This document shows, piece after piece, positions 1-64,000 of a DNA stretch of 64,000 bases (its first letter is position 1; each line of letters opens with the position of its first letter). The notes beneath the pieces are model-generated. The model ran no database searches, had not been told where the DNA came from, and saw only the letters and a list, made by a program, of their open reading frames with translations. The position numbers were made by a program, and so were the translations under genes. This stretch comes from Diplosphaera chodatii. Lineage: Eukaryota; Chlorophyta; Trebouxiophyceae; Prasiolales; Stichococcaceae. The stretch covers positions 2,294,001-2,358,000 of the forward strand of contig JAALGY010000052.1 in NCBI GenBank assembly GCA_032358165.1. The letters are read 5' to 3'.

Positions 1-3000
1 GCAGCTGGTGATGCTCCGCAGCCGCCCTCAGCCCCAGGGGTGGACAGCCAGCCACCGCCGGATGCCCTGCAGCAGTCACCGCCAGATGCTGCAGCAGAGC
101 CAGGCACGCCGCCGCCAGGCACACCTGCAGCTGGCGATGCACCGCAGCCGCCCTCGGCCCCAGGGGTGGACAGCCAGCCGCCGCCGGATGCTGCAGCAGA
201 GCCAGGGACACCGCCGCCAGGCACACCTGCAGCTGGTGATGCTCCGCAGCCGCCCTCAGCCCCAGGGGTGGACAGCCAGCCACCGCCGGATGCCCTGCAG
301 CAGTCACCGCCAGATGCTGCAGCAGAGCCAGGCACGCCGCCGCCAGGCACACCTGCAGCTGGCGATGCACCGCAGCCGCCCTCGGCCCCAGGGGTGGACA
401 GCCAGCCGCCGCCGGATGCTGCAGCAGAGCCTGGCACGCCGCCGCCAGGCACACCTGCAGCTGGCGATGCACCGCAGCCGCCCTCGGCCCCAGGGGTGGA
501 CAGCCAGCCGCCGCCGGATGCTGCAGCAGAGCCTGGCACGCCGCCGCCAGGCACACCTGCAGCTGGCGACACACCACAGCCGCCTTCCGCCCCAGGGGTG
601 GACAGCCAGCAGCCGCCGGATGCTGCAGCAGAGCCAGGGACACCGCCGCCAGGCACACCTGCAGCTGATGATGCTCCGCAGCCGCCCTCAGCCCCAGGGG
701 TGGACAGCCAGCCACCGCCGGATGCCCTGCAGCAGTCACCGCCAGATGCTGCAGCAGAGCCAGGCACGCCGCCGCCAGGCACACCTGCAGCTGGCGATGC
801 ACCGCAGCCGCCCTCGGCCCCAGGGGTGGACAGCCAGCCGCCGCCGGATGCTGCAGCAGAGCCTGGCACGCCGCCGCCAGGCACACCTGCAGCTGGTGAT
901 GCACCGCAGCCGCCTTCAGCCCCAGGGGTGGACAGCCCGCCGCCGCAGGATGCCCTGCAGCAGCCACCGCCGGATGCTGCAGCAGAGCCAGGCACACCGC
1001 CGCCCGGCACACCTGCAGCTGGTGATGCACCGCAGCCGCCTTCAGCCCCAGGGGTGGACAGCCCGCCGCCGCAGGATGCCCTGCAGCAGCCACCGCCGGA
1101 TGCTGCAGCAGAGCCAGGCACACCGCCGCCAGGCACACCTGCAGCTGGTGATGCTCCGCAGCCGCCCTCAGCCCCAGGGTTGGACAGCCAGCCACCGCCG
1201 GATGCCCTGCAGCAGTCACCGCCAGATGCTGCAGCAGAGCCAGGCACACCGCCGCCAGGCACACCTGCAGCTGGTGATGCACCGCAGCCGCCCTCGGCCC
1301 CAGGGGTGGACAGCCAGCCGCCGCCGGATGCTGCAGCAGAGCCTGGCACGCCGGCGCCAGGCACACCTGCAGCTGGTGATGCACCGCAGCCGCCTTCAGC
1401 CCCAGGGGTGGACAGCCCGCCGCCGCAGGATGCCCTGCAGCAGCCACCGCCGGATGCTGCAGCAGAGCCTGGCACGCCGCCGCCAGGCACACCTGCAGCT
1501 GGTGATGCACCGCAGCCGCCCTCAGCCCCAGGGGTGGACAGCCAGTCACCGCCGGATGCTGCAGCAGAGCCAGGCACACCGCCGCCAGGCACACCTGCAC
1601 CTGGTGATGCTCTGCAGCCGCCCTCAGCCCCAGGGGTGGACAGCCAGCCACCGCCGGATGCCCTGCAGCAGTCACCGCCAGATGCTGCAGCAGAGCCAGG
1701 CACGCCGCCGCCAGGCACACCTGCAGCTGGCGATGCACCGCAGCCGCCTACAGCCCCAGGGGTGGACAGCCAGCAGCCGCCGGATGCTGCAGCAGAGCCA
1801 GGGACACCGCCGCCAGGCACACCTGCAGCTGGTGATGCTCTGCAGCCGCCCTCAGCTCTAGGGGTGGACAGCCAGCCACCGCCGGATGCCCTGCAGCAGC
1901 CACCGCCGGATGCTGCAGCAGAGCCAGGCACGCCGCCGCCAGGCACACCTGCAGCTGGTGATGCTCCGCAGCCGCCCTCAGCCCCAGGGGTGGACAGCCA
2001 GCCACCGCCGGATGCCCTGCAGCAGTCACCGCCAGATGCTGCAGCAGAGCCAGGCACACCGCCGCCAGGCACACCTGCAGCTGGTGATGCACCGCAGCCG
2101 CCTTCCGCCCCAGGGGTGGACAGCCAGCCGCCGCCTGATGCTGCAGCAGAGCCAGGGACACCGCCGCCAGGCACACCTGCAGCTGGTGATGCTCCGCAGC
2201 CGCCCTCAGCCCCAGGGGTGGACAGCCAGCCACCGCCGGATGCCCTGCAGCAGTCACCGCCAGATGCTGCAGCAGAGCCAGGCACGCCGCCGCCAGGCAC
2301 ACCTGCAGCTGGCGATGCACCGCAGCCGCCTACAGCCCCAGGGGTGGACAGCCAGCAGCCGCCGGATGCTGCAGCAGAGCCAGGGACACCGCCGCCAGGC
2401 ACACCTGCAGCTGGTGATGCACCGCAGCCGCCTTCAGCCCCAGGGGTGGACAGCCCGCCGCCGCCGGATGCCCTGCAGCAGCCACCGCCGGATGCTGCAG
2501 CAGAGCCAGGCACACCGCCGCCAGGCACACCTGCAGCTGGCGATGCACCGACGCCGCCTTCCGCCCCAGGGGTGGACAGCCAGCCGCCGCCGGATGCTGC
2601 AGCAGAGCCAGGCACGCCGCCGCCAGGCACACCTGCAGCTGGCGATGCACCGCTGCCTCCATCAGCCCCAGGGGTGGACAGCCAGCTACCGCCGGATGCC
2701 CTGCAGCAGCCACCGCCAGATGCTGCAGCAGAGCCAGGCACACCGCCGCCAGGCACACCAGCAGTGGGCGATGCACCGCAGCCACCGCCGTCTGCCACCG
2801 AGGTGGTTGATCAGCTGCCGCCTGCCAACAATGGTGCATCAACCCCGCCATCATCTGCTGTGGTCCAGCCGCCAGTGGCACAACCGTCGCCAGACGCACC
2901 TGCCATGGCAGAGCAGCCGCCGCCAGGTGCAGACCAGCCACCGATCGGCGGACCGTCGCCAGAAACTCCTGTCACACCGCCACCCGGCAGCGCTGCTCTG

Positions 3001-6000
3001 GAGCCGCCGGCAGCAGACCAGCCACCCTCTGGTGCCGATCCCCAGGAGCCACCGGCAGCGGAGCAACCGCCACTGGTACAGGACACCCCCCTGGGCGCGC
3101 CCAGTGCTGGGGACCAGGTGCCTCCTGGGGCCGCCGCTCCAGACCCTCCAGTACTAAATCTGCCGCCGCCTGGCTCGACTTCCGAGCAGCCGCCAGCGAC
3201 GTCGCAGCCGCCGCCGCCGCCGCCTGGCGCCCCGGGCGTCCAGGGGCCGCTGCCCATCCAGCTGCCGCCGGGAGCAACGCAGGCGCCGACGGCAGCGGCG
3301 CCGCCGCCGGACCCGCCGCCGACGGGATCCATCACCCCGGATTTCGACATTCCGCCACCTGTGCCGCTGGCCGCCCCGCCGCCACCTGTGGTAGACGGCC
3401 CTCCGCCTGTGCCTTCTGACGAACCGGCGCCGCCGCCTGTCGTGTCACCGCCGCCAATTGCGCCGCCGCCCACGCCCAACCTGAGCCCGCCGCCGCCAAA
3501 GGTGTTCTACTCACCGCCGCCGCCGCCCATCACACCCGCACGTGAGTCCAAGATATTTCATCGGAGGCTCCACCGTGCCAGCGTTGCTGCTTGGCATTGC
3601 ATCTGCGTGGGGCTGGGTCAGACAGTATTGCTACAGTGCTGTTGTGATGGTCAGCCGCTGGTGTGGTAGCTGGCAACATGTCTGGTGATGTATGCTGACG
3701 AACGTCATGCTGTTTCGGCTGCTGCAGTGTGTGACAGCGGCAACGGGCTGCCTGGCGGCGGGCGGGTGGCGGGCGCCTCTGCAGCGGACTGCTATGCCTG
3801 CCCCATCGGCCAGTTTGCCGCCGGCGACAACTACACCTGCAGCGCCTGTCCGGCCGGCTCTTTTGCGGATGAGGTGCTTGAAAGCAACTTCATGCACAGA
3901 CCACGGCAGTGCTTTCCCACCTGAAGCGCTGCATGACGGGTCCCGCCTTGCAGCCTCGCGATCATGGTGTTTGTGCCGTGTGCTTTTGCTTTCGAAGCAG
4001 CCATCTCCTTTTGCGAGAAGTCGAGAGGAGGCTATTTCTGGACATGTGGGAAAACCGCAATGTATGATCCGCTCAATTTGTGCGTTTTTGGCATCCTGCA
4101 GGCGGGCAGCACAGAGTGCACGCCATGCCTCTCACTGCGCAGCGACTTCACCCAGACTGAGCCATCGGGCTACACCTGCCACTTCCCCGTCTCGACTGCC
4201 GGCGCCACCACCTGCTGTGAGTACTGAGACGCCTGCATAATCTCGTTCATGAGTGAGGTGTTGTTAAAGCTGCAAGTGTCCACCGCATCCACAGAAATCT
4301 CACGAAGTCGTACATGCTTGAGCTGACTGTGGGTGTGTGAAGACGCTGTATACTGATGTCTGAGCTGTACTCTGGGTATGTGCAGCGATGTTCAAGCTGC
4401 CAGCGGCTGTAACAAGCGACAGCGGCTGCATCAAGCGCGCGCCACCCGCGCAGCTGCCTCACAATGTTCGGGTGAGTATCCCTTGATCATTTGCACAAGC
4501 GACACGTCCTTGCAGCCAGGCTGATCTGGTTACACGCTTAGTGTCAAGGGCAAAGTGCTGCATGTGCACCACGCTTCAGCTGCCCTGCAGTGCAGCGTGT
4601 TTCTGACCAACGCTTCCCAGAGGAGTGTACTGTACACAAGGGCAATGCACGTGGACACCCGAGTGTCAGCGCGTAGCTGTGCCAACGAACCACTTGGGTG
4701 CCCGCAGGTGCTGATATCCCCCAGCTCCGGCCAGGCAGGCGTGAAATTCACCACGGACATGCTGTTCCTGGACTCGCTGCGGCTGGGCACCCTGCTGCCA
4801 AAGGTGCGTCGCCGCACCCGCGATGCTGCGTCACCACCCTACATTACCGGCTGCCCAATGTTGCCCATCAGATTGCACAAGCTGACAGGGCGCTTGAATT
4901 TGCAATCCACAGAGGGGCCTGGTGCCAGGCACCGCCGCCACGCTGGCCGTCATGAAGACCGCCATGCCCGGCGGGGCCATGGAGCTGCAGTTTGATGTGC
5001 CCTCCGCATTCCCCAGCGGCTCTGTGCTGCTGACCGGCCACTACCTTGACAACAGGTGAGCGCCTTGGAAACTTCACAACCTCCAACCGAACGTTGTGCT
5101 GTCACCGAGCCAGACTAGAGCCGGGTGGCACTGCAGCAAGGCATGCACTCAGAACATGCTGTCATGAGGGTGCAGTGGGGTGGTGTTAGCCTGACCGCAC
5201 CGCTGTGTTGTGTCGCAGCTACCCCAACTCCCGGGACCTCGCAGCTTGCTTCTCTGTGACGCTGCCGGTGTGCAGCGCGACCGCACCGCGTGTCGCTGCC
5301 CCCACAGCCAAGCCCACAGCCAAGCCCACCGCCAGGCCCACCGCCAAGCCGAAGCCTACTGCCAAGGCGGTCGCGGCTGCGCCCAAGCCCACGGCGAAGA
5401 AGCCCACCGCGAAGCCTACTGCCAAGAAGCCCACCCCCAAACCCACTGCCAAAAAGCCCACCCCCAAACCCACCGCCAAGAAGCCGACGCCCAAGCCAAC
5501 GGCAAAGGTGGCGGCGCGGCTCGCAAGCGCCGACCTGCTCAGCAGCGGCGGCAGCGATATTGCGAGCGGCAGCGGCAGTGGCAGCAGCGATGGCAGCAGC
5601 AATGGTGGTGGCAGCGATGGCGCCGGCGGCACTGGGAGCAGCAATGGTGCCACTGGCAGCGGCAGCAGCAGCAGCAGCAGTCCTGGCAGCAGTGGCACTG
5701 GCCACAGTGGCACCGGCAGTGGCACTGGTGCCAGCAGCAGCGGCGGCAGCAGCAACAGTGCGGGTGCTACAGCCGCCACTGGCAGCAGCAGCTTCAGCGG
5801 TGGCAGTGATGGCGGCCTCGATGCGTCGGCGCAGACTGAGGTTGCTGGCAGTGCCAGCATCGATCGTAGCGCAGCAGCGCAGCGGCTGCAGGCTGCCTTC
5901 GGCCATGCCAACGTGCAGAAGGGTGCACCTGGCAGCTCACCAGCATCGCAGGCGCAGCAGCAGCACTCATCGGTCGCGGCAGCGTCGACCCGTCACATTG

Positions 6001-6197
6001 GCCGCCACAGAATGGCGCCTGCGCAGGCCACACAGCAGCCGGCAGCGGCGGCAGTGGTGCATCAGCACTCTGACGCGGGCAGTCGCTCACAGCAAGCTGC
6101 ACAGCAGGCGCTGCAGCAGCAGCTGGACGCTTCACCGGCAGCCAGCGCACGTCCCACCCATCAGCACTCTGATGTCGCAAAGCGCACAGGGCCGCCC

Positions 6198-6232
<35 letters not shown>

Positions 6233-7240
6233 CGTGGACCTGGGCCCAGTCAGGGAGCACCCGCACGCAGATGTGGCCAGGCCGCACCGCACCGGCCCTC
6301 CACCCGTGCAGCAGGGCAGTGCCAGCAGCGTCGGCGGCGGGGCCCTCACCACAGGGCCGCCCGCTGGACCCGTGCACCCACACAGGCATAGGGGCACCCG
6401 CCCGACCGCAGCGGCGGGGAGGGGAACCAGCCCCACCGCTGCCATTGCACAGCCCACTGCGTCCGGCAATGCCCAGCAGCCGCCGTCGCAGCGCTACTCC
6501 GCTGCCAGCTGGTGGCAGACGCTCCGCGAAACAGCATTGGGGCGCATGGCGGCTGGTGAGCATTGACTGTTGTACCGATCAGTGCTCGGCGGCACTGCCA
6601 CAACGCACAAGCTGTAGCTGATCTGTGGGCTCAGCATGCAGGCGTCGGCGTCCTCATCCGTGCACGTTCAAGAGACATGCCATGTCGTAACACAGGGTCA
6701 CCAGCTGCACACATGGTGCCGCCAGCAGCGGAGGAGTTTACAGCAGCCGCCGCTACCGTGGACGGCAGCAGCAGCACTCTCGGCAGTAGCAGCAGCGGCA
6801 GCGGCAGTCCTGACACCACCAGCGGCAGCGTGAACGCCGCAGGCAGCCATGCAGACCCTGCAGCAGCTGTTGAGGCGGCTGCTGAGGGCACTGGCCTGCG
6901 GCTGGGAGCCGCTGCAGTCATGCAGCAGGCTGCAGTGGGCACAGCGCAGCTGCAAAGCAGCAGCACAGCCGCTGGACTGGATGCTGGGGATTCGCAGGAC
7001 GCAGATGCAGCCAGCATTGTAGATGTAGCCGAGGCAGCTGCAGTGGAGGCCGGGGTCACTGCTGCGACTCACACTGCCGCCCAGCCTCACTTGCATGCAA
7101 ACCATGTGAAGCGTGACAGCAGGAAGTCGAAAAAGCAGCAGCAACATGCGCCCTCTGGCCAGGCCGCACCCCTGCCGCAACATAAGCACTGGCTGAAGCG
7201 AGTGCAGCAGCATTGGCTCGGGATCGGGGCAGGACCATAA
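1..7240 (+). CDS. Proline-rich (hydroxyproline-type) extracellular matrix / cell wall protein with Cys-rich modules, 5' truncated
   Basis: The frame is open from base 1, so the start lies left of the window and no signal peptide is visible. Inferred exons: <1-3541, 3728-3873, 4102-4216, 4386-4471, 4708-4803, 4913-5055, 5219-6555, 6729-7240 (stop TAA); all phases match. Order of parts: 24 tandem Pro-rich repeats (to about 2796); a non-repetitive PPP-rich rod (to 3541); Cys-rich modules resembling GCC2/GCC3 ephrin-receptor-like repeats (CYACPIGQF, CSACPAGSF, STECTPCLS) across exons 2-3; a small globular part ending FSVTLPVC; a KPTAKPT linker (5305-5510); then a long Ser/Gly-, Gln/His- and Ala-rich tail with ten glutamines. 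This resembles secreted hydroxyproline-rich glycoproteins of volvocine and trebouxiophyte walls. A pherophorin relationship is possible but I cannot show it. The role as a wall or matrix structural glycoprotein is inferred from composition. The last exon could start at 6726 instead of 6729. Confidence 0.75.
37..2796 (+). repeat. 24-copy tandem repeat with two unit lengths (126 and 102 bp)
   Basis: Units begin at each G-V-D-S motif. The short form encodes 34 residues (102 bp). The long form carries an extra 8 residues of type DALQQSPP (126 bp). I count 13 long and 11 short units, mostly alternating long-short, so a 228-bp higher-order unit is visible. 13x126 + 11x102 = 2760 bp, which agrees with the span. 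The array starts before the window. Confidence 0.9.
5305..5510 (+). repeat. KPTAKPT-type linker repeat
   Basis: Degenerate repeats of Lys-Pro-Thr-(Ala/Pro)-Lys codons inside exon 7 of the matrix protein. Such Lys/Pro/Thr spacers are common between domains of algal secreted proteins; these are likely O-glycosylated, which is inference. Confidence 0.8.
6201..6230 (+). repeat. (CAG)10 microsatellite encoding polyglutamine
   Basis: Ten uninterrupted CAG codons in the C-terminal low-complexity part of the matrix protein, followed by CAC. Likely length-polymorphic. Confidence 0.9.
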
Positions 7241-8128
7241 TTTGGCTTTTAAGAAGATAGCCGGCAGTGAAGTCATCATAGACCAATAGCATGCCTCGAG
7301 CAACAACAGCGGTCGCGCTATTTACTGTAGCTCTGACTATGTCAGCTGGCCACTCGGTAGGGTGACTGCAGTAGAGGTATCAAAATGGCTGTCACAGTGT
7401 GCCACGAGTAGGCACGGACTGATGAGCAGGAGACCGAGCAGTTGTGTGAGCAAATTGGTATGCCACAGGGCATCATGCGCTGAGTCTTGACTGGTGCTAG
7501 ACCCGAGACCTGCAAGAGCGAGATGCTCCGCCGCAGCAGAACTGTGAACCTATGAAGTGCCTTGATGCCAGTGCACGCCACTTGGTCTGGTTTGGTAGGG
7601 TATGCTTACGAGTTTTGTTTTGGTTTCTGCAAACTTGCTCAGTTCGTCACAGCTTCTGGCACGTTCAGACTGTGGTGTGGAAACATTGTTCCTTCCTTGC
7701 CGCCTCAAGAGACACAGTTTGTACTGCCGCTTGGTGATCAGCTGACCCGTGTAGTGCACTTCTCACATATCCAGCCTGATCATGACACGGCTTCGCCAAA
7801 CATCTGCTCCTCTCGCCGGCGCTGCTGCTTGGCTGCTTACCCCAAAACGTCATTGGCGTCTTGTCCCTTGCAGCCCTGAAGCAGCAAGCGAACCTGCAGT
7901 CATAAGGAAGTGTTAACTAACTGCGATCGCTGCTGCGAAACCTCCACAGGATAGCTGCTTGTCTCGTCGCTGTCATATTGCTGTATCGTCTTATCGCTGT
8001 CTTATTGCTGCTTGTCTTACATCTCACCTACCGTACCTGGAAAGGGGCTTCAGAGGGGCTTTAGAGCACTGGCGCCTGGGTGCAGCTGGTGATACGCTCC
8101 TGTGCAAGTGCTGGCCAGAAACATACCA
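7241..8128. other. Convergent intergenic region, no gene seen
   Basis: Lies between the stop of the matrix protein (+) and the stop of the RWDD2-like gene (-), so it should hold both 3' UTRs. Short open frames exist but none has spliceable context or recognisable motifs. Confidence 0.6.
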
Positions 8129-9913
<1,785 letters not shown>

Positions 9914-10258
9914 GGATATAGCATTGATTCCTGTTGATGGCTTGCAGAGCATGTAGCTCTAGTTTTCATCGCATCAGCATGCATCTGCCATTCCAGTACA
10001 TGCCTGCACTTCTTCCACTTGGGCGCTTAGTGCCTCCAGCCAAGGTTGCATGACTGAGCCATCGACTTCACTCCCTGCTTGACGCTGCAAATCGATTTTG
10101 CACCCGAGATCTGGCAACGATGATGAAGCTGATCATCAGCATGTTGACAGCTTGACACCACGAGCAGCCATCTTAGCAATGGTTATCACTTCTTGATTTC
10201 ACACGGCGCAATCCTTGACAGTGTGACAGTTTGTGTTCTAGTTTGGCACTTCTGCAGT
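9914..10258. promoter_or_regulatory. Short divergent intergenic region (putative bidirectional promoter)
   Basis: About 345 bp between the start codons of the RWDD2-like gene (-) and the PsbP-domain gene (+). It must contain both 5' UTRs and promoters. I recognise no clear TATA box. Confidence 0.5.
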
Positions 10259-11905
10259 ATGCTCGCGAGTCGTGACATCTACACACGGCGCCCATTCGTG
10301 TCATGTCAGCCAGCATTTCGCAGCGGCAGGCATCACAGGCCCTGCCACGGGACTGCATCTCATGCCTCGCAACAGCGACAGCCGAGTGCAGAGACAGCCA
10401 GCGCAGCCCAGCATGACAGGAGGTCGATTCTGGCCATTGCCGCAGCCAGCCTGCTGATTCCGCTACCTGCGATCGCCGCAGAGGCAACAGCGGACGCCTC
10501 GGCAGTGAAGGAGCTCAAGGGCAAGGCGGGCTTCCGGTTCCAGTACCCAGACGACTGGGTCACTGGCTTTGTGAGCAGTCGGTCAGACGATGCAGCGCAT
10601 GCATGCGTGCGCTACTGCTGTCATGTGCAATCTGATCACTATAAAGCATGCTGGGCAGCACCCAACATTTGTGCCTACCCGCAACGCAGAACCGGAGGAA
10701 CCAGTCGGGTGCGCTTGCACTTGTGGGCGACTTCAAGAACTTCGACACCGCCAGCGTGTTGAAGGCAGACATGTCGCGCCTCAAGCTGCCGCCCGAGACA
10801 GGCGCGCATTGAGTTGATGCCTGTCAACGTTGCGGCTCTTCTCTTGGCCATTTCAGAGGCGGCAGTTGCAAACGTCAACCATGCTGAGCCTTGTTGCTGA
10901 GACTGTGCACCTGTTGGATACAGCCGAAAGGGGCGATGCCAAGGCGCTGGTGCGCGCACTTATTGACGAGGCTCGCAGCACGGTGCGCTTGCATCCATGG
11001 GATGGGTCATCTACATACAACAGCCGATTCTTACGTACGGATTGACCCGAGCATGAGCATGAGATACTCTGCAGGGCAGCACGATGATCTTCGAGCTCGT
11101 CAATGAGGGTACAGAGCGGAAAGACGGCGGAAACTATGTTACCTTCGAGTGAGCTATCATGCCGTGAGATCCGTACCAGCTTGTTGTCCCGCTTTTGCTT
11201 GCATGGAAAAGGCCGGGCCGGTTGCATACGCCTGAACTTGCACCGCGGCAGCGGCTGCAAAGGGTGTCACACCAACACAACACATTCCTCAAGAACGAGG
11301 CGGCAGCGCAGTGAACGTGCTTCTCCCTGCTGCTCAGGTACGTGCTGTCGATCTGCAACGGTGAAATTGAGGAGGGTTTAGAGGGCCGGCGGCGCTGTTT
11401 GGTGGGTGTCTCAACTTGTTGGCTTCACATTGCTTCCAGATGCAAGGTTGATCATGTGCAGTGGCCAGCTGCAGACGTCGCGTACAGTACATATACATGT
11501 GGCCTTGAGGCTGTTGTGCTGATTGGTTTCGAGCAAGTGTGCCTGCCGCACCTGCAGGCGCCCAATGGCAACGCACAGGACCCAATCACGCGGCACCTGG
11601 TGGCAGCGGCGACCTTCAAGGGCGGTGCGCAACGACACCCAGCTGATCCCCTGGAAACCAGCAGAATAGTCACACACTCAGCTTCAAAATACGGGACACT
11701 TGCTTTATTGCTGGTACCCATCCAACACTCGTTCCTGGACTCGCAGAATGCAGACATGCTCTGCATGACACACTGGTTAAGGCATCACGGCATCACCATA
11801 CGTGCAGGTGAGGCGTACCTGATCACAGCCAGCAGCCCTGTAGAGCGGTGGCCCCAGACGGCAGATAGGCTGCGAGGCATTGCAGAAAGCTTCCAGGTGG
11901 GCTGA
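10259..11905 (+). CDS. Thylakoid-lumen PsbP-domain protein
   Basis: Seven exons: 10259-10570, 10690-10801, 10924-10982, 11075-11148, 11338-11401, 11558-11624, 11808-11905; 786 nt, 261 residues. The N-terminus is a bipartite transit region: basic Ser/Thr-rich stretch, twin Arg at residues 54-55, hydrophobic core and an AIAA-E type cleavage site near residue 74, pointing to Tat export into the lumen. The mature part follows the PsbP fold pattern: GFRFQYPDDWV, GALALVGDFKNF, MIFELVNEG, the CNGEIEEGLEGRRRC segment, and the closing LITASSPVERW...GIAESF. PsbP itself is a PSII oxygen-evolving subunit; PPD and PPL relatives act in assembly of photosystems or NDH. Which subgroup this is cannot be said from sequence alone. 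The exon 2 donor is GC (AG|GCGCGC) rather than GT. The ATG at 10259 was chosen over in-frame upstream codons because the transit peptide starts there. Confidence 0.82.
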
Positions 11906-12708
11906 GCCCGCAGGCTACCAGGGCAGGGGCACGTGACATCACCATGTTAGAGGTGTTAGTGCGCTAGGGCTTGAGGGCAGCTGGCAGATGCATTGCAACC
12001 TTGTTTGGGCAGTAAGGAATGGAGTAGGAAGTAGGGCAGAGCTGTGGCTGCGTGGCAACTACATCGTGTGTCAGCGAGCAGTTTTTGGGGATATACAAAT
12101 GGGTGTGCAGTGGCAGGTAGGCGGTTGTGTGGTGCGCAGCACATGTACACTATTGCCCGTATGAGACCGAGTTTTGGTGATGTGAAGCACCTGCTGTACA
12201 ATCAACGGACCACCCTGTGCACACAGCAGTCAGACTGATGCTCAATCAGCATCGCTGCACCAGGACGTGCATGCTCTACCGAGGTAGCTGCTCGCCCATG
12301 TGCTGTCTACCCAATCGTGCCGTTGGCAGCTGTGCAGCGCCTCATCAGCTTGCTGGGGTGCCTCTGATGTGCGCCCCCTTTGCCTGCACGAAGCCGTTGC
12401 GGATCAGCTGCCCTTCGGTTGACACCTCGCCACCGCCCAGGCCATTTGCGGCAACAGCAGCTGTCAGTGCCATCAGCCAGCACATTGCCTGCGAGCATGT
12501 CAACCGAATGTCGATAGGGAGGCACCTGCTGAGAGTTCCGGGGTAGACAGGTGGTAACAGGCACGGAGTGCAGGCTCACTCCTGACACAATGAGTGACAC
12601 AAAGCGGCAGGCCGCACGGAGATGCAGCCCCGCACAACTTTTCTGCAACACCATGAGGTGACACACTGCAGCCTGACAAGACAGACGCCCGCTGCTGCGC
12701 AGTCGTGC
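11906..12708. other. Convergent intergenic region, no gene seen
   Basis: Between the stops of the PsbP gene (+) and the GT2-like gene (-). A minus-strand frame at 12307-12600 could be an alternative last exon of the GT2-like gene (an acceptor-like TTGCAG lies near 12640), but it looks low in coding quality. Otherwise I see nothing in it. Confidence 0.5.
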
Positions 12709-15700
12709 CTACACACGCAGGCATGAAGCACTCAGCACCTCGGTTGCATTCGCCACGGCGCCCAGAACCCCGCCCCGCAGCCCGAGCGCGAACCACAGGT
12801 CCATGGAGGCCGTGGCGCAGTGCGCCGCCGCCCACAGCACCGACACCACCAGCGGCAGGTTGGCCGCCAGCATGCGCAGGCTGGCGTCGCCGCGCGAGAA
12901 CAGCAGCCAGGCGCCCATGCCCGCCGCCGCACCGCTGGCTGCAAACACTGCGGCCGCGAACCAGGGCACCTGCATATCACACGGCGCAGTGGGAATTGGG
13001 CACCGCAGCAGGGAGCATGTTGCACACGAGTGTCGCAATCTCGCTTGCAAAAGCTTGGGAAATACACCAGCTGCTGCTCAGGGGCAGTGCTGCATGACAC
13101 TGGCGATGCCGGCCAATTGCCGTGCATGGTGTGCGTTGGCAGCTGCTCCACCGCGGCACGGTGCGCTGCTGAACATGTGCACAGCATTTTGTGCACTGCA
13201 GGCTGCATAGAGCAGAACCTAAACAAGCTCACGTATGCGAGCGGGCCTGGCTTTCTGGACCAAAATGCTGGAACAGATGCCTCAGTCTCCTGGGCCTCTG
13301 GCTGCGACGGCCGTAGGAACTCGGGGGCATCAGGTACTCCCGCTGCTGGATTGACCCTGCAGAGCAACCAAGGCACTGCTGCGGCTAGCTGCAATGCAAG
13401 TGTTGCGAAGGGCACTGCACAATGTCCGCAAAGTCATCAATGCTAGTCGTTTGCAAAGACCCAGAGATGCCAAGTCACGTGCATTGCGAAGATGTTAAAT
13501 GGGCCAGGAGGCAAATACACACATTGGCTCTGGGTCTCTGCCTGCGGCAGTGGCTGCGGTTTCGTCCGCCGCCCGTGGGGACTCCACACCCTCCCAATGC
13601 CCGCTTTGCGCTGCACCAGCATCCCTGAGCGGCCCAGGCACATGCCCTCTAGGATCTGCCGACCGATGGGCATAGTAGATTCAGATGAACGCAAGGCAGT
13701 TGAGCACCTGAAGTCCCGCGTGAGGCGCTGTGGGAACACGGACCGCCAGGTGGCCGGCTTGCGGTGCTCCGCCTTTGCTGCCGCCGCTTCCTGCTTCCTC
13801 TGCCGCTCCCGCAGCTTTGCAGCCTTGCTGGCTGCCCTCCGACTGCGTACACTGAGAGCGAATGTTCTGCACACTCCCACCATGAAGACATCTTACACGG
13901 ATTCCAGCAGTGCGCAGCGCTTGCATGCATTTCTGCACTGTGCGTGTTTCTGCAACGCGTGCATGCACTGGCATCAGGGGCGTGCTCACTCTTGTTGTGA
14001 GCGTCTTCTGGCTTCAGCTGCCGCCCGCCGGTTGATACCAGCAGCACCCGCATCCTGGCGCCCCCACAGCATCGCGCACACGGCCGCCGCCAGCAGCTGC
14101 GGCGCCAGCGCATGGCTGACGATGGCTGCGTGCCACAGCCCCGCCCGGTTTGCCAAGCGGTACCCCTGTGCCGACGACAATCTCAGTACATTGTGGGTCA
14201 CAGAAATACAGCTGATATATTGACATGGTAGTCTGTGACAAGCACAATACACAGCAGTTCGCAGGCTGCATGGGATTCTGCCAGGTGACCTGGTCGGCAC
14301 GACTTGTATGCACGGCAGCCTAATGAGCAAGATGTGGTAGACTATAATTAGCTGTGCGGGCATTTTGATTGCCCAAAACTGTTTGGTAGCTGCCTACCTG
14401 GAACAGGAGGGGAGTCAGGATGGCATAGTAGACCAACGCGGCGATCCCCAGCCAGCGGTTGACGTGCGCAGGGAACACGCCCAGCAGGATCTGCACCAGT
14501 GGGATGCCCAGCCACACGAACACCGCGGCTGCGTCCCACAGCTGCATGACGGCCTGCGCCCTGTACAGCAGCCTGCACAGCAGCAGCGACACTGCATAAG
14601 TGCCAACCGGTTGCTTTCATCGATGTGCCGTGCAGCAACCAGGGTGGTTGCTGGCAATGACCAGCAGGTGACGAATGGGGGTCACTGTACTGTGCAAGCA
14701 ATCAAGAGTGCAGAACAAATGATGGCCAGTTTAGGATCAGACTTGAAACATCACATCAAAGGCTATGAATGGTGACCTGTGTCGCAGGCGCGGCCGGGGC
14801 GGCTCCTGCCCGTGGCGCGGCCCCCGCCGCCGGAGCAGCAGCTGGAAGCCGCCGGCGGCCCGCGCGAGCACCGCCGCGTGCGCCCTCGGCAGCGTGCCCG
14901 GCGGCCGGTGCGGCGCCAGTTCCCCGTCGATGACCGCCGAGCCCAGGCCCAGCCCCTGCACAGAGCATGGCGTTGAAGGAGATGTAACTCAGTGTGATGC
15001 AAAGGCGCAATGCAATCCCAGTGTGTCCTGGCTCATGAGCACGCAGCAGGGGTGTAGTTTGCTTCAACAGGAGACGAGGGATTCGCACGTGCACAGTCGT
15101 TGCCTGCGCCGCACAGCAGGGTTCGTGATGTGGGCTTCTGGCATTGCACTGATCCAAGTTGCGATGCTCACAGCAAGACATATCATACCGTCATGATATC
15201 AGGACATGTACTTCGTAGCCAAGGAGGTGTGTGTGCAGGAGGTGGCCACACCCGCAATGCGTTGCCGAGCGCTGCGCCGAGCGCATCGCTGTGCTCCGGC
15301 AGCCAGCCGGCGGCCCGCAGCGCTCCGCCCCGCACCACGAAGCCCGAGTCCCAGGCCCAGGCCAGCCCCAGCGCAGCCTGCCCCCTGGCCCGCAGCTGCT
15401 GCGAGCGTTGCGTCTGCGGCAGCAGGCCACAACGTTCGACTGCCTGCCAGACATAGCTATGCGGAAAGGCAGGCAGATGAGCAGGCCACGGCTTTGTCAT
15501 CATACTTACAAACTGCATGATTCAGGCAATCCCACACAACTGAAAGCTTTGCTGCGTGTACAAGGTGACTGCACAGAATCGGCCCGTCTAACTGTCTGCA
15601 GAGAAATGGCCCCACTGCTGTGCTCACTAGGTCAAAGATGTCGGCTGCAGGCTTGACGCCTGCATAGGAGGGCGCCGCCGCTGCAATCGCCACCGCGGGC

Positions 15701-18700
15701 GACTGCAGCGCTGCCAGCGCCGCCTCAAAGAAGGGTCTCTCGCACGCTTGGCCGCCATCAAACACCGCCACCAGGTCCGAAGCTGCAAGCGCGCATCACA
15801 TATGAGCGAAATCAAGCATGTGGCCCTGCACAGGGGCCGGTATCCGCCACGAGACATTACCACTGCATGAAACAAAGCTCACACCAACATGCATGAGCAA
15901 TGTTGCACAGGCCATGCTCACAGTCACCGTCCTCTTGACCGATCCGACAGCAAGGTTGACAAGCTGTCATGTACCCGAGATGGGCGTGTCGTTGTTGGGG
16001 TACAGCCGCCGCAGCGCTCTGTTGAGGCACGCCGCCTTGCCGAGGTCGTCCGCCACCGCCCCCTGCTGCAGGGTGGGTATGTAGGCCACGCCCTCGTACC
16101 CCTGCTCCGCAATGGACAGCTGCCGCTGTTCCGACCTGTCGAAGTCAAAGTAGAATAGTATAAACAATCTTACGATATCATCTGAAATTACATTCCATTT
16201 CGGGATCTCCATTGGGGTGGGCGGCATACTCATCGCATGGAAGTTGACACCTTTGCCTGTCAGCATGCCAGTTGCAGCCTAGTGTATGTTGCGACTGATG
16301 TGCAGGAAGGTTGATGCACGCGCCTGTATGCATCCACCACGTAAACGGCGCGATTGGCGCCCTGCGGCAGCGTGGCGGCCGTCAAGTGCCTCAGGGTGGC
16401 CTCCAGTGCGCCCAGGTGCAGCCCGGGCGGCGCCCACACCAGCACCTGCGATTTTGAAGAGTAGGGTGAATCTAAGGTGCGGTGTAGACTACAGAGTGGA
16501 GGACAAGATGAGCAGATGCACACAGCGTGCCACATGTCTGCTGTGAAGCTGTGAAACACTTGTACCTGGATGTGGTGGGCTGGCGGGGGCTTGTCCTGCC
16601 GGCTGCTGGTCTGCACATGCGCTGTGGCGCCCGGCGCATCCGCCTGGTCCCTGCACAGCAGGCATTCGGACGCCTCAGCTCCGCTGCAGCGTGGTGAGAG
16701 TCCTGCAGCTGCTGCCACTGCATGATGATATATGCCCTTGCCATGACTCCTGTAGCTTACCATTCGATGGCATGCTACCAGCACCTTCAAAGGGGGCCGC
16801 CCATTCTGCTGGCGTGTTCGTGCTGTTGCGTGGCCAGCAGCTGCCGCTTGGCCTGTGCGCACCTGTAGAACGGCAGGGTCGGTGGTGGTGCAGCTCCGGG
16901 CGTCGCAGGCACCACGGCAGCTGCGTCCTCAGCTGTGGCAGCGCCCTCGCCGGGCGCCGGTTGCTGATCTGACGTGCCAGCCCCGCCAGACGCAGCTGCT
17001 GTTGACCCTGCCTCGCCATCAGCCTCAGCGGATGTGTCTGCAGCGCAGGCATCCGCCTGGGTGCCACTTGCCGGCGGCGCGGCAGGCAGCTGGTGGCCGG
17101 TGCTGAAAGGGTCGTCAGCTGCTGAGGATGCACGCGGCCGGCGCAACGCCACATCTGCATCAGCTGCGGCTTCAGCTGCGGCTGCGCCAGCAGCATGGCT
17201 GTCTGCAGGGGCCAGCGGGTCGTGCGGGAATGGCGTCAGGCGGCGGGTGCGCGAGGGAAGGCGCTGCACGATGTGTTCCTCTGTTGGTTGCGCTGCTGCT
17301 ACGTCTGCTCCTTCCTGCTGCTGTTGCTGCCGCTCGGCCGGATCTGCAGGCGTCTCAGCTTGCGCCGGCGGCTGCGCCGGCGGTGCAGAGGCGGTACCCT
17401 CCTCATATGGCTGCTCCACCTGTGGCAGCGTGCCGCCAAACTGCTTCAGCGGCGACACCACATCCTCCTCCGCGGCATCGGACTGGCTCTGCCCCGGCAG
17501 CTGTGCTGCAATGCCTCTCGCGCCAGACGCCCCGCCATCCCTAAATGTAGCATAAGCCTTTGCTGTTAGGTCATATATACCTGGATTTTCCGTATCCAGA
17601 ATGGCGGAGAGCATCGCCACTGCGCTTGCAGGTGTCGACTTGCATGTTACATGTTTGCCTGCAGCACGACACTCTGCCGTCCGTACCCGGTGGCTGTGGA
17701 GCCAGTGTTGGGTCGAAGGTCGAGGCTGCCACGGACGGTTTCTGCGTCTGAGTTTTCCGCTGTGGCTGACGACCGTACCGGGGCGCCCCCCGTCAGCCGT
17801 GCCATGATGCTGGCCAGAGCGCTGCTGCCCTGCGTCATGCGCGCTGCGCAGCAGATATGCCACACATTAACATGTGCAGCTGATTCACGAGCGCCATGCT
17901 CATGTAAGACGTTGTTTCCTGCTACACAATGAGCACATTGTCTGCTTGTTGCACCAACATGATTTCAATAGAAGTTGATGGTTTGCGTAGTTGTTCTGCC
18001 TGTTGGAGTTCACACTGCCACTGCTGCGCACCGGCACCTGTGGCATGGCGTGGCGGCTTGACAGACATTGCCGAAGTATTCCGACCTCCAGCCATGCCGG
18101 CTTGGGTTGGCTGGGCAGTTTTACTAGCCGCTGACGCGCCAGGCAGGGGGTATGGTAGCTCTGGCGGCGGCACCATTTTCGGCTTCGACTGCACACCGGC
18201 AGGAAATGCTTGCGTGAGCTTTACTGTCGATGGGTCACAGCGTGATGTACACATCTTGCTCCTGAACCAGCATTGCAAGTCGACATGATTGACGGGGTCT
18301 CAGCTGCAGGGGTGGGCCACCTTTCCAGATGCCACCAGCTCGGCAATGTCCGCTTCCTGCTGCTCCCTCAGCGTGCGGGCGCTGTTGAGGCGCGCCACCA
18401 GCGCCAGGCCCTGCTGCCCCGTCACCAGGCCCCCGACCGCCTCAAACACCAGGATGACCACCTGCATATCAGCACACCATCTTGACGCTTCGAGTGCGTC
18501 ATGTCCGACTGCATTGAGTGCTGTGGGTGTCTATGACCGACCCAAGGCGCGCAACATGCAGCTGCATGACTCTGACGCTGGCCTGCAAGCAGAGATTGCT
18601 GTTGTGGTACCCAGCAGGCAAGCACGTACCTGATATGTAAAAATGCTGGAGTGGCGGTCGATGGTCTTTGCCGCACGAATGCCGATGTAGGCGGCAAACG

Positions 18701-21700
18701 AAGCAATCCACGCCGCGAACAGCAGGCAGCCCCAGAGGTTGAGGTGCGACGGCGATTCCGGCCCCTGCAATCAGCTCTTCAGCTGGCTGCCACATAACTT
18801 GCTACCTCAGGCAGAGCAGACGAGCAACAGGTTTGGACGTCTGGTGACATGCTCCTGCACGATATTGACTGTGGCGTCTGAATGGGAGTTTGACTGCCTG
18901 CCGGTGTGTGAGGGACGTCTGCGCCCAGATGCGCACCTTTGCAGTCTTGGCTGGCGTGAAGGTGATGGCGGCGGCGATGTCAGCCTCCGTCACCGGCTTG
19001 CGCCACCCCGGCTGCAATGTGAACGATCTTGGCGGTGGCTTGTCTGCATCACAGTAGCAAACAGACTGACAAACCTATGCGGACAGCCACCTTGTGTTGC
19101 CCAGCAGGTATGGATGGGCGAGCTGCTGTGTGACACGAGGTAACAAGAGTGTTTCCAACCTAGCGGAAATGATGGCGGAAGCATGGGCAGGCGTTGCCAT
19201 GCGCAAATTGAGTGGCAGGTTTGGTCCACGCCGTGTACCCTTTTTCTTTGGACGCAGCTTGCGGTCATTGACGACCTTCGGCCAGCTGCCCACAGCACTG
19301 CCCGTCCACTCGTCCTGCAGCAACATGGCTGTGTGGTTTGTGCAAACGTCTGATGATGCACTTGACCTCGCTTGCAGATGGCGGTTGCAAAGCGCTGAGT
19401 GGACACTGCATGTGAGATCGAGGTGGGGGTAGCAAGTACTACTTTCCAGATAGACTGTCGATGGTCCTCCAGCTCACCGATGGTTTATCAGGCGGTGCAG
19501 TTGTGACAATGCGCACGGGCTGCTGGGCGTGATGTGGTGCCGTCAGCGGCTGCTGCCTGGACTGCGGCTTTGGCTTGGCGAAATACTCTGGCCCCATCCC
19601 CGACTGTGCCTGCGCATTGTGGAAAGAAACCGTGCTGGTGGCACCATAGCTTGCAAGCCTGACCTCACGCAACGCTCAAAGCGTGTTTCATATGGTCGGC
19701 ACCGTCACACCATCAAAGCAGCAGAGGGTGGACCTCAGCCTCAGCACTGCTGGAAGGCAGAGTGTACTTAAGAAGGCTTTCCCCAAGATCTGATGTTGCG
19801 CTTACCGAAAGGGGTGTCTGAGCAGACTTGGGCCGGCCCGGTGTGCCTGCTTCACTTGGAGGCGCCCTGTACTCCACCTCCTGTGACTCCTCCTGCTGAC
19901 GCTTCGGCTTCTGCCTGAAGTACTCTGTCCCCATTGTTGCTCCCTGCGGCAAGTACTTTTTTTGCCAAAACTTGAAGTCGTGCATGTTGGTAGGCCATTT
20001 CCAGCTCCTGCCATGGTGGTCGACTGGCTACCCAAGTCAGTTTGTGGGATGTCCACTGCATCCTACGGACCCCTGCCCTAAGTGCGTTCCTCGTAGTGCA
20101 CGTAAAAACCATGCCACGAGTCAATATGAGCCGCCGCTGCTCACGATGCAGTGCATAATAGTGCTGGCCAACAGCGCACCGTATGCGCTCTGCCGGGTGC
20201 AACCGTCTTCTGGGGTGTGTGTGGCGCGCCGCCCATGCTGGGAGCCCCGTACTCCACGTCTTCTGCTTTCGCCTTTGAGGGTTTGAAGTACTCTGGACCC
20301 ATCGTGGAACCCTGCAAGCACAAATCTCTGATGTGGCAATGGCATGTGCCGCAGCGGCAACACCTGTACCCCTGTTTGTGCTGCACTTATGACGACCTCT
20401 CGTTTACGATGTCGTGACATTGCAGGTGGCAGGTGGCCACATGCAACACTCACGAGTATGTGCGGCTTTTCAACTGGTCCCTCCTCCTCCTCTTGCTGCT
20501 GCCGCGGCTGTGGCTGCTGTTGCGGCGGAGGCGGCAGCGGCTCTGGCATGCCCAGGCCTGGCAATCGCCAAGCAGGGCGAGCAGCCAGCCCTGCAGCGCA
20601 GGGCATGATATATTGACTGATACCATCTTCCAAGGACCTCAGCACTCTACGAGAGTCTCCAAGGAGTAGCAGCCGTGCAACTTGCTGTGTCACTGCGCAC
20701 CTCTGTCAACATGACCAGTAGGTGACGAAGCTGATCCACGGGAGCCTCGTGATGCAGGTGATGACACAGAGCTCCTGCTGCCCCGTGCACCCTGTAGTGG
20801 GCACACACAGCAGATTTTGAGCGACACATACCTCCACACCAGCATACTGCGATGTTCATTACCGGTATACACTGCTGTGGTGCTGTCAACCGCGAGGGCT
20901 GCATCATACTGTGGTTTGAGATCTCTGGGAATGGGAGCTCTGCTAGCTAAGCGGTGCGGTGCGGTGCGGCCGCGCATAACACAGACCATATGCATTCAAT
21001 GAAATTGTCGCCTGAGCAGCGTGCAGCAGCTGCAGCAGCTCGGCCTGCTGCGCCTCCAGCCGCGCCAGGGCAGTCGACAGGTCGTTGGACTCTGGTTGAA
21101 AGGGTCCGTACCCCGCTGCGGGTATGCACATCCAACTGAACATCACATCACACCATGCAGAAATTAGATGTCGGGAGTTGCTGAGCATTGCATACAACAC
21201 ATGCATAGTTGACCGGTGCGAGGAGGTCGAAGTGTGCAGCTGAGCCACATTGGAGGGTCCAGTGCATGCCAACCCACCGACGCTGGGCTCATATTCCATG
21301 TTCCAGGGGATGGCCCTCGACTCCAGGAACTCCGGCTCCTGTGCAAGGGCCTGAACATTCCGACCAGCCAAGGAAACAGTGTATGATCCGGCTGATCAGA
21401 CTGCAGCACTGGTCCGGTTCTGGCCAACCCGCGAATCCGCAGTAGCAACCACCCCAGCCGTCACAGCAGATGCATATGCTGCTGGTTATGCAATCTGCAT
21501 GGGTTAAGCTGACACTTCACAGGAAGTGTGCTTGCTGTGCATCACACACACGCAGGGATGGACGTGTCCGACATGGGGTCACCTCCTTGGGGACGGTGAA
21601 GTCGACATACATCAGGTCTCGAGCAATACCCATGCCCGGCAGACCGCCCGACACCACGTTACGTGGCTCTGGCGCCTTGGGCTTTTCTTGCGCTTCTGCT

Positions 21701-23934
21701 GCTGCACGCCAAAAGCACGAATTGAAGTCCATAGGCTGCAGAACCGGGAGCTCGCTTGGTGTCTTTGGGTGATGGCAGCTGCTGTGCAACATTCGGAATC
21801 GCTGATCGAGGTCAGCACCCACCTCCGGGAGGCCTGGCCGGCTGGCTGTTGCTGGGTGTCGCAGGCCCGAGCCCCGGCTCGATGAACGACACCCGGTGGT
21901 GGCTGCGCCGCGGGCTGTCATAGCCGCCACCTGCAGCGCCATGTCACCGGAAAAGCTCAGTACTTGCAACTGTAGCAGAAGTGGCGATTTCCGCACAACT
22001 CAGGAACTGGCCCACAGAGGGGCGCTTTGCGGCCTTAGTCATGCAGCACGCCCTCTCATATGTCAAGCCTTGAGCCACACAGAAGCGCACGTGGGTGTGT
22101 GTCCGGCTGAACGTGCAGTGGGTTGTAGGGGCGCTGCCCCTCTGGCAGGCCGGCCCGCTCCGACCTGGGCACCAGCACCACCGGCCTGCAGCAGGTGACA
22201 TAGTATGCATGGATGCCGCAGCAGCTGGTCGTGTGCTCCAGCTGCCTGCTAGTCTGTGCAGGCTGCAGGCAGGCTCGAAGTGTGAATGGTTGCACATCAT
22301 CATGGTGTCGTATTTGAGCACGATGACTTGAATGCTTCCCACTTGCATATTGCATGCTGCCCTGGCTACCATGAAAACATGCTGTCTTAGGAAAACTTGT
22401 ACATGTTGCTTCAGACTTACAGGTTCTGCACCATGGCTGTGGGCAGACGAGCGTGGTCCGACTGGATGGCCGCCAGCTCCGCCTGGAGCTGGGCAATGCC
22501 CACGCCCCTTGGCCCCTGCTGGGCAGCAACATATCTCATGACTGTGGATACACGGTAGGTGGGCAGGACAGCCACCGACACATGTGTGCAGGTCAGCACC
22601 CCCGCCCTGGCACCAGGATGCACTGCCATATATGACTAGAGAGAGCTGAATTGTGCAAGAGGCGTGTTGCTTCAACGGAAGGGCGTTGACAGCATGTATA
22701 CAGGGGTGGGTGCACACCGGCAGAATTCGCAGATACAGCTCAAACAGGGCAATTTGCGACAGCACCTCAGACGTGGGTCGTGCCTGCTGCCCAGGTGAAG
22801 GCGGCTGCACCCCGGGCCCAGAGTAGGTGGGGTTGACAGGCGAATCGAACCCAGCTCTGGTGCCGCCGCCGCCGCTGCTGCTGCGAGGGGTGTAGCCCCG
22901 CTGCTGTGGGGTTGAGGCAACTCCCACGCCGCTCATAGTGTCTTGTGGTGCCCTGTGGGGGGTGCCGACTCTATTGCTGTTCCTGTTTGCTGCATCCGGG
23001 CTGCTGCTGCTGCTGCTGCTGGGGCTAAAAGGTTGGGCCTGTATCGCTGCCATCCGCTGGTTATGCCATGCCACGATGTCCCCCACCCTGGCCTGAGCAC
23101 CCTGTAGCGCTGACTCCTGCTGCACATTGCTGCCATGGTTGCCACGAACGTCGTGCTGCTGCTGCGCTGCCTGCCAGCTGCGGGGAGTGGTGGGCCGGTC
23201 CGAAGGGCCCTCTGGTTGCTTCCCACCCCTGGGTGCCCGTGAGGCAGCCTCCGCACCCAGAACGCCGTCTGCTTCATTGCCGGTCTCAAGCCCTTTGCTG
23301 CCGCTGCCCCATGCAGTCGAAGCATCAGACCCCGGCTGCGCAGCGGCAACACCCAGGTCCTCAGGCGGCGTGGCAATCTCCGCCCCCAAGATCCTCTGGG
23401 TCAGCTGCTGCTGCCGCTCCCGCATCCGCCGCAGCAGCGTGCCGGCGCCGCCGAGCTCGGGGGCGATGCTGAAGTCGTAGTAGTACGCATGGCCGCTGCC
23501 GTCATCCCCTGCCCCGCTGGCAGGGCCCCCGCTGCCATCCCCGGCTGCACCCGGCCCCGGCTGTGATGGAGAATGTCGAAACCCTCAAGAAAAAGCGCTA
23601 GGTGTTGCCGCAACATTTGCACGCAGTGACAGCGTGTGATCCCCTGCATTTTGGCTCGGGTGCTACATGTCAACCCATCCTAGGCAGAGCACTGGTTGGT
23701 ACGGTTCTACCAACCTTCTGAGGTGGCATGAGCCCTTGAGACAAATTCATGCAATGCACATCGAGATCCCGATCACATTGGCACAATCCTTTGTCTTAGG
23801 CTAATGCCGAACCAATGTGTAATCAGGATGCTGTTGCGCTGTCACTTCCTTCCTGGTCACGCCTTGCATCACTCAGCCTACATCTCCGAAATATAAGGTG
23901 CGAATATGCACAGCCAAGGCACCTGGTCGGCCAT
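12709..23934 (-). CDS. Large multi-pass membrane protein with divergent GT2 / cellulose-synthase-like domain
   Basis: Thirty exons (minus): 23923-23934, 22718-23560, 22421-22515, 22091-22185, 21823-21930, 21583-21701, 21278-21350, 21012-21115, 20716-20791, 20454-20590, 20204-20311, 19806-19943, 19478-19609, 19239-19314, 18937-19043, 18630-18764, 18321-18461, 18038-18188, 16863-17562, 16566-16650, 16324-16445, 15975-16135, 15628-15782, 15252-15443, 14777-14955, 14398-14572, 13990-14165, 13708-13851, 13233-13356, 12709-12969. All phases join; about 1707 residues. The first ~700 residues are disordered, Ser/Pro/Gln-rich. An N-terminal membrane segment follows (LWGCLLFAAWIASFAAYIGI), then a linker, then a GT-A core from residue ~1146 (VVDA D1183; FDGG D1248; HSD D1344), then C-terminal membrane helices (13990-14572, 12739-12969). 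This order matches processive GT2 enzymes (CesA/BcsA). The DxD and QxxRW motifs are altered, so activity is uncertain. The tiny first exon (MADQ) is tentative. Confidence 0.7.
19478..20311 (-). repeat. Three consecutive related phase-0 exons (MGPEYF repeat)
   Basis: Exons 20204-20311 (36 codons), 19806-19943 (46 codons) and 19478-19609 (44 codons) each start and end in phase 0. Each carries a G-x-(T)-M-G-(P/T)-E-Y-F motif followed by a Lys/Gln-rich stretch and an (EVEY)xAP-like tail. They look like tandem exon duplications inside the GT2-like gene. Confidence 0.75.
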
Positions 23935-25616
23935 GACGCTGACGCTGACGCTGCCCCTGCTCCCAGAGGCGGGCGCATGAGCGTCGCCCCTGGTGGCGTG
24001 CTGGGCGACGGGATTCTGCTGTGAGCGGTGTGGCGCTCCCGAGCTCAGGCGGCCCTCCACATCCGGCGGCAGATGTACCTGCGTAGGTTCAGGTTGCACG
24101 CTGGCATCTACCGAGTGCAAACTTTAGAGTAAGAGAGTCGTGCTGCGTCTCCAAGTTCGCCTATGTTTTGACAGGAGGCCGATGCAGCGGAGACATGGTC
24201 ACATGCAACAGGTGACCATGGTTAACGCCGCCAAAGCGGATGACACCCTGTGCTGCTTGCCGGGGTCTGCTGTGCCTAGCACAGCACTTGCAGCTGCTTG
24301 CACAGTCTGCTCATACCTGGTGGTATGCCGCCTGCACTGGCGAGGCAGGTGACTCGTCTGCTGCATCAGCTGTCGGGGCTGCGTATGCCTCTGTGACAGA
24401 TCCTGAAGATGAGAGGATGCTCTTTCGAAGACTGGCAAGTATGGCACACAGCATGGCATTGCTGTTGACGCTGCCATCAACCCGGCAGGGCACGTTTTTC
24501 CACGCATACTGTACCTTTTTGCAGGTTGCTGGGCCTCGCGGGCTGCCTGCTGCCCATCGGGAGCCAGTCGTGCTCCCCTCAGAAGTCACCGCCTGACCCG
24601 GATGCCACGCTCCGCTCTGCCTGCAGTGTACAGCTGATCTGCAGTCGAATAACGAGACCCACGAAACGAAGTATTAAAGCGGTATAGTGGGCTGTGTTCG
24701 TATGGTCCCAGCACAATGGGTGCTTGTCCACACTGCCATTGCACAAGGCCGCTGCGCCATTCGACAGCAGCATGAGATCGCAACCCTTTATTTTGTGGGC
24801 ACATCCAGGCCCTGGTGACACAAAAAGCTAGACTTGACTCGCCGATCGATGTAGGTTTGCACTTTCACAGGCGATCAGCAAATTCGCGCTGCGCTGATCG
24901 CACATCTCGGGAGGGTGACCATTGACAAACCCGTCGTCTTTACAGAACGCCCGTGCGGGAGTCAGTGCACAGAAGGAGCTCTGATGATGGTTCGTAGCTG
25001 GCATTTACATGATACCTGTGCAGGCTGCAGACCGACCGTCCACCCTTCTAGGCGTGTACTCCCGCCAGCCCTGCTGCAACTGGTGGCGCGCCACAGCGCC
25101 GTCCAAGTGGTAGTGATCTTCAACACGACGCGTCAGATGACGCGAGGCTGCCTGGCGTCAACGCCCCATCCTTACAGGAGCGACGCACGCAGCATGGAGC
25201 GACCCAAGAAATTCTTCATAAACCCTGATGCAGACCAGTGACTCGGTCGTGGGAACACAGCAGTCCGTTCAAGCACACTTACAGCTCCACAACGGAGGTC
25301 AAGTCTGACAAGTCGTCTGAAAGTCAAACTGCTCAGATGCAGCAACAACAAGGGACACAAGCTCTGATTCGGAATGAAGAGCAAGTGCATGTCCAAGCGC
25401 CGCACTTGCTACTGGCAGACGTTCTTTCAGCAACTGCTGATGACAACACAGACGCTGACGGACGGTGGATGGCATCAATAACTGCACATCTGTCAGCAAA
25501 TGCTGGCTTGGACGTCCTGATTGCAATGCTTGCAGATCAGGTCAACGTCATCGCCGATGTGTGCCATGAGATCTGCTGGCGGTAAACTCTGAGTCGACAC
25601 CTGTGAGGACTGCGGC
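23935..25616. other. Intergenic region between two minus-strand genes
   Basis: Should contain the 3' UTR of the homeobox gene and the 5' region of the GT2-like gene. Plus-strand frames at 24240-24596 (118 codons) and 24915-25241 (108 codons) begin with ATG but show no motif, no biased composition and no clear splice context; I do not call them genes. An additional upstream 5' exon of the GT2-like gene near 23940-24120 cannot be excluded. Confidence 0.5.
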
Positions 25617-28600
25617 CTAGCTGGCTGCGGCCCGCTCGCCGCCACGGGGCTTGCGGCGGGAAGGCTTCCCGGCGCTGCCACCGTCGCCGCTGCTGTTCTC
25701 CTCCGCCTGCTGCTGCTGCTGCTGCGGCGGCTGCGGCGGCGCATCCACATCGGGCATGACCAGCGCCTTGGCCGCCAGGATCGCCGGCGTTGTGTGCGGC
25801 GCCGCCTTCTCTGCTGCCGTGTCCGCTGCACCATCCGGCGCCGCTGCAGGCGCAGCCGACGCGACGGCCGCCTCTTTGTCCGCGTCGTGCGGGTCGGTCG
25901 CATTCTTGCCATCCGGCCGGACGCAGGCGGCGCAGTTTGTTGGCCCAGGGCCTCCGGGGCGCTGCTCGGGGCACTTGCCGCCGGGGCAGGACTGCATGGT
26001 GTTGAAGCCGTGCTGCGCGGCCACCGCCAGCAGGTCGCCGTGCAGCTGCGGGAAGCGCAGCGGCTCGATGTCGCTGCTGCTGACCTTGGCCGCCAGGTAC
26101 GCCTGCAGGTCAGATGCGACCAGTTTCCAGCAGCTTCCTGGCTTTGACACATGCAGGAGGAGACGGCTGTCAACCTCCCCTGTAGTGCACTTGCATGAGG
26201 TCACAAACGCCTGAATGAGTGCACGCCCTGCACAGGTGGCAGCCACACCACCGACCTTCAGATCCTCCCTCGTCGCGACGCCCGGCCAGATGCCGCCCAC
26301 ATGCTGCGGCAGCTGGTCCAGGATGCTGGCAGCCTCATTTGAAGGTGTGCTGCCGGACACAGGCGGCAGCTGCAGCGGCTGCGTTGACGCCCAGCCGCCA
26401 TCGGCGCTGGATGTGCCTGCCACCGGCTCAGCTGCGCCTGTCAGCACGAAGGTACCAGGCATGTCAGGCAGCACGGATTTTCACCTGCACCTGCCCCAAT
26501 TCAACGTTGCAAGCACATACAACTGCATGGCATGGTATGTCATGGCATGGCATGTGCTGGTTCTCGGATAAGAGCACCCCTGCATTCCCTGGCATCAGCA
26601 AAGATTACATGCAACCTTGTGGATGAGTGCAAAGGCTGCCATATCTGCCGAGTGCCGCGGCAAGCGCTCACCGGATGACACCTGGCTGCTATCGTCGCCC
26701 AGGCTGGGCGTGCCGGACGAGGCGGTCGGCACCGCTGCGGCGGGCTGCGCCGCGTCGGCGTCCGCCACGGCAGAGGCCGCCGCCGCTGCCAGCGCCTGGT
26801 CAGCTGGCGGCGCAACAAACAAGGCATGTTGCCATTGCCAGCCTTATAGACGCGAACACAGGGGAGCAGTGAACAGCAGCAATGCGACCATCAAGCCATG
26901 CGACGTGCAACAGGTGCATTTGATGGGCGGCGGTAATGCGCGTGCTTAGCTTTGCGGCTGCTATTGCGTGCGCCCTGACGTCAGATTCAGCTGGGTAGTT
27001 TCTGCCGCACCTGAGTCGCGGCTGCTGGCCAGCACCGCAGCCGCGGAGGCCTCCAGCCGCGCCGCGGCGCTCTCGGTGCGCGAGAACTCCCTGAACTTCA
27101 CCGGCGGCGGCGCCGAGGCCGAGGCGGCGCCGTTCGCGCCCGCGGCCCCCGGCGCCTGGGTCGCCCTGGGGCTGCCCGCTCCAGGGGGACCGCCGGTGCC
27201 TCCGCCGGAGCCGCTCAGCGGCAGCGCCGGCATGCCGAAGCCCTGCGAAGCGGCGCGCAAAGGGCGACGTTCCAGCCAAGTCGACCAGAGAGGGCAGTCA
27301 GCAGGCGATGCATACAAGGAAAGTGCAGATGTCTTACGAGGATGAGGCGGGGCAGGCTGCAGCGAGCACACCTGCTGGCTGATGAGGCGGCGGTAGGCCT
27401 CGACCGGCGAATCTGCGCCGGCGGGCGGCCCTGCAGCAGTGTTTGTGGTCAATGATCACTTGCAGCCAGCAGGACCTCCTGTTACAGACTCTCTGTTGGT
27501 CGAGGGCTGCTCATCGTGGTGCGTGGCAAACACAGAGTGCACAGGAAGGTCGCAGTGTACAGACCATGCAGTGCAGAGCCAGGGTTCTGATAGACAGCTG
27601 CCTGCGCACCTCTGCCGGTGAGGAAGCCAGCGGCCGGCTCGGCAGAAGCTGGAGCCGAGGCCCCAGCCTCGCTGGCGCCAGCCGCGGGCGGCGGGGGCAT
27701 TGACACCTGCGATTTCAAGTGCGTGCATTGTGTCGGCAGGCTGGACTTGAGCACTGCGCTCGCCACCTGACATATTGCTGCAGAGCTCTGCCGTGTGTGA
27801 AGTTGCAGGACAGCTTGCAGAAGGGTGTTGCAGGGTATAAACACGAACGTCTTCCTTGCACTGCAGCTATGCCATGCTGTGGGCAGTGTAGGTCATCGGC
27901 ACACTCCCACCCGCTTGGCCTGCTGTATCACAGCGTCCATAAGCCCGGCGTGCTCCGCTGGCGGGCCGCCGCTTCCTGCTTCCTGGGGCACGGCGGCCGC
28001 ATCAGGCGGGGCACCGCCGGCCGGTCCAGCGGAAGCGGCGGCGAGGATGCTGGAGGCGACTGTTGGTGCGCTGCTCGCTGAAGGCTGCAGCATGCTGGCA
28101 GTGCCGCCAGGCTGCAGGAACAACAGGAGACGATTGTCTAAAAGTAGATCCCCTCCGCCTGTTGCTATAACATGCAGGCACGGCTGCGTACCTGTGGGTC
28201 TCAAGCTGCCAAAATAGGGGCAGGCAGGAGCGTCCTCTCGGCACTTTGCGATTGGTCCACCGCAATGCTAGATCACAGTGTGCAGGGGATGTACGCAGCG
28301 ATGTGCTGCTCTACCTCACAATTTGCTGTCACTGCTCCTCCATGGAGTGTGGCAGCAAGTGGCGGACGCACCTGCAGGAAGCCGCCGATCGCGGAGAGCG
28401 CCGGCAGGCCGCCCGGCTGCGGGGCCCACCCTGCAGCGCCGTCGGCCGCCGCCGCCGAGGCTGGCTGCCCGCCGAGGTGGCCGATCGCCGCGGCGATGCC
28501 CTGCGCAGCCACAAGGCGGCTCACAACGGCGCGCACATTCGGGTGCGGGCAACGCCAAGCAGCTCCCGGCGACGTGGCACGATGCCCATGCTGAAGTCAG

Positions 28601-31600
28601 TGGCTGAGGGTGGCAGGTGTTCGTGATGGAGCGACGCCGTGTGGCCCGGCGCCACACCGCCCTGTGCAACACGTAAAGCAGCCCATGCAGCGGCGCTGCA
28701 GACCATGACGATGCAGATGCTGGCAGCACAGCGCGCACCGCTGAATTCAGCGGCGAGGGCTGCGCCAGCGTGAGCGGCGGCAGGCCCGGCAGCGCGGCGG
28801 CGGCCCCCGACAGCCCGGGCGACGGCTGCGGGGAGGGCCGCGAGGCAGCCACCGGCTGCGCAGCACCAAAACCACATCACTTCCGCCCTGCTCGTCTTGT
28901 TCAGAAGCAGGGCTGCAGTACTGATGGTGTTGATAGAGCCCCATGGGGCATTCGGATATGCGTCCAAGACATATGTGGCGGTCCGGGCAGGTGCCTATCA
29001 GTGCACACGCGGATCAAGACGCACCATCGCCGCTGCGGGGTTGAGGGCGGCCACGGCCGGGTGCAGCATCGTTGGCGAGGTGCGGCCGGGCTGCCAGGCG
29101 GCGTTGGGGCCGGGGGTTGTTGTTGTGTACCGCAGGCCGGGCAGGCCCTGGCTCTGGGACCCCAGGGTGGGCCCCTGAAGCGGGGGTCCCCCCGCAGGGT
29201 CGCCCAGCTGCGTCAGCAGCGCCCTGAACAGCCGCACACCTGCGGGAGTGGTCCCGGCCACATCAGCGATGCCGCAGCGCCACGATGCTAGACTGCCGCG
29301 ACAGAGCAGCAAGCACATCCAGATGTGCTGCCGTCACTTGAGCAGCACCAGCCTGCAGCGTTGACGGCACGGCACGACACGACATGGCGCTGCAGGTTGG
29401 ATTTGCATGTCGTGGCGCACCCAGTGGGCTGGTCTTGCGGTTGAGGTAGTCCACCACGCCGCTCGGCGTCAGCGCCACCGTCCACGCATTGGAGCGCTCC
29501 CCCGGGGGCAGCACCCCCCGCCCCGTCACCTGCACCCACACAGTTCCGGTTCATTGTGCACGTGACGGGGCGATCAATAGGGGTCAATGCGTGGCGTGTT
29601 GCATGGAGCACAGCGGCACGCTGCAGCAGAGTCCTCCAAGGTCCTGGCCGTGCATGGTGCTGGTAGGGCCCAGGCGCCACATGGCAGATGCCTCAGGAGC
29701 ACACTGAAACAACATCCAGAGGGGCAATAAACACGCCGCGCACCGGGGGCCCCTTGCCCTCCTGCGCCGCCTGCACCTCCTTGGCTTGCACGTACACCCG
29801 GTCGTTGCGCGGGATCTTGTCGCTGCAGGCAGCAACACGGCAGGCATGCGACCGTGAAGGAGGCTTTGCGGGCCAGGTCTGTCACTGTACACGAAATCGG
29901 ACACACATCGTGCAGATGCACACACGACAGAGCCGAAGCAGAGAGCGGCAAATGCACGGCAGACTGCAGGGTGGCGCTGCAGAACCCCTGGAAACTTGCC
30001 TGTCGCAGTGCTCAAGGCAAGGAGGGCCCGCACCTGTTTCGCCAAAAGTGCTGGTGCCGGGTGCGCTGCCGCTTGGCCGCCGGCGCATTGTCCAGCGTCA
30101 GGCTGTCCAGCCGTGTCAGCTGCAGGGTATTGAAAGACACCACCATCGACAAACTACACCACAGTGTGTAGCTGTAGTAGGTAACAGCACTCCAGCAGTG
30201 CGCTCATTATGGCATCAGGACACAGCAGTGCCCCGAACCACCGCCAGCCGCTTCACAAAGCACAGAGAGGCATGCTCCTGAAGCCTGGCTGCCGCGCCCA
30301 CCTGCTCGAAAAGGAACAGCCCGGCCGCGGGGTCGGCCACGCCCTCCTGCCGCACGCTGTCGTCGCACGCGATGGTCTGCAGGCCCACCTGGAGCAGCGA
30401 AATGCAGCAGCCGTCAGCCGTTTGTACGCTGTCACATGTATTCTGGCTGCTTGGGCGCGCCTGAGCAAGAAGCACGCCTGCTGACACTACACTTTGCCAA
30501 GCACTGCCGTTGAGGGGCTCTGGAATCTACAACATGCAGGGCGAACATGGCAGTCTGCCAGCATCGCAGCTGGTGTCCACTGTGATTAACCTTTGTGAGT
30601 GCACAGCTGCAGCGCGGGTGTGTGCCGCCAAGTCGCTTGCCATGGCAGGGAACTCCAGTGCAACTGCCATTAGGTCTGCGTCAGTGCCCGACAAGAGCGC
30701 AGCTCACCAGGCCAGCGATGACGGACAGGTCCGACAGCTCAAATCGTGCCGGGGCGTCGTCAGCGTCGATGTTCTTCCGCCGCTTGCCGCCCCCGGCTGC
30801 CATCGGACTCGGGATGCCGGGCAGCCGCGCAAACCCCTGCGCCGACCCCAGCGCGTGGCTGACGGCCGCAAGCGCAGTGCTGGCCGCCTGCACGCCGACA
30901 AGAACCACGTCATGGGTAGGGTGAGCCAAGAACTACTACATGCATGTGTTTGGCGAGCCAGTTTGCGGTTGCGGAACAGCAGTTCTCCGTCCTGCTCCTC
31001 ACGTGAAGCCTGAACTGCGCACCTGAAGCGGCTCTGCCGAGCCCAGTCGGGGCACCAGGCTCAGCGGCGCGGTGTTCAGGCTGCCGGCATTCAGCGGCGC
31101 CGCCAGCCCGGAGGCTCCGTTCTGGGGGGCGCCCGCGGCGACGCCTGCGCCGACGCCGCTGGCGGTGGGAAGCAGGCCGCCGAGCAGCGCCGCCGGCGCC
31201 GCACCGCCACCGGACTGCTGCTGCCGCTGCTGGGGGGCACCGCCGGCATCGCCGTCCGCCGACTCGCGCTCCCTCTTGCGCTCCCGCTGCCGCCTGCATT
31301 GCGCACCGTCCCTGCTTGACGGCGGAACGCTGCACCGGGGACTTTGCTGCACTGGGAGTTCGCTGCAGCAGCACTCGCATGGTGCATGCTGTGACATGCG
31401 GCACATGGACGCCCGCCGGCACCTAAGTCGAGGCAGAGCAATGCCGGTCAGGTTTGTCTAATCATAGACGCACCGGTTGTGAAACCAGTCGTTGATCTGC
31501 CGCATCTCCAGCCGCGTCACCAGGTGCAGGCGGTACTTCACGTACTCCTCCGGCTGCGAGCTGACGTTGTAGACGCTCTCCAGGTAGCTGTGCACCTGGC

Positions 31601-31942
31601 ACCGCAGGCAATGAGACTTGGCGGCGCTTGTGTTGTGACACCCTTGACAGAACAGCCAATAGCACGTGCGCACCTCATGCATGTGACAGCGGGCACAAGA
31701 CACGATCAGTCGGCCGTCACTGGAAGGCACTGCAGCCTTCTGCAAAAAATGTTAGATGTTGTGTTATTTGACGCTGCGCAGCACAGCCGTGCTGGCACCT
31801 CATCTGTGAACAGCTCCCGTCCCTTGGGCTGGCCATCTGCGCTGGCGGCACTGCCGTTTGGCGGCCCGCCTGTCTGGCCCGCGGCGGCTGCCATGTTGGA
31901 CAGTGTCACAGCCGTCTGCACAGCAGTCACAGCGCTGGCCAT
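25617..31942 (-). CDS. Atypical homeodomain protein (997 residues)
   Basis: Nineteen exons (minus): 31799-31942, 31674-31739, 31474-31595, 31023-31293, 30708-30887, 30302-30388, 30034-30119, 29744-29822, 29421-29529, 29025-29239, 28739-28855, 28372-28500, 27911-28111, 27610-27706, 27372-27430, 27011-27242, 26672-26803, 26256-26437, 25617-26102. All phases join; 2994 nt. Start MASAV at 31942. The homeodomain is at about residues 60-119: L75, Y79, L99, I104, W107, F108, N110 fall at canonical positions 16, 20, 40, 45, 48, 49, 51. Recognition helix: RQINDWFHNRRQRERKRER. The N-terminal arm is not basic, unlike most homeodomains. Downstream are an NLS-like GGKRRKN, a WW-like segment, long Ala/Pro/Gly-rich regions, and a C-terminal part with CPGGKCPEQ...CAAC and polyQ. 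Probably a nuclear DNA-binding regulator; targets unknown. I cannot assign it to a plant homeobox class such as KNOX, BEL or HD-ZIP. Confidence 0.72.
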
Positions 31943-32844
31943 GCTTGGTCTTCAGCCTCAGCGGCCGCGCCTGGTGGTCTCAAGTACTCCAAATCGGCGG
32001 CACCTACAGCATGAGATGCGCTGAACCGCTTCTTGGTAAGGCGGCCTGCATGAAGGCAATGTTTTGTGAGATGGATGCCTGTGTGCACCAGTTGGGGCGT
32101 GACAGTGAACAGGCCTGCAGCGGGCAGCGCCGCAGCAGTAACATGAACGAAGCTCACTGTATGTGTTTGCGGGCCACCACTGGCCTGTGTGCCAAAGCTG
32201 CACAGCCTTTCAACAAGGGTGGCAAACACACGGTCTGCCTGGCGACGCTGTCTGCCCAACGTCACGCCGCGCCATACGGCTGCGTAAGTAGCTGCCGCTG
32301 TCAAGCATCATGCAGGAGCGCACGCAAGCAGCGATCTGGTGGGCAGAAGGGTAGCAGCATGTCTTACCAGGGGCCTATTTGGAAATGCGCCGGTTGGAGC
32401 GGCTCCACATAAACGGCAGGTCCCCAGCTCAGCAGCAGCTGCGCCACCGACGACAGCGTCAGCAGGGTGCTCGCACCAGCAGGGTGACAGCGGAATGAGC
32501 CCTTGATACGAACATTGGTGCCGGCGCCGCATGCAGCTTGAGTTCAGCGGCGTGCGCACGCTGACGTGATCCAGTAGGTTTCCGGCCTTTCCACTGCAGG
32601 GAGGGTGCACTTCTCGGGTTTGCTTCGACACGGCCGTGCTCCACAGCTCCAGCGGTGCTCAACCAGAAGCCAGTTGCTAAGTCTTGTGCGATTCGTGGTA
32701 GCAAGCTGTGCCGCAACGCCCCGTGCTGATCAAGCGGTCACACGCCCGGAGTCATTCGCTTCACACCTCGATCGACACACCTGCAACAGCCTTCGCAGGA
32801 CATTTGCACAGTGAGTGCCGCGAGGACACCACGTCGAATGCTTC
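31943..32844. promoter_or_regulatory. Divergent intergenic region between homeobox and USP genes
   Basis: About 900 bp separating two divergently transcribed start codons. It must hold both 5' UTRs and promoters. I see no convincing additional exon or TATA box. Confidence 0.45.
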
Positions 32845-34346
32845 ATGGGGACGCAGCAGCATAGCAGACGCAACATCCTACTGGCGGTGGACGATACTCC
32901 AGTGAGATTCACCCGTGCTGACCTCAGCATGTGCTGCATGCAATGCACCAATGCATGCCAGCACCTGCAGCACCAGACTGGGCATGCCGCTGGAGGAGGT
33001 GATTATCTTGGGAAGGGCTGAATCAGGTCATAGTGAAGGCAGATGGGTCCATCTGCTGGTGCAGGCATCCGAGAATGCCACCGCCTGGACTGTGGACAAC
33101 TTGCTGAAGCCAGGTGAGCCATTCCGGCTGCTGACTAAGGCCGTTCTTCACGCTAGCCAAAGCCTCATTCTGGAATCATACCCGCGTTGCACTGCCCATT
33201 CACCCTGCCCAGGCCTGCTCAGAACGGAGCATCCTCACCGCCGGCGCGGTGCAGCCAACATGACGCGCAGCCAAACAGGGGCTCAGTGCTCTGCAGGCGA
33301 CGAGGTGCACTTCTTCCACGTGGTGTCGCCGCCGCATGCGGAGGTGATCGGCGGCTTCGGCGGCGTGGGCGGCGTGGATGAGCTGATCGCTGCGGAGCCC
33401 GACCCCGCTGCAGACCACGCGCACGTGAGTGCATGCAGTGTGCGAGCTGCTTCGCTGACTGCGTCCTTCACGACAGACTCTCTGCTTCAGCCTCCGTCAT
33501 GCGCTGCACTGCTGATCACGCCCATCACCTGATGATGTGCGCCTCGGGTGCAGATCGAGCGCGCCAGGCAGTTCATCACCGAGAAGTTCGTGCCGCGCCT
33601 AAGGGGCGCAGCGCACAAGGTGCCACCTTGCTTTGCCAGCGCTCTGAAACCCGCTCGGCGCTGGCGACCACCGCAGGCTCGCGTGCTGCCGCTGCTGTTG
33701 GACACTCGGCTGCACCCAGTCAAAGCGCCAGCAACACCGATCTCGGCTGCACACGCAGGTGGAGGTGGTGCGCTTCCAGACAGACGCGGAGTCGGTGGCG
33801 GAGGTGCTGTGCGCGCGGGCCAAGGATCTCAACGCCGTGGCGCTCGTGATGGCCAGGCGCGTCATATTACGAGCCGTGCTGGTGCACGGCGGGTGACTTT
33901 TGAATGCTCTGCCAGTTGGGTTATTCACAAGGCAACATGTCAGCACACGTGCAGGCAGGGCCCATGCCATGGCCCTGGTGTTGCTGCAACGACAGCACGC
34001 GTATCTTTCTCACCTGAACACGCGCTTGCATGCTCCTCAGCTGCCAGGATGCTGATGTGCACGGAAGCCGTTGATGTTCATGTGTCTGCTTCAGCAGCGT
34101 GGCAACACGCAAGCCGTTTTGGTCACTGATGAGCAGCCACATCGGGCAGAGTCTCCAACCGGGCAGAGTTTCCCACAAATCCCTGCAGCTATACTGCAGA
34201 CTGAGAACGGTCTGCCGAACGGTCCAGCTCACAGCTCCTCTGGTGCCTGCAGTCACCACAAGGGCGCGGTGCAGCGCTTCTTCCTGGGATCTGCGAGCGC
34301 CTACTGCGCAAAGAACTGCACGCAGCCGCTGGTCATCCTGCACTGA
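32845..34346 (+). CDS. Universal stress protein (UspA) family, single domain
   Basis: Six exons: 32845-32901, 33065-33113, 33297-33424, 33554-33619, 33759-33856, 34253-34346; 492 nt, 163 residues, the usual length for a one-domain USP. Family landmarks appear in order: N-terminal strand NILLAVDDTP, helix AWTVDNLLKPGDEVHFFHVV, the helix RARQFITEKFVPRL, then ESVAEVLCARAKDL, ALVMA, and the C-terminal FFLGSASAYCAKNCTQPLVI. USPs bind ATP or AMP and modulate stress responses. Here the glycines of the G-x2-G-x9-G(S/T) nucleotide loop are partly replaced: the family GSHG is ASHH at residues 132-135, while G145-S146 remains. Nucleotide binding is therefore doubtful. Intron 5 has a GC donor (AG|GCGCGT). 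No transit peptide is visible, so it is probably cytosolic. Confidence 0.88.
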
Positions 34347-35122
34347 GCGGTGCCTCGCTCGCAAGTTGCAGCCATGACATCCATAGCCGCACATTCATAC
34401 ATGCCACTGGCATGCAGGCTGTGTACAACAGCTCCCCATCAGGGTCAGAAGGCTGTGGTGGCTGTGGTCTGCGTAGCTATACAAAAGATCCCATGCATGC
34501 ATTCGAGTGGGTTCACATCTTTACCCATCGGTGTCTGCATGATGTGCTGTGGACTGAACTCCAAGGTGTCCGACCTTAAGCACGTGTGTGCTGTTTGATG
34601 CTTTGCCTTCAGGGAAGACAACTGCTGCTGATTGGAGGCGTACATTTGTCCTCTGGCAGGGGGTGATGACTTGCTTGCTGACCTCCGTGCTGGTGGTGGC
34701 TGCCAGGGTTGGCATGACGACACATAGTCCAAAGCTGTACAATGCGTTGTAAGCATGAAAGCACCTCATCACATTCTCTGCACACATGTGTCTGACAACA
34801 GCTTGCAAGCTGTATTGCATCAGGTTGAACAGCAATGTCGGTGATTCCCTTTTTCATGACATCATACACTCAATCAGTCCTGACGGTCCTCCAACACTTG
34901 CTCACAATTCAGTTGATGTTGCTTGCAAGTAGTCCAATGCAGATTGCAGGCACAACCACGAAGCACTTTGATGCACTCCCTCACACCCTCCGGAAGCCCA
35001 CTTCGCATCGCTCGCAGCCCTGGATGTCACGTCAAACTAGAGGAAACAGCATCACAGCGTCACCGTCCGCTGTCCGCCTTCACTACACCCACCCACCCAC
35101 CCACTCTTTGTGTTGCCAGCGC
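34347..35122. other. Convergent intergenic region, no gene seen
   Basis: Between the stops of the USP gene (+) and the ELO gene (-). Contains only short unsupported frames and a (CCCA)n-like stretch near 35086-35103. Confidence 0.6.
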
Positions 35123-37454
35123 TCACTCTACTTTCTTCGACATATCTGCTGATTTGCGGCCGTATGTGCGGACGTAGAAGTTGAAAAATAGTGCAAAGAA
35201 GATAGCGCACTGCAGAGACACGAAGATAGGTCAGCAGCCAGCAACCACTTGCAGACCTGCTATGGCACATGCAGTCTCATAGCAGTTGTGCAGCTGTGTC
35301 GCATCTGAAGCTGGTACACCACCTGCACTAGGAGCATCCAAGGCGACAGCCGTGGCCGGTAGCAGTCTGTGATGAACAGCATCCAGATGCTCTGCGTAGT
35401 AACATGAAACCATTTTCAACTCGACCAAATCTCTTTAGGCAGACATGCTGGTGCTAAATAATTGGCAATATGCAAGTGGCTGGTTGCTGTTGCACATGAT
35501 GTGGGTGTCATTTGGCTGCCTGTGTGATGCTAAACCCGCATATCAGGCCCTGCTATCTGCTGCGGTAAAGCTGTCGACCAAGCATCCAATTTGCAGTGGC
35601 CTTCACACCGCGGGCGCCACATACCTGTGTCATGAACGCCAGGAACTGGATCATCTGCGAAGACGTCATCATCTTCTTGATGGCGGTGTTCTTGTACCCC
35701 AGGCTGGCGAAGAAGTAGTAGCCATACCTGGCGGAGCACAACAACACGGAGGCTTTTGAGTATGCCATGCCAGCAGCCATTGTTGCAAAGAGTTCAGAGC
35801 CTTCATGGCAGGGTGCAGCAGGGATCATATAAGCTCCTCTGCAGCACAGCATACTGCTAGGAGCGTGCGACGGTCATCATCTATGTCATGCTGGTCCCTC
35901 ACATGAGCACATGGATGGCGGAGTTGAGGGCGCAGCAGAACCACGCCTCGCCCCCCGGCCCAAAGCGCACCACAGAGTACCACACCTGTGTGAAGTTTCA
36001 CACGGCTCAAATGTGCAGCTGCCAATGTCTGCATGCATCTTGCTGCACAGTCAGCTGCCCACGTGGCTGATGGTAGATCGTTTATAGACACGTCCGTTCG
36101 GCCATGAGCCAAGGTGTTGGGCCCTCAAATCGCTGTGCAGTTGCGCACTAGGCTGTAGCGCACCGGAAAGAACGTCGACGCGTGGTGGTACACGTGCAGG
36201 AAGCTGACCTGCCGCGTGTTCTTCTTCAGGATCATGATCATCGTGTCCACAAACTCATAGGCCTGCAGGGGAATCCACATCAGCATCCTCAAGCATCCAC
36301 ACATGCAGCCCGATGTGCAGCCAGCCTCGTGCTGAAACGGTTGTAAAACGATCTCACAAGCACCATATGCACCAACTACAGCAAGCATAGACAGCTCACC
36401 TTTGACACGTAGTGCATCCACAGCACATTTGCAAGCGCACGCCCGCTGTCGCTGAAGCCTGTGCTGGGGCTGCGTCCGCCGTCGTTCGGGTTGCACCACA
36501 GCCGGAAGCTGCGGCCCCAGCCGAAGTTGCGGTGGGACTGGCGGATGCACTCCACGCACATGTACAGGCTGAGCGAGAACAGCACGGCGTTGTGCAGCAT
36601 GCTAAAGCGCCGCAGCTTGAAGGGCTGCCGGCTGCGCATGAGTGCGTTGCCGATCGGGATGCCCAGCACGTCTGCATGATGGCACGAGTACAGCCCAGTT
36701 ACATGTGCATTGCTGATGCTACAGCATGGCACCTGACAGGCAACAGCCGCTTATGCACCGCAAATGTCAAACGCATGTAACATCACGAAGCAGGTGATGC
36801 TCATCACTAGTCAGTACTCGCATGCCGCGCTGATGGCGGCGGACACCCGCCAGTCCATGAGCGGCCAGTCAGCGGTGCGCTCATCTGCAGCACATGCATG
36901 CCAAGCTTGCGCATGCATACTCAGATATGATCAGCAGGTGATTATAGAATCAGCCCGCAATCCAGGGTTCCTGTACTCCATAGCTATGCATACCTGTGTA
37001 GCCTGGACCCACAAGGTGGGCCCACACCGCCGCACCCATCCCCATGCACCTGTGCTGCCGCAGGTCAGGTTTCACCGCACATGCCCGCTGCTCCTACCCT
37101 GCTTGCTCTCTGCACTCAGATACGCTGACCTTGTCGATGCACAATGCCGCGTCTGGGGGGCGCATCAGCTTGTCATCGAGATTGCTATCCGTCACGTGCC
37201 ATCATGCATATCAGGTGCAACCTGTGTCACTGGCACGGTTTCAAGTTTTGCACTCAACGGAAGTCATGCAACAAGCCAGCATGGCTCACGGAATGGGGCT
37301 CGCGCACCCCGGCATGCGTTCCACCACCCATGCCTGTCAACAGGATTGGCATGTGCACGGTGTCAGGTGCGTCTGGCACGGCCAACAAGTGCGGTGGCGG
37401 CGACCTCTCGTACTGCTGAGCCAGGACAGTGCCTGCAAAGAGCCAACGTGACAT
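35123..37454 (-). CDS. ELO-family fatty acid elongase (3-ketoacyl-CoA synthase)
   Basis: Exons (minus): candidate first exon 37328-37454, then 36822-36884, 36400-36671, 36164-36262, 35903-35985, 35625-35727, 35323-35391, 35123-35209. This totals 903 nt, 300 residues, typical for ELO. ELO proteins are multi-pass ER enzymes that condense malonyl-CoA with long-chain acyl-CoA, the rate-limiting step of elongation. Visible motifs: DWPLMD at the N-terminus, SRQPFKLRR, EFVDTMIMILKK, the catalytic HVYHH box (H177, H180, H181), the membrane segments YGYYFFASLGY and MIQFLAFMTQ, and a lysine-containing C-terminus (SKKVE) like an ER-retrieval tail. The second exon ends at a GC donor (GCGAGT), needed to give the family's AAYVLGIPIG. 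The first exon fits in phase and length but is not proven, and it overlaps a possible 5' exon of the FKBP gene on the other strand. Confidence 0.85.
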
Positions 37455-37530
37455 GCTGCAGAATGCCTATCTCCTTTGGCGACGTGCATGCAGCGCACCC
37501 AACATGATGCCACTTTCCACCTGTGAACAG

Positions 37531-39450
37531 CTCCCGCAGGACACCAAGCCGGCGTCGGAGCCGAGGGGTCAGTTGCGGTGCCACGCGGGACGAGTGCAGA
37601 CCGCCACCCGAGCAGCAGCCGCCGGCATGCAGCCGCCGCGCCCTGCTCGCCGGTGCGGCCGCCGCAGCAGCCGGCGCAGTCAGCACAGCAGGCCCGCAGC
37701 CGGCGCTCGCAGCCAGGAGCTGCGATCCGCATGCTCTGGCTGCGTCCGCGCCTCAGGCGGTGCCTGCGGCCGGCAGCCGCTGGCCGCCGGCGTACGCTGC
37801 AGACGGCTCGGCGGCAGCGGCGCAACCCGTGTGGGACCTGGCAGCGGCGGACAACGGCGGCATCAAGCAGCCGCCCGCGGAGACCAGCGAGCTGCTGCCG
37901 TTCTCGGCAGCGGACGACTTTTCGCCAGCGCAGGCGCGGGTGCGTCTACAAAATTTCCACCCTGCAGTTCCTCGCATCACCTGCGGTGCAAAGGATAATC
38001 AACGCACACACATGTGCAAGGCAGCTGCGTCATCGATGCTGCAGTGCTGAGGTGCATGCATCGTGCACAGGCCCTGGAGCTGAACACGCGGATACAGCAG
38101 CAGAATGCGGCGCCGGTCGGCTTTCCAGCCTTCGTTCGTGAAGGCTTCAATGTCAAGGTGGGGAGCATGTTCTTGTCAGGCGGGCAGAACATTACACCAC
38201 CGTTGGCCGTAGTCAGGCTGGCAGCCAGGGTCTGAGGAGTAATTGGGCTGCTGCTCCAGCGTGCCCGCAGCATCGGACAGCACTTGCTGCTGGAGTGGCT
38301 GGCGCATGCGGCGCTGCCCTGTGTTGAAATGTCTGGGCTGTTTTGACGGTGGGCAGGTGCTGGCGGATGGCTACAGGGAGGACAAAGACGGCCTGATCTA
38401 CCAGGACTATACGGAAGGCGGCGGCGAGATGCCGGCCGACGGGCAGGAGGTCTGCACCGTGCCCAGTCCCGCATCTTTCAAGCTTCCGACCGCTGGCGGA
38501 CTGTGTACATGAAAACCGTCATGCGTGGGAGTCTGATGGCAACCGCACCACACTCGCCTTGCAAAGAAGTACATCCAGTGCGCTGGCGGCTGCAGGTGGT
38601 GTTCGACTACACGGCGTACAATGAGCAGGGGCGGCGCATCGACACCACCTACACCAAGGGCGCCCCGGCCCGCACCCGCCTGGGCATCCAGGGCCTCATC
38701 CCAGGTGCGCCACCAAATCTCCGACACTGGGGCTACCGCAGGGTCGAAGCTCAGGCTTCAGGAGCTTCCAAGTCCCTGCGCTCTGATTGTGGCTCCAGCT
38801 GGCTGCAAACTGACATTCAGGTTGGGACACGCTTCTGGGTAGTCGCATCTTGGCACAGCTGGTGTAGTGTCCACGTGCGGTGTGGTGGCCGCGGTGCCTG
38901 GCGATCGTCAGCACAACCCGGCATGCTGCGCGGCAGGCTTCGAGCTGGGGATCAAGAGCATGCGGGTGGGCGGGAAGCGGCGCATCGTGGTGCCGCCGCA
39001 GCTGGGGCCGCCAACGGGGCCCTCCACCTTCTTTTCCGCCAAGCAGTGCGAGGTCAGCGTTTCAGCATTCACAGCCCTTTCCTGGCTGACGGTAGTTCAC
39101 CGCAGTCTGTGCAGCTCCCTCCAAAGGTTGATGCCGTGTGTCTCCCAATGAAAAAAATAGAGATGGATCAGCATTACTCGGCACAAGACGTCCTGTGTGG
39201 CACCCACCCTAGCTTGCTGTTGGCCTGCAGAGAGCGCCGCGTACGTGGCCCTCCGTGTTCTGAAGCCTGTGCACGGCTTGATGCCTGCTGCACGCCAGGG
39301 ATGGCAGTGTCATGTTGGGTGAGTCCTATTTCCCGTACAGTCAGCTGACTCGCTGTCGTGCTGGTGCAGGTGTTCGATGTGGAGCTGCGGGCTGTGCGGA
39401 ACTGCAGGCGGCGGCAGGTCGCGATGTTCTCAGACGTGGTGTGCGAATGA
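37531..39450 (+). CDS. FKBP20-2: Thylakoid-lumen FKBP-type peptidyl-prolyl isomerase, FKBP20-2-like (5' exon unresolved)
   Basis: Exons: about 37531-37939, 38071-38157, 38357-38449, 38596-38704, 38937-39052, 39370-39450. The first listed exon encodes a transit region with twin Arg and an Ala-rich core (CSRRALLAGAAAAAAG) ending ALAA, typical of Tat-dependent lumen proteins. The FKBP core follows: DKDGLIYQDYTEGGGEMPADGQE, VVFDYTAYNEQGRRID, GIQGLIPGFELGIKSMRVGGKRRIVVPPQLG (split into exons), then VFDVELRAV. The last residues hold a Cys pair (RNC...DVVC). A C-terminal redox-active Cys pair is the hallmark described for Arabidopsis FKBP20-2, which supports PSII supercomplex accumulation; the assignment rests on that and on domain order. 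An in-frame stop at 37505 means the start codon is on an upstream exon; 37266-37375 (MQQASM...) fits in phase but is weak and antisense to the ELO first exon. Confidence 0.82.
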
Positions 39451-39914
39451 GCCGAAGAGTGGCACTCTCATCAACGCCCACGATGCAAGTCACCGTCGCC
39501 ACATGTTGTAACCCGCTGTGGCAAGACGTGGACTGGCTGCTCATGTCATCATGCGTCACCGCCAATTTTGACGACAGGACGGCCAAACAAATTACAATCG
39601 ATCACAGCCTATAGGTAGGCGAGTCCTGTGGCCAGACGTCAACTGGCAATCAGGCTATGTCTCATCCATCTCATTAAATACCTACGGTCGCTGCTCAAAT
39701 CGCCTCTGAATCCGGCCTTGACGGTGGCTGCTTCCATGTTTGACCTCAGCTACCGCCGGTGCTGATATGGCGGCCTGAGACATCGACATGCTTGCATGCT
39801 AGCGGTTGCAGTTGGCTACCAGTAGGCTTGCGTGCGCAGAGCTGGTCCTACTCAATCGATGCAGCGCCTTGACAGCCGGAACATTCTCAGCAGCTTCGGC
39901 ATTGACCGCCATTG
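39451..39914. other. Intergenic flank left of the copia array
   Basis: 3' region of the FKBP gene up to the target-site duplication. I see no gene in it. Before the insertion it continued directly into 59404 onward. Confidence 0.6.
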
Positions 39915-39919
39915 CATGG
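39915..39919. repeat. Target-site duplication CATGG (left)
   Basis: CATGG directly abuts the first LTR and is repeated immediately after the last LTR at 59399-59403. Five bp is the usual copia/Ty1 TSD length. Confidence 0.9.
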
Positions 39920-40230
39920 TGTCAGAGTTCGGAGGTAGCAAGGTGTAGACCGCGCTCAATGGTTACACTGGGAATGGAGAAGTGAGCAGTCAAACGCTGC
40001 TGCAGTGCTGATCAGCGACCGCTAAACCCTACCAGGTACTCATACCGTAGTATTCGCTGACTCAAAAGTGTAAGTCCGGCTTCCACCTCAAGACAGGTGT
40101 CCGCACGTAGCGCGTCCACAACAAACCAACCAACATGATATTCCAACTCGCAGGAACCCAAGGCTGAACCCTAGCCAGCTTAACTACTAGACTGCAACGG
40201 ACTGACGACTTGTGCAGTCTGTGTCCAACA
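39920..40230 (-). repeat. LTR 1 (outer 3' LTR)
   Basis: 311 bp, TG...CA ends (in element orientation TGTTGGACAC...CTCTGACA). Differs from the other four at 39945, where it has G and they have T. Confidence 0.93.
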
Positions 40231-40237
40231 CTCCCAC
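40231..40237 (-). other. Short polypurine tract candidate, unit 1
   Basis: On the minus strand GTGGGAG directly precedes the 3' LTR, the expected place for plus-strand priming. It is short and interrupted by one T. The same motif recurs at 45023, 49815 and 54607. Confidence 0.5.
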
Positions 40238-40311
40238 GCAGGCTATAAGTTTCAAGCTGTGCTGAGCTATCAGTGCTCCTAAGTCCCCCGACTATCGCCT
40301 CTACCGCTCCG

Positions 40312-43300
40312 CTAGCCCAGCCCGATGGCCGTGCAGGTCATCTCTAGCTTCGCCTTGTCCACAGGCTTAGTGAACATATCCGCCAGGTTGTCCTTCGTGC
40401 GAACGTACTCGATGCGGACCTCGCCCGCCGCCATACGCTCACGTGAGAAGTGGTATGCGATGTCGATGTGCTTAGATCTCACCGAGGAGATCGGGTTCTT
40501 CAGCATCTTGATGGCCGCTTGGTTGTCGTCGTAAATCAGGATGGGCTTGCCGCCCAAACCCAGCTCCTTGCTGAGCAGCCGCAGCCAGAGCGCCTCCTTG
40601 ACCGCTGGCGCTGCTGCCATGTACTCCGCCTCCGCCGTGCTGGCTGCAACTGACTTCTGCAGTTTGCTGCTCCAGCTGATGGCTCCGCCGCAAAAGGTGA
40701 ACACATAGCCACCTGTTGAGCGCCTTGTGTCGATGTCGTCGCCGTGGCTCGCATCGCACCAGCCCAGGAACTCCGCTGCCCCTTCGCCGAAGGTCAGGTG
40801 GTAGTGGCTGGTACCACTGAGGTACCTCAGCACGTGGAGCGCCGCTCGCCAGTGCGCGGTGGTAGGCTTGGAGATGTACCTTGCCAGGACTCCCACGGAG
40901 TGGGTGATGTCGGGCCGGGTGCAGGCTGAGACGTAGAGGAGGCTGCCCACGATGCTGGCATACTCCTTCGCCGTGTCTGAGTCCAGCAGCTCGCCCTCGC
41001 CAGTGCCGAGGCTCGTCCCCTGGCTGAGGGGCACGTGCCTGGCCCTTACGTCCTGCAGGTTGTGTTGTGCTGCCAGCCGCTCCACTCTCTGCTCCTGGCT
41101 GAGGGTGGCTGTGCGGCGGCTGCGGTCTCGTGTGATCTCCATGCCGAGGAAGGTGCCGACCTCGCCCAGGTCGGTCGCCTCGAACTCGGTCTTGATCGTG
41201 GTCTTCATGCTCATGATCCCGTCCAGGTCCTTGGACATGAGCACCAGGTCGTCGACGTAGAGCAGGATGTAGCTCGTCTCACCGGCCTTGTTGGTGGACG
41301 TGAAGAGGCCGGGGTCGGCGTATGACGGCTGGAAGCCGTGGTCGACGAGGCAGGTCGTCAGCCGCCGATGCCACGCCCGTGGTGCTTGCCGCAGCCCGTA
41401 CAGTGCCTTGTTGAGGTGGCAGACTGCAGTCCCAGGCTCGCCGCTCGCGAAGCCGGGTGGCTGGTGCACGTACACCTCCTCCTCCAGCTCGCCGTTGAGG
41501 AAGGCCGTCTTGATGTCCAGCTGATGGATCTCCAGGTCCTCGGCTGCGCCCTTGGCCAGCATCGCCCGAAGGGTGCTGTACTTGCTGACCGGGGCGAAGA
41601 CCTCCTCGAAGTCGACGCCCGCCTGCTGGCTGTAGCCCTGAGCAATGAGCCTTGCCTTGTAGCGAAGGACTTTGCCGGCGGGGTCCCTCTTGAGCTTGTA
41701 GAGCCACCTCGTCCCGATGACTCGTGCTCCAGGCGGCGCCCTTGGCACGAGGCTCCACGTGTCGTGCTTCGCCAGTGACTCCAGCTCCTCCTCCATGGCC
41801 GCCCTCCATTGCTCGCTCTGAGCTGAGTCCATCGCCTCGCGATAGGTGGATGGCTCGTGGATGGTTGGCTGAGTGCTGGCTGTCGCCGCGGTGGCCTTGA
41901 GGGCATAGGAGTCCAGAAGCTGCCGAGTCGGAGCTCGCTCCCGAGTCGGGTACCTCCGTACCGGAGGTGTACCAGCAGAGCTGGTGGCAGTGCTGTCGGC
42001 GGTGCTGTCAGCTGTGCTGTCGCCGCTCTCTTGTGCTGTCACGAATTCGGTGGTGTCGGTGTCCACCGAGGGGTCGTCGGCGACGTCGGTGACAGTTCGC
42101 TCGCTGTCGGTGGGTGCCGCAGCTGGCTCGTCGGGCAGAGGTACATCTGTTGCAGCTGGCTCGTCAGGCAGTGCTGCCACGTCATGCGGAGCTGGCAGGT
42201 CAACGTCGATATCGGGCATCTCAGGCTCTGACACTGTCGCAGGCTGCTGACCGCTGCTCGGCGGCTCAGGCTGTGCTGACTCGATGACAGTGACGTCGGC
42301 AGAGACTAATATCTTGCCTTCGCTGTAGATGCGGTACGCCTTGCCGTTTGGCTGGTAGCCGACGAAGTAGCCGACGCTGGAGCGGGCCTCCAGCTTGCTT
42401 CGCTTCGCCTCAGGCTTCAGGGCGTAGGCCTTGGCTCCGAAGACTCGTAGGTGGGCGACGTCGGGCTTTGTGCCGTGGAAGAGCTCCCACGGGGTCTTGG
42501 TCGATGACGTCGTCGTCGCCCGGTTTCGAAGGTAGCAGGCCGTGACCGCCGCCTCCGCCCACAACTCCTCGGGCAGGTGAAGGTTGCTTAGCAGCATCGC
42601 CCGATGCCGCTCGTGGATGGTGCGGTTGAGCCGCTCCGCCGCGCCGTTCTGTTCCGGGGTGTAGGGCGCCGAAGTCTGATGCTGCACGCCCTTGCCCGCC
42701 AGGAAGCTGTCCAGAGTCTGGTTTACGTACTCGGTACCGTTGTCGGTCCTGACGGCCTTGAGCTTGTGGCCGCACTGGTTCTCCAGCCGCACGATGGTGA
42801 CGATGCACGCTGCCGCCACGTCGGACTTCTTCGCCAGAGGGCATAGCACACTCAGCTTGCTGTAGTCGTCGTAGAAGGTGGCGAGGAACCGGCTCCCGCC
42901 CGTCGATCGCACCGGGAAGGGTCCCATGACGTCCATGTGCAGCAGCTCCAGGGGCCACGTCGTCTTGCTCGCGGACGCCGGCCGCGGGGTCCTGTGCTGC
43001 TTCGCCAGGATGCAGGGCTCGCACGCGGCTGCTGTGGCCGCCTTGAACTGCTCTGTCGTCGTGCTGATGCCGCTGACTGCGTCATTCTGACTCATCTTGA
43101 CCAGGTTGTCATAGCCCATGTGGCCGTACCGCTGATGCCAAAGCTGTGCGGTAGGCTGTGCTGCAGCCGCTGCTGCATAGCCGGGGCTGACCGTGTTGGC
43201 TGCGTTGCAGTACTCTCCGAACGTGGAGGCGCTGCCATAGCCGTAGCCGTCCAACAGGAACATGCCGTTCTGCAGCTTCGCGTTGGCTACAAAGCGGCCA

Positions 43301-44631
43301 TGCTGGCTGATGACGCACTTGCTGTCCTTGAACTCAAAGGTCGCACCAGCTGCCGCGCCGCAGCTGACACTGATGAGGTTCGCTGACGCTGTGGGCACGT
43401 GCAGCACGCTGAGCAGAGTAATCGTGCGATCAGTCCTGCCTGAGTGGTCTCGCAGGATGACGTCGCCGCATTGGGTAGCGGTCGCTCTGCCGCCGTCCGC
43501 GAAGACGATGACGATTGGCTCCTTGAGTGGTCGCACGTTCTTCATGTTCGCCCGGTACGCCGTGATGTGGTAGGTGGCGCCGCTGTCCACCAACCAGTCC
43601 GGGTTGGTTGCCGCAATGTAGGCTGTCTTGCCGTACGCTGACATGGCGATTGATGCCAAGCCGTTTGCTGGCACCGCGATGGCGCTGAACGCCGCTGCTG
43701 GCTGCTGGTTAGGTGCTGCCGCCGCCTTCTTCGGAGCTCTGCAGTCCTTGGACAGATGTCCCTTCTTGCCGCAGTTGTAGCATGAGCGGCCTTCCTTCCG
43801 CTTCTTGCCTTTGCCTTGCTGACCGCCGTTGCCGCCACGCTGGCCGTTGCCGCCTTGCTGTCCGCCGGCGTGCTGGTCGCCGTCCGCTGTGGCTGACCAG
43901 TACCCGTACTTTGACCCAGTCGACAGCGGCCCGTACCCAAATTGGTACGGCTGCTGGTACACTGCCGGTGTGTACCGCTGTTCGACTGCTGAGTAAGCTG
44001 CCACGTCCGCTGTCCGCGCGGGCAACACGTGCGCTGGTGCTCGCAGCTGCAGCTCGGCCGCCAGCAGCTTGGGCACGAGGAACTCGAGGCTGAGCTGGGC
44101 ACGATCGTGCGTCGACAGCACGTAGTGACACCAGGTCTCGTACTCTGGCCCGAGGCCGGTAAGCACGATCTCGCCCAGATCGATGCGGTCATACACACCG
44201 CCCGCCGCGTTGTGCCGCTCGTACAGGTCTTCCGCGCGCTCAAGGTAGTCCTTGCAGGGCTCGTTCGGAAGCTGTTTGAGGGAGTTGAGCAGCCGCCGGA
44301 GGGTGATCTTGTGCGACGACGTAGCCTCCTCGAACATGGCCTTCAGCTTGGCCCAAGCGTCGTAGGCATGAACGGTGGACTTGATGAGAGGGAACACCTT
44401 GGGCGAGACGTTCATGATGATCAGCGTCCACGCCGCGTGGTCCTTCTTCCGCGTCTTCTCGTCGGCCGCAATTTCGAGCAGGAGAGCTGCAGGGTTTTCC
44501 GGGAATACCACTGAATCGAGCTCTTTCTCAACATACTGCGCCGTGAGGACAACTGACCAGTAGGGCCAGTTCTCATTGTCAAGCTGATTTATTTTCAACT
44601 TGCCGATTGACTCTCCAACGTCGTTTCCCAT
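40312..44631 (-). CDS. Copia Gag-Pol polyprotein, unit 1
   Basis: 1439 residues in one frame without a stop or frameshift. Gag comes first (DUF4219/UBN2-like start with NENWPYWS), with a CCHC zinc knuckle CYNCGKKGHLSKDC near 284-297. Aspartic protease motif WLVDSGAT with catalytic D349. Integrase HHCC motif (HQRYGH...CEPC), then catalytic D567, D630 and E666 with D-x35-E spacing. Reverse transcriptase with YVDD at 1125-1128. RNase H with WCDASHGD and a copia-type end (KHIDIAYHF, KDNLADMFTKPV). Gag is not separated by a stop or shift, so the Gag:Pol ratio must be set another way, for example by a spliced or internal RNA as in Drosophila copia; that is inference. All key catalytic residues are present, so the element looks capable of autonomous activity. 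Copia elements replicate through virus-like particles in the cytoplasm and integrate in the nucleus. Confidence 0.96.
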   Translation of the reverse strand: MGNDVGESIGKLKINQLDNENWPYWSVVLTAQYVEKELDSVVFPENPAALLLEIAADEKTRKKDHAAWTLIIMNVSPKVFPLIKSTVHAYDAWAKLKAMFEEATSSHKITLRRLLNSLKQLPNEPCKDYLERAEDLYERHNAAGGVYDRIDLGEIVLTGLGPEYETWCHYVLSTHDRAQLSLEFLVPKLLAAELQLRAPAHVLPARTADVAAYSAVEQRYTPAVYQQPYQFGYGPLSTGSKYGYWSATADGDQHAGGQQGGNGQRGGNGGQQGKGKKRKEGRSCYNCGKKGHLSKDCRAPKKAAAAPNQQPAAAFSAIAVPANGLASIAMSAYGKTAYIAATNPDWLVDSGATYHITAYRANMKNVRPLKEPIVIVFADGGRATATQCGDVILRDHSGRTDRTITLLSVLHVPTASANLISVSCGAAAGATFEFKDSKCVISQHGRFVANAKLQNGMFLLDGYGYGSASTFGEYCNAANTVSPGYAAAAAAQPTAQLWHQRYGHMGYDNLVKMSQNDAVSGISTTTEQFKAATAAACEPCILAKQHRTPRPASASKTTWPLELLHMDVMGPFPVRSTGGSRFLATFYDDYSKLSVLCPLAKKSDVAAACIVTIVRLENQCGHKLKAVRTDNGTEYVNQTLDSFLAGKGVQHQTSAPYTPEQNGAAERLNRTIHERHRAMLLSNLHLPEELWAEAAVTACYLRNRATTTSSTKTPWELFHGTKPDVAHLRVFGAKAYALKPEAKRSKLEARSSVGYFVGYQPNGKAYRIYSEGKILVSADVTVIESAQPEPPSSGQQPATVSEPEMPDIDVDLPAPHDVAALPDEPAATDVPLPDEPAAAPTDSERTVTDVADDPSVDTDTTEFVTAQESGDSTADSTADSTATSSAGTPPVRRYPTRERAPTRQLLDSYALKATAATASTQPTIHEPSTYREAMDSAQSEQWRAAMEEELESLAKHDTWSLVPRAPPGARVIGTRWLYKLKRDPAGKVLRYKARLIAQGYSQQAGVDFEEVFAPVSKYSTLRAMLAKGAAEDLEIHQLDIKTAFLNGELEEEVYVHQPPGFASGEPGTAVCHLNKALYGLRQAPRAWHRRLTTCLVDHGFQPSYADPGLFTSTNKAGETSYILLYVDDLVLMSKDLDGIMSMKTTIKTEFEATDLGEVGTFLGMEITRDRSRRTATLSQEQRVERLAAQHNLQDVRARHVPLSQGTSLGTGEGELLDSDTAKEYASIVGSLLYVSACTRPDITHSVGVLARYISKPTTAHWRAALHVLRYLSGTSHYHLTFGEGAAEFLGWCDASHGDDIDTRRSTGGYVFTFCGGAISWSSKLQKSVAASTAEAEYMAAAPAVKEALWLRLLSKELGLGGKPILIYDDNQAAIKMLKNPISSVRSKHIDIAYHFSRERMAAGEVRIEYVRTKDNLADMFTKPVDKAKLEMTCTAIGLG

Positions 44632-44697
44632 ACTTGCACCTTGTCAGACAATTCTGCGTCGCAAAGCAGATCGTCACAATAGCTCAGCACCGTGTGT

Positions 44698-44711
44698 GTG
44701 GGCCCATAACC
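44698..44711 (-). other. Primer-binding site, unit 1
   Basis: Minus strand GGTTATGGGCCCAC starts at the first base after the 5' LTR. It is complementary to the anticodon arm of eukaryotic initiator tRNA-Met (GUGGGCCCAUAACC, anticodon CAU), the half-tRNA priming mode known for Drosophila copia. Confidence 0.85.
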
Positions 44712-45022
44712 TGTCAGAGTTCGGAGGTAGCAAGGTTTAGACCGCGCTCAATGGTTACACTGGGAATGGAGAAGTGAGCAGTCAAACGCTGCTGCAGTGC
44801 TGATCAGCGACCGCTAAACCCTACCAGGTACTCATACCGTAGTATTCGCTGACTCAAAAGTGTAAGTCCGGCTTCCACCTCAAGACAGGTGTCCGCACGT
44901 AGCGCGTCCACAACAAACCAACCAACATGATATTCCAACTCGCAGGAACCCAAGGCTGAACCCTAGCCAGCTTAACTACTAGACTGCAACGGACTGACGA
45001 CTTGTGCAGTCTGTGTCCAACA
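44712..45022 (-). repeat. LTR 2 (shared by units 1 and 2)
   Basis: 311 bp; serves as 5' LTR of unit 1 and 3' LTR of unit 2. No TSD on either side. Confidence 0.93.
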
Positions 45023-45103
45023 CTCCCACGCAGGCTATAAGTTTCAAGCTGTGCTGAGCTATCAGTGCTCCTAAGTCCCCCGACTATCGCCTCTACCGCT
45101 CCG

Positions 45104-48100
45104 CTAGCCCAGCCCGATGGCCGTGCAGGTCATCTCTAGCTTCGCCTTGTCCACAGGCTTAGTGAACATATCCGCCAGGTTGTCCTTCGTGCGAACGTAC
45201 TCGATGCGGACCTCGCCCGCCGCCATACGCTCACGTGAGAAGTGGTATGCGATGTCGATGTGCTTAGATCTCACCGAGGAGATCGGGTTCTTCAGCATCT
45301 TGATGGCCGCTTGGTTGTCGTCGTAAATCAGGATGGGCTTGCCGCCCAAACCCAGCTCCTTGCTGAGCAGCCGCAGCCAGAGCGCCTCCTTGACCGCTGG
45401 CGCTGCTGCCATGTACTCCGCCTCCGCCGTGCTGGCTGCAACTGACTTCTGCAGTTTGCTGCTCCAGCTGATGGCTCCGCCGCAAAAGGTGAACACATAG
45501 CCACCTGTTGAGCGCCTTGTGTCGATGTCGTCGCCGTGGCTCGCATCGCACCAGCCCAGGAACTCCGCTGCCCCTTCGCCGAAGGTCAGGTGGTAGTGGC
45601 TGGTACCACTGAGGTACCTCAGCACGTGGAGCGCCGCTCGCCAGTGCGCGGTGGTAGGCTTGGAGATGTACCTTGCCAGGACTCCCACGGAGTGGGTGAT
45701 GTCGGGCCGGGTGCAGGCTGAGACGTAGAGGAGGCTGCCCACGATGCTGGCATACTCCTTCGCCGTGTCTGAGTCCAGCAGCTCGCCCTCGCCAGTGCCG
45801 AGGCTCGTCCCCTGGCTGAGGGGCACGTGCCTGGCCCTTACGTCCTGCAGGTTGTGTTGTGCTGCCAGCCGCTCCACTCTCTGCTCCTGGCTGAGGGTGG
45901 CTGTGCGGCGGCTGCGGTCTCGTGTGATCTCCATGCCGAGGAAGGTGCCGACCTCGCCCAGGTCGGTCGCCTCGAACTCGGTCTTGATCGTGGTCTTCAT
46001 GCTCATGATCCCGTCCAGGTCCTTGGACATGAGCACCAGGTCGTCGACGTAGAGCAGGATGTAGCTCGTCTCACCGGCCTTGTTGGTGGACGTGAAGAGG
46101 CCGGGGTCGGCGTATGACGGCTGGAAGCCGTGGTCGACGAGGCAGGTCGTCAGCCGCCGATGCCACGCCCGTGGTGCTTGCCGCAGCCCGTACAGTGCCT
46201 TGTTGAGGTGGCAGACTGCAGTCCCAGGCTCGCCGCTCGCGAAGCCGGGTGGCTGGTGCACGTACACCTCCTCCTCCAGCTCGCCGTTGAGGAAGGCCGT
46301 CTTGATGTCCAGCTGATGGATCTCCAGGTCCTCGGCTGCGCCCTTGGCCAGCATCGCCCGAAGGGTGCTGTACTTGCTGACCGGGGCGAAGACCTCCTCG
46401 AAGTCGACGCCCGCCTGCTGGCTGTAGCCCTGAGCAATGAGCCTTGCCTTGTAGCGAAGGACTTTGCCGGCGGGGTCCCTCTTGAGCTTGTAGAGCCACC
46501 TCGTCCCGATGACTCGTGCTCCAGGCGGCGCCCTTGGCACGAGGCTCCACGTGTCGTGCTTCGCCAGTGACTCCAGCTCCTCCTCCATGGCCGCCCTCCA
46601 TTGCTCGCTCTGAGCTGAGTCCATCGCCTCGCGATAGGTGGATGGCTCGTGGATGGTTGGCTGAGTGCTGGCTGTCGCCGCGGTGGCCTTGAGGGCATAG
46701 GAGTCCAGAAGCTGCCGAGTCGGAGCTCGCTCCCGAGTCGGGTACCTCCGTACCGGAGGTGTACCAGCAGAGCTGGTGGCAGTGCTGTCGGCGGTGCTGT
46801 CAGCTGTGCTGTCGCCGCTCTCTTGTGCTGTCACGAATTCGGTGGTGTCGGTGTCCACCGAGGGGTCGTCGGCGACGTCGGTGACAGTTCGCTCGCTGTC
46901 GGTGGGTGCCGCAGCTGGCTCGTCGGGCAGAGGTACATCTGTTGCAGCTGGCTCGTCAGGCAGTGCTGCCACGTCATGCGGAGCTGGCAGGTCAACGTCG
47001 ATATCGGGCATCTCAGGCTCTGACACTGTCGCAGGCTGCTGACCGCTGCTCGGCGGCTCAGGCTGTGCTGACTCGATGACAGTGACGTCGGCAGAGACTA
47101 ATATCTTGCCTTCGCTGTAGATGCGGTACGCCTTGCCGTTTGGCTGGTAGCCGACGAAGTAGCCGACGCTGGAGCGGGCCTCCAGCTTGCTTCGCTTCGC
47201 CTCAGGCTTCAGGGCGTAGGCCTTGGCTCCGAAGACTCGTAGGTGGGCGACGTCGGGCTTTGTGCCGTGGAAGAGCTCCCACGGGGTCTTGGTCGATGAC
47301 GTCGTCGTCGCCCGGTTTCGAAGGTAGCAGGCCGTGACCGCCGCCTCCGCCCACAACTCCTCGGGCAGGTGAAGGTTGCTTAGCAGCATCGCCCGATGCC
47401 GCTCGTGGATGGTGCGGTTGAGCCGCTCCGCCGCGCCGTTCTGTTCCGGGGTGTAGGGCGCCGAAGTCTGATGCTGCACGCCCTTGCCCGCCAGGAAGCT
47501 GTCCAGAGTCTGGTTTACGTACTCGGTACCGTTGTCGGTCCTGACGGCCTTGAGCTTGTGGCCGCACTGGTTCTCCAGCCGCACGATGGTGACGATGCAC
47601 GCTGCCGCCACGTCGGACTTCTTCGCCAGAGGGCATAGCACACTCAGCTTGCTGTAGTCGTCGTAGAAGGTGGCGAGGAACCGGCTCCCGCCCGTCGATC
47701 GCACCGGGAAGGGTCCCATGACGTCCATGTGCAGCAGCTCCAGGGGCCACGTCGTCTTGCTCGCGGACGCCGGCCGCGGGGTCCTGTGCTGCTTCGCCAG
47801 GATGCAGGGCTCGCACGCGGCTGCTGTGGCCGCCTTGAACTGCTCTGTCGTCGTGCTGATGCCGCTGACTGCGTCATTCTGACTCATCTTGACCAGGTTG
47901 TCATAGCCCATGTGGCCGTACCGCTGATGCCAAAGCTGTGCGGTAGGCTGTGCTGCAGCCGCTGCTGCATAGCCGGGGCTGACCGTGTTGGCTGCGTTGC
48001 AGTACTCTCCGAACGTGGAGGCGCTGCCATAGCCGTAGCCGTCCAACAGGAACATGCCGTTCTGCAGCTTCGCGTTGGCTACAAAGCGGCCATGCTGGCT

Positions 48101-49423
48101 GATGACGCACTTGCTGTCCTTGAACTCAAAGGTCGCACCAGCTGCCGCGCCGCAGCTGACACTGATGAGGTTCGCTGACGCTGTGGGCACGTGCAGCACG
48201 CTGAGCAGAGTAATCGTGCGATCAGTCCTGCCTGAGTGGTCTCGCAGGATGACGTCGCCGCATTGGGTAGCGGTCGCTCTGCCGCCGTCCGCGAAGACGA
48301 TGACGATTGGCTCCTTGAGTGGTCGCACGTTCTTCATGTTCGCCCGGTACGCCGTGATGTGGTAGGTGGCGCCGCTGTCCACCAACCAGTCCGGGTTGGT
48401 TGCCGCAATGTAGGCTGTCTTGCCGTACGCTGACATGGCGATTGATGCCAAGCCGTTTGCTGGCACCGCGATGGCGCTGAACGCCGCTGCTGGCTGCTGG
48501 TTAGGTGCTGCCGCCGCCTTCTTCGGAGCTCTGCAGTCCTTGGACAGATGTCCCTTCTTGCCGCAGTTGTAGCATGAGCGGCCTTCCTTCCGCTTCTTGC
48601 CTTTGCCTTGCTGACCGCCGTTGCCGCCACGCTGGCCGTTGCCGCCTTGCTGTCCGCCGGCGTGCTGGTCGCCGTCCGCTGTGGCTGACCAGTACCCGTA
48701 CTTTGACCCAGTCGACAGCGGCCCGTACCCAAATTGGTACGGCTGCTGGTACACTGCCGGTGTGTACCGCTGTTCGACTGCTGAGTAAGCTGCCACGTCC
48801 GCTGTCCGCGCGGGCAACACGTGCGCTGGTGCTCGCAGCTGCAGCTCGGCCGCCAGCAGCTTGGGCACGAGGAACTCGAGGCTGAGCTGGGCACGATCGT
48901 GCGTCGACAGCACGTAGTGACACCAGGTCTCGTACTCTGGCCCGAGGCCGGTAAGCACGATCTCGCCCAGATCGATGCGGTCATACACACCGCCCGCCGC
49001 GTTGTGCCGCTCGTACAGGTCTTCCGCGCGCTCAAGGTAGTCCTTGCAGGGCTCGTTCGGAAGCTGTTTGAGGGAGTTGAGCAGCCGCCGGAGGGTGATC
49101 TTGTGCGACGACGTAGCCTCCTCGAACATGGCCTTCAGCTTGGCCCAAGCGTCGTAGGCATGAACGGTGGACTTGATGAGAGGGAACACCTTGGGCGAGA
49201 CGTTCATGATGATCAGCGTCCACGCCGCGTGGTCCTTCTTCCGCGTCTTCTCGTCGGCCGCAATTTCGAGCAGGAGAGCTGCAGGGTTTTCCGGGAATAC
49301 CACTGAATCGAGCTCTTTCTCAACATACTGCGCCGTGAGGACAACTGACCAGTAGGGCCAGTTCTCATTGTCAAGCTGATTTATTTTCAACTTGCCGATT
49401 GACTCTCCAACGTCGTTTCCCAT
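45104..49423 (-). CDS. Copia Gag-Pol polyprotein, unit 2
   Basis: Identical in length (1439 residues) and sequence to unit 1, shifted by exactly 4792 bp. Intact protease, integrase, RT and RNase H. Transcription would start in LTR 3. Confidence 0.96.
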   Translation of the reverse strand: MGNDVGESIGKLKINQLDNENWPYWSVVLTAQYVEKELDSVVFPENPAALLLEIAADEKTRKKDHAAWTLIIMNVSPKVFPLIKSTVHAYDAWAKLKAMFEEATSSHKITLRRLLNSLKQLPNEPCKDYLERAEDLYERHNAAGGVYDRIDLGEIVLTGLGPEYETWCHYVLSTHDRAQLSLEFLVPKLLAAELQLRAPAHVLPARTADVAAYSAVEQRYTPAVYQQPYQFGYGPLSTGSKYGYWSATADGDQHAGGQQGGNGQRGGNGGQQGKGKKRKEGRSCYNCGKKGHLSKDCRAPKKAAAAPNQQPAAAFSAIAVPANGLASIAMSAYGKTAYIAATNPDWLVDSGATYHITAYRANMKNVRPLKEPIVIVFADGGRATATQCGDVILRDHSGRTDRTITLLSVLHVPTASANLISVSCGAAAGATFEFKDSKCVISQHGRFVANAKLQNGMFLLDGYGYGSASTFGEYCNAANTVSPGYAAAAAAQPTAQLWHQRYGHMGYDNLVKMSQNDAVSGISTTTEQFKAATAAACEPCILAKQHRTPRPASASKTTWPLELLHMDVMGPFPVRSTGGSRFLATFYDDYSKLSVLCPLAKKSDVAAACIVTIVRLENQCGHKLKAVRTDNGTEYVNQTLDSFLAGKGVQHQTSAPYTPEQNGAAERLNRTIHERHRAMLLSNLHLPEELWAEAAVTACYLRNRATTTSSTKTPWELFHGTKPDVAHLRVFGAKAYALKPEAKRSKLEARSSVGYFVGYQPNGKAYRIYSEGKILVSADVTVIESAQPEPPSSGQQPATVSEPEMPDIDVDLPAPHDVAALPDEPAATDVPLPDEPAAAPTDSERTVTDVADDPSVDTDTTEFVTAQESGDSTADSTADSTATSSAGTPPVRRYPTRERAPTRQLLDSYALKATAATASTQPTIHEPSTYREAMDSAQSEQWRAAMEEELESLAKHDTWSLVPRAPPGARVIGTRWLYKLKRDPAGKVLRYKARLIAQGYSQQAGVDFEEVFAPVSKYSTLRAMLAKGAAEDLEIHQLDIKTAFLNGELEEEVYVHQPPGFASGEPGTAVCHLNKALYGLRQAPRAWHRRLTTCLVDHGFQPSYADPGLFTSTNKAGETSYILLYVDDLVLMSKDLDGIMSMKTTIKTEFEATDLGEVGTFLGMEITRDRSRRTATLSQEQRVERLAAQHNLQDVRARHVPLSQGTSLGTGEGELLDSDTAKEYASIVGSLLYVSACTRPDITHSVGVLARYISKPTTAHWRAALHVLRYLSGTSHYHLTFGEGAAEFLGWCDASHGDDIDTRRSTGGYVFTFCGGAISWSSKLQKSVAASTAEAEYMAAAPAVKEALWLRLLSKELGLGGKPILIYDDNQAAIKMLKNPISSVRSKHIDIAYHFSRERMAAGEVRIEYVRTKDNLADMFTKPVDKAKLEMTCTAIGLG

Positions 49424-49489
49424 ACTTGCACCTTGTCAGACAATTCTGCGTCGCAAAGCAGATCGTCACAATAGCTCAGCACCGTGTGT

Positions 49490-49503
49490 GTGGGCCCATA
49501 ACC
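49490..49503 (-). other. Primer-binding site, unit 2
   Basis: Same initiator tRNA-Met complement as unit 1, directly adjacent to LTR 3. Confidence 0.83.
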
Positions 49504-49814
49504 TGTCAGAGTTCGGAGGTAGCAAGGTTTAGACCGCGCTCAATGGTTACACTGGGAATGGAGAAGTGAGCAGTCAAACGCTGCTGCAGTGCTGATCAGC
49601 GACCGCTAAACCCTACCAGGTACTCATACCGTAGTATTCGCTGACTCAAAAGTGTAAGTCCGGCTTCCACCTCAAGACAGGTGTCCGCACGTAGCGCGTC
49701 CACAACAAACCAACCAACATGATATTCCAACTCGCAGGAACCCAAGGCTGAACCCTAGCCAGCTTAACTACTAGACTGCAACGGACTGACGACTTGTGCA
49801 GTCTGTGTCCAACA
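49504..49814 (-). repeat. LTR 3 (shared by units 2 and 3)
   Basis: 311 bp copy with T at the position where LTR 1 has G. Confidence 0.93.
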
Positions 49815-49895
49815 CTCCCACGCAGGCTATAAGTTTCAAGCTGTGCTGAGCTATCAGTGCTCCTAAGTCCCCCGACTATCGCCTCTACCGCTCCG

Positions 49896-52800
49896 CTAGC
49901 CCAGCCCGATGGCCGTGCAGGTCATCTCTAGCTTCGCCTTGTCCACAGGCTTAGTGAACATATCCGCCAGGTTGTCCTTCGTGCGAACGTACTCGATGCG
50001 GACCTCGCCCGCCGCCATACGCTCACGTGAGAAGTGGTATGCGATGTCGATGTGCTTAGATCTCACCGAGGAGATCGGGTTCTTCAGCATCTTGATGGCC
50101 GCTTGGTTGTCGTCGTAAATCAGGATGGGCTTGCCGCCCAAACCCAGCTCCTTGCTGAGCAGCCGCAGCCAGAGCGCCTCCTTGACCGCTGGCGCTGCTG
50201 CCATGTACTCCGCCTCCGCCGTGCTGGCTGCAACTGACTTCTGCAGTTTGCTGCTCCAGCTGATGGCTCCGCCGCAAAAGGTGAACACATAGCCACCTGT
50301 TGAGCGCCTTGTGTCGATGTCGTCGCCGTGGCTCGCATCGCACCAGCCCAGGAACTCCGCTGCCCCTTCGCCGAAGGTCAGGTGGTAGTGGCTGGTACCA
50401 CTGAGGTACCTCAGCACGTGGAGCGCCGCTCGCCAGTGCGCGGTGGTAGGCTTGGAGATGTACCTTGCCAGGACTCCCACGGAGTGGGTGATGTCGGGCC
50501 GGGTGCAGGCTGAGACGTAGAGGAGGCTGCCCACGATGCTGGCATACTCCTTCGCCGTGTCTGAGTCCAGCAGCTCGCCCTCGCCAGTGCCGAGGCTCGT
50601 CCCCTGGCTGAGGGGCACGTGCCTGGCCCTTACGTCCTGCAGGTTGTGTTGTGCTGCCAGCCGCTCCACTCTCTGCTCCTGGCTGAGGGTGGCTGTGCGG
50701 CGGCTGCGGTCTCGTGTGATCTCCATGCCGAGGAAGGTGCCGACCTCGCCCAGGTCGGTCGCCTCGAACTCGGTCTTGATCGTGGTCTTCATGCTCATGA
50801 TCCCGTCCAGGTCCTTGGACATGAGCACCAGGTCGTCGACGTAGAGCAGGATGTAGCTCGTCTCACCGGCCTTGTTGGTGGACGTGAAGAGGCCGGGGTC
50901 GGCGTATGACGGCTGGAAGCCGTGGTCGACGAGGCAGGTCGTCAGCCGCCGATGCCACGCCCGTGGTGCTTGCCGCAGCCCGTACAGTGCCTTGTTGAGG
51001 TGGCAGACTGCAGTCCCAGGCTCGCCGCTCGCGAAGCCGGGTGGCTGGTGCACGTACACCTCCTCCTCCAGCTCGCCGTTGAGGAAGGCCGTCTTGATGT
51101 CCAGCTGATGGATCTCCAGGTCCTCGGCTGCGCCCTTGGCCAGCATCGCCCGAAGGGTGCTGTACTTGCTGACCGGGGCGAAGACCTCCTCGAAGTCGAC
51201 GCCCGCCTGCTGGCTGTAGCCCTGAGCAATGAGCCTTGCCTTGTAGCGAAGGACTTTGCCGGCGGGGTCCCTCTTGAGCTTGTAGAGCCACCTCGTCCCG
51301 ATGACTCGTGCTCCAGGCGGCGCCCTTGGCACGAGGCTCCACGTGTCGTGCTTCGCCAGTGACTCCAGCTCCTCCTCCATGGCCGCCCTCCATTGCTCGC
51401 TCTGAGCTGAGTCCATCGCCTCGCGATAGGTGGATGGCTCGTGGATGGTTGGCTGAGTGCTGGCTGTCGCCGCGGTGGCCTTGAGGGCATAGGAGTCCAG
51501 AAGCTGCCGAGTCGGAGCTCGCTCCCGAGTCGGGTACCTCCGTACCGGAGGTGTACCAGCAGAGCTGGTGGCAGTGCTGTCGGCGGTGCTGTCAGCTGTG
51601 CTGTCGCCGCTCTCTTGTGCTGTCACGAATTCGGTGGTGTCGGTGTCCACCGAGGGGTCGTCGGCGACGTCGGTGACAGTTCGCTCGCTGTCGGTGGGTG
51701 CCGCAGCTGGCTCGTCGGGCAGAGGTACATCTGTTGCAGCTGGCTCGTCAGGCAGTGCTGCCACGTCATGCGGAGCTGGCAGGTCAACGTCGATATCGGG
51801 CATCTCAGGCTCTGACACTGTCGCAGGCTGCTGACCGCTGCTCGGCGGCTCAGGCTGTGCTGACTCGATGACAGTGACGTCGGCAGAGACTAATATCTTG
51901 CCTTCGCTGTAGATGCGGTACGCCTTGCCGTTTGGCTGGTAGCCGACGAAGTAGCCGACGCTGGAGCGGGCCTCCAGCTTGCTTCGCTTCGCCTCAGGCT
52001 TCAGGGCGTAGGCCTTGGCTCCGAAGACTCGTAGGTGGGCGACGTCGGGCTTTGTGCCGTGGAAGAGCTCCCACGGGGTCTTGGTCGATGACGTCGTCGT
52101 CGCCCGGTTTCGAAGGTAGCAGGCCGTGACCGCCGCCTCCGCCCACAACTCCTCGGGCAGGTGAAGGTTGCTTAGCAGCATCGCCCGATGCCGCTCGTGG
52201 ATGGTGCGGTTGAGCCGCTCCGCCGCGCCGTTCTGTTCCGGGGTGTAGGGCGCCGAAGTCTGATGCTGCACGCCCTTGCCCGCCAGGAAGCTGTCCAGAG
52301 TCTGGTTTACGTACTCGGTACCGTTGTCGGTCCTGACGGCCTTGAGCTTGTGGCCGCACTGGTTCTCCAGCCGCACGATGGTGACGATGCACGCTGCCGC
52401 CACGTCGGACTTCTTCGCCAGAGGGCATAGCACACTCAGCTTGCTGTAGTCGTCGTAGAAGGTGGCGAGGAACCGGCTCCCGCCCGTCGATCGCACCGGG
52501 AAGGGTCCCATGACGTCCATGTGCAGCAGCTCCAGGGGCCACGTCGTCTTGCTCGCGGACGCCGGCCGCGGGGTCCTGTGCTGCTTCGCCAGGATGCAGG
52601 GCTCGCACGCGGCTGCTGTGGCCGCCTTGAACTGCTCTGTCGTCGTGCTGATGCCGCTGACTGCGTCATTCTGACTCATCTTGACCAGGTTGTCATAGCC
52701 CATGTGGCCGTACCGCTGATGCCAAAGCTGTGCGGTAGGCTGTGCTGCAGCCGCTGCTGCATAGCCGGGGCTGACCGTGTTGGCTGCGTTGCAGTACTCT

Positions 52801-54215
52801 CCGAACGTGGAGGCGCTGCCATAGCCGTAGCCGTCCAACAGGAACATGCCGTTCTGCAGCTTCGCGTTGGCTACAAAGCGGCCATGCTGGCTGATGACGC
52901 ACTTGCTGTCCTTGAACTCAAAGGTCGCACCAGCTGCCGCGCCGCAGCTGACACTGATGAGGTTCGCTGACGCTGTGGGCACGTGCAGCACGCTGAGCAG
53001 AGTAATCGTGCGATCAGTCCTGCCTGAGTGGTCTCGCAGGATGACGTCGCCGCATTGGGTAGCGGTCGCTCTGCCGCCGTCCGCGAAGACGATGACGATT
53101 GGCTCCTTGAGTGGTCGCACGTTCTTCATGTTCGCCCGGTACGCCGTGATGTGGTAGGTGGCGCCGCTGTCCACCAACCAGTCCGGGTTGGTTGCCGCAA
53201 TGTAGGCTGTCTTGCCGTACGCTGACATGGCGATTGATGCCAAGCCGTTTGCTGGCACCGCGATGGCGCTGAACGCCGCTGCTGGCTGCTGGTTAGGTGC
53301 TGCCGCCGCCTTCTTCGGAGCTCTGCAGTCCTTGGACAGATGTCCCTTCTTGCCGCAGTTGTAGCATGAGCGGCCTTCCTTCCGCTTCTTGCCTTTGCCT
53401 TGCTGACCGCCGTTGCCGCCACGCTGGCCGTTGCCGCCTTGCTGTCCGCCGGCGTGCTGGTCGCCGTCCGCTGTGGCTGACCAGTACCCGTACTTTGACC
53501 CAGTCGACAGCGGCCCGTACCCAAATTGGTACGGCTGCTGGTACACTGCCGGTGTGTACCGCTGTTCGACTGCTGAGTAAGCTGCCACGTCCGCTGTCCG
53601 CGCGGGCAACACGTGCGCTGGTGCTCGCAGCTGCAGCTCGGCCGCCAGCAGCTTGGGCACGAGGAACTCGAGGCTGAGCTGGGCACGATCGTGCGTCGAC
53701 AGCACGTAGTGACACCAGGTCTCGTACTCTGGCCCGAGGCCGGTAAGCACGATCTCGCCCAGATCGATGCGGTCATACACACCGCCCGCCGCGTTGTGCC
53801 GCTCGTACAGGTCTTCCGCGCGCTCAAGGTAGTCCTTGCAGGGCTCGTTCGGAAGCTGTTTGAGGGAGTTGAGCAGCCGCCGGAGGGTGATCTTGTGCGA
53901 CGACGTAGCCTCCTCGAACATGGCCTTCAGCTTGGCCCAAGCGTCGTAGGCATGAACGGTGGACTTGATGAGAGGGAACACCTTGGGCGAGACGTTCATG
54001 ATGATCAGCGTCCACGCCGCGTGGTCCTTCTTCCGCGTCTTCTCGTCGGCCGCAATTTCGAGCAGGAGAGCTGCAGGGTTTTCCGGGAATACCACTGAAT
54101 CGAGCTCTTTCTCAACATACTGCGCCGTGAGGACAACTGACCAGTAGGGCCAGTTCTCATTGTCAAGCTGATTTATTTTCAACTTGCCGATTGACTCTCC
54201 AACGTCGTTTCCCAT
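49896..54215 (-). CDS. Copia Gag-Pol polyprotein, unit 3
   Basis: Identical 1439-residue frame, again 4792 bp from its neighbour. No disrupting mutation seen. Confidence 0.96.
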   Translation of the reverse strand: MGNDVGESIGKLKINQLDNENWPYWSVVLTAQYVEKELDSVVFPENPAALLLEIAADEKTRKKDHAAWTLIIMNVSPKVFPLIKSTVHAYDAWAKLKAMFEEATSSHKITLRRLLNSLKQLPNEPCKDYLERAEDLYERHNAAGGVYDRIDLGEIVLTGLGPEYETWCHYVLSTHDRAQLSLEFLVPKLLAAELQLRAPAHVLPARTADVAAYSAVEQRYTPAVYQQPYQFGYGPLSTGSKYGYWSATADGDQHAGGQQGGNGQRGGNGGQQGKGKKRKEGRSCYNCGKKGHLSKDCRAPKKAAAAPNQQPAAAFSAIAVPANGLASIAMSAYGKTAYIAATNPDWLVDSGATYHITAYRANMKNVRPLKEPIVIVFADGGRATATQCGDVILRDHSGRTDRTITLLSVLHVPTASANLISVSCGAAAGATFEFKDSKCVISQHGRFVANAKLQNGMFLLDGYGYGSASTFGEYCNAANTVSPGYAAAAAAQPTAQLWHQRYGHMGYDNLVKMSQNDAVSGISTTTEQFKAATAAACEPCILAKQHRTPRPASASKTTWPLELLHMDVMGPFPVRSTGGSRFLATFYDDYSKLSVLCPLAKKSDVAAACIVTIVRLENQCGHKLKAVRTDNGTEYVNQTLDSFLAGKGVQHQTSAPYTPEQNGAAERLNRTIHERHRAMLLSNLHLPEELWAEAAVTACYLRNRATTTSSTKTPWELFHGTKPDVAHLRVFGAKAYALKPEAKRSKLEARSSVGYFVGYQPNGKAYRIYSEGKILVSADVTVIESAQPEPPSSGQQPATVSEPEMPDIDVDLPAPHDVAALPDEPAATDVPLPDEPAAAPTDSERTVTDVADDPSVDTDTTEFVTAQESGDSTADSTADSTATSSAGTPPVRRYPTRERAPTRQLLDSYALKATAATASTQPTIHEPSTYREAMDSAQSEQWRAAMEEELESLAKHDTWSLVPRAPPGARVIGTRWLYKLKRDPAGKVLRYKARLIAQGYSQQAGVDFEEVFAPVSKYSTLRAMLAKGAAEDLEIHQLDIKTAFLNGELEEEVYVHQPPGFASGEPGTAVCHLNKALYGLRQAPRAWHRRLTTCLVDHGFQPSYADPGLFTSTNKAGETSYILLYVDDLVLMSKDLDGIMSMKTTIKTEFEATDLGEVGTFLGMEITRDRSRRTATLSQEQRVERLAAQHNLQDVRARHVPLSQGTSLGTGEGELLDSDTAKEYASIVGSLLYVSACTRPDITHSVGVLARYISKPTTAHWRAALHVLRYLSGTSHYHLTFGEGAAEFLGWCDASHGDDIDTRRSTGGYVFTFCGGAISWSSKLQKSVAASTAEAEYMAAAPAVKEALWLRLLSKELGLGGKPILIYDDNQAAIKMLKNPISSVRSKHIDIAYHFSRERMAAGEVRIEYVRTKDNLADMFTKPVDKAKLEMTCTAIGLG

Positions 54216-54281
54216 ACTTGCACCTTGTCAGACAATTCTGCGTCGCAAAGCAGATCGTCACAATAGCTCAGCACCGTGTGT

Positions 54282-54295
54282 GTGGGCCCATAACC
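54282..54295 (-). other. Primer-binding site, unit 3
   Basis: Same 14-base initiator tRNA-Met complement next to LTR 4. Confidence 0.83.
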
Positions 54296-54606
54296 TGTCA
54301 GAGTTCGGAGGTAGCAAGGTTTAGACCGCGCTCAATGGTTACACTGGGAATGGAGAAGTGAGCAGTCAAACGCTGCTGCAGTGCTGATCAGCGACCGCTA
54401 AACCCTACCAGGTACTCATACCGTAGTATTCGCTGACTCAAAAGTGTAAGTCCGGCTTCCACCTCAAGACAGGTGTCCGCACGTAGCGCGTCCACAACAA
54501 ACCAACCAACATGATATTCCAACTCGCAGGAACCCAAGGCTGAACCCTAGCCAGCTTAACTACTAGACTGCAACGGACTGACGACTTGTGCAGTCTGTGT
54601 CCAACA
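54296..54606 (-). repeat. LTR 4 (shared by units 3 and 4)
   Basis: 311 bp copy, T variant, no flanking duplication. Confidence 0.93.
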
Positions 54607-54687
54607 CTCCCACGCAGGCTATAAGTTTCAAGCTGTGCTGAGCTATCAGTGCTCCTAAGTCCCCCGACTATCGCCTCTACCGCTCCG

Positions 54688-57600
54688 CTAGCCCAGCCCG
54701 ATGGCCGTGCAGGTCATCTCTAGCTTCGCCTTGTCCACAGGCTTAGTGAACATATCCGCCAGGTTGTCCTTCGTGCGAACGTACTCGATGCGGACCTCGC
54801 CCGCCGCCATACGCTCACGTGAGAAGTGGTATGCGATGTCGATGTGCTTAGATCTCACCGAGGAGATCGGGTTCTTCAGCATCTTGATGGCCGCTTGGTT
54901 GTCGTCGTAAATCAGGATGGGCTTGCCGCCCAAACCCAGCTCCTTGCTGAGCAGCCGCAGCCAGAGCGCCTCCTTGACCGCTGGCGCTGCTGCCATGTAC
55001 TCCGCCTCCGCCGTGCTGGCTGCAACTGACTTCTGCAGTTTGCTGCTCCAGCTGATGGCTCCGCCGCAAAAGGTGAACACATAGCCACCTGTTGAGCGCC
55101 TTGTGTCGATGTCGTCGCCGTGGCTCGCATCGCACCAGCCCAGGAACTCCGCTGCCCCTTCGCCGAAGGTCAGGTGGTAGTGGCTGGTACCACTGAGGTA
55201 CCTCAGCACGTGGAGCGCCGCTCGCCAGTGCGCGGTGGTAGGCTTGGAGATGTACCTTGCCAGGACTCCCACGGAGTGGGTGATGTCGGGCCGGGTGCAG
55301 GCTGAGACGTAGAGGAGGCTGCCCACGATGCTGGCATACTCCTTCGCCGTGTCTGAGTCCAGCAGCTCGCCCTCGCCAGTGCCGAGGCTCGTCCCCTGGC
55401 TGAGGGGCACGTGCCTGGCCCTTACGTCCTGCAGGTTGTGTTGTGCTGCCAGCCGCTCCACTCTCTGCTCCTGGCTGAGGGTGGCTGTGCGGCGGCTGCG
55501 GTCTCGTGTGATCTCCATGCCGAGGAAGGTGCCGACCTCGCCCAGGTCGGTCGCCTCGAACTCGGTCTTGATCGTGGTCTTCATGCTCATGATCCCGTCC
55601 AGGTCCTTGGACATGAGCACCAGGTCGTCGACGTAGAGCAGGATGTAGCTCGTCTCACCGGCCTTGTTGGTGGACGTGAAGAGGCCGGGGTCGGCGTATG
55701 ACGGCTGGAAGCCGTGGTCGACGAGGCAGGTCGTCAGCCGCCGATGCCACGCCCGTGGTGCTTGCCGCAGCCCGTACAGTGCCTTGTTGAGGTGGCAGAC
55801 TGCAGTCCCAGGCTCGCCGCTCGCGAAGCCGGGTGGCTGGTGCACGTACACCTCCTCCTCCAGCTCGCCGTTGAGGAAGGCCGTCTTGATGTCCAGCTGA
55901 TGGATCTCCAGGTCCTCGGCTGCGCCCTTGGCCAGCATCGCCCGAAGGGTGCTGTACTTGCTGACCGGGGCGAAGACCTCCTCGAAGTCGACGCCCGCCT
56001 GCTGGCTGTAGCCCTGAGCAATGAGCCTTGCCTTGTAGCGAAGGACTTTGCCGGCGGGGTCCCTCTTGAGCTTGTAGAGCCACCTCGTCCCGATGACTCG
56101 TGCTCCAGGCGGCGCCCTTGGCACGAGGCTCCACGTGTCGTGCTTCGCCAGTGACTCCAGCTCCTCCTCCATGGCCGCCCTCCATTGCTCGCTCTGAGCT
56201 GAGTCCATCGCCTCGCGATAGGTGGATGGCTCGTGGATGGTTGGCTGAGTGCTGGCTGTCGCCGCGGTGGCCTTGAGGGCATAGGAGTCCAGAAGCTGCC
56301 GAGTCGGAGCTCGCTCCCGAGTCGGGTACCTCCGTACCGGAGGTGTACCAGCAGAGCTGGTGGCAGTGCTGTCGGCGGTGCTGTCAGCTGTGCTGTCGCC
56401 GCTCTCTTGTGCTGTCACGAATTCGGTGGTGTCGGTGTCCACCGAGGGGTCGTCGGCGACGTCGGTGACAGTTCGCTCGCTGTCGGTGGGTGCCGCAGCT
56501 GGCTCGTCGGGCAGAGGTACATCTGTTGCAGCTGGCTCGTCAGGCAGTGCTGCCACGTCATGCGGAGCTGGCAGGTCAACGTCGATATCGGGCATCTCAG
56601 GCTCTGACACTGTCGCAGGCTGCTGACCGCTGCTCGGCGGCTCAGGCTGTGCTGACTCGATGACAGTGACGTCGGCAGAGACTAATATCTTGCCTTCGCT
56701 GTAGATGCGGTACGCCTTGCCGTTTGGCTGGTAGCCGACGAAGTAGCCGACGCTGGAGCGGGCCTCCAGCTTGCTTCGCTTCGCCTCAGGCTTCAGGGCG
56801 TAGGCCTTGGCTCCGAAGACTCGTAGGTGGGCGACGTCGGGCTTTGTGCCGTGGAAGAGCTCCCACGGGGTCTTGGTCGATGACGTCGTCGTCGCCCGGT
56901 TTCGAAGGTAGCAGGCCGTGACCGCCGCCTCCGCCCACAACTCCTCGGGCAGGTGAAGGTTGCTTAGCAGCATCGCCCGATGCCGCTCGTGGATGGTGCG
57001 GTTGAGCCGCTCCGCCGCGCCGTTCTGTTCCGGGGTGTAGGGCGCCGAAGTCTGATGCTGCACGCCCTTGCCCGCCAGGAAGCTGTCCAGAGTCTGGTTT
57101 ACGTACTCGGTACCGTTGTCGGTCCTGACGGCCTTGAGCTTGTGGCCGCACTGGTTCTCCAGCCGCACGATGGTGACGATGCACGCTGCCGCCACGTCGG
57201 ACTTCTTCGCCAGAGGGCATAGCACACTCAGCTTGCTGTAGTCGTCGTAGAAGGTGGCGAGGAACCGGCTCCCGCCCGTCGATCGCACCGGGAAGGGTCC
57301 CATGACGTCCATGTGCAGCAGCTCCAGGGGCCACGTCGTCTTGCTCGCGGACGCCGGCCGCGGGGTCCTGTGCTGCTTCGCCAGGATGCAGGGCTCGCAC
57401 GCGGCTGCTGTGGCCGCCTTGAACTGCTCTGTCGTCGTGCTGATGCCGCTGACTGCGTCATTCTGACTCATCTTGACCAGGTTGTCATAGCCCATGTGGC
57501 CGTACCGCTGATGCCAAAGCTGTGCGGTAGGCTGTGCTGCAGCCGCTGCTGCATAGCCGGGGCTGACCGTGTTGGCTGCGTTGCAGTACTCTCCGAACGT

Positions 57601-59007
57601 GGAGGCGCTGCCATAGCCGTAGCCGTCCAACAGGAACATGCCGTTCTGCAGCTTCGCGTTGGCTACAAAGCGGCCATGCTGGCTGATGACGCACTTGCTG
57701 TCCTTGAACTCAAAGGTCGCACCAGCTGCCGCGCCGCAGCTGACACTGATGAGGTTCGCTGACGCTGTGGGCACGTGCAGCACGCTGAGCAGAGTAATCG
57801 TGCGATCAGTCCTGCCTGAGTGGTCTCGCAGGATGACGTCGCCGCATTGGGTAGCGGTCGCTCTGCCGCCGTCCGCGAAGACGATGACGATTGGCTCCTT
57901 GAGTGGTCGCACGTTCTTCATGTTCGCCCGGTACGCCGTGATGTGGTAGGTGGCGCCGCTGTCCACCAACCAGTCCGGGTTGGTTGCCGCAATGTAGGCT
58001 GTCTTGCCGTACGCTGACATGGCGATTGATGCCAAGCCGTTTGCTGGCACCGCGATGGCGCTGAACGCCGCTGCTGGCTGCTGGTTAGGTGCTGCCGCCG
58101 CCTTCTTCGGAGCTCTGCAGTCCTTGGACAGATGTCCCTTCTTGCCGCAGTTGTAGCATGAGCGGCCTTCCTTCCGCTTCTTGCCTTTGCCTTGCTGACC
58201 GCCGTTGCCGCCACGCTGGCCGTTGCCGCCTTGCTGTCCGCCGGCGTGCTGGTCGCCGTCCGCTGTGGCTGACCAGTACCCGTACTTTGACCCAGTCGAC
58301 AGCGGCCCGTACCCAAATTGGTACGGCTGCTGGTACACTGCCGGTGTGTACCGCTGTTCGACTGCTGAGTAAGCTGCCACGTCCGCTGTCCGCGCGGGCA
58401 ACACGTGCGCTGGTGCTCGCAGCTGCAGCTCGGCCGCCAGCAGCTTGGGCACGAGGAACTCGAGGCTGAGCTGGGCACGATCGTGCGTCGACAGCACGTA
58501 GTGACACCAGGTCTCGTACTCTGGCCCGAGGCCGGTAAGCACGATCTCGCCCAGATCGATGCGGTCATACACACCGCCCGCCGCGTTGTGCCGCTCGTAC
58601 AGGTCTTCCGCGCGCTCAAGGTAGTCCTTGCAGGGCTCGTTCGGAAGCTGTTTGAGGGAGTTGAGCAGCCGCCGGAGGGTGATCTTGTGCGACGACGTAG
58701 CCTCCTCGAACATGGCCTTCAGCTTGGCCCAAGCGTCGTAGGCATGAACGGTGGACTTGATGAGAGGGAACACCTTGGGCGAGACGTTCATGATGATCAG
58801 CGTCCACGCCGCGTGGTCCTTCTTCCGCGTCTTCTCGTCGGCCGCAATTTCGAGCAGGAGAGCTGCAGGGTTTTCCGGGAATACCACTGAATCGAGCTCT
58901 TTCTCAACATACTGCGCCGTGAGGACAACTGACCAGTAGGGCCAGTTCTCATTGTCAAGCTGATTTATTTTCAACTTGCCGATTGACTCTCCAACGTCGT
59001 TTCCCAT
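54688..59007 (-). CDS. Copia Gag-Pol polyprotein, unit 4 (5'-most)
   Basis: Identical 1439-residue frame. This is the first unit in transcription order; its 5' LTR (LTR 5) is the outer right LTR. Confidence 0.96.
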   Translation of the reverse strand: MGNDVGESIGKLKINQLDNENWPYWSVVLTAQYVEKELDSVVFPENPAALLLEIAADEKTRKKDHAAWTLIIMNVSPKVFPLIKSTVHAYDAWAKLKAMFEEATSSHKITLRRLLNSLKQLPNEPCKDYLERAEDLYERHNAAGGVYDRIDLGEIVLTGLGPEYETWCHYVLSTHDRAQLSLEFLVPKLLAAELQLRAPAHVLPARTADVAAYSAVEQRYTPAVYQQPYQFGYGPLSTGSKYGYWSATADGDQHAGGQQGGNGQRGGNGGQQGKGKKRKEGRSCYNCGKKGHLSKDCRAPKKAAAAPNQQPAAAFSAIAVPANGLASIAMSAYGKTAYIAATNPDWLVDSGATYHITAYRANMKNVRPLKEPIVIVFADGGRATATQCGDVILRDHSGRTDRTITLLSVLHVPTASANLISVSCGAAAGATFEFKDSKCVISQHGRFVANAKLQNGMFLLDGYGYGSASTFGEYCNAANTVSPGYAAAAAAQPTAQLWHQRYGHMGYDNLVKMSQNDAVSGISTTTEQFKAATAAACEPCILAKQHRTPRPASASKTTWPLELLHMDVMGPFPVRSTGGSRFLATFYDDYSKLSVLCPLAKKSDVAAACIVTIVRLENQCGHKLKAVRTDNGTEYVNQTLDSFLAGKGVQHQTSAPYTPEQNGAAERLNRTIHERHRAMLLSNLHLPEELWAEAAVTACYLRNRATTTSSTKTPWELFHGTKPDVAHLRVFGAKAYALKPEAKRSKLEARSSVGYFVGYQPNGKAYRIYSEGKILVSADVTVIESAQPEPPSSGQQPATVSEPEMPDIDVDLPAPHDVAALPDEPAATDVPLPDEPAAAPTDSERTVTDVADDPSVDTDTTEFVTAQESGDSTADSTADSTATSSAGTPPVRRYPTRERAPTRQLLDSYALKATAATASTQPTIHEPSTYREAMDSAQSEQWRAAMEEELESLAKHDTWSLVPRAPPGARVIGTRWLYKLKRDPAGKVLRYKARLIAQGYSQQAGVDFEEVFAPVSKYSTLRAMLAKGAAEDLEIHQLDIKTAFLNGELEEEVYVHQPPGFASGEPGTAVCHLNKALYGLRQAPRAWHRRLTTCLVDHGFQPSYADPGLFTSTNKAGETSYILLYVDDLVLMSKDLDGIMSMKTTIKTEFEATDLGEVGTFLGMEITRDRSRRTATLSQEQRVERLAAQHNLQDVRARHVPLSQGTSLGTGEGELLDSDTAKEYASIVGSLLYVSACTRPDITHSVGVLARYISKPTTAHWRAALHVLRYLSGTSHYHLTFGEGAAEFLGWCDASHGDDIDTRRSTGGYVFTFCGGAISWSSKLQKSVAASTAEAEYMAAAPAVKEALWLRLLSKELGLGGKPILIYDDNQAAIKMLKNPISSVRSKHIDIAYHFSRERMAAGEVRIEYVRTKDNLADMFTKPVDKAKLEMTCTAIGLG

Positions 59008-59073
59008 ACTTGCACCTTGTCAGACAATTCTGCGTCGCAAAGCAGATCGTCACAATAGCTCAGCACCGTGTGT

Positions 59074-59087
59074 GTGGGCCCATAACC
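59074..59087 (-). other. Primer-binding site, unit 4
   Basis: Same 14-base initiator tRNA-Met complement next to LTR 5. Confidence 0.83.
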
Positions 59088-59398
59088 TGTCAGAGTTCGG
59101 AGGTAGCAAGGTTTAGACCGCGCTCAATGGTTACACTGGGAATGGAGAAGTGAGCAGTCAAACGCTGCTGCAGTGCTGATCAGCGACCGCTAAACCCTAC
59201 CAGGTACTCATACCGTAGTATTCGCTGACTCAAAAGTGTAAGTCCGGCTTCCACCTCAAGACAGGTGTCCGCACGTAGCGCGTCCACAACAAACCAACCA
59301 ACATGATATTCCAACTCGCAGGAACCCAAGGCTGAACCCTAGCCAGCTTAACTACTAGACTGCAACGGACTGACGACTTGTGCAGTCTGTGTCCAACA
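59088..59398 (-). repeat. LTR 5 (outer 5' LTR)
   Basis: 311 bp; the shared sequence stops at 59398-59399, where host sequence CATGG begins. T variant. Confidence 0.93.
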
Positions 59399-59403
59399 CA
59401 TGG
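59399..59403. repeat. Target-site duplication CATGG (right)
   Basis: Matches 39915-39919 exactly; marks the other end of the single insertion event. Confidence 0.9.
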
Positions 59404-59621
59404 GCATGTGCATGCCAGGTTTGGGATTGCAGCCTGCCGACAGTCTGCATCTGAGATCGGCCGCTTCTCCATTTCCGCAGTCCCATTGGAACTGCAGTAC
59501 TGATCTGCTGCCATTGCGCAAAGCTGATCAGGCGAAGCTGCGCAGTTGAGGGACCTGTCTGCAGTCAGCTGATTGGCGCAGCGCCACTGTACGCAAGGCA
59601 TCTGCCACCAACCGGTACACC

Positions 59622-62600
59622 ATGGCCCCCAAGGCAGCAGCGCAACAGGAGTTCCTGCCGTTCCTGCCGGAGGACGAGGCGGGCGGCGCCGACCCCGCGG
59701 CAGAGGAGGTCGTGCAGTACCTGGCGCAGGACCTGCAGGCGCTGCTGGCGCTGTCCGACGGCGACTTCTGGGCGGCCGCCACCGGCAACGCGTCGCTGGC
59801 TACCTGCCTGGACAGCTACCTACAGAACAGCAGGTGGTCTCACGTGCTGGCGGTCCACTTGTCCGGCTTGCATTGAACAAACCACGTGCGGATGGTCATT
59901 GGCAGTGTAGTGCAGCAGCAGCGCCCACTAGCCCGCAGCGCATGCGCAATATTGCAGGGTTTCGGCTATCTGCCTGACCATGCGTGCCGTCTCGCTGGTG
60001 CAGGAGGCCGCATGACGACGTGCCGGATGGGGCGCCGCCGCCCTCGGCGGCGCGTCTCCAGCTCTCGCGCCGCGTCTTCATGGTCATGCTCCGCATGTGC
60101 GTCGCCGCTGCGCACCTCCCCTTTCGTCATGACGAGCAACCCTCCCTTGAAGGGTGTCATACACTACCAGGTTGCTGGGCATGTCTTTATTTAATGACCG
60201 AGCTCCTCAACAACCGAGTGCTGCAAACAGACGCAGGCCGCTGCCGGGCATAAGAACACACCCATCACACCAGACAAACATCACAGTCGTGTGGTGATGT
60301 GCAGCGCCCGCAGCGCGGGGCAGCGGCCGGGCGGCGGCGCGGCGCTGGCTCGCCGCGGCGTGCTGGGCGTGCCCAACCTGCTGGACGTGGCGGTGCTGTA
60401 CGGCGCCGCCAACCCGGCGCTGACGCAGCAGCTGGTGCAGCAGGTGCACATCACGCTGCTGGCCGCCTCAAGATGGGTCAGGCTATGGAGCTGCACCCCT
60501 GGGTGCAACCCCTGTCAGTTGCGAGGCGATGCAGCCGATGCTGCGTGTGTGCTGGACAGGCGCTGGCGGCTGTGCCTGGCGCGGATGCGCAGCTGCAGCG
60601 GCTGGCGGCGACGACGGCGCGCAACCTGGCGGAGGTGGTGGCGACCTGCTGCGGCAGGGTGGCGGCGCCGGCGGCGCTGCCTGCGGAGGTGGTGCAGGGC
60701 CTGACAGGTGGGAATCGGCCACAGGAGGGTCGGTGAGAACGGTGCTTTTGGGGTTGCTTGCGCTGTGGTGCTGGCAATGGCCCGGGTGTCCTGCAGGGCT
60801 GCATCAGGGCAGCGGCCGCCTGACAACAGGCAGCACGCGCCCAGGCTGCCTGGTGTCCAACAGTCTTGAGTCTGCCATGCGGTTGCAGACGGCGTCATCT
60901 ACCTCCGGGATGTATGCCTCACGCTGGCAGCCTTTGTGGATGCTGCGCCCGCCGCCGCCTACACACTTATGGCCAGCCCAGCAGACGCAGCGGGTAGCGG
61001 CAGCGGGGCAGTATCCAGCACGGTCTCCAGCATGGATAGCGACGGTGGCGGCCTGCTGGCGGCGCTGCAGGCGGTGCACGACGAGCTGGTGCCCGCGCTG
61101 ACGCAGGCCGTGAAGCGGCCCAAGACCCCGCCACAGCCTGCTGCCCAGGTGTGCATGGCACGGCACCACTCTTTAAATGTTGTCAAGAGTGTGTCGTGCA
61201 GGACAGGTGGTCTACTTTTCGGAACGCCTGACAATCCATTGGTGTTGCAGATGCTGCGGCTGCTGGGTCACCTGCAGCCGGCGGCGGCGCACGCGGGGGC
61301 GCTGGTGCTGCGCCACGCCTGCCTGACTGTTTCCCCGGCGGCAGGCAGCCGCAGCGGTGGCGTCGGCAGCAGCGGCAGCAGCAGCAGCGGCGACCCTGTA
61401 GCACGCGGCGAGCTGCTGCTGTCCTCCCTGATCGCCACAGGCAAGCCGGCACATTCGCGCTGCAGTACTCACGAGAGTGTGTTGTGTCCGTCCTTGTTCG
61501 GCCAGGGCTGCTGCATTTCCGTGAAGTCAGTGACCCTGGTCGCCTGCCAGGTGGTCAACCATGCGAGCGACACCTGCTGTGCAAAGCTCCCTTTGGGCCA
61601 TGTCGCAGGGCAGAGCAGCTCGGGCAGCTTCGCGGCGGCGCTGCACTCCCGGCTGCAGCTTCCTGCCGCCATCGCCGCCGCCGCCGCGGCCGGCGCCCTC
61701 CAGCTGGACGCCGCGCAGCGGGACTACCTGTCGGCGCTGCTGGGGGAACCGCTGCCGGAGGCCGGAGCCGCCGCAGACGGCCTGACCGCCAGTGAATCAG
61801 GTGAGCACGGCCGGGGCAAAGCCCTGGGACCTGCAGACCGTTTGTTTGCCACATGAGCTGGGGTGCATGCTGCCTCAGTTGGATCGTGTTGGCATCCCGG
61901 TTCCTGTCACAACAGATGGGGAGATGGTGATGTCCAAAAGGCCTCAGTGCTGCCGGCAGGTGCGGGGCCCAGCAGCGGCATCGACCCCGAGGCGGCGGGC
62001 CGCATCGCGCAGATCCGGGACGTGCTGCCCGGCTACGGGGACGGCTTCCTGGCGGCCGCGCTCCAGGTGCGATGCGTGGCGGCGCCTCCCGCGAGTTTTG
62101 CCATTCATGGAGCTTGTCCATGTGCTGAGCTTGGTGTTTGTGGGCGCTTGGACCGGGAGCAGCGTTGATCAGGTGTGCCGTGAGCTTGGCAGGCGCTCAT
62201 GGAACACTCCACTCCTCAGTGGCACAGACCACTCCGGCATACATGTCCACACAGCATGCTGCCTGCCCTGCAGCACTTTGGCGGGCGCGCGGACAGGGTG
62301 ATCGACACGCTGCTGGAGGGGTCCCTCCCGGCGGAGCTGGCCGGCCTGGACACCCAGGCGGCCGAGCCGCCCCCGCAGCAGCCGCCGGCAGCCCGCAGCA
62401 CTGGTGCGCTGCAGGTCCCTCTGTACGCAACCCGCAAGAGCGATTACTTGTGCGATCAGGTACAATGCCACCGCGCGCGGGCAGCTCGTTATGAAGTGCC
62501 AAGCTGTGCGCATGCAGAGTGTTTGCCATCGTAAAGGCCTGTTCTGACGCGACTCCAGCCGCGCTGTTGCAGGCGCGGCGTCATGGCAGGGGCTGGCGGC

Positions 62601-64000
62601 AGACGCAGCCGCTACGGGGCAGGCGCCCGCGGTCCGGGCTGCGCCGCTGCCCTCGGCCGCAAAGCCCTCGCGGGCACCGCACAAGGTGGGTTCTGCTGCG
62701 GCGCTCGTGACTGTCGTCAGCGACACATTCTTGCTGCCCGCGCACTGTGCCACATTTGTAGCTCGCTGTGTGCTCCACGTTTTGGCAAAATGCAGGCCAC
62801 CGCTCGGGCACTCGACTCGTCTCGAAGCGTGGCGGAGCGCGATGCCATCCGGGCAGCAGCCACGGCAGCACAGGTGCTATCAAACCCTGTCACGCACCTG
62901 ACTTAATCATGTTGGCTGCACGAGGGTTGCTACTACTTGCTTCAGATAGTTCACTTGCCTGCTGCTATGAGATGGCCGTGCGTGTGTTAGTCAGCATGTA
63001 CCCACCCTGTCCTGGTTGAACTGCAACAGTGGGAGTATGAAGACGAGTATGACGACTCCTTTGACGCCTATGACGCCGGCGGCGCTGCGGACGGCGTGGC
63101 AGATGCAGAGGGTGCGCTGCTGACCTCAGCCTCAGGATTCTGATGGTGTTTAGGTTTCTGAAAACTTTTGCCAGAGGTTGGGCTGCTGGTCTGCTGCCGC
63201 CAACACAAGGACTGGCCTAAGCAGAAGCGCATTGCCAATTTACGGCTAAGCAGCGTGCTCTGCAGCCTGATGTGTCTCTGCAAGTCCCAAGTCATAAACA
63301 GATACTCATACATATGTTGCTTGTATGCGGCAGGCGATGAGGACGAGGCCCTGGCACCGAGAGACCAGCGCTTTAGCTCATATGGCACGCCGCCGCCGCG
63401 GGGCGCATTCGGCGGCGCATCCGCAGCAGCCGGGCCGGCAGGCAGGGCGCAGCAGCAGCCGCAGCAGCACGGGCAACGGCAGACGGCAGGGGCAGCAGGC
63501 GCAGGCCGGGGCCGGGGCCGGGGCCGCCAGCAGCAGCAGGGCAAGGCCTGGATCGCCGAAAGCAAGGTCTACAACTATAGGTGACAGACGCCTTGCTGGA
63601 CATCAGATTTGTCATCACGATGACTGCCGACGGCAGCGCTGCAGTCGCACTGGCAGCGATTGTGGTGCGTTGTGGCTGCATCAGTGCTGGGGCTGTGCTA
63701 AGGTCATGTCCATAGCATATCCCGAACTTGAGCCGCAAACGGCAGCAGCCTTCGGTTGGACGCCCTTTGCGCATGTACGCCCGGAGAGCTGAACGGACGC
63801 AGGAGGTGTGTGACACAGTAAAATTCCATATATTGAGCGCTCAGCGAGTTCGAAAATGCAATGATGCAGGAAGGAGGGCGCCACAGAGGTCGCGGGCGGT
63901 CCGGAGGCGGCGCAGCGGGCCGCGGCCGCCGCCAGGGCCGCAGCGCAGGCCATCCACGGGCTGGGGCCCGGAGGCAACGTGCCACAGGCACGCACTGCTT
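59622..64000 (+). CDS. ASCC2-like CUE-domain protein (activating signal cointegrator 1 complex subunit 2 homolog), 3' truncated
   Basis: Fourteen exons: 59622-59833, 60004-60096, 60305-60443, 60560-60707, 60889-61148, 61251-61440, 61609-61800, 61960-62066, 62274-62403, 62573-62685, 62796-62873, 63030-63111, 63334-63580, 63870->64000; all phases join. Start ATG in good context (accATGG). ASCC2 binds K63-linked ubiquitin through its CUE domain and works with the ASCC3 helicase in alkylation repair and ribosome-collision clearance. Seen here: N-terminal LPFLPEDE, a helical ASCC2 core (GVLGVPNLLDVAVLYGA), GALQLDAAQRDYLSALLG, then a CUE domain at residues ~421-466 (IRDVLPGYGDGFLAAAL, HFGGRADRVIDTLLEGSLP). 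After it come the acidic EYEDEYDDSFD box, a Gly/Arg/Gln-rich tail and the plant-like end VYNYR...IHGLGPGGNVP. Intron 6 has a GC donor (AG|GCAAGC). The last exon is open at the window edge. The copia array ends 223 bp upstream. Confidence 0.85.

Follow-up and report, generated by a model that had tools for sequence, protein, structure and literature searches.

A 64,000-nucleotide stretch of the Diplosphaera chodatii genome, referred to here as the window, contains a run of retrotransposon units at positions 39920-59398 that share their long terminal repeats (LTRs) within one target-site duplication (TSD). How did several units come to stand at a single insertion site? According to the parts of PMC11899658 that treat plant tandem LTR retrotransposons, which are defined there by shared LTRs and one TSD, such elements are common and their origin is unresolved. 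The family studied here is small, its host genome is compact and its copies carry diagnostic bases, which would make it tractable for telling cDNA recombination from unequal crossing-over. The genome searched was the window's own assembly (85,565,671 bases in 55 contigs), and copy numbers derived from repeat searches of it are lower bounds.

Structure and coding capacity of the array in the window

The array in the window (array A) consists of five 311-bp LTRs alternating with four internal regions at a period of exactly 4792 bp, with the elements oriented on the minus strand. The LTRs begin with TGTCAG, end with CCAACA, and start at 39920, 44712, 49504, 54296 and 59088, a spacing of 4792 bp repeated four times. 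LTR1 (39920-40230), which in element orientation is the outermost unit's 3′ LTR, is followed by internal region 1 (40231-44711), LTR2 (44712-45022), internal region 2 (45023-49503), LTR3 (49504-49814), internal region 3 (49815-54295), LTR4 (54296-54606), internal region 4 (54607-59087) and LTR5 (59088-59398), the 5′ LTR of the array; LTR2, LTR3 and LTR4 are shared. The pentamer CATGG is found only outside the array, at 39915-39919 on the left and 59399-59403 on the right, and the inner junctions, where LTR joins internal sequence, were checked and have no duplication. A reading made from the sequence alone (the sequence-only reading) had described four head-to-tail elements with this period and with CATGG on the outermost ends only, and both parts of that description hold.

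The same reading had claimed near-perfect identity among the units, and we find a single base difference across the array. This sole mismatch lies at LTR position 26 (window 39945), where LTR1 has G and LTR2-5 have T; units 2, 3 and 4 show zero differences across 4792 bp. A 4.8-kb period that stays near-exact across 19.5 kb cannot be put down to chance. There are four units as assembled, and the true count, which rests on the assembly, may differ. Independent adjacent insertions, which the earlier reading had already ruled out, are rejected as the origin of array A, whose LTRs are shared and whose inner TSDs are absent. More generally, separate insertions leave internal TSDs and end-joining leaves abutting LTR pairs, and both processes are therefore disfavoured.

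Each unit of array A contains a single uninterrupted 1439-codon gag-pol open reading frame on the minus strand, located at 40312-44631 in unit 1, at 45104-49423 in unit 2 and, as placed by the period, at 49896-54215 and 54688-59007 in units 3 and 4. Pfam domains occur in the order copia gag, zinc knuckle, GAG-pre-integrase, integrase core (rve, residues 560-659 of the 1439) and reverse transcriptase (RVT_2, residues 957-1202, E 2.6e-67). The integrase precedes an RVT_2-type reverse transcriptase in one polyprotein, and the elements thus belong to the Ty1/copia superfamily, as had been proposed. They also have the TG...CA LTRs, the 5-bp TSD and the tRNA-type primer binding site by which this superfamily is recognized. 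The motifs that we presumed such a frame to carry (CCHC, DSGA, integrase HHCC and DD35E, YVDD and the RNase H acidic residues) lie at identical positions in all six units of array A and of a second array described below (array B), and the frame is uncut in all six. In the integrase, 35 residues separate D630 from E666, as counted by hand. An uncut frame with every sought motif in six of six units suggests that the family could make cDNA. Among the 120 homologous proteins listed of 2705 matches, 12 are named by organism; eight are green-algal (three from Micractinium, two from Haematococcus, and one each from Tetradesmus, Myrmecia and Chlorella) and four are from land plants (three from Centaurea and one from Lolium).

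The non-coding signals of a retrotransposon are also in place. Adjoining the 3′ LTR of unit 1 at 40231-40239 is a purine-rich stretch, GCGTGGGAG on the minus strand, which we take from the familiar motif to be a likely polypurine tract. The primer binding site of this unit (44698-44711, minus strand) corresponds on the plus strand to nucleotides 27-40 of a tRNA-Met(CAT) gene and is present in every unit. The 14-base sequence, which precedes the inner LTRs on the plus strand, occurs 10 times in the assembly: four times in array A, twice in array B, twice in a third array (array C, below) and twice in tRNA-Met(CAT) genes, as called by ARAGORN with the bacterial code. ARAGORN called no tRNA gene in the 64-kb window. 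We take the primer of all three arrays to be an internal (half-tRNA) one, the type that is typical of Drosophila copia. TGTAA, the green-algal polyadenylation signal, also occurs once in the LTR, at position 264 of 311.

Relatives and control elements in the assembly

A search of the assembly with the LTR gave 13 candidates, all of which scored as matches: five in array A, three in array B, three in array C, and one each on contigs C2 and C10. Array B (C45:2370932-2380826) has two units with a period of 4792 bp, three LTRs and the TSD AGGGT; it lies on the same contig as array A, 17,533 bp away and in the same orientation. Array C (C19:1723205-1727216; L018:5205-9216) is 4012 bp in total and has two 1850-bp units, 312-bp LTRs and the TSD ATAGG. 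Its internal region resembles the 4792-bp element only near the LTRs, gag start included, and array C is a related non-autonomous element, itself tandem, with its primer binding site in common with arrays A and B. The interior of array C contains 20-bp and 21-bp tandem repeats and a remnant of the gag start. Each of the three arrays has alternating units, shared inner LTRs and a single TSD on its outer ends, the structure that characterizes tandem LTR retrotransposons. The C2 copy is a solo LTR (C2:215604-215915) with the TSD ACTTC, and LTR-LTR recombination therefore occurs in this genome; that on C10 is a fragment of an LTR.

Coding copies were found in the two longer arrays only. An RVT_2 profile search of the assembly gave six scored candidates, all of them matches, which correspond one to one to the six units in arrays A and B. 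DNA searches with the whole internal region, split into two pieces, and with the internal region of array C gave no match beyond the three arrays. In these searches, which set lower bounds, no single two-LTR copy of the copia family was found in the assembly, and all three loci with internal sequence are tandem.

An rve search of the assembly gave 12 matches among 13 candidates. Half of these matches are the copia units, and the remaining six lie one each on contigs C9, C10, C15, C26, C33 and C34; the match on C33 lies below the family cut-off and the other five lie above it. We inspected 10 kb around four of these six matches, those on C15, C26, C33 and C34. The C15 element has one 226-bp LTR pair with 100% identity and the TSD GCATC, the C33 element has one repeat pair of ~200 bp with 98% identity and no clear TSD, and no LTR pair was found in the 10 kb around C26 or C34. 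None of these four Ty3-type loci is tandem, indicating that a tandem form is not the rule among recent LTR elements of the assembly.

Segmental duplication of array A to give array B is rejected, as the TSDs differ and the flanks are dissimilar; pairwise comparison of the 3-kb flanks of arrays A, B and C and of the solo LTR revealed no similarity at E<=1e-3. Ectopic crossing-over between A and B is unlikely, as each array retains its own matching TSD. By a post hoc estimate, the chance that a random second insertion falls as close as the A-B spacing is about 4 in 10,000.

Diagnostic bases and exchange between arrays

Two positions of the LTR alignment, 26 and 220, distinguish the copies. All three array C LTRs, the solo LTR (where the alignment context around position 26 is poor) and the C10 fragment have G at both, and G is therefore likely to be the ancestral state. 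In array A, all five LTRs have T220 and four of the five have T26. The outer LTRs of array B are identical to each other and have G26 and G220. The inner LTR of array B, in contrast, has T26 and T220 and is identical over 311 bp to LTR2-5 of array A; the two derived bases occur elsewhere only in array A. Matching chance mutations at both sites are very unlikely. Because the inner LTR of array B carries both derived bases of array A and its outer pair carries neither, sequence of an A-type copy must have entered array B.

The A-like tract in array B has a minimum length of 195 bp and a maximum of ~3.5 kb, being bounded by B-type bases at unit position 2456 in unit 1 and 1146 in unit 2. At positions 1146, 2231 and 2456 of the unit, both B units differ from array A. 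Three of the four internal differences alter the protein (codons 128, 753 and 828). Residues at these codons are too variable for the differences to be polarized, and comparison with the 120 homologous proteins gave no assignable state.

Unequal crossing-over inside one element yields inner LTRs that are mosaics, combining parts of the right and the left outer LTR. The two outer LTRs are not identical in array A or in array C, and the inner LTRs share the derived base with only one of them. All three inner LTRs of array A fit the mosaic in the predicted order, with 286 possible crossover points, as does the one inner LTR of array C, with 77. The inner LTR of array B fails, with 0 crossover points and at least two mismatches.

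Origin of the arrays

The existence of two further single-TSD arrays, the foreign inner LTR of array B and the shortness of array C together speak for a single insertion followed by homologous recombination, and we consider it probable that the arrays were built in this way, whatever the donor. That the other coding copies in the genome are also chained points in the same direction. One TSD per array, shared LTRs, near-identity, the presence of three arrays and the foreign inner LTR can all be read directly from the sequence. On this basis, a Ty1/copia element would have integrated once by its own integrase, leaving one 5-bp TSD, and the resident copy would then have grown to four LTR-sharing units by homologous recombination. 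The sequence-only reading had listed recombination at one site, insertion of a multimer and unequal crossing-over as possible origins. Its structural premise stands and recombination at the single site is favoured, whereas insertion of a multimer has lost ground and unequal crossing-over alone fails for the inner LTR of array B.

As to the donor, we infer that, given such recombination, a cDNA or circle is more likely than not, rather than another chromosomal copy. Our tentative suggestion, with somewhat less than even probability overall, is that the extra units arose when linear cDNA or one-LTR circles, reverse-transcribed by the family itself, recombined with a resident copy. An RNA started in the right (5′) LTR of array A and ended in the left (3′) LTR would yield cDNA with T26 and T220, matching the state of the inner LTRs of array A and of array B. 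A second molecule must have taken part in array B, since its inner LTR has T26/T220 and its outer pair G26/G220. As both B units are non-A at positions 1146, 2231 and 2456, the A-type donor would predate the A bases at these positions, or conversion has erased them. Had a whole A-type circle entered array B, one B unit should show the bases of array A at 1146, 2231 and 2456, which counts against that version. Furthermore, the inner LTRs of arrays A and C fit plain unequal crossing-over equally well, which counts against the cDNA route. Array B may also merely have been converted by array A DNA rather than enlarged. The cDNA route therefore leads only narrowly, with ectopic conversion as a close rival.

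In this rival account, each locus began as one inserted element and grew by unequal crossing-over between LTRs on sister chromatids or homologues, after which ectopic gene conversion, with array A as the donor, replaced the inner LTR of array B. The exact mosaics in arrays A (three of three) and C (one of one), in the predicted order, are what it predicts; its reciprocal product, a solo LTR, is present on C2, and a conversion tract of ~0.2-3.5 kb from an array just 17.5 kb distant would explain array B. However, it requires an additional step for array B, and its single two-LTR starting state is seen at none of the few loci. We regard it as quite possible, if less probable than the cDNA route. 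One-step integration of a ready multimer, made as concatemeric cDNA or as cDNA from a read-through tandem RNA, is a route proposed for rice in the corresponding part of PMC11899658. It would leave one TSD per array, and the identical outer LTRs of array B with their differing inner LTR fit a regenerated outer pair around a copied inner one. In arrays A and C, however, the outer pair is not identical and the inner LTRs share the derived base with one only, which points to exchange after insertion, and we consider integration of a multimer improbable.

The possibility that the assembler created the tandem units or their number had been named as the main alternative. Units 2-4 of array A are identical and 19.5 kb may surpass many reads, so that its exact unit count is still exposed to such an error. 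In contrast, the same architecture recurs at three loci, each with a TSD of its own, array C at just 4012 bp falls within ordinary long reads, and the recent Ty3-type elements of the same assembly are non-tandem at all four loci. The units and LTRs of array B also differ among themselves, and its A-like tract is flanked on both sides by B-specific bases, unlike a simple misjoin. An artefact is thus no longer the main alternative and seems very improbable. A broader proposal, which we consider rather unlikely, is that the copia family persists mainly as self-made concatemers, with re-entry of cDNA or circles outpacing new integration. Tandem arrays would then be its standing form and solo LTRs its loss product, and the non-autonomous partner would be carried likewise.

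Integrase-independent recombination of cDNA is known for Ty1 and for Tf1/Tf2, Tf2 being a Ty3-type element. A new unit derived from another copy and lying within a resident element would mark this route; the inner LTR of array B is A-type, which conversion would also explain. Multimeric Ty1 arrays and cDNA recombination in budding yeast were described by Weinstock 1990, Melamed 1992 and Sharon 1994, as cited in the relevant parts of PMC5911963 and PMC7524711; there, an element of the same superfamily receives cDNA by homologous recombination into a resident copy, a route demonstrated genetically for Ty1 and proposed from sequence for array A. The passages of PMC10836971 on fission-yeast Tf2-7/8 report two, three or four tandem copies at one site, depending on the laboratory strain, with the central LTR in common as in array A, but Tf2 also has single copies, whereas none was found for the copia family here. 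The rice and plant arrays covered in those parts of PMC11899658 share with array A the alternation of LTRs and internal regions, shared inner LTRs, an outer 5-nt TSD and high identity. The rice arrays are mostly Gypsy, whereas array A is a copia element of four units in a green alga whose assembly yielded no single-copy form. Cassandra TRIM elements, in the portion of PMC7215508 devoted to them, form long arrays of LTRs with internal domains between; they are non-coding and carry 5S sequences in their LTRs, in contrast to array A with its full gag-pol frame of 1439 codons, and array C is the closer parallel. No green-algal tandem LTR elements were recognized in the literature, as judged by titles and abstract openings and with most subscription journals outside the scope. 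Tandem LTR arrays are already known from plants and yeast, and array A adds a further case. Less usual features are that the family was found exclusively in tandem form and that diagnostic bases reveal exchange between two of its arrays. The members found are arrays, one solo LTR and one LTR fragment, whose bases show exchange between arrays, and the arrays would be loci of easily scored change in unit number between strains.

The assembly contains several other repeats. On C45, the LINE-type reverse transcriptase matches among those listed (150 of 318 candidates scored) all lie at 334-380 kb, a region that is a candidate centromere by analogy with the Zepp clusters described in the pertinent part of PMC11005252. 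Array A is at 2.33 Mb, and arrays A and B are ~2 Mb from this cluster, a position that does not support a centromeric copia array. Among 20 stop-to-stop frames taken from around the arrays and from the left part of the window, Pfam gave a single match over the cut-off, a CCT motif (E 1.7e-10) at C45:2384033-2386499 (L016), close to the right end of array B. A response-regulator match there (E 0.0029) is below the cut-off, and these frames are perhaps a pseudo-response-regulator gene. Window positions 1-2900 hold more than 20 copies of a Pro/Ala-rich coding repeat that recurs every 102 or 126 bp (34 or 42 residues), inside a 1222-codon open frame that extends past the left end; the repeat protein has no Pfam match. 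At C30:745849-773444, the RVT_1 matches among those listed are regularly spaced, at five intervals of 3511-3730 bp and three intervals of 1876 bp, a pattern suggestive of LINE-type units arranged in tandem. Repeats of ~336 bp occur near contig ends, close to the end of C26 (L043:7-2352) and the start of C33 (L045:8021-9923), and are possibly a subtelomeric satellite.
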